Assembly (NCBI GenBank): GCA_964019415.1
Contig: OZ025889.1
Location: forward strand, 1,446,001 to 1,510,000
Direction of reading: 5' to 3'
From: Ianthella basta
Lineage: Eukaryota > Porifera > Demospongiae > Verongiida > Ianthellidae
DNA length: 64,000 bases
This document shows, in pieces, positions 1-64,000 of the stretch. The first letter of the stretch is position 1. Each line of letters starts with the position of its first letter. The notes beneath the pieces were generated by a model. The model was not told where the DNA came from. It was given only the letters and a program-made list of their open reading frames with translations, and ran no database searches. Position numbers and translations under genes: made by a program.

Positions 1-142
1 AATCAATGTATGAACACTACACATGCACGTATATATACGTACACCATCTGCATGCATGCAGAGTTGTCTAGCTACAAACTACTTATAGTCTACAGTATAT
101 ATGCAATGTGCATGGACAGCATGACTGCAGTTACAGTAGTCT

Positions 143-3100
143 TCAAACACTGGTAACTGTTGCCTTTTGTGCTTCGACATCTCCTAGATCTGGACTGCTG
201 GACTTTTCCTGCTTACTCGTTTCCTTGCTATACGACCCTGGCTGAAGTGAGTGAACTCTTCCAGTCAGCAACAGTATGCCAACCAGTAGAATGTAGATGC
301 TCACTAGAAGAATCTGTCCAGCTGTGATTGCGTCTACCTGAACCACAGCGAAATAGGGGCTTATGCAATAGATGACCATTCCTGCAAATGGCAGAAGACT
401 GGCAAAGATCATAATGATGCCCCAAACAGTGGACTGTCTAATATACATCAAGACATTCAGCACTGTGAAGATGATCTGGAAGGAGTGCACAACAGCCAGG
501 TAGAATGCAACAGAGATGGCCAGGTTAGTGATAAAGTCGGTACTCTTCCCAAATTCGAAAAAGCGAAAACAGTGCAGGAAGTTAATGTTGCTGAAATTTG
601 CCGCATTCACATTACTGCAGTTGACACTGATGTAGTCAAAGGAGCCTGGGCTGAAGCAAGCAAAGTCTAGACAGATGTCGGACTCCTCCAGGAACTCCGA
701 AATGGGAACAATCAGACCCTGCACCATTGTGTTGTTGATGAAGTTGGACACTGTTTGAATCACAGCGAGACCCGCAATGGTGGCTAGTATCCAAGTGGAT
801 GCATCTTTGCACATGGTGTGCCGCAGCTCGCCTTTTTCCCCACTTTGCTCATTGCCATTGAGCTTAATGGAGTAGTGGTTGGCAATCACCCAATACTGGG
901 CAGAGTCTATGGTTTCATCATGATGGCCGTCTGCAGTCTCTGATGCTTTTTTGACCTCCAATTTCAAAGAGGGCAACATGCGCTGAATAATGTAGCGTAG
1001 GTCCAACTGTTCTGCTGTTACGAATGTTATAACAATGGCAAGCAGGATGCACCCAAAGAAGACGAAAACAGGACATACAATGCCTACAACAACTTCCGTG
1101 ACAATGAATGGCCACATTTTGGATGTAGCCTGGTTGAAGAAGTTGTACGCTATGCAGATCATCCACAACACTACAATGAAATAGAGGATATATATAGTGA
1201 TGAACAAGAAGTAATTATGCATGCATTTTGGATAAAGTATTTACTGCATGCATGCATGCAAATTTTTGCAGGCGCATGTTTTGCGGATGCCCTCGCGTGA
1301 GGAATACCACATCAATTACATATATATTTTTGCGAAGCCCATGTTTTCCCGTGATGTCTAATAATAGTAGGGGAATTTTTCTGTTTTATTTTGTAGATGT
1401 CCGCCAACTCCTGAACATTATGAAAATAGCGTCCTGTGACATTAATTCACATATACGGCATGCATGCACGCACCAAGCCTCATTAATAATCACTATGTAG
1501 AAAATTCAAACAACAATAATTATAAAAGTAATGTTTATCGTGCTAAATCTGCATAAAATTACACTACTATTAATTATAGTTGTTTGATTATAGTTACACT
1601 GAATGAAGACCTACATAATTCAAAGCATGGTACTCCACATGCCAGCAATACAGCAATACCTTACTTTGGCTAATGCACTGATTCTCTGTGTGTTTGTTTC
1701 TCACTTTGAAAAATCTGCCCTGCTCAGGGGCCTCAAAATTCTACATACCGGTTTAGGGCAGCCTGGGCCATGTTCTTAGGGGATTGGCACTCCCCAAGCT
1801 TCCCTGCTGCAGAAGATTGCAGCACTGTCTTTCTTCTGTGGACCAAGCGGCCATTTATTCTACGTTATGCAGTGCCCAGTGGGCATATTGTCCCGTCCCT
1901 AGAATGTGACACACATCCCGTTGGTAATCTAATTTATGCGCCCTCCAACCCCACTTTAGCACCTCAGTGGCACCAGCATCCTGTTAGTAATCTAATTTAT
2001 GCACCCTCCAACTACACCTTAGCACCTTAGCCAGCTCATGTTACACATTGTTTACACAACACCCCTCACTCCCGCCCTTTCCTGAACCAACCCAACAGCT
2101 TCAACTCATCCAAATGTTCCCCTTGCTAGCACGGCTGTTTTGAGTTGGCAACTTAGTTTTTATGTGGAAACTGCGAACCGGAACCGGACTGCCCATGGAA
2201 GGAAGGGACAAAGGGTATTTTAGCCTTTCCCTCTTGATTGCAGGCAAAATCGCCACAAATTCTTAACAGAACAGTGGAATTGGTAGTGGGCAATGTGCCT
2301 TTTAGGTTGAAAGCCTTGTTTATGCCTTACACTGTGTACGAGTTTGGCATACACCTGTTTTGGTTTACTGCTTGTAGTGCAACTCTCGAAGTTTTCCTGG
2401 CATAATGACTAACATGCAAAGACAGCCCATCCATCATACAACATCGTACTGGTGCGACTGTTCTACTGCTTTTTCCTACCATTCACTTTAAGAGCAAATA
2501 TGCTATGTCAATGTATTGTATGCCGCATACACCGTGTTCTGTGCAGTGCAACTTCCCGTTGATCTCAAATAACTCCACAGCAGTTCAGAATGCCTATAGA
2601 GTCATACCAATCCAGTATCCAGCACTACAAGGGTAACACTGTAGTGAATCACTGCAGCATTGCACGAAAGGACCCGTTTAGCGTACTGTAAGAAATTGCT
2701 GTATTATTTACGTATGTATCCTCGTACAATTTCCCGTGAGCTCAGATAATGCCGTAGCACTTCAGACTGCAAGCTGCTGCTCCTTTGGGACGACTCCACA
2801 GGCATTCTGAACTGCTGTGGCTTTATTAGGGCTCACCAGGAAGTTGTACTGTGGTCCAGGGCGTATGCGCAGCAGTATAGCTTATTTGCTCTTAAAGTGG
2901 GTGGTAGGAAAAAGGCAGCAGAACAGTCGCTCCAGTGTAATGTTGTGCAATGGCTGGGCTATCGTCACATGTTAGTCATTATTCCAGGAAAACTTTGAGA
3001 GGCGAGCTACAGGCAGTTGAACGTAAATCAGTTTGTGTCCCCAATGTTACGAACGAAAGCCATTGAAACAATTCTAAAGCCCAAATCATCTACCTACTAC

Positions 3101-4929
3101 CAAGCACACCATTCTGTGACGTGTCACTGGTATATAATGTGGACTACAACCAAGGAGAAATGGGCTGTATATGTAGTAACCTCTATGCGAGGGAAATCTC
3201 GCTGCTGCGAGGTAGGTTTCCAAACCAAAGCTAAGTTGCCACAAAACAGTGTGGCTAGCTAAGTGCTCAACCTTGGTCTGTGGGATACCCAACGATAGAC
3301 TACCTGCATAAGGTACACTAACAGCTATGCTGGAGTTTCAAAATTTTGCTAATGACACGTTTTCATTTACTTTCCATTACTCCTTACACAATATCTATTT
3401 GGTGCCCAGTCCATGAAATTGCTGGTGCATTGCTAGCCAGGGCATTACCAGCCAGCGTCCAAACAGCCGACACACACCGAGAGACACACCTGAAGGGTGG
3501 GTCTGTCAGCTTTTATAATTCAAGAAATATAGACATGTTAAATTCGTTCACACTATAGTCAAGTTCACGACAATTTCAGAAGTTTCAACAGTATTGGCAC
3601 TATACCTTCATCAGTGAAATTCACTCTGACTCCCACCAATGAAGGTGCACGTGTGTACATGAAAGCTGTCAAAATGGCTGGAATTGATGTGAACTTAATT
3701 GGCTAGTGTGATCAAATTTGAACATGAATCAGAGCTTCTAAGTCATGATGATCAGGCCTCTTCAGATGGTGTTTAAAAACACACTCACCCGTGCACACGT
3801 AAGACACTGTTCACTCACCTCCTACAAATGAAGCCATGAAGAACGCTAAAGCCAAGAACAGTAGCACTAGTGCTTCTTTTGTGAGGGACTCAAACTTAGC
3901 TCTTTGTACATCTCCAAAGTGATATTCCTCCAAGTCATCTGCTTTCACTTTTTCTTCTGGATCCACTGTTGTGATACCATCTGTGGATTCCAGTCCACCA
4001 TTAGTAGCTGCTCCATTCTTCTTCTTATTATTAGCTTCAGGATCTTTCTTCCTCACTTCTTCCAGCTTCTTCTCTTCTTCTTTCTTTGCCTTCTCAGCAT
4101 CATCATTCCCATATATGATCACCAGTTCCACTATATAATAGCAAAGGCCAGTTGCAAATGGTAGGAAGAAGATGGCAGCAATAGTAGAGCCAATCATCCA
4201 GTAGTAGGCGGTAAGTCTCCGCTCCTCATGTCCTCTTTTACAGTTAGTGATGAGCTGGGTGAGGGTGTTTCCATCGCAATTGCTTGCAGCTACAATACCA
4301 GCAACACCTGCATGCACGGCAATCACAGCAATATTAATGCAATATGTATAACATGTACGAACCCATATAACACAATAATTCTCCTCTAGAACATTCGAGT
4401 ATATCTATATGTCTTGCATGGACCTGCATGGCACCACACTTAGCTAGTTATGTAGCCATTGTATTGCAAGAAGTTTGTTGATGTCTGTAATGTTTTCCTA
4501 GTCAACCAACTGAGCATTGCTTCAAGTCTACAATGTACACACACTCACACACACACACCACATGCACACGTACACATGCACACGTACACATGCACACGTA
4601 CACATGCACACACACCACACACACACGATTGTGCTAACTCACCTAATCCAAAACAAGCCAAGAAAAGGCCCACTGTGATGAGCGCTAACAGGCTCGCTAT
4701 GGCCTTGAATATCTGCTTCGTCTGTCTATTTGTTGAATCTGCAGCATCCGCATTTTTAGTGCATGCCATACCTTTTGAGATCTTCTTCGAATTCACGTCC
4801 GCAGTGCACTCCGTGTCTGAATCAGTTGCCGTTTTCGTGGCAAGGAGCTCTATAGTTCCGTGCGTATACTTGTACCCTCTTCTGATGCCTGTCTCCGGGT
4901 CGTAAGTTACTTCTTTGCTGCCGTTGCGA
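143..4929 (-). CDS. Multi-pass membrane protein, family not recognised (3 exons found, 5' end uncertain)
   Basis: Three coding segments join in phase on the minus strand: 4643-4929, 3819-4307 and 143-1170. The splice joints give the residues FGLGVAGIV and ASFVGVLWMIC, which restore two membrane segments across the introns. The first in-frame Met is at 4769 and gives about 547 residues. The frame is open upstream to an acceptor at 4930, so a further 5' exon is likely. There are about eight hydrophobic segments. A highly charged Lys/Glu loop follows the second (DDAEKAKKEEEKKLEEVRKK), and a Cys-bearing loop with N-C-S and N-F-S sequons lies between later segments. It probably sits in the plasma membrane or an endomembrane, but I do not recognise the family and assign no function. 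The gene is head-to-head with the hydrolase at 5056. The intron 1171-3818 holds a large inverted repeat. Confidence 0.7.
1171..2129. other. Intron, no gene seen
   Basis: This is intronic sequence of the membrane-protein gene, AT-rich near the 3' splice site at 1171. The acceptor, TTTCATTGTAG on the minus strand, gives the in-phase joint. Two short direct repeats near 1920 and 1985 share TAATCTAATTTATGC and GCACCTCAG/GCACCTTAG-like words. I see no coding signal. Confidence 0.5.
2130..3280. repeat. Large imperfect inverted repeat inside the intron of the membrane-protein gene
   Basis: The stretch at about 2130-2620 reappears as its reverse complement at about 2790-3280. The best-matched part is 2390-2510 against 2880-3000, sharing TTTAAGAGCAAATA, ATAATGACTAACATG and AAGTTTTCCTGG. 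A ~45-bp piece around 2548, ending CAGCAGTTCAGAATGCC, is also present as a diverged direct copy near 2730. No open frame explains it. It could be a foldback element or two copies of one repeat family inserted in opposite directions. Confidence 0.7.
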
Positions 4930-5022
4930 CTAAATGCCTATATATATATACAATTTTAATCTCTCCATCGACCAGCAGCAAATCAAATTAATGGGCCGCC
5001 AAAGTCTACGCATGTGGCTAGA

Positions 5023-5030
5023 TCACGTGG
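5023..5030 (+). promoter_or_regulatory. E-box / M-box-like site TCACGTGG
   Basis: TCACGTGG lies 26 bases upstream of the hydrolase start, in the 126-base gap between two divergent genes. TFEB/MITF-type factors bind TCACGTG words in promoters of lysosomal genes, which fits the predicted product. Function is inferred from the motif and its position only. Confidence 0.35.
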
Positions 5031-5055
5031 GTTGAACCACGCCCATGTCCTTCCA

Positions 5056-10469
<5,414 letters not shown>

Positions 10470-11471
10470 AGGCTGGAGTTGTACTCACTTTGGATGTACA
10501 CTTAGTTGGCACGTGCTATCTATGTATAACTGTACTATTGATTATAATTAGTAACACTCTGCATTGTATTGCATTGTATAATATGTACAACTTCTATATA
10601 ATTATCCTTTGAAATGCTATTATTACTGGCTGCTGCCTTCTTCAGTATGCAAATCAACTTAATAATGGAAGCATGCAATATTTGATGAAATATTATTATT
10701 CTCCATATATGATGTTGAGCTCTTGCTTGCATGCATGAGTTTCATTAGAATATAACATATGTATACTGTGCATGCCACTGGATTGTGTGTATAATTATAT
10801 AGAATATCTACATTATGATAGTGTGTCCAAACAATATTCATGACCACAAATTATTGCATAACCCCAATAAACGGAAGTAATGTAACAATTTGCAGCACCA
10901 ACGACATAATTATACTCTAAATTGTTTTGGCCACAAGCAAACTCCCAACTGTTTCATTCGAATTGCTCTGCTCTTATTTTCTGTGGCGCGGGGTTGTATG
11001 GCGTTCTAGATCGAGTGCGCAAGGGGCAAATGCCAAAATTCTGACAGACAGACAGACCAAAATGATCGCTTTACCCCACGCGCGTAGAAAGACCCAAAGC
11101 GTGACGGTCCACGACTTTTATGATGTACCATTTCTTCCGGTTTCGTGCATCACCTAGAAGAGAAGGCTTTGCTTCGCTCACCCCAATAATTATGCATTTT
11201 TAATTTATTGACCCTGCATGAAAAAGAGATTCATTAGGGTGTGGGTGTGGTTATGCGTTCTGTACATGGTTAGGTGCAATAAATCCAATTACTGGCTGAC
11301 ACCCAATTCTACATATCAATACAATTACTACCAATCTGGTTTAAACAAGTTAGTAGGGTAATCGTCAGGGGGAAACACCATGCACACAGTGTGTGAAATA
11401 GATAATGAGTTTCCTAAGGGAACACCTATGTGGCAGGTACAAGCATATCTATTACAGTTCACATATAATTT
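10470..11471. other. Intergenic, no gene seen
   Basis: AT-rich 3' flank of the hydrolase gene, then a ~150-bp GC-richer patch (about 10980-11130) with GACAGACAGACAGACC. That patch resembles a fragment of an interspersed repeat. No coding region was found. Confidence 0.5.
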
Positions 11472-11650
11472 GCCTAGTAATTGTTTTTCGGTGCAGATCT
11501 GTAATTGCTAAGTTGTGTACTAGCTGGCATGTTCTAGAACTTTCATTAGTCTGGAGTCTAGAGTGCTTGTGGACTGTTGTACTGCTGTTCATTGATTTGA
11601 GTTGAGTGCGGTGAAGTTGTTGCGACTCGACTGGAACCCAAGTTATTACA
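11472..11650 (+). repeat. 5' LTR, truncated
   Basis: It matches the 3' half of the LTR at 13884-14200, sharing GGTGCAGATCTGTAATTGCT, CTAGCTGGCATGTTCTAG and TGAAGTTGTTG, and ends TTATTACA. About 140 bases of its 5' side are missing. It is followed at once by CTGGCGACGAAGGTGGGAT, the primer-binding region typical of Ty3-type elements. Confidence 0.85.
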
Positions 11651-11663
11651 CTGGCGACGAAGG

Positions 11664-12011
11664 TGGGATCATGGCGGCAAGACCTATATAGGCCACCCTA
11701 TCCGAGTTCCAGCCAGGGACAGAGTCGATCTCAACGTGCGTGGAGCGGGCAAAAATTTTCTTCGCTGCTAACGACGTGGCCGAAGATAAGCAGCTGTCCG
11801 TCTTCCCCACAGTTATCGGGAAGGAGAACTTCGCGCTGCTGCGTGACCTCCTCGCTCCCGCGAAGCCCCAAGACAAGTCCCTGAAAGACGTCATTGAAGC
11901 ACTCAAGAAGCACTTCGAGCCGAAGCCGATGATCACGGCCGACGTTTCCACTTTCATTGGCGGGACCAGCTTCCTACAGAGACGGTAGCCGAGTACGTGG
12001 CCCAACTTCGC
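11664..12011 (+). pseudogene. gag remnant of the LTR element
   Basis: The frame 11740-11988 reads like the N-terminal part of Ty3-type Gag (FPTVIGKENFALLRDLLAP, then KSLKDVIEALKKHF). A stop interrupts it upstream and a frame break lies near 11985, after which the frame continues toward EYVAQLR before another stop. No zinc knuckle was found. Confidence 0.7.
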
Positions 12012-12235
12012 TAGTCTGACGTAGCCCAGACCCCCACTTTCAGCCATTTTATATCGCGCAAAGGGCAGGAACATTTCACGCCCACCGCGTACCGATTCCC
12101 GGGGGTGTTGAACATCTACACCTGGCAAATCATAGATAGAGGAAAGAACTCTTTCCTCTATCTATGGGCAAATCTACCAGACCCACTTCCTGCCCTGTGC
12201 GCAATATAAAATGGCTGGAAGTGGGTCTGGGCTAC
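12012..12235. mobile_element. MITE of the TAGTCT family inserted into the retroelement
   Basis: The left part (about 12017-12070: GTAGCCCAGACC ... GGGCAGGAA) returns as its reverse complement at about 12183-12235. The ends start TAGTCTGACGTAGCC. Between the arms lies a perfect 16-bp hairpin at 12131-12166 (CATAGATAGAGGAAAG, a 4-base loop, then the complement). Confidence 0.75.
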
Positions 12236-12271
12236 AATCCTACCATTAGCGCTTGGTAGTTGTTGCGGGGA

Positions 12272-13872
12272 ATGGTCCTGCGTTACTTGGGCGAGACTGG
12301 CTCAAGTTCCTCAAGCTTGACTGGCACCAGATTTACCCATGGCCCAAAACAGGGAATTCCACCCTTGGCTGCTGCCCGTCTACAGTGTTGGGCTGTCCTT
12401 CTATCAGCATACACATATGACATCCTGTTTAAGTCTACAGTTGCTCATGGTAATGCTGATGGTCTGTCCAGACTTCCTCTTCCTTTTGACACAAGGGAAG
12501 GAGAGTCCACTGAGTCTACCACCTACTTTGTGTCAAGGATGGAGTGTTTGCCAGTCACAGTAGCTCAGATTCAGCAAGCTACTCGTACAGACCCCTGCCT
12601 GAGTAAGATCTTGCAGTACACTCACCACGGATGGCGCTCCATTGTTCCTGAACACGCCAAGCCTTTCTCGAACAGGAGAAGTGAGTTGTCTGTGGAAGGG
12701 GTGTGTGTACTGTGGGGAACACGTATTATTGTTCCAAAGAAGTTGCAAGGCAGAGTGCTGGATGAATTGCACTGCAACTACCTTGGTATGTCCCGAATGA
12801 AGAGTCTGGCCCAAAGTTACGTGTAGTGGCCTGGTTTGGATTGGAAATTGCGGAGATTGCCAAGGGGTGCACTTCCTGCCATGGAGTGAAAGACTTGCCT
12901 GCAGTAGCCCCGTTGCACCCGTGGATTTGGCCCGCGAAGGCATGGCAGCGGGTCCATGTTGACTTCGCTGGACCTTTCCAAGGGAAGATGTATCTCATCA
13001 TGGTAGATTCTCATTCTAAATGGCCAAGAAAAAAGTGATTGAGATGGGATCTACCACTGCAAAGAGTACTATTGCTGTTTTGTGACAGGTCTTTGCATCA
13101 CATGGTCTACCATTACAATTGATAACTGACAACGGGCCTCAATTTGTCTCGGACGATTTCAAGCAGTACCTTGAAGCCAACGGAGTCAAACACATCTGCT
13201 GTGCTCCCTACCACCCGGCTTCAAATGGTTTAGCCAAATGCTTTGTTAAGACTTTTAAAACAGCAATGTTAATAGCAGAACGTCAAAGCACTCCTCGAGA
13301 CTTGCGGTTACCCAACTTTCTCCTTAGTTATCGTTCCACGCCTCACGCCACTACCAACCGTACTCCTAGCTCCCTTTTCCTACAGCGAGAACTACGCACC
13401 AGACTTGATCTGTTACGACCTTCATGCGCTGATCACGTGACCAAGCAGCAAGCTCAACAGTCTCGCTATCACGATTCTCATGCCAGAATCCGAGAGTTCT
13501 CAGTTGACCAAGATGTCTGGGCTAAGAATTTCAGATCTGGTCCCAAGTGGAGTCCTGGAGTAGTGGTGAAGCGAAATGGTCCTCTATCCTACGTCATCCG
13601 ATTGTCGTCTGGTGTTTGTTGGAATCGTCACATTGACCATCTTCACCGTAGACTAGCCACAGAAGATCTTCCAGAGAGTTCGAAGCATGACTCTGAAGCA
13701 TTTGCAGAGTTGCCTTCAACATTGTCCCATTCCGAGAATGAACACATGCCAGCCAATGTGGACAATCCTCATAATTCCTCATACTGATTCACCTGTTACC
13801 TGCGACCCAGAGCCGCACAGGTATCCATCACGGCACAGACGTCCACCAGCACGCTACGAACCTTCTTCTTAA
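12272..13872 (+). pseudogene. pol remnant: end of RNase H and integrase
   Basis: The frame opens with the RNase H end (ARLQCWAVLLSAYTYDILF, then HGNADGLSRLP). The integrase zinc-binding region follows (LHCNYLGMSRMKSLAQ ... CTSCHGVK). A stop sits where the family has Trp in VWWPG, and the second His is replaced by Tyr. The catalytic core shows the first Asp (HVDFAGPF) and the second (ITDNGPQF), but the Glu expected after NGLA is Lys (NGLAKCFV). Another stop lies at about 13082. A GPY/F-like module with GPLSY follows. The enzyme cannot be active. Confidence 0.85.
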
Positions 13873-13883
13873 TGGGGGAGGAG

Positions 13884-14200
13884 TGTGGTGTACTTGATCA
13901 TGATGCATTTGTATGTGCTTGTTGTATTTGCATATGCTTGCCTTGTAATTGTTTTATTCTGTGTGCTTGCCTTGTAATTGTTTTTTTCTGTGTGCTTGCC
14001 TTGTAATTGTTTTATTCTGTGTGCTTGCCTGTAATTGTTTTTTGGTGCAGATCTGTAATTGCTATGTTGTGTACTAGCTGGCATGTTCTAGAACTTTCAT
14101 TAGTCTGGAGTCTAGAGTGCTTGTGTGGACTGTGTGTACAGCTGATTTGAATTTGAGTGCGGTGAAGTTGTTGGGACTCAACTGGAACCAATTTATTACA
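13884..14200 (+). repeat. 3' LTR (TG...CA, 317 bp)
   Basis: It starts TGTGGTGTACTTGATC just after the purine tract and ends TTATTACA. It contains four tandem copies of a ~30-bp word (TGCTTGCCTTGTAATTG) at about 13935-14040 that are absent from the shortened 5' LTR. Confidence 0.85.
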
Positions 14201-14394
14201 ATACATATCTATTACCTAATAGGAATTAAGGTGACTGTACTAGTACAATTATTTTACTTCTGCCAGATCAGCCTGAATGTGGCATTTCAGAAGAAGTACA
14301 AGTTGCATCCATATAAATATCCTAGTCAGAGGCTGTAGCTAGCCTCAGTTCCTCAATTCCTCAAAGTTGGAAGGAAATTACTCATTGGAGAATT

Positions 14395-16122
14395 ATGGGC
14401 TTGACACTCATGAAATTCTTATCAAAGCGCCAGAGGTCCATTCCACAAACAGTGAGCCTCATGCGTGCAGACATTGCTAAAGAGGAACAGCGTCAAGACA
14501 GGCTGAGAAATATGGATCTGTTTGTACTTGATAACTCCATCCGTGAAAGTGCCGTTGGTCAACTTCGTGGCCACACACTGGAAGACAAGATCAAGATCTA
14601 TGAACAGGTGGAAATGTGCGGAATTGCCTCTGCCATGATTATTGCATCATTGGGGCATATACCAAGTGTGGATGAGGACTTTTGCCAATGGGTGATCGAT
14701 AGTGGTCAAGATCGTAGTAGAATGTATGCCTTTTCTGAGATCAGTGAGGGCCTCAAGGGCGGAGCATACGACACTGAGACAGTTCCTATTTCCTTACAGA
14801 AGAACAAGAAGTACGGACTTGCGAATACCTTCTTTGAAGTAGAGCTGGCCAACAAAGATTGCAAATGGGGAGAGAAGTTCACCATGAAGGATTTTTGCAG
14901 GCTCCTCCTGAAGAGAATAATGTGGGTGCACGATCATATTGCTCACGATGGAAGCATCATGGTCAATGTCATTGACCTTCCGACAGCCATGGAACAAGTT
15001 CCCGAAAGAGTGTACGAACTTGTTATATTCCTTGCCCAACTACCAGCCAGACATCACATTACTGCCTTGTGCTTTGAAGACCCAATTGGCGAATCACAAT
15101 CAAAACTGCAAGTGTGGACAAAATACTTGCGGCAGATCATGGATTCCAATGGATGGAGCTCAGGGAAACTACTGGTGCACATTCATGATAAGTTGGGAGT
15201 TGCAACGGCTTTACAATTAGAATGTCTCAATGCAGGGGCAGATGGGGTCTGGGCCAGTTTGTGTGAAGATGGGGCTCTTGTTGGCCATGCTAGTTCCACT
15301 CTCACTTTGATGAATATGATCCACAGAGGCAATGAGAAGGTCCAGGTGAGGTACAACTGCCAAGAGTTGAGAAAGGCTGCATACAATATCTCCAAAATCA
15401 CAACAGGGAGGGACCCAGATCCAATGCAAGTTGTGTATGGTGAGCGTGCCCTAGATGTCGTCTTTGAATACCTGGGCACAGGAAATTTCAGCTTAGCACA
15501 TTTCTTTGACGAGAAGGCACCACAGCGCATTACTACCACTGCTACTTCAGCAATGATCAAGCAGCGACTAAACAGCCTCTTTGGTGAGCACCCACAGTTC
15601 ACCGATGAGGTAGCTCAGGTTATGCTGGAGACTATACATGACAATCTTCGCAGAGGTAGAAAGGAAGAGTACATGACTGAGTGTGCAATCAGTGTGCTAT
15701 TCATCCGATCAGGAGGCAAGCTCAATGCTGCAATGAAGGATGTACTTGGGAGGGTGGAAGTTACAGTCAGACACCATAGAACCATTATTTCAGATGTAAA
15801 GTTCCTGTGGGATCAGTGGGCTGAAACTGAGAGCAGCAAAGGTCATGAATGCCTAAGATCGATTTGTCTCTCCAACCTGCCAAATGCCCACCACTTTGAG
15901 TGTCTCAGATGCCAAGACACAGAGCAGATTTGCAAAGTATTGAACGCAGTCCATGACAGTGGCATGGACTGGGAAGAGTACCTTGTCTACATCAAGTGGG
16001 CACTCATTGAGTACCCAGAGACTGAAACAGCTGCGGAGGCCATGTCAATAGCACTTGAAAAGGGTATTATCCCAGCACTGCAAAATGGCTGGAAAGCAGA
16101 AGCAACTGGAAGCATTCTTTGA
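14395..16122 (+). CDS. HMGL-like (DRE-TIM metallolyase) protein, intronless, 575 aa
   Basis: One uninterrupted frame codes 575 residues. Residues 42-300 resemble the HMG-CoA lyase / isopropylmalate-homocitrate synthase TIM-barrel family. FVLDNSIRES (D46, R50) matches the metal-binding D-x-x-x-R start. LCFEDPIGES matches the GDTIG strand, and LLVHIHDKLGVA gives the H-x-H metal ligands (H262, H264). AGADGVWASLCEDG follows as in lyases. The usual final G-N ligand position reads GH, so the metal site is altered. The C-terminal ~270 residues are not recognised. An acyl-CoA or keto-acid substrate is only an inference. The absence of introns in an intron-rich region, and the retroelement ending 194 bases upstream, suggest a retrocopy or horizontal transfer. 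ATG 14395 opens the frame; no upstream alternative looks better. Confidence 0.75.
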   Translation: MGLTLMKFLSKRQRSIPQTVSLMRADIAKEEQRQDRLRNMDLFVLDNSIRESAVGQLRGHTLEDKIKIYEQVEMCGIASAMIIASLGHIPSVDEDFCQWVIDSGQDRSRMYAFSEISEGLKGGAYDTETVPISLQKNKKYGLANTFFEVELANKDCKWGEKFTMKDFCRLLLKRIMWVHDHIAHDGSIMVNVIDLPTAMEQVPERVYELVIFLAQLPARHHITALCFEDPIGESQSKLQVWTKYLRQIMDSNGWSSGKLLVHIHDKLGVATALQLECLNAGADGVWASLCEDGALVGHASSTLTLMNMIHRGNEKVQVRYNCQELRKAAYNISKITTGRDPDPMQVVYGERALDVVFEYLGTGNFSLAHFFDEKAPQRITTTATSAMIKQRLNSLFGEHPQFTDEVAQVMLETIHDNLRRGRKEEYMTECAISVLFIRSGGKLNAAMKDVLGRVEVTVRHHRTIISDVKFLWDQWAETESSKGHECLRSICLSNLPNAHHFECLRCQDTEQICKVLNAVHDSGMDWEEYLVYIKWALIEYPETETAAEAMSIALEKGIIPALQNGWKAEATGSIL

Positions 16123-16362
16123 CCAAGTTCACATTATTATCATGGCACTATTGAAGAAGTCAATTTATACGCATATTTGGTCATTAAGAAGAATTTCTGT
16201 GCTAGGATTGACTCAACATTGCTTTAATTTTATGCTACAATGTTTTTCACACCACCACTGCTAAAAATGTCATTTTGCAGCACCATGCCTACAAATATAA
16301 ATCATTCACACCATCAATCACATTTGAGTCCCCTAAATTATCAATACTTGCATTCATATATA

Positions 16363-16930
16363 CAGTGGAACCCCGCCTTGCGGACACCCCTGAAAAGCGG
16401 ACACCTCGATTATGCGGACACTTTCTAAAGTTCCAACGATTGGCCCTATTCTACTTGTATAAACTTCCCCTTGAAATGCGGACACTCCATTATTCCGTAT
16501 TGCGGACAGCGCCCTGTGTACCACCCTATACAGCTCTGCATAAACCCCAATCCGGACATTTCGATCAGCTGCCAGAAAATGGCCGCTCCCTGATTTGCAC
16601 CGCTACCTCTGACAAGTGACAGGAACAGCACAGAAGTTGACGAGTGCCGCAAATCGTCTATACTAAGGGGTTTGAAAGTGTACTTAACATGGGAAAGTTC
16701 AGCGCGAACAGCTACTCTTTAGAATCGTCTTCAGAAATGGTGTGTGAGTCGAATACTCGAGCGAACCACCTCTATCTGTACATATTCGTCTTATTTTGAT
16801 ACTTCTCATGCACACTAGATGATTGTTTTAACGTATGGGCATATACGTCGTACCTCTGAAATGCGGACACCCCTATAATCAGGACACTTCTCTTGTTCCA
16901 AAGGGCGTCCGCATTATAGGGGTTCCACTG
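16363..16930. mobile_element. pogo/Tc1-like MITE with CAGTGGAACCCC ends
   Basis: It begins CAGTGGAACCCCGCCTTGCG and ends with the complement (GGGGTTCCACTG), flanked by TA on both sides (16361-2 and 16931-2). Internal words with GCGGACAC repeat near both ends. TA duplication with CAGTGGAAC ends is typical of pogo/Tc1-type elements. No transposase frame is present. Confidence 0.85.
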
Positions 16931-17720
16931 TAGTTAATCAATATATTATTTAGCAGCTGATGAAGACTTTCATGGCCACAACATCCTCTTTCTGATTTAT
17001 TGGTTAATGTTCCTTGCTCAGAATTAAGTTATCTTTCACATCACGTATATACATACCTGTAGACACAGTACTTAACTTAATGTTATCAGTCTGTATACCA
17101 TGTATATATGCATGCTCTTATGTAGTGTCCTTACACAGTACATATTTGGTCATTACTTTGTTACCATCCTTTTTCAGACAGCACAGTATGTGAGGATGGA
17201 GGTGGTTGCTTGTATGCTGTAATACAATGGAAAAGTAGCGCTACTCCTGTGTACAGAAGTAAGAATCGGCAAAAGAAATTGCCTTTGAGGAAGGGAGGCT
17301 GCGCAGTATGCAGCTGCGGAGCCTAGTCTTGCAAACCAGATAGCTACCTCCCTTCCAGTTTGGATTACGTCATCCATTGGCAAGGTAAGGGGTTTGCTTA
17401 CTATTTGAAGGATTTACCAGCAGAAACCCAAGGAAGACAGCCAACAGAGTTAGCAGGCAATTGGACTCTCTGGCTCACGGTATTCATCTGCTTTGTCGAT
17501 GCAGTCATAGTGCATAGTATCCCGGCAGTCCTCTAGTTATAGCAGTGCCACTGCACAAGTGAACACAACCAGAACAACGTCATTTTAGCCTTCTAAGGTG
17601 AGCGCACAAGTCGATTACTGTTTGTGGAAGGGTTACGTTTATATACATTTTGTTAACAGATTTTATTAATTATTTCCGCAGCCAAAACAAAAGCAGTATA
17701 GCCTATATATTCACCAGACC

Positions 17721-17862
17721 TAGTCTGGCTTACTAGACCGTCCCACATAAGTGCCCACATGGAATGGTCTAGCAAGCCAGACTATCACCAGACCCTATTT
17801 CCCCGACTGATGATGTATCATATAAAATTAGAGGGGAGGTACTGGTCTGGCTCATGAGACTA
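17721..17862. mobile_element. TAGTCT-family MITE
   Basis: It starts TAGTCTGGCTTACTAGACC and ends GGTCTGGCTCATGAGACTA, with an internal copy of the terminal word in the middle (GCAAGCCAGACTA). Confidence 0.65.
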
Positions 17863-18701
17863 ACAGGGCTAACCTTACATACTTCCAAGCACAAAAGTGC
17901 TGTGTGTAGAAAGTGCCATTGTCTGTTCGTGTTTCATTTTCTTCTTCTCCATCAGGTGTAGCTTGTGAACGATAGCAAGTAGGAGAATACAGTATTTACC
18001 CACATTTCTACTGCGCCTTTGCCAGGTTAATTAATGCCTAACTGTTGTAGGTTAGACGGCTCCATAAGCAAGTCCACAAATGAACGTTTATGGGCCTTCA
18101 GCTGGAGTTGCTATAGGAACAAGACACCATTTTACAACGTTATAATCACATGGTTTGACAGCCGATATAGTCCTCTTTCAGATTTGGTTCGAAACCCCGC
18201 AATGCAGACAGACAACTGTCAAAGGTGTAGATAGGATATTTGGGTATGCTATTTTGAAGGAATCCACAGTTGAGCAAGTTCCTTGCCATTTTTAAATACT
18301 GCTCAGTTAGCTTCTGGTCAAAATTTGCGAGTTTGTTTCAGTGTGGGTTAGCACAGAGCCTGTAGGTGCTAGCTCTGGCTCCAGACCCACCATTGCTGAA
18401 TGAGGTGCATATCATAGGTAGGTAGGACCTAAGGCAATAGAGTATGTAGTTCTCTTTCTGGTAAATGGGTATTAGAGTTCAGGTGGTTCTATATACATGA
18501 CTGAAACATCGAGTTGCAATGGGCATCACATTGACCATGGTCATGGTCATTTGCAAAGAGTATGTAGATAATTCAGAGGGACCATTAAAGTACCATTAAA
18601 TACTATTGCAACTTACACAGTAGATTAGCAAAGTGTCAGTACGCAAAACAACCATGAGTGACTGCACACAGAAATGTATATAATTATGTACAAATAGTAG
18701 C

Positions 18702-21073
18702 TCATTTCTGTTGCACGACTGATGCAACGATCTTAGCTGCGATGTCCTTGATGGCCAGCAGGGAAGGTAAATCTTGTGGACTGCTTAGCACATCTCCTCC
18801 TCCTTCAAGCAGCTCTGTCAAGAGAGGGTCCAATGGCACGCGCCCTGCAGGGCATACAGAGGAGGAGCTGGTGCACATGAAGTGAGTGTAAGGGAATGGA
18901 TAAACTAGAGTCGGTGATTAGTAAGAATGAAACAAAGACACTGCTCTGCGTACTGCACATTGCAACATACATTGTGATGTATTTAATATTCACTGTGATT
19001 GAAGAATAGTACTGAGTGAAATTCAATGCCATGAGTGCTACTTTGTAGCAATAAATCGGATTATGTGCATGCAATTGTTGTTAATGTGTGTTCATCCAGA
19101 ATGCATGGCCCTAGTGCAGCCTACACCTTGGAGCTCCTTCTAAACAGCACATGTCTGTATGTACCATACAACACCCTCCACAGGTAAAGATAATTAGAAC
19201 ACATAAATGAAGTGTGCCATATCTATGTACCTAAGAATGGTATCTTCTTGTCAGCTGCAAACGACTCTCCCCCTCCAGTTGAAAATATGTTGGTGCATTC
19301 CTGAGAAACACATTAAAATGTGTGGGAAAAGTGGTACAATTAACAGAAAAGCAGTGGTACCAGATCAACTGTGTTGTAGCCTCTCCATCCCATAGTTAAC
19401 ACTAGCCCTAACATTATTACAATAAAAGTACAGTAACACACAATCTAGTGAAAACTCTTTCTACATGTTGAAATAAGCACTATAATGTATTAACATCACA
19501 CAACCACTATGTATGTGATCACCAGTGACGCACAAGACTTACTGAACAATGAGGACACACAAATCCACTCATATTTTCCACTAGACCCAAAAGCGGGAGT
19601 TTTGTTCGGTGGCAAAAAGATACTTCCCTTCTAACATCTGCCAAAGCCAACCCCTGCATGCGTACATGTTGGGGTAAGTGAGGTACAAAACAGCTTCATC
19701 AAATAGAGAAGGTGCATACCATGTACATGTGCTCATTCAACAGACTTGGAAAACACTCGGTATCTCATGAATGCAAATACAGTGGTATGTCATCTCCTCT
19801 GCTCCCATTCTCTTGTATGAATGTGTATGTGCATGTACAAACATGCACACACAACACTATACATAAAATACATATGCATGAACACATGCACGCACGCACG
19901 CACGCACACACGCACACACGACACCCTCCTCCCACACATACCTGTGGTGTTGAGACTAATACTGCTCCGTCAGGGTTTAGAGTTTGTAAACTCTCCACAA
20001 CAGTGATGTGCTCATCACTAGTACCTATACAAGGAACAGGAAAATATGTTGTTAATCCTTAGTGACAAACTAAAGAACATTCTACATCCCATAAAATCCA
20101 TCCGCACCATCTCCCATGCCCTATCATCCTCCCTCCCTCTACCTCCCTCCCTCCCCTCCCACCCCTCCCACCTTCACCTCCCCACCATTCCCCTCCCACC
20201 CCTCGACCTCCCCACCATCCCCCACCCCTCCCCTCCCTCCTTTCCACACCCTCCCTTCCAACCCCTCCAACTTCCCCACCCATCCCCTCCCCTCCCTCCC
20301 CTAACCTCCCCCCATCCCCCTCCCCTCCCCCCATCCCCCCTCCCTCCCTCATCTCCCACCCATTCCCCACCCCTCCCTCCCTCTCCCACCTCCCCACCCA
20401 TACCTACACCCCTCCCACCCTTCCCCTCCTCTCCCCACCCATCCCCCCATCCATCCCTTCCCTCATAAGGCCAACCTGGAGGAGTGTCAATAATTAAGAA
20501 GTCCACATCTCCCCACACAACATCACTAAGAAACTGCTTTATCATGGCTGCAGGGAGGGCAAGGAGCAGAGGAACACACCTATATGACAACGTGTATGGC
20601 ATACAGTGTAAATGACAACTTTCAAGATCGCAAAATATGTTAGCAAAATCAAAACCACATTGAATGTCAGTCCCTTTGTATTCAGAATACTGTGGTAAAC
20701 TTTTAATTAAATGGTGGTATCATGAATTCAAATAAGTTACTTGCAGTTTGAATTTTTTCACATTATCTAGAGAGGTAAATCACAATACTGCCATTTCCCC
20801 TAAAATTGGTAGTGTGTGAGGGCAAGTGAGAGTGTTGTGGGGGGAAGCCCCCAGTAGACTGAACCCTGGTGGGACTCCCCTCCTGTACGGTAGCTCTAAA
20901 ACACCACACTGCACACAGCACTGACCAGGAGCAGGGCTGCTCACCATTCTTCTTTGGTCCCCTCCAAACAACTGCGTCGTCTCTACTCTGCAGTAGGAAC
21001 CCAATTGACATGATCCCCAACCTCTTCTCCTTGTCAGCGTACACTGGGACCCACCTTCGAAACAAGGTAGGTG

Positions 21074-21107
<34 letters not shown>

Positions 21108-21911
21108 ATACTATGTGGAGGATGAAGTGCCAGATATTCTGAGACTGAGGCACTTCAAAATGGTGGCTACATTGTGCAGGGCCTGGGGTGTGGTGTAAGT
21201 AGCGTACACTATTAAGGTCATGAAGGGCTGGCTGCTTTAGGTGGTGTGTGTCTCTCAGTGAAGGAGTTGTACCAGTATTTACCCTAGAAAATGGTTTAAG
21301 AAGGGTGCACTGCACCATTATTCATGTAAGGAGTGGTTAGTGGATGGTTGGGTGTGGGAGAGGGTGTCATCTTCCTGTGCAAAGTGCTCAATACAGGGAG
21401 AGCCTTGTGATACAGTATACATGTAGTGCATGCAAATTCTATTGCCCACATCACATGACTAGTTGTACATTTCAAGGAGGGTAGAGTGCAGTGCTTATAG
21501 CCTCAGGGAATGGGTTTTATGGGAGCAAGAAGAGTTTGGCTGATCACGCAAAAAGCAAAGTCACTTCTTGGTTGATTAACAATTCAATACAATGAAAAGT
21601 TAATCAATTCAAAACTGACTGTGCTGGTGCGCTTGATTGTCCGAAGGAAGTATACGTAACTCCACACACATGTACTGTAGTAGTGTTGGTGATAGCTACC
21701 AGTGCATATGTGAGCTTACCCATCCGAGCATTGGTGCACCTCGCTGCCTTCCATACTGAACAAGCGAGGGATACTGGGTCCACAGAGGTCAATGTCAAGC
21801 ACCCCCACCTGGCCGGCAGTAAAAGAGATTACTCAAACACAGCTCAAATTACATGCAACGGACAAATATGGCAAGTAAACATGTAGGATATATTGCATGC
21901 TTTTGTCTGTT

Positions 21912-21998
<87 letters not shown>

Positions 21999-22576
21999 AT
22001 GTGTGTGTGCATGTGTCACATACATGTGTGTGTGTGCTGTTCACTCTACCTTATGTCCAAGGTGAACTAGAGACAGTGCCAGCTGTGAGGCCAAAGTACT
22101 CTTCCCAACCCCTCCCTTCCCTGACAGCACAAGAATAATGTGCTTCACCCCCACAAGGATTCCTGACTCTATACATGACAAGAGGGAACAGCCACTCAAC
22201 ACTTACACAGGGATACACATAACAGCCGGCTGCAGTTCCCCCTCAAACAGTGTTGTGCTCAAAGCATGAGGCAAGGAACTGACTTCAAGGACACGGCACA
22301 GATAAAAGCTGTAAGCACTGAATGTACCTTCCGAGTTTTTTAAACAAATCATACAATCATGCGTTGTGCCCATATCCACTGAATATGTAGCTACATTGAA
22401 TAGTCAACCAGGGCCCAAATGAACAAGAGAGGACTGGATACAGTTGGACAGGCTCACTAGTGGTTGTGTGGGATTGAGGCTTATCCATTTCGGAGATGTT
22501 CACTACTGACTTAGGTAGGCAACAATCGACATGCACACACATGTACAATCATACAAGTAGACAGCTTACCACTCAT
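18702..22576 (-). CDS. NUBP2: NUBP2 (cytosolic Fe-S cluster assembly P-loop ATPase), 9 exons
   Basis: Nine coding exons join in phase on the minus strand: 22570-22576, 22050-22162, 21720-21808, 20945-21054, 20476-20547, 19942-20024, 19543-19653, 19231-19300 and 18702-18844. They total 798 nt, or 265 residues, close to the human protein's 271. Visible landmarks are [13 protein letters not shown] (P-loop with the deviant Walker A Lys), [44 protein letters not shown] and [12 protein letters not shown], whose C-x-x-C holds the bridging cluster. NUBP2/Cfd1 works with NUBP1/Nbp35 as the CIA scaffold, building [4Fe-4S] clusters for cytosolic and nuclear proteins. The first coding exon is only ATG AGT G. 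Transcription shares a 93-bp gap with the divergent coiled-coil gene. Confidence 0.95.
20100..20465. repeat. Polypyrimidine (polypurine on the gene strand) intron tract
   Basis: An intron of NUBP2 is almost wholly CCCTCC/CCCACC words on the plus strand, so the pre-mRNA is a long G/A-rich run. The long proline/serine frames across it are by-products. Confidence 0.85.
21914..21997. repeat. (GT)n microsatellite in a NUBP2 intron
   Basis: An uninterrupted GT run of about 84 bases between the coding exons at 21720-21808 and 22050-22162. A second tract, (CA)n at 21075-21106, lies just upstream of the exon whose acceptor is at 21055. Confidence 0.95.
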
Positions 22577-22669
22577 TTTCTGAATTTGGAGCGAGTCTGG
22601 GAAGAGAATTTCCTTCACGTGACCTTGGACCACGCCCTGCTTGCTGCGTAGTGACGGGTAAACAGAAAA
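22577..22669. promoter_or_regulatory. Bidirectional promoter, 93 bp between two start codons
   Basis: The NUBP2 start (22576, minus) and the coiled-coil gene start (22670, plus) are 93 bases apart, so both 5' leaders and the core promoter must lie in or overlap this gap. It has an E-box TCACGTGA at 22615-22622. An AAAATGGCG word, resembling a YY1 site, overlaps the plus-strand start codon (22667-22675). No TATA box is seen. Confidence 0.7.
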
Positions 22670-25600
22670 ATGGCGTCTGTTACTGAAGCCGATCAAGTGA
22701 GCGAAGCTGCAAAAGAATTTGCAGTCTTGGCGCGAGAGTTGCAAGAGAACCTCACCAAAGCAGAGACAAAGAACGAAGCTCTTCTAGAAGCTATTGAGTC
22801 ATCTGAATCAAAGTCAGCTGCTGATCACTCCTCAGACGCCCCGGTCCTGCGCAACTTGCGCGCGCGGCTCGCAGCTGCACACGCACCCAATGCCGCCTTG
22901 AGGAGGGAGCTGGGTCGATTCATGGGTCTCTTTGAGCGGCGTTTCAAGGACCTCGACCGGTTGACCAAGGAGTACAGCAAGCTTCTTCTCGACCTCAAAG
23001 TGGAGAAGAGGCACTTTGAAGAAGATAAGGAGGATGTGCAGAAACGAAAGCTCGCCTTCGAGAAGGAGAGAGAGGAGTGGAGGGAGAAACTTGAGGACGC
23101 GCGAACGGAGATACAGGAGCAGAACGACCGCCTTGCAGTCTTGGCTGATCAGCTTTCTGGGGCGAAGGTTGCGCTTGATTCGCAAACACGCGAGCTGGCC
23201 TCGCGACGTCTTGCCTTCGAGGAGGAGAAACTCGCAAAGGACGATAGAGAGTTTACTGCACTCGACACTGAAGCAGAGGAGCTCCGGCAGCGCCTGAGGG
23301 AGCAGATTGTTCGCAACTCCAAACTGGAGGATCGCCTTCTTCAGGCTGATCTATCCCTCCACCAGAAAGGGGAGGCTATTAGCTCACTGACTTCCACAAA
23401 AGAGAGACTGCAGCGTGACCTGATGCAGTCTCGGCAGTCATGCAGTAAGGCTGTGCGGCAGTTTGAAAAGAGGACCAATGAAGGTGTGTATGTGTGTATA
23501 ATTATGTGTTGATCTGTGCCTCCTGCCTCCTCCTCCTGGTGCAGCACTGTGCACCTGTATGCAGGAGGCAGGTGTGGTGTGGATTGGTGTTTGAGTGCAC
23601 ACAGTGTATGTTTGTAGCACTTCACTGAGTGTCTGTGGAAGAATAGTGACCACCAGTTGGGAGGTTGTGTTGGCTAAAACGTCCACTCCTCACTCATCCT
23701 CATCCTTCTCCTCCCTCCCCTCTCCTCTGCTATTCTCCGCTCTCCTCCCTTCACTCCTCTCCCTCTCTCTCTCTCACTGCTGTCTCCAGCAAACCAGCGA
23801 CTTGCAGACATGAACAGTGAACTGGCAAAGTCCCAGGAGCACGCTCGCAGGTTCCAAGAACTGCTTGCTGTGGAGAGGAGGAAGCAGAAGGGACTGAGGG
23901 TGAGACGGAGTTGAAGCAACTCCACTCCTACACTAGGACAATGTACTGCATGAATTCCTTGACATGCAGTGGGACAGCAGGCGTTGGAGTTCACAGATTT
24001 GTGCTCACAGCTAATGTTTTTAGATTCTCTGTGTACCTTGTAATTCCTTCTTTCCTCTCCCCTCCCCTCCCCTCATCACCTCCCTCCCTCCTTTCCTTCT
24101 TCCCTCCCCTCTGTCATTACAGCATGCTCTTGAGCAAGAGATGAAGAGGAACGCAGAGGCTGTCAATGACACCATTTCCCCTCAGGCACAGAAGGCATAC
24201 TTGGACACCTTGGCTGACTCTCTCTCGCTCCCCAACAAACCCAGGAACCTTGTTAGGGTTGACGATGTAGTCAGGAAGAATGAGGTGGGTGCGTGCATGG
24301 AGAGGGGAGGGGGAGGAGGAAAAGTGGATGGAGAGGGGAGGGGAGGGGAGGAGAAGTGGATGGAGAGGGGAGGGGGAGGAGGAGAAGTGGATGGAGAGGG
24401 GAGGGGAGGAGGAGAAGTGGATGGAGAGGGGAGGGGGAGGAGGAGAAGTGGATGGAGAGGGGAGGGGGGGGAGGAGAAGTGGATGGAGAGGGGAGGGGGA
24501 GGGGAGGAGAAGTGGATGGAGAGGGGAGGGGGAGGAGGAGAAGTGGATGGAGAGGGAGAGGAGGGGAGGAGAAGTGGATGGAGAGGGGACAGAGAAGCAA
24601 GGAGAAGTGGAGGGAGATGGGAAAGAGGGTGAACGGATAGAATGGTTGAGGGCAAGGAAGAAGTTTAAGGTGGAGGGGTGAGGTGGACATGGGAGTGAGA
24701 ATGGAACAGAGAGCATGATAAGAGATAGGGAGAACCAGGTCACGACCATGTTATTGTCATGCAACACCATGTCTACTGTTGTTTGAGTACAACTGTTGCT
24801 GTGTTCTCTTCAGCAACTCACGGTTGAAAATGCCAACTTGAAGGCAGACATTCGACGTCTGCGAATGGAGAACACTGATCTCATACGGCAGACAGGACAT
24901 GCACGAGCCAATGATGCCTACATGAGGGTAAGTACCCATGGTGGGGAGGGGGGGGAGGGAGGGTGAGGAGGGGAGGGGTGAGGAGGGGGGAGGGTGAGGA
25001 GGAGGGAGGGTGATGAGGGGAGGAGGGAGGAAGGGGAGGGTGAAGAGAGGGCTGTGGAGGTGAGGGAGAGCCTGCCCTACACCTGGCTCTGGTTAGTCTG
25101 TAAATCCGCACCCTATGGTAGGCCTGCTCTATAGCTTGTTCTGTTTGTCCCTTCACCCTGTGCAGAACCAGGTTGCCATTAACATTGCTGATCGGTTTGA
25201 GCTGCAGAAGAGACTAGAGAGGGCTGAGTTGCAGGTGAAGAGGAAGGGAGGAGAGGGGTGGGCTGATGGGAGGGAAGGGGTGTCCACATGAGCGGTGCAG
25301 AGCAGTGCAGTCATCATTGTATCATACATTATGTACAGGTGTATAGGCAGTGTGTGTGTGTTCTGTGTGTAGTATGGTGTGTGTGTGTGTGTGTGTGTTC
25401 TGTGTGTAGTTAGTCTCGCGTAGCCAGACCGCTTCTCCCCTCCATTTTATATTATGATGTCATCGGTCGGGGAGAAGGGTCTGGTACATTGCCTATGCGC
25501 CGCTTGTGCCGAGACACCCCAGAACTAGGGGGTGATAATTGCATTCTACGCCCATGCGTTACCAAGCAACCGCCCGCCCACAACTACCGGTGCTGCACAA

Positions 25601-25931
25601 GCCGTGGCAATGAAGGCCATGATTCACTCGGCGCTGAGTTTTTAGCCTTCGCAGTTCGAGCAATTTCGCTTTGCAAAGCCTTTTCGTAGCAGCCTGCTAC
25701 ACTCTGATCGAGTTCTAGCCTTCATTGCCACAGCTGGCGAAACACCGGTAGTTGTGGGCGGGCGGTTGCCTGGTAACGCGTAGGCGTAGAATGCAATTAT
25801 TACCCCCTAGTTCCGGGGGGGTCTCTGCACAAGCGACGCGTAGGCAATGTACCAGACCCTTTCCCCTGGAAAGCGGCCTGGCTACGTGAGACTAGTGTGT
25901 AGTATGGTGTGTGTGTGCGTGCGTGCGTGCG

Positions 25932-25996
<65 letters not shown>

Positions 25997-27109
25997 ATGT
26001 AGTGTGGTGTGTGTGTGTGTACGTGTAGTGTGGTGTGTGTACGTGTAGTGTGTGTGTGTGTGTGTGTGTGTGTGTAGTGTGGTGTGTGTGTAGTGTGTGT
26101 AGTGTGTTGGTGTGGGTGTTTGCATATTGGTGTAGAGTCATGCACATGGAAACAACAGTTTTATGTTCCAGCATCATCTCAGTCTTATTTTCTAGGGGTA
26201 ATGGTGGATGTGGGTGTGTGGGTGTGTGGGTGTGTATATGACTACTGATATTGCTTAGAAATGTTTTGCTGTTGTTCAAGTCCCTTCTTTGTGTCATTCT
26301 GCTGTTGTGTGCACTTAGTATCGTGAGCTTCAAGCCTCCCTCACCCGTCAGGCAGCGGATTGGATAGCTGAGAAGAAACATCAGTCAAAAGGGGAAAGAG
26401 AACAGAAATGGAGGAAGGTGGGTTATTGTGGTAGTATAGTAGGGGTTCCTGGTTGGAGGAGAGGGGGGTGAGGGAGAGAGTGGCGTCCCTGTAGACCTCT
26501 AGAGTAAGAAGTGCGTTCTGCATGCCACTACCTCATAGCCAGCTACAATTATGTCCTGTTATATCTCATTTGGCCATATCTGATCCACTCCCCACCATAT
26601 CATGTCATGTACTTTCCATCACTTGCATAAAGGCATGTGCATGTCCACTCCCATCCCTCCCCTGTCCACTCCTGTCCCTCCCCTGTCCATTCCTGTCCCT
26701 CCCCTGTCCACTCCTGTCCCTCCCCTGTCCACTCCTGTCCCTCCCCTGTCCACTCCCATCCCTCCCCTGTCCACTCCTGTCCCTCCCCTGTCCACTCCCG
26801 TCCCTCCCCTGTCCACTCCCGTCCCTCTCCTGTCCACTCCCGTCCCTCCCCTGTCCACTCCCGTCCCTCTCCTGTCCACTCCCGTCCCTCCCCTGTCCAC
26901 TCCCGTCCCTCCCCTGTCCACTCCCGTCCCTCCCCTGTCCACTCCTGTCCCTCTCTCATCCTCTTCTATTCCTCTCTCATCCACCTCTATCTCTCTCCTT
27001 CCTCTCCCAACCACTCCTGCTACAGATTGAGCCACTTGATGTGTTTGCTGCTGAAAGCAGGCTTGGAGTATCCCTCCCAAAAGCAACCTCCAAGCAATTG
27101 ACGCAATAG
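22670..27109 (+). CDS. Coiled-coil protein of unknown family, 7 exons, 483 aa
   Basis: Exons 22670-23483, 23790-23899, 24123-24284, 24814-24927, 25166-25234, 26319-26417 and 27026-27109 join in phase to 1452 nt. The protein begins [20 protein letters not shown]. Nearly all of residues 10-400 is heptad-type, charge-rich sequence ([38 protein letters not shown]), so a long parallel coiled coil is expected. A less charged linker carries [16 protein letters not shown], and the end is [17 protein letters not shown]. No enzyme motif or membrane segment is visible. A scaffold at the cytoskeleton, centrosome or cilium is possible but not shown. The gene is head-to-head with NUBP2. Its introns carry purine-rich minisatellites and a long MITE. 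Confidence 0.85.
24293..24640. repeat. Purine-only minisatellite, ~30-bp unit
   Basis: About ten units of GGAGGAGAAGTGGATGGAGA plus a G-rich spacer follow the donor at 24285. They are G/A on the sense strand and carry many G-runs of 3-5. Similar G-rich sequence recurs in the next intron (24940-25050). Confidence 0.9.
25411..25894. mobile_element. Long-TIR MITE of the TAGTCT family, 484 bp
   Basis: It begins TAGTCTCGCGTAGCCAGACC and ends with the near-complement GGCCTGGCTACGTGAGACTA. Inside, a second, longer pair of arms matches for well over 100 bases (left GGTCTGGTACATTGCCTATG ... CCACAACTACCGGTG; right the reverse complement). No transposase frame. It lies in intron 5 of the coiled-coil gene. 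Confidence 0.85.
25933..26100. repeat. (GT)n microsatellite with GTGTAGTGTG interruptions
   Basis: A GT run directly follows the MITE and continues as imperfect GTACGTGTAGTGTGGTGT units up to about 26105. Confidence 0.9.
26644..26955. repeat. 21-bp minisatellite (TCCACTCCTGTCCCTCCCCTG)
   Basis: About 15 tandem units in the last intron of the coiled-coil gene, varying mainly at CCTGTC/CCCGTC/CCCATC. Because the unit is a multiple of three, it stays open in several frames on both strands. Those frames are not genes. Confidence 0.92.
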
Positions 27110-27534
27110 GACCAACTTGCTCGGCTTGCTAGGCTATGGTACTATGTTAAGTATCAACTGCAGTCAATACTTTGTTTCCTGCACTTGGAAACTTGTACGT
27201 ATCTTTAATTAGTAATGAGTGTTTGTTTATGTGTTTATTTTGTATTTTGTTTTGTACTATACTGCATGGGTACCAAATGGTGAATATGTGAGGCAGCTTC
27301 AATCAGTGCTTCTTGCCCTGATTGATCAAGGATCGGACCTGCATGAATAATTTGCTCAATCATGTCGATGAATTCGAAGTACTATTAATGCAACAGTATC
27401 TAGGTTTGCACATGATTCAGTCTAAAAAAAGATCATATGCATGCATGTGATATAAAACCAGGCCAACCATGCATGTGTTATATAATTGTGTGCATATATA
27501 ATAGTATGCAACGCACACATCATACAGTGGAACC

Positions 27535-27711
27535 TGTCGAAGATGGTCACTGTTGTAGGCAGCCATGTGCACCTCTCTAAAACAGCCAGCCTCCCTGGCC
27601 CCGAAACAGCACTAAAGCATTGCAAACTGTAGAGCAGCCACCTCTCTATAAAGGTCAGTTATATTAGAGCACACTGGTCCACAGGTGGGTTGTCTTAGCC
27701 CACTTCTACTG
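27535..27711. mobile_element. MITE, CAGTGGAACCTGTC family
   Basis: It begins CAGTGGAACCTGTCGAAGA and ends CCACTTCTACTG. Internal words GCAGCCACCTCTCTA and GGCCAGC match copies at 30346, 37900, 45999, 49855, 60200 and 61817. It looks like a pogo/Tc1-type non-autonomous family. Confidence 0.8.
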
Positions 27712-28429
27712 TATATACGTATACACCAGTGCAACCATGTCCCACTAGTCCTCCATGGCCCCTCCAGTCAGGTTAAGTTGTTGGCTACATTATGGGAGAA
27801 TTCGAAGCTGACGAGAACGCTGTCAGCTGGCAAGGACGCAGACAGCCGATTCACTGGTGAAACTGTACTCTGGTAGTGATTACATTAATGTTGCAGCCCT
27901 TCTTCTTCCCCAGATTTAGTCAAGCTAGGGGACCGATATTGTAACTACCTTAATTAAATAACACCCTAAGCTCATGCAACCACTGCCTAAGAGGATTACC
28001 CCTACATGCCTATGATAAATAGGAGAAAGAACCATAAAGGACATCTCCTTGGCGATAAGGGGGTGGGAAGCATGACCCTTGACCATGATCATGACCTTTA
28101 ACCAGTCATGATCATGCCCTGGGGATGCCACCTAACCCCCGGCCCTTCACATCCACCAGGGACGGAGAAAAGCAAATTACATGCAAGAACAGTAAAGATA
28201 AAACAACAAAAACAAAAGGAACAAGAAGGAAAGAAAAAATCCGTCGTAAGTTGCTATAACTGAGGAACGTCCGAGAAAACACTTGCAGGCTTAATGCGGC
28301 AAAGCAGCTGCTGGCTGACTGGAGCTGCACACCACACACTGTGTATGCGTGGGCCCTCATACGTGACTCACATTGCACGTGATCATAAGCACTGCAATGC
28401 CGTGCGTGGGTTATTCGAATGGCTGCCAT

Positions 28430-28584
28430 TACAGTTGATTTCATGTTGCTTGTCCCATGAACGTACAACAGGAAATCAAGCCGACCAATCAAAATCGCCC
28501 ACTTCATTAGAGATGACATTTTTGATTGGTCACTTTGAATTCCCTTTTACGTTCATGGGACAAGCAACCTGAAATTGACCGTAA
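28430..28584. mobile_element. Palindromic MITE upstream of methyltransferase copy A
   Basis: TTGCTTGTCCCATGAACGTA near the left end returns inverted as ACGTTCATGGGACAAGCAAC near the right. Inner AATCAAAA/TTTTGATT words also pair. It ends about 120 bases before the ATG of copy A. Confidence 0.75.
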
Positions 28585-28706
28585 CCTTCTTCAATTACAT
28601 TAAACCTTCATTTAAGCACGTGCCCTTAGTTGTGACGTCATATCCCCTGGCGTCACGACATCAGATCTCCGAGAGATCACCTGGCCCGCAAGAAGAGGCG
28701 GACAAC

Positions 28707-29528
28707 ATGTCCGAAGCGAAGAAGCAGAAAACATCTGACGGTTGTGACGACATTTTCCACGACAATCCATCCACTTATCATGAATTTAATCAGAAGTTCA
28801 AAGTGGCTCTCGACTCCGCTCTCAATTCGCCCGATCGCTTCCAGCCGCTCTCCAAACGAGAAGAAAGAAGTGACCTTCCGCGTGAAGTGCTAAAGACACA
28901 GTACCGAGGTAGGTATCTCACCCTCCACCGTGGACTACAGATTCTCAAGACTCCAGAAGACCTGCTCGTCTACCAGCAGATGTTCTGGCACATTAAGCCA
29001 CGCACTGTCATTGAGCTGGGGACGTTTGTGGGCGGCTCTGCAATTTGGATGGGTGATATGCTTAAAACACTCGAACCAGACTGCCATTGTTACTCTGTGG
29101 ACTACGACCACTCACTGCTATCAGATGAAGCACGAAGAATGAAACCAGATAATGTCACCTTCCTTCTGGGCGACTGTCGTGTAATTGAAGAGACCCTGAC
29201 TCCAAAGATGCTCTCTGATCTGCCTCGTCCCATGATAATCATTGATGATGCACATATCAACATCTTCAACAACCTCTGCTACTTCCACAAGTACCTCCAA
29301 GTAGGTGACTACATAGTCCTGGAGGACACTAGCCCCGACATCCCAAGGGACCTGGGTATGGGACTCTACCTAGACTATGAAGTGCTTGGTGACACAAGGA
29401 TCCTCCAGGAGCTCAAGAGGTTTGTCGCTGAGCATGAGGAGGAGTATGCAGTGGACAGCTACTTTACTGACTTGTACGGCTACAACTTCTTTACAAACTG
29501 GAACTCCATCGTTCGGCGGATGAAGTAG
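28707..29528 (+). CDS. CmcI/rhamnosyl-O-methyltransferase-like SAM methyltransferase, copy A, 273 aa
   Basis: Intronless. The Met at 28707 (MSEAKKQKTSDGCDDIFHDN) matches the start of every other full copy and is preferred over the longer frame. Residues 79-118 (ILKTPEDLLVYQQMFWHIKP, then VIELGTFVGGSAIWMGD) fit the cephalosporin-hydroxylase/rhamnosyl-O-methyltransferase family. There, a conserved helix with VYQ precedes SAM-binding motif I (E103-L-G-T-x-x-G-G110). YSVDYD (D132) is the likely ribose-binding strand. IIIDDAH (D180, D181, H183) and VLEDTSPD (E206, D207) match the family's acidic metal/acceptor positions. No signal peptide, so it is probably cytosolic. The acceptor is unknown, perhaps a hydroxyl on a sugar or small molecule. 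It is the plus-strand member of the first duplication unit. Confidence 0.82.
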   Translation: MSEAKKQKTSDGCDDIFHDNPSTYHEFNQKFKVALDSALNSPDRFQPLSKREERSDLPREVLKTQYRGRYLTLHRGLQILKTPEDLLVYQQMFWHIKPRTVIELGTFVGGSAIWMGDMLKTLEPDCHCYSVDYDHSLLSDEARRMKPDNVTFLLGDCRVIEETLTPKMLSDLPRPMIIIDDAHINIFNNLCYFHKYLQVGDYIVLEDTSPDIPRDLGMGLYLDYEVLGDTRILQELKRFVAEHEEEYAVDSYFTDLYGYNFFTNWNSIVRRMK

Positions 29529-30250
29529 TGGAGACCTATTGAATTGTGCTGCTATATACTGCATTTAACAATACGTATGTAGCTAGCTTACTCTAATGTA
29601 CTCAGTGCTTTGCAGTGAAGAGTGGACTAAACCGTCCTATATAATGTGCACAATGCATATGTAGCTAGTCAGAAGCTGCACATATATTGAGTGATCTTCA
29701 ATCCACTTTACTTACCCCAAGTGCAAATGGGGGAGGGGGGAGGGGAGTAAATGCTTTGGTCTGTCATTCTAACAGCTTGTCATCCTTTGCATGTGCTGTA
29801 GATACAGCATAGCAGAAAAGTGTATGACAGTAATTTTGGTGTAGATGGCTGTGACCAATAATACTGTATGCATACACTTTATGCAGTTCCTGTCTTTAAA
29901 GGCACTTCCTGGGATCTGCTGCTTTGTCTGCGCACTTGAAGTACAGACAGTGCACTGAAATATGCGTCAGACGGCTGCCAGCAGTGAAGAGCAGGCTAGC
30001 CTTCGCATCCATATACATTGATCATGTAAGCACACGGAATCCGGATTAATTATAATATCACAGTTTTATAATGTAGCTTAATCAGTTGGCAGTTTGTGCA
30101 GGTCATCCTGTATTTCAATGCTAAGAATCCGAGCTAGCCTCCTACCTGTGCCATCTGTGAGGTACTAGGCTAAATCTGTGCATGCATCGATCTGCTTGTA
30201 CAGTGTCATGCAATGTGCGTATTGCTGTACAATTATAGTACAGTGGGACC

Positions 30251-30345
30251 TAGTCTGACATAGCCCATACCCACTTCCCCAGCCATTGTACTGCGTAAAT
30301 GGTGTCATACAAAATGGAGGCTGGAAATGGTCTGACTCGAGACTA
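30251..30345. mobile_element. TAGTCT-family MITE (also 34572-34666 and 37804-37899)
   Basis: It begins TAGTCTGACATAGCCCATAC and ends GGTCTGACTCGAGACTA, and directly abuts the following CAGTGGAACC-type element. Confidence 0.7.
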
Positions 30346-30527
30346 AGTGGAACCCGTCAAGACAGCCACCTGTGCATGGCATGGGCCGGCCAGTTCTAAC
30401 TGACCTATGTAGAGAGGTGGCTGCCCTACAGATGGAGATTGCAATGTTTTAGTGCTATTTCAGTGAGGATGACTGTTTTAGAGAGGTGGCTGCCTAGCAC
30501 AGTGACCACCTTAGACAGGTTCCACTG
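30346..30527. mobile_element. CAGTGGAACCTGTC-family MITE (also 34667-34848 and 37900-38081)
   Basis: It starts AGTGGAACCCGTCAAGACAG and ends CTTAGACAGGTTCCACTG. Two GAGAGGTGGCTGCC words are inside. Confidence 0.8.
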
Positions 30528-30781
30528 TATATAAATTATATCATGAAATGTGATCGATAAATGCACACACTGACTTGGACACTTGCACGTACTTGCACCT
30601 ACATGCATACTCACATCAGCCACACATAGCAATCTAGAAATACAAACCAGGCCTGTATAGTAAATATCGACTAGGCAAATACACCATGATTATGATCTAT
30701 GTAATCACATGTATTGTCAGAAGAGAAAGGACCTACCCTATATATATGCTGGACGTACTTTACACTTGTTACAGCTCATTG

Positions 30782-31603
30782 CTACTTCATCCGCCGAACG
30801 ATGGCATTCCAGTGAGAAATGCAGTTGTAGCCGTAGAAGTCAGTAAAATAGCTGTCCACTGCATACTCTTCTTCATTCTTGGCTACAAACTTCTTGAGCT
30901 CTTCTAGCTTATCTGTGTTGCCGACTTGCTCATAGTCTGAATACAGTCCCATACCCAGGTCCCTTGGGATGTCGGGGCTAGTGTCCTCTACGACTATGTA
31001 GTCACCTACTTGGAGGTACTTGTGGAAGTAGCAGAGGTTGTTGAAGATGTTGACATGGGCATCATCAATGATTATCATGGGGTGAGGTAGTTCAGAGAGC
31101 ATCTTTGGAGTCAGGGTCTCGTCAATCACACGACAGTCACCTAGAAGGAAGGTGACATTATCTGGTTTCATTCTTCGTGCTTCATCTGGTAGCAGTGAGT
31201 GGTCATAGTCCACAGAGTAATAATGGCAGTCTAGTTCGAGTGTTTTAAACATGTCTCCCATCCAAATTGCAGAGCCGCCAGCAAACGTCCCCAGCTCAAT
31301 GACAGTGCGTGGCTTAATGTGCCAGAACATCTGCTGGTAGACGAGCAGGTCTTCTGGAGTCTTAAGAATCTGCACTCCGCGATGGAGGGTGAGATATTTA
31401 CCTCGGTACTGTGCCTTGAGCACTGCCAGCGAGAGGTCACTTCTTTCTTCTCTTTTGGAGAGCGGCTGGAAGCGATCGGGTGAGTTGAGAGCGGAGTCGA
31501 GAGCTACTTTGAACTTCTGAGTAAATTCATGATAAGAAGATGGGTTGTCGTGGAAAATGTCGTCACAATCATCAGACGTTCTCTGCCTCTTCGCTTCGGA
31601 CAT
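30782..31603 (-). CDS. CmcI-like SAM methyltransferase, copy B, 273 aa
   Basis: Intronless, same length and motifs as copy A: VYQQMFWHIKP, VIELGTFAGGSAIWMGD, IIIDDAH, VVEDTSPD. Its last 20 residues follow the second sub-type (TDFYGYNCISHWNAIVRR) instead of copy A's DLYGYNFFTNWNS. It is nearly identical to copy D (one visible difference, HYYSVDYD against HCYSVDYD). It is transcribed toward copy A. Its 5' flank is interrupted 45 bases upstream of the ATG by the 949-bp element at 31650-32598. Confidence 0.82.
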   Translation of the reverse strand: MSEAKRQRTSDDCDDIFHDNPSSYHEFTQKFKVALDSALNSPDRFQPLSKREERSDLSLAVLKAQYRGKYLTLHRGVQILKTPEDLLVYQQMFWHIKPRTVIELGTFAGGSAIWMGDMFKTLELDCHYYSVDYDHSLLPDEARRMKPDNVTFLLGDCRVIDETLTPKMLSELPHPMIIIDDAHVNIFNNLCYFHKYLQVGDYIVVEDTSPDIPRDLGMGLYSDYEQVGNTDKLEELKKFVAKNEEEYAVDSYFTDFYGYNCISHWNAIVRRMK

Positions 31604-31855
31604 CTTGCTTATAGCTGGGTATGAAACTGGTGTCTGATGGGGTGACCTACCGTATGCGCTTTAATTTTCGCGAATTTGCAATTTTCGCGGTTTTAAATTC
31701 GCGGCTGCTGGGTACAGCGGTGCTGAAATATTCGCGGGTCAAATATTCGCGGATGTCTTTCGACATGTTGTCCTAGTGCCAGTGGGCGTCCCAATGCTTG
31801 CACAGGCAGTTTTTCCACGGGTTTATCATCCCCTATTCTTTTTCGGCTGGTCAGG

Positions 31856-32275
31856 TCAGCGCAATACGTCTTCTTCCGCCCTCTCACTGTGCTCTCCTTC
31901 AACTCTAAGCCTTGCTTTGTCATTAGTTAAATGACGTAAGATTGCTGCAATGCCATTTTCAGCGGCATACCTGGCGATCTTGGCTTTCTGGGTCTCTGTG
32001 ATGGTCTTGTCATATTGGCCCCTTTTCATCGACCCCATGGCCACCGATCCGCTTTGCAACAGCTGCAGCCACGAGCGTAGTGACCTCGACTTCTTTTGTA
32101 CAGCCTTCGCCATTGAGAGAGGAACAATCTTCTCCAACTCTGGAACGATGTCGCGCTTGGGTACCAAGTAAGGACGAACAGACATGCTTGTCGGCAGCAA
32201 GAACAACGGGTCGGGAACAAAGGAACTAGCGAATCGAGTTTCCCCGTAGCCAATTATCGCCGTTTTGTTACGCAT
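31856..32275 (-). CDS. Short ORF inside the TIR element, possible transposase or captured-gene remnant, 139 aa
   Basis: It starts MRNKTAIIGYGETRFASSF. A basic central part (SMAKAVQKKSRSLRSWLQLL) is followed by QYDKTITETQKAKIARYAAE, which looks like a helix-turn-helix start, then AILRHLTND. There is no D-D-E core, so it cannot be a full transposase. It may be the DNA-binding end of one, or an acquired host fragment. A near-identical copy lies at 36178-36597. Confidence 0.45.
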   Translation of the reverse strand: MRNKTAIIGYGETRFASSFVPDPLFLLPTSMSVRPYLVPKRDIVPELEKIVPLSMAKAVQKKSRSLRSWLQLLQSGSVAMGSMKRGQYDKTITETQKAKIARYAAENGIAAILRHLTNDKARLRVEGEHSERAEEDVLR

Positions 32276-32402
32276 GACGTCATTGATTGGCTTGAGCTGT
32301 GTACGTTCATTTGGCCAATTGGAGGAATGTCCAAATATTAGCGGACGAAATATTCGCGGATTGCTGCTGATCCCCGCGAAAACCGCGAACTTTATTACTT
32401 TC

Positions 32403-32563
32403 TATTTACGGTTGCTTGGAACGCCTACGGATTAGGCATTTCACGTGCTAGTCATTCGGACCAATGAAATTCGATGACGTCTCAAAAGAGCGCACATTTC
32501 ATTGGTCCGAATTAGTAGCACGTGAAATGCCTAATCCCTAGGCGTTCCAAGCAACCGTAAATA
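32403..32563. mobile_element. Nested palindromic MITE inside the TIR element
   Basis: TATTTACGGTTGCTTGGAAC at the left end pairs with the exact complement at the right. GGCATTTCACGTGCTA and TTCGGACCAATGAAAT also return inverted, giving arms of about 70 bases. The duplicate is at 36725-36885. Confidence 0.85.
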
Positions 32564-32618
32564 GACAGTAAACCCCGCGAAAATTAAAGCGCATACGGTA
32601 TGCGGTGGCCGCCCAACC

Positions 32619-32637
32619 TACTTCCGGCCGCCATCTG
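32619..32637 (-). promoter_or_regulatory. ETS + YY1 type composite site, displaced from copy B
   Basis: On the minus strand the word reads AGATGGCGGCCGGAAGTA, a YY1-like AGATGGCGG beside an ETS core CCGGAAGT. The same composite lies 73 bases upstream of copy F (42099-42117). Here the 949-bp element has pushed it about 1 kb from the ATG of copy B. The duplicate is at 36941-36959. Confidence 0.55.
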
Positions 32638-33207
32638 TAAAACCGTTCACTTTCGGAAATGTATGGTCGACTCTAGCTCTGTCGCTGTCATCAGTGTCTG
32701 TATGGCTGCATGCTTTAGAGTATTTTGAATTTTCACAGGACTTAAGATTCCTATTTGCACGAAATGAAATCTCGCGAATTCTTTTTGCACGATTACTCAA
32801 TCCTTTAATACGTATGTCATGCCTTATGTCCTTATAGCTATAATTGTACACAAGTGGTATAGATAGGATAGCAGGTCATGCTATCCTTTATCTGGAAAGG
32901 AGGTGTGTGGGCGGTGTACTCGGCCTACATAGCCCTACAATGCTAGCACTGGTCCCCGTGTATAAGGGAAAAACAAAGGCCAAGGGTCACAAACTAATTG
33001 TATCAGCTAATCGCTACAGTTTATATAGCTAAACACTTATACAGCTACAGTTTTAGTTTTGGTGTAGATGGCTGTGACCAATAATACTGTATGCATACAC
33101 TTTATGCAGTTCCTGTCTTTAAAGGCACTTCCTGGGATCTGCTGCTTTGTCTGCGCACTTGAAGTACAGACAGTGCACTGAAATATGCGTCAGCACTTCC
33201 GCGTGAA

Positions 33208-33849
33208 GTGCTAAAGACACAGTACCGAGGTAGGTATCTCACCCTCCACCGTGGACTACAGATTCTCAAGACTCCAGAAGACCTGCTCGTCTACCAGCAG
33301 ATGTTCTGGCACATTAAGCCACGCACTGTCATTGAGCTGGGGACGTTTGTGGGCGGCTCTGCAATTTGGATGGGTGATATGCTTAAAACACTCCAACCAG
33401 ACTGCCATTGTTACTCTGTGGACTACGACCACTCACTGCTATCAGATGAAGCACGAAGAATGAAACCAGATAATGTCACCTTCCTTCTGGGCGACTGTCG
33501 TGTAATTGAAGAGACCCTGACTCCAAAGATGCTCTCTGATCTGCCTCGTCCCATGATAATCATTGATGATGCACATATCAACATCTTCAACAACCTCTGC
33601 TACTTCCACAAGTACCTCCAAGTAGGTGACTACATAGTCCTGGAGGACACTAGCCCCGACATCCCAAGGGACCTGGGTATGGGACTCTACCTAGACTATG
33701 AAGTGCTTGGTGACACAAGGATCCTCAAGGAGCTCAAGAGGTTTGTCGCTGAGCATGAGGAGGAGTATGCAGTGGACAGCTACTTTACTGACTTGTACGG
33801 CTACAACTTCTTTACAAACTGGAACTCCATCGTTCGGCGGATGAAGTAG
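33208..33849 (+). pseudogene. CmcI-like methyltransferase, copy C, 5'-truncated
   Basis: Identical in layout to residues 61-273 of copy A but lacking the first 60 residues, because the duplication breakpoint lies inside the coding region. No ATG precedes motif I in frame nearby; the open stretch begins at a GTG. Differences from copy A are few (LQPDC for LEPDC, ILKEL for ILQEL). Motif I and all downstream motifs remain. It may be transcribed but probably gives no complete enzyme. Confidence 0.8.
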
Positions 33850-35103
33850 TGGAGACCTATTGAATTGTGCTGCTATATACTGCATTTAACAATACGTATG
33901 TAGCTAGCTTACTCTAATGTACTCAGTGCTTTGCAGTGAAGAGTGGACTAAACCGTCCTATATAATGTGCACAATGCATATGTAGCTAGTCAGAAGCTGC
34001 ACATATATTGAGTGATCTTCAATCCACTTTACTTACCCCAAGTGCAAATGGGGGAGGGGGGAGGGGAGTAAATGCTTTGGTCTGTCATTCTAACAGCTTG
34101 TCATCCTTTGCATGTGCTGTAGATACAGCATAGCAGAAAAGTGTATGACAGTAATTTTGGGTGTAGATGGCTGTGACCAATAATATTGTATGCATGCACT
34201 TTATGCAGTTCCTGTCTTTAAAGGCACTTCCTGGGATCTGCTGCTTTGTCTGCGCACTTGAAGTACAGACAGTGCACTGAAATATGCGTCAGACGGCTGC
34301 CAGCAGTGAAGAGCAGGCTAGCCTTCGCATCCATATACATTGATCATGTAAGCACACGGAATCCGGATTAATTATAATATCACAGTTTTATAATGTAGCT
34401 TAATCAGTTGGCAGTTTGTGCAGGTCATCCTGTATTTCAATGCTAAGAATCCGAGCTAGCCTCCTACCTGTGCCATCTGTGAGGTACTAGGCTAAATCTG
34501 TGCATGCATCGATCTGCTTGTACAGTGTCATGCAATGTGTGTATTGCTGTACAATTATAGTACAGTGGGACCTAGTCTGACATAGCCCATACCCACTTCC
34601 CCAGCCATTGTACTGCGTAAATGGTGTCATACAAAATGGAGGCTGGAAATGGTCTGACTCAAGAGTAAGTGGAACCCGTCAAGACAGCCACCTGTGCATG
34701 GCATGGGCCGGCCAGTTCTAACTGACCTATGTAGAGAGGTGGCTGCCCTACAGATGGAGATTGCAATGTTTTAGTGCTATTTCAGTGAGGATGACTGTTT
34801 TAGAGAGGTGGCTGCCTAGCACAGTGACCACCTTAGACAGGTTCCACTGTATATAAATTATATCATGAAATGTGATCGATAAATGCACACACTGACTTGG
34901 ACACTTGCACGTACTTGCACCCACATGCATACTCACATCAGTCACACATAGCAATCTAGAAATACAAACCAGGCCTGTATAATAAATATCGACTAGGCAA
35001 ATACACCATGATTATGATCTATGTAATCACATGTATTGTCAGAAGAGAAAGGACCTACCCTATATATATACTGGACGTACTCTACACTTGTTACAGCTCA
35101 TTG
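33850..35103. other. Intergenic, duplicate of 29529-30781, no gene seen
   Basis: It carries the same MITE pair (34572-34848) and no coding signal. Confidence 0.6.
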
Positions 35104-35925
35104 CTACTTCATCCGCCGAACGATGGCATTCCAGTGAGAAATGCAGTTGTAGCCGTAGAAGTCAGTAAAATAGCTGTCCACTGCATACTCTTCTTCATTC
35201 TTGGCTACAAACTTCTTGAGCTCTTCTAGCTTATCTGTGTTGCCGACTTGCTCATAGTCTGAATACAGTCCCATACCCAGGTCCCTTGGGATGTCGGGGC
35301 TAGTGTCCTCTACGACTATGTAGTCACCTACTTGGAGGTACTTGTGGAAGTAGCAGAGGTTGTTGAAGATGTTGACATGGGCATCATCAATGATTATCAT
35401 GGGGTGAGGTAGTTCAGAGAGCATCTTTGGAGTCAGGGTCTCGTCAATCACACGACAGTCACCTAGAAGGAAGGTGACATTATCTGGTTTCATTCTTCGT
35501 GCTTCATCTGGTAGCAGTGAGTGGTCATAGTCCACAGAGTAACAGTGGCAGTCTAGTTCGAGTGTTTTAAACATGTCTCCCATCCAAATTGCAGAGCCGC
35601 CAGCAAACGTCCCCAGCTCAATGACAGTGCGTGGCTTAATGTGCCAGAACATCTGCTGGTAGACGAGCAGGTCTTCTGGAGTCTTAAGAATCTGCACTCC
35701 GCGATGGAGGGTGAGATATTTACCTCGGTACTGTGCCTTGAGCACTGCCAGCGAGAGGTCACTTCTTTCTTCTCTTTTGGAGAGCGGCTGGAAGCGATCG
35801 GGTGAGTTGAGAGCGGAGTCGAGAGCTACTTTGAACTTCTGAGTAAATTCATGATAAGAAGATGGGTTGTCGTGGAAAATGTCGTCACAATCATCAGACG
35901 TTCTCTGCCTCTTCGCTTCGGACAT
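35104..35925 (-). CDS. CmcI-like SAM methyltransferase, copy D, 273 aa
   Basis: Duplicate of copy B with one visible residue change. All motifs are intact (VIELGTFAGGSAIWMGD, HCYSVDYD, IIIDDAH, VVEDTSPD). Its 5' flank is broken by the duplicated TIR element in the same way as copy B. Confidence 0.82.
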   Translation of the reverse strand: MSEAKRQRTSDDCDDIFHDNPSSYHEFTQKFKVALDSALNSPDRFQPLSKREERSDLSLAVLKAQYRGKYLTLHRGVQILKTPEDLLVYQQMFWHIKPRTVIELGTFAGGSAIWMGDMFKTLELDCHCYSVDYDHSLLPDEARRMKPDNVTFLLGDCRVIDETLTPKMLSELPHPMIIIDDAHVNIFNNLCYFHKYLQVGDYIVVEDTSPDIPRDLGMGLYSDYEQVGNTDKLEELKKFVAKNEEEYAVDSYFTDFYGYNCISHWNAIVRRMK

Positions 35926-35971
35926 CTTGCTTATAGCTGGGTATGAAACTGGTGTCTGATGGGGTGACCTA

Positions 35972-36920
35972 CCGTATGCGCTTTAATTTTCGCGAATTTG
36001 CAATTTTCGCGGTTTTAAATTCGCGGCTGCTGGGTACAGCGGTGCTGAAATATTCGCGGGTCAAATATTCGCGGATGTCTTTCGACATGTTGTCCTAGTG
36101 CCAGTGGGCGTCCCAATGCTTGCACAGGCAGTTTTTCCACGGGTTTATCATCCCCTATTCTTTTTCGGCTGGTCAGGTCAGCGCAATACGTCTTCTTCCG
36201 CCCTCTCACTGTGCTCTCCTTCAACTCTAAGCCTTGCTTTGTCATTAGTTAAATGACGTAAGATTGCTGCAATGCCATTTTCAGCGGCATACCTGGCGAT
36301 CTTGGCTTTCTGGGTCTCTGTGATGGTCTTGTCATATTGGCCCCTTTTCATCGACCCCATGGCCACCGATCCGCTTTGCAACAGCTGCAGCCACGAGCGT
36401 AGTGACCTCGACTTCTTTTGTACAGCCTTCGCCATTGAGAGAGGAACAATCTTCTCCAACTCTGGAACGATGTCGCGCTTGGGTACCAAGTAAGGACGAA
36501 CAGACATGTTTGTCGGCAGCAAGAACAACGGGTCGGGAACAAAGGAACTAGCGAATCGAGTTTCCCCGTAGCCAATTATCGCCGTTTTGTTACGCATGAC
36601 GTCATTGATTGGCTTGAGCTGTGTACGTTCATTTGGCCAATTGGAGGAATGTCCAAATATTAGCAGACGAAATATTCGCGGATTGCTGCTGATCCCCGCG
36701 AAAACCGCGAACTTTATTACTTTCTATTTACGGTTGCTTGGAACGCCTACGGATTAGGCATTTCACGTGCTAGTCATTCGGACCAATGAAATTCGATGAC
36801 GTCTCAAAAGAGCGCGCATTTCATTGGTCCGAATTAGTAGCACGTGAAATGCCTAATCCCTAGGCGTTCCAAGCAACCGTAAATAGACAGTAAACCCCGC
36901 GAAAATTAAAGCGCATACGG
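35972..36920. mobile_element. 949-bp TIR element, second copy (by segmental duplication)
   Basis: Same ends, same TA flanks, same internal ORF (36178-36597) and nested palindrome as 31650-32598. Its identical position relative to copy D shows it was copied with the segment rather than inserted again. Confidence 0.9.
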
Positions 36921-38335
36921 TATGCGGTGGCCGCCCAACCTACTTCCGGCCGCCATCTGTAAAACCGTTCACTTTCGGAAATGTATGGTCGACTCTAGCT
37001 CTGTCGCTGTCATCAGTGTCTGTATGGCTGCATGCTTTAGAGTATTTTGAATTTTCACAGGACTTAAGATTCCTATTTGCACGAAATGAAATCTCGCGAA
37101 TTCTTTTTGCACGATTACTCAATCCTTTAATACGTATGTCATGCCTTATGTCCTTATAGCTATAATTGTACACAAGTGGTATAGATAGGATAGCAGGTCA
37201 TGCTATCCTTTATCTGGAAAGGAGGTGTGTGGGCGGTGTACTCGGCCTACATAGCCCTACAATGCTAGCACTGGTCCCCGTGTATAAGGGAAAAACAAAG
37301 GCCAAGGGTCACAAACTAATTGTATCAGCTAATCGCTACAGTTTATATAGCTAAACACTTATACAGCTACAGTTTTAGTTTTGGTGTAGATGGCTGTGAC
37401 CAATAATACTGTATGCATGCACTTCATGCAGTTCCTGTCTTTAAAGGCACTTCCTGGGATCTGCTGCTTTGTCTGCGCACTTGAAGTACAGACAGTGCAC
37501 TGAAATATGTGTCAGACGGCTGCCAGCAGTGAAGAGCAGGCTAGCCTTCGCAGCCATATACATTGATCGTGTAAGCACACGGAATCCAGATTAATTATAA
37601 TATCGCAGTTTTATAATGTAGCTGGCTATATTTAATCAGTTGGCAGTTTGTGCAGGTCATCCTGTATTTCAATGCTAAGAATCCGAGCTAGCCTCCTACC
37701 TGTGCCATCTGTGAGGTACTAGGCTAAATCTGTGCATGCATCGATCTGCTTGTACAGTGTCATGCAATGTGTGTATTGCTGTACAATTATAGTACAGTGG
37801 GACCTAGTCTGACATAGCCCATACCCACTTCCCCAGCCATTTTATTGCATAAAGGGTGTCATACAAAATGGAGGCTGGAAGTGGTCTGGCTCGAGACTAA
37901 GTGGAACCCGTCAAGACAGCCACCTGTGTATGGCATGGGCCGGCCAGTTCTAACTGACCTATGTAGAGAGGTGGCTGCCCTACAGATGGAGATTGCAATG
38001 TTTTAGTGCTATTTCAGTGAGGATGACTGTTTTAGAGAGGTGGCTGCCTAGCACAGTGACCACCTTAGACAGGTTCCACTGTATATAAATTATATCATGA
38101 AATGTGATCGATAAATGCACACACTGACTTGGACACTTGCACGTACTTGCACCTACATGCATACCCACATCAACCATGCATAGCAATCTAGAAATACAAA
38201 CCAGGCCTGTATAGTAAATATCGACTAGGCAAATACACCATGATTATGATCTATGTAATCACATGTATTGTCAGAAGAGAAAGGACCTACCCTATATATA
38301 TGCTGGACGTACTCTACACTTGTTACAGCTCATTG
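36921..38335. other. Intergenic, no gene seen
   Basis: End of duplication unit 2, then the start of the diverged third copy, with MITEs at 37804-37899 and 37900-38081. Confidence 0.5.
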
Positions 38336-39157
38336 CTACTTCATCCGCCGAATGATGGCATTCCAGTGAGAAATGCAGTTGTAGCCGTAGAAGTCAGTAA
38401 AGTAGCTGTCCACTGCATACTCCTCCTCATTCTTGGCTACAAACTTCTTGAGTTCTTCTAGCTTATCTGTGTTGCCGACTGGCTCAAAGTCCGAGCACAG
38501 CCCCATACCCGGGTGCAATCCAATGTCAGGGCTAGTGTCCTCTACGACTATGTAGTCACCTACTTGGAGGTACTTGTGGAAGTAGCAGAGGTTGTTGAAG
38601 GTGTTGACATGGGCATCATCCATGATTATCATGGGACGAGGTAGTTCAGAGAGCATCTTTGGAGTCAGGGTCTCGTCAATCACACGACAGTCACCTAGAA
38701 GGAAGGTGACATTATCTGGTTTCAGCCTCCGTGCTTCATCTGGTAGCAGTGAGTGGTCATAGTCCACAGAGTAACAGTGGCAGTCTAGTTCGAGTGTTTT
38801 AAACATATCACCCATCCAAATTGCAGAGCCACCAGCAAACGTCCCCAGCTCAATGACAGTGCGTGGCTTAATGTGCCAGAACATCTGCTGGTAGACGAGC
38901 AGGTCTTCTGGAGTCTTAAGAATCTGCACTCCGCGATGTAGGGTGAGATATTTACCTCTGCACTGCGCCTTCAGCATTGCCACGGGGATCTCACTTCTTT
39001 CTTCTCTTTTGGATAGCGGCTGGAAGCGATCGGGCGATTTGAGCGCGGAGTCGAGAGCTACTTTGAACTTCTGAGTAAATTCATGATAAGAGGATGGGTT
39101 GTCGTGGAAAATGTCGTCACAACCGTTAGACGTTTTCTGCCTCTTCGCTTCGGACAT
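38336..39157 (-). CDS. CmcI-like SAM methyltransferase, copy E, 273 aa
   Basis: Intronless; the Met at 39157 (MSEAKRQKTSNGCDDIFHDN) matches the other copies. Motifs are retained (VIELGTFAGGSAIWMGD, IIMDDAH, VVEDTSPD). It differs from B/D mainly after DTSPD (IGLHPGMGLCSDFEPVGN) and in LKSPDRF and MLKAQCRGKY. It shares these features with copy F, so E and F form a sub-group. Confidence 0.82.
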   Translation of the reverse strand: MSEAKRQKTSNGCDDIFHDNPSSYHEFTQKFKVALDSALKSPDRFQPLSKREERSEIPVAMLKAQCRGKYLTLHRGVQILKTPEDLLVYQQMFWHIKPRTVIELGTFAGGSAIWMGDMFKTLELDCHCYSVDYDHSLLPDEARRLKPDNVTFLLGDCRVIDETLTPKMLSELPRPMIIMDDAHVNTFNNLCYFHKYLQVGDYIVVEDTSPDIGLHPGMGLCSDFEPVGNTDKLEELKKFVAKNEEEYAVDSYFTDFYGYNCISHWNAIIRRMK

Positions 39158-41204
39158 GTTGCTGTAGCTGGGCTTCGTATTGGTGTCTAATGTGGTCACC
39201 TATAGCTATATACAGACGTTTCGGGTTGGTTGTCCACACCGGGCACCGGGTACAGGACGAATCATGGTATTATATACATAAACATAAGCAGTATTGCTGT
39301 ATAAAATGTCTCCTCGCAATCTATGTCAACAGTAGCTTTTGCAATTATACCGTAAGTACGTGTATGAATCCGTATAATATCGTGCGAGCGTTTCCCGGAT
39401 CCCGGTGCACGGCGTGGACAAGCGATTCAAAAAGGTCTGTATATAGGCGGGCCGCCTCCAACCATAGATACACCTGTTGCAAGATTGTGTGAATCCACTG
39501 TAGAGGAAAACCCCTCTATCTATGCTCCAACCCACTTCCGCCGGCCATCTTAAAATCCGTTCACTTCGAAAATGTATACGGTCGACTCTGTCTCTGTCAT
39601 CAGTATCTGTCCCTTCACCATATATGAATGTGGCAGTTGGTGGTGGGGCACTTGCAAGAAAGTGCACCTTCACTTGGACAGCTGTTCTGCTGCCTCTGCA
39701 AAGTGTCCCTAAAGTTAATATTGGAAACTTTGTACCTATGCAATAATCGATGTATAACTCAGTCAATAATTAGCTATTATGTTCTAATTGTTAGAACACA
39801 TAGCTAATTAGGGGGCTGGGCCATGAGAGTACTAGTCTGGCTAGCTAGACCACTGCACATCGCAACAGTCTAATCTGGCTCACGAGAGAAAAGTAATTGG
39901 AGTGTTGGGCTGTTTTATAGCTGATCTGACTCTGGAACATACATGCTAAGTGCTGGCTAGTGCATGCATATGTACATGGAGTAATCATATGCAGTGTGTA
40001 CGCAGAAGTTGTTTATCTGCTGAATGGCCTCTACGTATCTACTGTAATTAAGGGTTCAATTGTCTACTTGTTAAAATCGACAAGGGAGTTGCTTACAATA
40101 AGTCACTGTAGATGCAAGGTTGAGAGATATTCGCACTAGATATTTTGCCTATGTATATATACACCATGCAGCTTACATGCTGCATATACACCAGTATTAG
40201 TGTCTCGTGATCAGTGAGCTAGGCTGCATGGGGAATGAAATCCCAGTCCACTGAGGGCATGCATGTTGCAACCAGTGATCACGCACCTTCCACCAGTTAT
40301 CATCCAAATTACAATATGTAAATGGAAGCCACAAACTGCTGTTTCGCCTTAATTGTGACTCATCAGTGTGGTGCATGTACTGATGCCTGATCATGCATGC
40401 ATGCGTGATCCTGGTACTTGCCATCAATAGTCCCCCACCCTAGGCATCGCACTGTGACATCAATATAATTATACTGGTGTAACAGTATAACAGTCTGATA
40501 TATGTAAGCATAATTATATAGTGATCCTTCTATTAATCTATTTCGGGTATATTGATTGTGTAAAGACAATTAAGTATGTAATTTATGCAACTGGCTATAA
40601 TTAATTCATTCACTGTTGGCACATATAAACTTATTGGTAAATTGGTGTGAAATTCCAAAAATTGACATGAACTGTAATTTTCGCATTTTGCTCAAGTATA
40701 TAAGCCACGCCCCTTGAAAATGGCAGCTGACTACATGCACACTGATGGACCTTCACTGAACACTTTGGAAATGAAACGGGTGGTAGTACTCACTCCCTTC
40801 TCCTCTAGATCTGTCCTGGTACAAGTATGAGGTTGTCTTGTTGGGGTATTGTGCTAATACTCTCAGCGTTGAGCAAACTATAGCTAACTAGCTACCAGTA
40901 GCCAGTCTTCTCTTCGCCTGTTGCATGATATTTGATATCAATATGCGAAGAGGAGTGTATATACATTTATATATAAGAATATGACTGTGCATGAAATTAG
41001 TTATGCACATGCATGCATGCACATATACCCATGTACACCCATACAAACTATATAATTGTGTATTAATACAAACTCTTTATAGGCACATGAATTATGATCA
41101 TGATAAACAGAATTACAACTTAATGCCTACATAGATAGAAATGTAAACACAGTAGAAGGCCCTGCCCTATGCTGAATTTACTCTATATTTGCAACAACTC
41201 TTCT
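39158..41204. other. Intergenic, no gene seen
   Basis: A relative of the ETS/YY1 upstream word lies near 39530 (CACTTCCGCCGGCCATCTTA), about 370 bases from copy E. Between them is unique sequence that may be another insertion. A TAGTCT-like fragment lies at about 39815-39890. No coding signal. Confidence 0.5.
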
Positions 41205-42026
41205 CTACTTTATCCGCCGAACGATGGCATTCCAGTGGGAGACGCAGTTGTAGCCGTAGAAGTCAGTAAAGTAACTGTCCACTGCATACTCCTCCTCATG
41301 TTTGGCTACAAACTTCTTGAGCTCTTCTAGCTTATCTGTGTTGCCGACTTGCTCAAAGTCCGAGCACAGTCCCATACCCGGGTGCAGTGGCATGTCAGGG
41401 CTAGTGTCCTCTACGACTATGTAGTCACCTACTTGGAGGTACTTGTGGTAGTAGCAGAGGTTGTTGAAGGTGTTGACATGGGCATCATCCATGATGATCA
41501 GGGGATGAGGCAGTTCAGAGAGCATCTTTGGAGTCAGGGTCTCGTCAATCACACGACAGTCACCTAGAAGGAAGGTGACATTATCTGGTTTCATTCTTCG
41601 TGCTTCATCTGGTAGCAGTGAGTGGTCATAGTCCACAGAGTAACAGTGGCAGTCTAGTTCGAGTGTTTTAAACATGTCTCCCATCCAAATTGCAGAGCCA
41701 CCAGCAAACGTCCCCAGCTCAATGACAGTGCGTGGCTTAATGTGCCAGAACATCTGCTGGTAGACGAGCAGGTCTTCTGGAGTCTTAAGAATCTGCACTC
41801 CGCGATGGAGAGTGAGATATTTACCTCTACTCTGCGCCTTCAGCACTGCCACGGGGATGTCACTTCTTTCTTCTCTTTTGGATAGCGGCTGGAAGCGATC
41901 GGGCGATTTGAGAGCGGAGTCGAGAGCTACTTTGAACTTCTGAGTAAATTCATGATAAGAGGATGGGTTGTCGTGGAAAATGTCGTCACAACCGTTAGAC
42001 GTTTTCTGCCTTTTCGCTTCAGACAT
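41205..42026 (-). CDS. CmcI-like SAM methyltransferase, copy F, 273 aa
   Basis: Intact and intronless, with VIELGTFAGGSAIWMGD, HCYSVDYD, IIMDDAH and VVEDTSPDMPLHPGMGL. It ends NAIVRRIK. Its 5' flank is the uninterrupted form of the family promoter: GTGACCTATGAGGTGGCC, then the ETS/YY1 composite 73 bases upstream of the ATG. This makes it the best reference for the ancestral upstream arrangement. Confidence 0.83.
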   Translation of the reverse strand: MSEAKRQKTSNGCDDIFHDNPSSYHEFTQKFKVALDSALKSPDRFQPLSKREERSDIPVAVLKAQSRGKYLTLHRGVQILKTPEDLLVYQQMFWHIKPRTVIELGTFAGGSAIWMGDMFKTLELDCHCYSVDYDHSLLPDEARRMKPDNVTFLLGDCRVIDETLTPKMLSELPHPLIIMDDAHVNTFNNLCYYHKYLQVGDYIVVEDTSPDMPLHPGMGLCSDFEQVGNTDKLEELKKFVAKHEEEYAVDSYFTDFYGYNCVSHWNAIVRRIK

Positions 42027-42098
42027 GTTGCTTTAGCTGGGTCTCACCCGAGGCTCACCGGTGTCTGATGTGGTGACCTATGAGGTGGCCGCCCAACC

Positions 42099-42117
42099 CA
42101 CTTCCGGCCGCCATCTT
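42099..42117 (-). promoter_or_regulatory. ETS + YY1 composite upstream of copy F
   Basis: On the minus strand: AAGATGGCGGCCGGAAGTG. AAGATGGCGGC is the canonical YY1 word and CCGGAAGTG the ETS (GABP-type) word, both frequent at TATA-less animal start sites. It sits 73 bases from the ATG. Confidence 0.65.
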
Positions 42118-43341
42118 TAAAACTGATCACTTTCGGAAATGTATGGTCGACTCTAGCTCTGTCGCTGTCATCAGTGTCTGTATGACTGCTTTAGAGTATT
42201 TTGAATTTTTTGCAGTACTTAAGATTCCTATTTGCACGAAATGAAATCTCGCGAATTCCTTTTGCACGATTACTCAATCATTTATATATGTCATGCCTTA
42301 TGTCCTTATAGCTATAATTGTACACAAGTGATATAGATAGTATAGCAGGCCATGCTATTCTTTATCTGGAAAGGAGGTGTGTGGGCGGTGTACTCGGCCT
42401 AGTGCGGATCGAGAAACTTTTATGACTGGTTTCCAACACATGAAGGTATAGCTATAAGGAAGCATAGACATAAGACTGATACATGCAAATACTAGCCAGA
42501 GGTGATCTGACCAGTTTCTGGAAACCTTGGAAACACCCCTGGATCCGCCCTTGACAGCCTACATAGCCCTACAATGCTAGCACTGGTCCCAGTGTATAAG
42601 GGCAAAACAAGGTCAAGGGTCACAAACTAATTGTATTATAGCTAATCGCTACAGTTTATATAGCTGAACACTTATACAGCTACAGTCTTGGTTACGGATG
42701 CATGGATGGGCAGACGCGTGATGCGTGACCTCTTGCTCATTAGTACTATATGGTCACTTGCATCCATATGCACTTTAGCTATAGGGTTATATATAAGGAA
42801 CAGGAATTAATAATCACTGCCCCCCCCCCCCCTTCCCAAGTGCCGGTACACCCAGATACAGTGGTTTCACAATTTCTAGTCCCAATTGACATTTGTGCAT
42901 TGCACTCAATCACGTGAGTAAAGTATTGGAACGATAGGCTTGCACGTGCTTTGATCTGTGCACATGTAGATCGAAGCACGTGCGAGCCTATTGTTCCAAT
43001 ACTTTATACTCACATGATCAAGTGTATGCACAATTGTCAATTGGGACTAGAAATTGTGAAACCACTGTAGCATTATAATTAGAAGCTGCATTATATACAC
43101 TTGAAGTCCCTACCACACTAGAGGATTACTCTTCTGTACATTTTATACTTACTGTGGACTTAGTACTGATTAATTAGCCCTGGTGATACTCATGTTGCAA
43201 TACAATTAATCACGTTTATACCATTAAGTGCATAATATATGGCCAACGCTACAATATAAAGTAGCCTTTAGGCATCCACACAGTGGAATGGTGTCCTCTA
43301 TATACATGCAGTTCAACCCTTGTCCACCCTTGCTGTGAAAA
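42118..43341. other. Intergenic, one MITE, no gene seen
   Basis: 5' flank of copy F resembling 32640-33060, a short unrelated insertion near 42400-42560, then the palindromic element at 42859-43067. Confidence 0.5.
42859..43067. mobile_element. Palindromic MITE, CAGTGGTTTCACAATTTC ends, TA duplication
   Basis: The left arm CAGTGGTTTCACAATTTCTA returns as its exact complement at the right end. Arms pair almost throughout (CAATTGAC, TATTGGAACGATAGGC, GCACGTGC), leaving a short centre. TA is on both sides (42857-8 and 43068-9). Confidence 0.92.
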
Positions 43342-48044
<4,703 letters not shown>

Positions 48045-48124
48045 TATTACTTTCTTCACTTTTGAGCGAGCACTAAACTTCTGTTCGTGCCGGTCCACAG
48101 AACATCCGCCATTTAATATTTCCT

Positions 48125-48138
48125 GTCACTATGGTAAC
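48125..48138. promoter_or_regulatory. RFX X-box (GTCACTATGGTAAC)
   Basis: GTCACTATGGTAAC fits every position of the ciliary X-box consensus RYYNYYATRRNRAC. It lies 81 bases upstream of the IQCG/DRC9 start codon. RFX factors drive ciliary genes in animals through this site, which agrees with the product. Confidence 0.75.
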
Positions 48139-48139
48139 C

Positions 48140-48215
48140 TCTGACATGGCCGCCTGTGGTGTGGTTGTGGGTGAAGACATTAGCCAAATCTGAACCCCGT
48201 GATCTGGGCGATTGT

Positions 48216-48260
<45 letters not shown>

Positions 48261-49542
48261 TCGTGCGTGCGTGCGTGCTGGTTTGTGGTGTGATGCATGT
48301 GTGTATTCAACGCCAGCTTCACTTCCATGACGCATTCACGTGTCTGTGTGTTTATATTTTATGTTGTCAGGAGGGTGTATCCTGTCAATGGTATTGGTTT
48401 TATGCATTGTCAAATTTGTGTTTTGTCACCTATTGATATTGTTTGGGCTGTGACGAAGAACATGAAGCACTGAATATGCCAGCAGCGTCATCCTGTCCAG
48501 GAGGAGTTGGCATGAGTGCGGACACCACTTGATCTCTGAGCCTATACTGTGTGTGTATGTGTACATGTGTGTGTGTGTGTTATGTGGGCTGTGATGAACG
48601 TTACAGTCTGGCAGGCTATGGACCTGTGTAGCCCTGAACAGGCTTGGTCCACTTGCAAGCACCAACAATGCTTTGCTGTGGGTCGATGGAGATATCCACT
48701 TGATCTGAGCTCACATTAATTTAATAGTTAAGATGGTTATAATATTTCAAATTTAACTTAAACTTTAATTATATATTCCGATATGACTGTTGCAACATAA
48801 GAATTATGTGCAGGGTGTCCATGATATTAATTGTCTGTGAGTCTATTCCACGTTGTTAGAGTCTTGTGTCTTAGTTTGGGTACCTGTGGGAGTATCTGTG
48901 ATTGGAACAGTCTGTGCAGGGAAGGGGGAGAGGAGGGGGGCATTGCAATGTGGTAGTCGTAGAGTATATACACAGTGCAGTCCACAATCCATGGCAGGTC
49001 ACTGCACACAGCAGGGAGACCCCTCTACACTGGTACAAATACGTCATGCGCCGCTAGATCCAACTTCTCAAGGGGATGGAATAGAAGCCTTCTCCTCTGT
49101 CCTCATGCAATGGTGCATGGGGAGCTGGGTCTAGCAGCCAGACAAAATGCACCTGAAACATGCAGCCACTTATATAGGTAGCCATGCAAGTCCTATAATA
49201 CATTGTAGGTATGTATACACTCCACGCTCCATTGCACCACAGTATACATTAATCTAGCTTGCTAGACCCACTTCACCTCTGGGTGCTTACACACTGGAAA
49301 GGCCGAGCGCCTAGGTGTGTAGTGGGTCTAGCTCGCTAGGCTAGATAAATATGTGTATGAAACTTAAATAACAGTTGGTCAGTAGTCACTATCTGTACAT
49401 TTTCATACAATGATGGCACATAATTCCATAAGGCAGTAGGTGAGTGCATAAATTACCAGTCAAAATCAACAGTGCCGTGTACAATATATTAGACCACAGT
49501 GCGTGTGCAATAATCACGCTGTATAAGTAAGTCCTCACTCAC
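48140..49542. other. Between IQCG and the last identified PARL exon, no confident gene
   Basis: It holds a (GT)n run (48216-48257) and a TAGTCT-like palindrome (49253-49345). The C-terminal PARL exon should lie in the right part, but I could not identify it by frame or similarity. A plus-strand microframe (MAACGVVVGEDISQI) at 48147 is too short to call. Confidence 0.4.
49253..49345. mobile_element. Palindromic MITE, CTAGCTTGCTAGACCCAC ends
   Basis: AATCTAGCTTGCTAGACCCA pairs with GTGGGTCTAGCTCGCTAGGC/CTAGA at the other end. It is a relative of the TAGTCT group. Confidence 0.65.
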
Positions 49543-52500
49543 AGCCCGAAGAGCACCCCTCCAAGGTGAGCAGCGTGGTCAAAGAACCTCCAGCCCATCA
49601 CAAGGCCTGCCATGTCCAGTGCTATGACACTGCCCAGGGCCTATGAGGTGAGGTGATGTGTGGATTTGGGCACGCAGGGAAGGACAAGTGTGCAGTGAAA
49701 CACTGCATATAATGTGTGTGTGGAGACACGTCTGTGTGCGTGTGTAATTTCAAGCTTTCTCACAAGTACACATACAGAGAATACTCTGTGTATGCAGGAT
49801 AGGTGTAGACTTTCATTCGACTGACAGCTATGCACTGTATCACAGTGGTTTATATAGTGGAGCCTGTCTAAGACAGCCACCTGTGGGCCAGTTTTGTAAC
49901 TGGCCTTTATAGAGAGGTGGCTGCTCTACAGAGGTAGACTGCAATGCTTTAGTGCTATTTGGGACCAGGGAGGCTGGCAATTTAGAGAGGTGGCTGCCTA
50001 ACATAGTGACCGTCTTAGACAGGTTCCACTGCACACCACACAGAAGTTACACACAGCTGCTCACCCACACAGCTGGAATCGGTATGAAAGGAAGGAATAT
50101 GATGTAGAAGTGACTGTCAGGATGCTGGTAGGTGATGGAGGTGACTACTGCCATTAGAGCACCTGACTGGAGGGGAGGGGAGGGAGAGGGGGAGGGGAAG
50201 GGGAGTGAACAAGCTGTTACTCAGTGCTCTAGAGTACATCGTAACAACGAGAATCATCACTCAGCTCACTCACTCAAAGTATTGGAACACTAAGTGAAAA
50301 TCACTTGCACACACCAATGCCACTCACTCATACACAACATGCTGAAGTGGGTGGGGCCACATGCCCCTCAGCATGTGGTCCCACCCACTTCAACATGAAC
50401 AAGCAAGCTCTCCCCCATCACTATACTCTACACATGCTACCCTCCCACACACAGACAAGGCCCTCACCCCACTTCACACCACACTCACAGCACCAAGTGA
50501 TGGTAGAGCAAGGCCACGAGCTGTCTTCGCAATATGCCCCACGCATGAAGCAAACACTCCAGCAGAAATGAAATATGGCACAGACACCTCAGGAGTGTAC
50601 ATAGCTAAAGGAATGGACAGAATGACACAAGAATTCAAGCCCAAATTCCAGACACCCCCACCTCATTTCATCAATTATCTAGTGCTGCGTGACTGTCAGT
50701 ATACAAAGTCATCATGTTCTTATCAAGTTCATGACTGTTCAACTTAATTACACTACTAAAGATAGAGGTTGGACAGCTGGGAGTGACTCCACGTGATAGG
50801 ATTGCTAGGTACATAATGTATGGAACTCAGTACCAGAAAGAAAGAGAAGAATAAGATTGCAGGACAGCAGGGAGAAGTGAGTGCTTAGTCTCGTGTAGCC
50901 AACCGCCATTTCTGCTCCGACTTGCCCTCCACTGCCTTGGAGGCGGAGTTACAGCAAAATGGTGGTCGGCTATGTGAGACTAATGAGTGCTACACAATAG
51001 TGTGCAATGTGGTACCGCTAGACAAGAGTAATATTCAAGAATGTAGTTAGGTACATACTGTATCTTCAAGGGTAGCCATACCGATATAAGGGAGAAAGAA
51101 GTTCCACAAGACGACCATGTTTATCAAGAGGTGCCACAGATCAATATGACTGAAGTTGGACAGCAGCAATGGCAGAACACTCTCTATAATGAAGGAAAGA
51201 ACACCAGACCACAACGCTTTGCACAGACACCTCCCACAATGACATGTACATATATTTCACAGAACATAGGTGCTCTATTGCAGTAAGAAACCTCATGTAT
51301 ATATATGCACAAAGAGACATACATCTATTCCAGACACATTTAGGCCAGTTTGGGGCAGGATCTGGTGTCCCGATCAGAGAGGCATCCTTATTTTCAAGGT
51401 AGTTTAGCATATAGCTCTCCAAATAGATGGGGCAGTAGGCACTGTTCTCATGGGAGTTCGAGAGGTGTCCTAAATTCAGCTACGCACTGTATGTAGCTGA
51501 ATGTTAGATGGGACCACTGTACCAGCAACACTCACTGGAGTAGGGGTCTGCTAGAAACCTCCTAGCCATCATCGGCTGCAGAAAGGGCAATCGCCACATC
51601 AGAAACACAAGACAGTTCACACCAATCAGACCTATGAGGGAGAGGAGGGGGGGGGAGGGGTGTACCCAGTGGGGGGGTACCCAGCGGGGGTGTGCCCAGC
51701 GGGGGGGTACCCAGTAGGGGGTGTGCCCAGCGGGGGGGTACCCAGCAGGGGGTGTGCCCAGCACGGGGGGTACCCAGCGGGTGTGTGTGTGTGCCCAGTG
51801 TAGTTGAGCTAGAGTGCATTCTACACTCCACTGGATATTATGGAATACCACACATGTTAATATGTCAAGACCATCAAATCAAGACCAAGACCAAGACCAT
51901 GACTAACAGTAATATAGGTAAGCACTGAATAGTCTTACCAACTACTGTCTTTGCTGAGTCTGTCAACATGTTCCATTGCCGATGGATCTACTTGGAGAGG
52001 GGAATGAGAAGAGACAACCATACACAGGAGCTAATATGAATATATCAGCACACATTTTAGCAGTAGTCTGTAGTAAGAATGGTCTGTTTTGGTCACTCAA
52101 TGCAGCTAATGTATGAGAAACTGGAGGTCAACCTAAGGCAAGAAGCCTCCCCTGGCCAGCCCAAAAACAGTGTCAACACAGCACACTGCATCTCTGCGTG
52201 GTTCCGCCTGTCTATTGTAGGCAGTTAGTCTGGGGTCTTAGTGGCCTCAGACCCAGTCTCAATTTCCATTACGACTTCTAGAGTGGAAGTTGGAACGGAC
52301 AATAGGGAGTGTAGTGTTATGCTATGTAATTGTATTCATTGTACATTTGTTATAAAAAATCGTACAGCCATAACCCTTTACTTTTTTTACCTAGGGAAAG
52401 CCTTGCAAGGAGTCACAATATTATGACCATGACAAGCACCCACCTCTCCAAAGAGTCCCTTTCTTTCTTTCATCCAGGGTCGGGGCCTGCCCCATTGCCC

Positions 52501-53557
52501 CTCCCTCTTTCTTTTTATGTTGTGGTAGACAAAACTGGCACTAAAACTAACCACACACACCTGTAGAATGGGGCACAATAAATAGACTAACACCTTAGTT
52601 ACAAACAGACTGATATTGTAAAGGCTCATTCACATAATCCACACATCCATCTTGACAAAGATCCTAGATCCTATCAGTGATTGCGATCATCATGACATTC
52701 ACTGAACACAAGTCTTTCAAGAGGCGCAATATCCAGTGATTAGCCCTTGTTTAACCTAGCCCAGCCTGACCGTTGCAGTGGCTTACTGCAATGAACTGAC
52801 CTCTCAACAAGTAGGCATGTGCAATGACCGAACCGACCTCTCAAGAGTATACTTGTAGCCATCTACAATGTGATACTGTAGATGCTCAGTAGTGTAGGTA
52901 GGTAAGTAAGGGTACGTGTGTGATTCTGGAGTGGTTGTAACTGAGACCTTTGTGGTCGAAACATCTTACATTCTGCATTGTACAACAATTTTATGTTCTG
53001 CTACGTCTCTGTTGCTTTATCTCATTGATTTATGGTACACTGTACTTGTTGTCTAATTGGTTGGGGAAGATTTTCAAGCATTAATCACGTGGTAGGTTCT
53101 TTTCAATGAGCAAAACGTTTCGGCCCCAAAGGGCCTTCTTACAAAGTGAGGTACAAAAACTGTACTTTGTATAGCTATATGCTATGAAAGGTTGGTGCTC
53201 ATTGCACCTGCATACAATATGTAGCTACAGCACTTGACATTAGATTGCTTTCACTCCCATAGTATGTAACACATATACAGCAAGACTAAGCACTCTCTCC
53301 ACCCCCCCCCCCTCCCCCCACACACACACCCTTACCCCTGCTGTGAAAGCTGCTGGTTTCCACAGAATGTGATACCATGACAACTTTACTGGGCTGTGAG
53401 CACTGGAGCTTATCCTGTCAGACACTGGAGGAGTGGACTTCCTGCGTACTATGGTCCTACCAACCCGATATTGTGCTAACAGACAGCTATCGCTCTTCAG
53501 TAGTGGAGTTATCCCTCTACTCATGTAATGAAAGCAACATTGCCAGCTCCTCTGCAT
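49543..53557 (-). CDS. PARL: PARL, mitochondrial inner-membrane rhomboid protease (C-terminus and one N-terminal part not resolved)
   Basis: Exons on the minus strand are 53336-53557, 51939-51987, 51536-51631, 51082-51183, 50489-50604, 50065-50166 and 49543-49640. From 51987 on they join in phase. The N-terminal exon ([15 protein letters not shown] ... [11 protein letters not shown]) looks like a mitochondrial presequence leading into the PARL-specific first membrane segment. Rhomboid landmarks are clear: [62 protein letters not shown] with the catalytic Ser in GxSG, and [14 protein letters not shown] with the catalytic His. PARL cleaves PINK1, PGAM5 and other inner-membrane proteins. Sequence equivalent to about 40 residues after FTAG, and the short tail after GGVLFGL, were not found. 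They are probably small exons I missed. The gene is head-to-head with methyltransferase copy G. Confidence 0.9.
49855..50031. mobile_element. CAGTGGAACCTGTC-family MITE in a PARL intron
   Basis: It starts AGTGGAGCCTGTCTAAGACA and ends TCTTAGACAGGTTCCACTG. Two GAGAGGTGGCTGC words are inside. Confidence 0.8.
50885..50982. mobile_element. TAGTCT-family MITE in a PARL intron
   Basis: TAGTCTCGTGTAGCCAACCG at the left pairs with GGTCGGCTATGTGAGACTA at the right. It has a short GC-rich centre. Confidence 0.8.
51640..51800. repeat. G-rich minisatellite, GTACCCAGCGGGGG units
   Basis: About eight units alternating GGGGGGGTACCCAGC and GGGGTGTGCCCAGC in the PARL intron just before the exon at 51536-51631. 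The proline-rich minus frames across it are by-products. Confidence 0.88.
51988..53335. other. PARL intron region; one PARL segment should be hidden here
   Basis: No exon with convincing PARL similarity was found. A frame at about 52190 on the minus strand ([10 protein letters not shown] after a TGCAG acceptor) is a weak candidate. Two hairpin-plus-GAAAC motifs (52915-53000 and 53105-53150) look like retroelement relics. Confidence 0.4.
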
Positions 53558-53735
53558 TTCACAGACGTATTCGAAAGTGAGCAAGTGAAGATTCACTGGT
53601 TTACAAAATTAATGCGTAACGTAGCTACGGCAGCCATTTTTGCGGAAGTTACAAACCGGCGGCACTCACCACGTCCATGTGAAATTCCCAAACTATTGGT
53701 TGCAAGTGTAGCCAACGCGCTGTAACTGACCCATC

Positions 53736-54553
53736 ATGTCTGAAGCAAAGAGGCCGAAGACTGCTACAAACGACCTTTTTGAGGACAACCCGTCCTCTTA
53801 CCGCGAATTCAAGCAGATCTTTCAAAAAACTCTCGACTCCGCTCTCAACTCCCCCGATCGTTTCCAGCCGCTCTCCAAGCGAGAAGAGAGAAGTGACCTC
53901 CCACGAGAAGCGCTGAAGGCCCAGCACAGAGGTAAATACCTAGCCGTCCATCGTGGGCTGCAGCTTCTCAAGACTCCAGAAGACCTGTTCATCTACCAGC
54001 AGATGTTCTGGCACATTAAGCCACGCACTGTCATTGAGCTGGGGACGTTTGTTGGTGGCTCTGCAATTTGGATGGGTGATATGTTGAAAACTCTTGAAGT
54101 GGACTGCCATTATTACTCTGTGGACTATGACCACTCACTGCTATCAGATGAAGCACGAAGAATGAAACCAGATAATGTCACTTTCCTTCTGGGTGACTGT
54201 CGTATGCTTGAAGAGACCCTGACTCCAAAGATGCTCTCTGAACTGCCTCGTCCCCCTTGATCCTCATTGAAGATGCACACATCAACATCTTCAACAACCT
54301 CTGCTACTTCCACAAGTACCTCCAAGTAGGTGACTACATTGTGATAGAGGACACTAGCCCTGACCTCCCTAAGGACCTAGGAATGGGACTGTGCACGGAT
54401 TACGAGGTGGTTGGTGACACTCGGGTCCTTGACGAGCTCAAGAAGTTTGTAGCCAAACATGAGGAGGAGTATGCAGTGGACAGCTACTTTACTGACTTGT
54501 ACGGCTACAACTTCTTTACAAACTGGAATGCCATCGTTCGGCGGATGAAGTAG
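53736..54553 (+). pseudogene. CmcI-like methyltransferase, copy G, frameshifted
   Basis: Intronless and clearly the most diverged copy (MSEAKRPKTATNDLFEDN; LLKTPEDLFIYQQMFWHIKP; VIELGTFVGGSAIWMGD). At about 54250-54260 a C-run (CGTCCCCCTTGATC) shifts the frame, so the protein stops after ELPRPP, and the rest (IEDAHINIFNN ... NAIVRRMK) continues in another frame to 54553. Both halves are well preserved, so the break is recent or is a base-calling error in the homopolymer. It lies 178 bases from the PARL start, on the opposite strand, 11.7 kb from copy F. Confidence 0.8.
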
Positions 54554-55271
54554 CAGGGTATAGTGTGCATGTACTGTATGCACTGCACTTTCATAGCTAT
54601 AATAATTATATTATTGCTATAGCATATCGTGTGGAGCTTAACGTATGATGCCTGGCATGGGCTGAACAATTAATGTGTCCTGTTGTATTCAAAAGTATAC
54701 ACTATCATTTGAAGCCCACTGTATTCATTAAATGAAGATAATTATAGATTATATTATAGAAATAATTATGAGAACTCTGTCACATGCATGCATGGGTTAT
54801 ATGCATAAGATAGCTATAATGCATGCATACCACACTTGAAGTTGAAATATATATCTATCTACTTCAATTCATGCATGCATGATCATGCAGGTATCATGCA
54901 TGGTATATATTCCCAGTAAACTGCACCAAGAATAATGTGTCCAAGTATATTAATAGGAACACATACATTTGTCAAACTTCAGGCCTGCAAGGAAAAATGC
55001 TTTCCCTGTAGCATATATATGGAAACTGGTATATCTGGCAGAACTTGAGTAAAATATTTATGCTTATGTTTTGTGAATTCCAACATGATCAAACTGCTGA
55101 GGATTAGCATGCAACGAACCATCGACAATTAACATGCGAGCAAGTTCCTACTTGACTCACATTGACCCACATGGTTTACACTCACAACACAGATTATACA
55201 GCAACAGCTTTACAGCACAGTATAGTTTACATTATCAAAACCAACAGACTGTGTTCACCGAGCATGGGTGG
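54554..55271. other. Intergenic, no gene seen
   Basis: AT-rich sequence with CATGCATG words between the 3' ends of copy G and the ALMS-motif gene. Confidence 0.5.
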
Positions 55272-63642
<8,371 letters not shown>

Positions 63643-64000
63643 CTGTAGAGCGCGCAAGTGGGAAACACACCCCCAACACACAGCACATCATGCATGAGCA
63701 CACTGTACTACACATGGATAGACACAAACACAGACACTCACACAATGGTCAAAACAACAGCCACTCAATTTCCAAACATTTTCTTAGAACGACTATACAT
63801 AATTCCACACGGACAGCAAGTGTGTGTACAAATGACAAATTAAACTCAACAGTGCTAAGTTAACAGGACAATTCTGACCTCTGCTACACATACATACATA
63901 TACTGTATACTGTGTACATTACAGTGCATTGATACATACATATATACTGTACATTACAGTGCATTGATGTACGTACATACACTGTATATGCTGTACATTA
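63643..64000. other. Intron of the ALMS-motif gene to the window edge
   Basis: No further exon recognised. A short duplication, ACATTACAGTGCATTGAT, occurs near 63918 and 63953. Confidence 0.5.

Follow-up and report, generated by a model that had tools for sequence, protein, structure and literature searches.

The window, a stretch of 64,000 nucleotides from the sponge Ianthella basta, contains seven loci encoding CmcI-type methyltransferase sequence within positions 28707..54553. Five of these seven cluster copies have intact frames of 273 codons, uninterrupted from ATG to stop: A (28707..29528) on the plus strand, and B (30782..31603), D (35104..35925), E (38336..39157) and F (41205..42026) on the minus strand. 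The other two, both on the plus strand, are probable pseudogenes. Copy C (33196..33849) is a 5'-truncated copy of A without approximately the first 57 codons; these are replaced by a spacer repeat, the gene is entered mid-way, and no in-frame ATG was found upstream of the QMFWH block. Copy G (53733..54553) is frameshifted and consists of two frames, covering residues 1-176 and 171-273. Thus, the original prediction of seven genes for one 273-residue enzyme holds for A, B, D, E and F, but C is truncated and G is split. Its description of C-terminal sub-types in opposite orientations was correct, as FFTNWN is found on the plus strand (A, C and G) and CISHWN (B, D and E) or CVSHWN (F) on the minus strand. 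Inverted arms of 826 nt with 90% identity were observed in the cluster and, when A was used as the query, B, D, E and F were matched with E-values of 1e-157 to 1e-166. Therefore, chance resemblance was excluded.

Outside the cluster, three further loci were found in the same genome, which its mtDNA shows to be that of a demosponge, on two other contigs. Contig C14 carries one intact and one broken copy, and contig C2 carries one intact copy (45% identity). All seven intact copies in the genome, including the one on C2, are intronless.

Copies C and D arose from a tandem duplication of about 4.3 kb. Unit 1 (28875..33193; ~4.32 kb) and unit 2 (33196..37515) are 99.5% identical over 4,320 columns, and D shares 99.8% nucleotide identity with B over 273 codons. 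When A and B were compared, dN (0.067) was well below dS (0.292), which indicates, from the sequences, purifying selection. The homology of A with B and with F stops at the CDS edges: neither upstream nor downstream did the 500-bp flanks of A, compared with those of B and of F, score any better than 30 shuffled controls. For A and G the downstream flanks reached a score of 28, where the highest shuffled score was 25, possibly a trace of flank similarity. That A resembles B or F in the CDS alone suggests gene conversion or copying limited to the CDS. Retroposition was not accepted as the sole cause, because a retrocopy is expected to include the 3' UTR, whereas downstream of the CDS A resembles neither B nor F. 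For the latter reason gene conversion is preferred here, without proof, and the CDS may have been homogenised between copies in this way or copied without its flanks. The uneven spread of differences could also stem from uneven constraint along the protein.

Against the Pfam family PF04989 (RMNT_CmcI; curated cut-off 23.2 bits), A scored 66.7 bits (E-value 3.1e-18) and F 72.2 bits. The cut-off was exceeded by 9/9 own-genome matches and by all seven cluster loci, G through its 5' part only. The CmcI entry in PDB was matched at 1.8e-25 by sequence and at 1.1e-38 with a 30-row profile. Structure prediction, one of the checks proposed with the original prediction, gave an AlphaFold2 model with a pLDDT of 82.7, in which residues 217-224 are poorly modelled. 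Foldseek ranks 1 to 16 were all CmcI chains (probability 1.00; TM 0.66-0.72 by target length), with an rmsd of more than 14 A over the whole length in 13 of the 16 superpositions. TrmR, a tRNA methyltransferase, was among the more distant matches in both the profile search and Foldseek. The predicted affinity to the CmcI family is therefore borne out by sequence and by fold. Of the rhamnosyl methyltransferase type, which had been named beside it, the O-methyltransferase equivalog model NF045824 was not matched: its cut-off is 400 bits, and A and F reached 58.1 and 63 bits, respectively.

The sponge protein resembles CmcI, an enzyme of 7-methoxylation in the cephamycin pathway (PDB 2br3, 2br4 and 2bm8; PF04989), in core residues 74-211, in the fold and in a D/E/D metal site, with 26-28% identity in the superpositions. 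This sequence-matched core leaves out some 70 residues at the N-terminus of the sponge protein as well as its C-terminal part and, unlike CmcI, the sponge genes belong to an animal host and form a multigene array. D160 is named in the PDB titles of Mg forms of CmcI. Among 30 sequences D181 and E206 were invariant and D207 nearly so, and these residues align with D160, E186 and D187 of CmcI; the metal-site acids are thus kept. We take E186 and D187 to be metal-site acids of CmcI.

Eukaryotic sampling in the homologue searches consisted of the Ianthella basta genome alone and, with this sampling, homologues outside that genome were found in bacteria and viral contigs only. A profile search of genome contigs with mixed alignment A2 gave 98 relatives, and the analysis went on with the best 80 of them; with the sponge-only alignment, 0 of 75 stretches were confirmed. 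A search of viral contigs gave 49 relatives. No relative was confirmed in a single-query viral scan, and a search of the phage collection gave no match. The best 80 of the 98 and the 49 viral relatives make up 129 loci. An 89-row tree was built from six rows for the sponge, without D or the broken copies, a Scytonema row taken from a plasmid record and 82 of those 129 loci. Twenty-five viral loci were not entered, and a further 22 loci were passed over because they were near-duplicates, were short or, in the case of L034, had a stop in the match frame. A 44-row tree was drawn from a hand-picked subset of the 89 rows.

In the 44-row tree, sponge sequences came together in a single clade (support 100/97), which grouped with a gene from a Planctomycetaceae MAG (94/92) and, together with it, with an 18-row, mostly cyanobacterial clade (98/93). 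Long branches meet here, and one separates the sponge clade from the bacteria. In the 89-row tree, 19 viral rows fell outside the 25-row clade of sponge, cyanobacterial and planctomycete sequences, and a viral source is thus not favoured. The phylogeny proposed as a check therefore places the sponge clade nearest to bacterial rows, within a sampling of bacteria, viral contigs and the sponge's own genome. The sponge genes are nested among bacterial rows in both trees, with their own genome as the sole eukaryote. The AU test rejected neither a grouping of the sponge genes with the rhizobial group (p 0.148) nor one with the cyanobacterial clade from which L040 had been removed (p 0.074). Thus, the bacterial affinity behind the predicted bacterial origin is seen in the trees, but the exact donor is not fixed, as these rival placements were not rejected.

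We consider it likely that these genes form a resident demosponge family, in which a single bacterial CmcI-type gene would have been acquired once and its copies later multiplied and partly decayed. A CmcI-like family that was already old in eukaryotes, transmitted vertically or from one eukaryote to another (e.g. from algae), lost in most lineages and made intronless by intron loss or retroposition, would agree with a long branch setting the sponge clade off from bacteria, with CDS-limited homology compatible with retrocopying and with a sampling in which one genome stands for all eukaryotes. However, the nearest rows found are bacterial and 7/7 intact copies are intronless, even the C2 copy at 45% identity, and we regard this history as unlikely.

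The protein of this presumably acquired family is most likely, judging from its sequence and model, an O-methyltransferase that depends on SAM and Mg and has a bacterial origin. In each intact protein a Rossmann-type domain would bind SAM, while D181, E206 and D207, the counterparts of D160/E186/D187 of CmcI, would coordinate Mg2+; the methyl group would be passed to a hydroxyl on a small molecule or glycan. That hydroxyl would probably be set by an oxygenase, by analogy with CmcJ and CmcI, which are thought to act in turn; a passage of PMC6097109 puts CmcJ first and CmcI after it. The poorly modelled residues 217-224 and the distant match to the tRNA methyltransferase TrmR might instead point to a resident family in which the enzyme has lost its methylating activity or acts on a macromolecule in place of a small molecule or glycan. 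As the metal-site residues are conserved, the best fold matches are all CmcI and dN is well below dS, we find this improbable.

The array sits inside a 6.2-Mb contig. Upstream of it, on the minus strand, lies a multi-exon gene with a NUBPL/ParA-like domain whose parts fall in all three frames. Introns had been predicted for nearly all neighbours, and the NUBPL/ParA-like gene is the one neighbour for which this was shown. Between F and G, scans of 42.4-52.3 kb in all six frames found no Pfam family above its cut-off. The Pfam scan of 16.2-26.1 kb covered the minus strand. When split neighbours were sought in single plus frames, 16.2-26.1 kb gave nothing over the cut-off, and 2.0-11.9 kb gave only two PDB matches, which we judged to be low-complexity. 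GC3 of the seven intact copies (0.57-0.59) is close to that of four nearby ORFs and differs from that of six cyanobacterial relatives (0.28-0.38). CpG observed/expected is 0.61-0.71 in the intact copies vs 0.31, 0.34, 0.40 and 0.84 in the four nearby ORFs, and so the composition is not a full match to the host. In the assembly, integration in host chromosomes is seen from copies on three contigs, host-like GC3 and the multi-exon neighbour, all of which speak against a contaminant locus, the case named beforehand as one that would overturn the original prediction. Bacterial contamination or an assembly artefact is very improbable, because the contig, the neighbouring gene, the GC3 and the diverged copies on C2 and C14 oppose it, and the near-identity of the C/D unit to the A/B unit, which resembles a falsely duplicated haplotype, concerns only C and D, and the boundary of the duplication runs through a gene at one end and through a repeat at the other, in our judgement a better fit to a real tandem duplication.

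Cyanobacterial CmcI-like methyltransferases (Symploca, Calothrix, Okeania, Moorena, Scytonema and others) share up to 40% identity with the sponge protein over residues 43-272, and their S-x-R-E region and C-terminal YGYN block can be aligned with it. In contrast to the sponge array, their genes have low GC3 and, in the rows examined, each genome has one or two close copies. Several of them occur together with TauD, PhyH, Rieske, cupin or DUF3326 genes, and one adjoins an annotated NRPS gene. Among the bacterial relatives, 10 of 19 loci contain 2OG-type or Rieske oxygenase genes, and the other nine have neither on the stretch examined. The role in secondary or glycan methylation put forward in the original prediction is conjectural; by analogy with the cyanobacterial neighbourhoods, a small-molecule tailoring role appears to be the better guess.

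Who makes sponge natural products, the sponge or its microbes, is a long-standing question. It is conceivable, though rather doubtful, that the sponge took up a natural-product tailoring methyltransferase like those in cyanobacterial gene clusters, giving rise to a multicopy, gene-converting family that methoxylates sponge-made metabolites or glycans. If so, some O-methylated sponge compounds would be the work of the animal and not of its symbionts. As an enzyme from a bacterial tailoring family that is resident, under selection and present in several copies, the sponge protein is a testable candidate on the animal side.

Judged by titles, no paper was found on a cephalosporin hydroxylase or CmcI-type gene in an animal genome, and none was found under PF04989. 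The prokaryote-like genes of Amphimedon queenslandica (PMC4784904) are a similar case of bacterial-type enzymes in a sponge genome; the words 'cephalosporin' and 'hydroxylase' are absent from the main text of that paper. In the text of PMC4784904, methyltransferase is among the commonest Pfam domains of those genes and some peptidase genes are clustered, suggesting tandem duplication. It also stresses gained introns, unlike the copies of Ianthella basta, which have none. The array offers an apparent transferred gene that is duplicating, decaying and possibly being homogenised in an animal chromosome, still free of introns.

Seven CmcI-type coding stretches are found between 28707 and 54553 of the window (C22:1446001-1510000, within a 209-Mb, 96-contig assembly). 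The original prediction of seven genes therefore holds as a count of coding stretches, but an uninterrupted 273-codon frame is present in only five (A, B, D, E and F). Copy C starts inside the gene, where a spacer repeat replaces the sequence before about codon 57, and its frame has no ATG ahead of the QMFWH block. Copy G keeps its start and has its two halves in different frames. When the whole genome was searched with protein A, at least 12 rows were obtained and grouped by hand into at least 10 loci, seven of them in the window. Contig C14 carries an intact copy (75 % identity to A) and a broken copy, which are oppositely oriented and separated by about 1 kb, and contig C2 carries one intact copy (45 %). 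Seven of the 10 loci are intact and three broken (locus counts are lower bounds).

Copy A matched the Pfam family RMNT_CmcI (3.1e-18) and CmcI in the PDB (1.8e-25; 1.1e-38 with a 30-row profile). The AlphaFold2 model had a mean pLDDT of 82.7 and a pTM of 0.83, with residues 1-12 and 217-224 uncertain. The top 16 Foldseek matches in the PDB were all CmcI chains; superposition gave an rmsd above 14 Å in 13 and of 3.7-5.7 Å in three, which had shorter alignments. Among 30 sequences D181 and E206 never vary and D207 hardly does; the three align with CmcI D160, E186 and D187. D160 is named in the PDB titles for Mg forms of CmcI, and E186 and D187 we take to be metal-site residues. Given the family match, the fold and these conserved residues, the best reading is a predicted SAM- and Mg-dependent O-methyltransferase. 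In the sequence comparisons dN is well under dS (A-B, 0.067 and 0.292; A-C14, 0.151 and 0.741), which indicates purifying selection.

The top bacterial relatives are mainly cyanobacteria, with 33-40 % identity across most of the protein, and include an uncultured Planctomycetaceae MAG and a Methylococcaceae MAG. In an 89-row quick tree the sponge rows formed a single clade (98); the planctomycete MAG gene attached to it (88), and both lay within a 25-row clade (96). In a careful 44-row tree the sponge clade (100/97) grouped with the planctomycete MAG gene (94/92), and these with a clade of 17 cyanobacterial rows and one Methylococcaceae row (98/93). Two alternatives were not rejected by AU tests: the sponge joined to this 18-row clade with the MAG excluded (p 0.074), and the sponge joined to a rhizobial group (p 0.148). 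Joining the 18 rows to the copies of the window and C14, with C2 omitted, gave p 0.043. Because alternative placements stand, the trees do not fix the donor lineage. Vertical descent with losses is possible, the eukaryotes searched being the sponge's own genome alone. The sponge profile scored below 1e-55 in 5 of 386 genomes in the phylum of L032 (45 at 1e-3), and at 1e-20 matched 1/392 and 3/398 in the phyla of L040 (the planctomycete MAG gene) and L047, each sample including its centre genome. The close type of CmcI-like gene is rare in the sampled phyla.

In Scytonema, a JmjC/Cupin_8 gene precedes the CmcI-like gene, which faces a gene annotated as NRPS. Across 19 loci (those of the 18-row clade plus L040), a 2OG-type oxygenase was recognised in seven from its similarity to three chosen proteins, and 10 contain this or a Rieske protein; neither was found in nine within the stretch available. 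Several relatives' loci have in common DUF3326, an Orn/Lys/Arg-decarboxylase-like gene, a second methyltransferase and a cupin. In one cyanobacterial group (L036, L041, L044, L045, L069, L033 and L042) the decarboxylase-like gene and second methyltransferase occur in all seven loci. DUF3326 and the cupin were each seen in six, the exceptions being L069 for DUF3326 and L044 for the cupin, and some of the loci also have PhyH or Rieske. We know of no named product for this recurring group. By eye, the planctomycete gene adjoins ORFs resembling ectoine-synthesis genes and a TRAP-type transporter. For CmcJ and CmcI, hydroxylation and then methylation is proposed (PMC6097109). By analogy, this hydroxylate-then-methylate order might carry over to the sponge protein.

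Segment 28875-33193 is repeated at 33196-37515 (99.5 % identical over 4,320 columns), with its left end within copy A and its right end in a 140-bp spacer repeat. From these ends we infer that C was born truncated, D derived from B and the ancestral order was A-B-E-F. The 99.5 % unit could also be an assembly duplication, which concerns only C and D. Just upstream of B, and again in the second unit, about 950 bp (31648-32600) resemble a small DNA transposon: the termini are perfect inverted repeats of 25 bp, and the interior holds a hairpin whose arms are 76 nt long. Apart from the tandem duplication, B and E have 1.8 kb in common at 94.9 %, and some flank is common to the minus-strand pairs B-E, B-F and E-F. 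A-B homology is confined to the stretch from 4 nt ahead of the ATG as far as the stop; on neither side did the 500-bp flanks of A score above shuffle level when compared with B or F, and the downstream flank of A against G scored slightly more (28 vs a maximum of 25 among 30 shuffles). Of 98 fourfold sites, 19 differ between A and B, so equally old neutral flanks ought to remain alignable. The A-B differences are unevenly spread (1 in CDS columns 241-300, 21 in columns 661-720), to which uneven constraint could contribute. This pattern fits CDS-confined gene conversion, or copying without flanks.

GC3 is 0.57-0.59 in the intact copies and 0.49-0.59 in four nearby ORFs, against 0.28-0.38 in six cyanobacterial relatives and 0.75 in the planctomycete. 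In CpG observed/expected the intact copies are intermediate (0.61-0.71): three of the nearby ORFs have lower values (0.31-0.40) and one a higher value (0.84). At 16.2-26.1 kb, on the minus strand, a NUBPL/ParA-like domain extends across three frames, and thus a multi-exon gene flanks the array. That the array is a stray bacterial piece is opposed by the presence of copies on three contigs. On the mitochondrial contig (L026) the cox1 reading frame crosses nine TGA codons, and an ORF at 4877-5113 was recognised by eye as atp9 after table 4 translation; atp9 in a mitochondrial genome points to a demosponge.

Elsewhere in the window, a 575-codon single-ORF gene (14395-16122) has only an HMGL-like match, a weak one that falls short of the Pfam cut-off, and tblastn found no plasmid relatives of it. 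An integrase-core (rve) fragment at 13119-13787, scoring just under the Pfam cut-off, is probably a piece of a retroelement.
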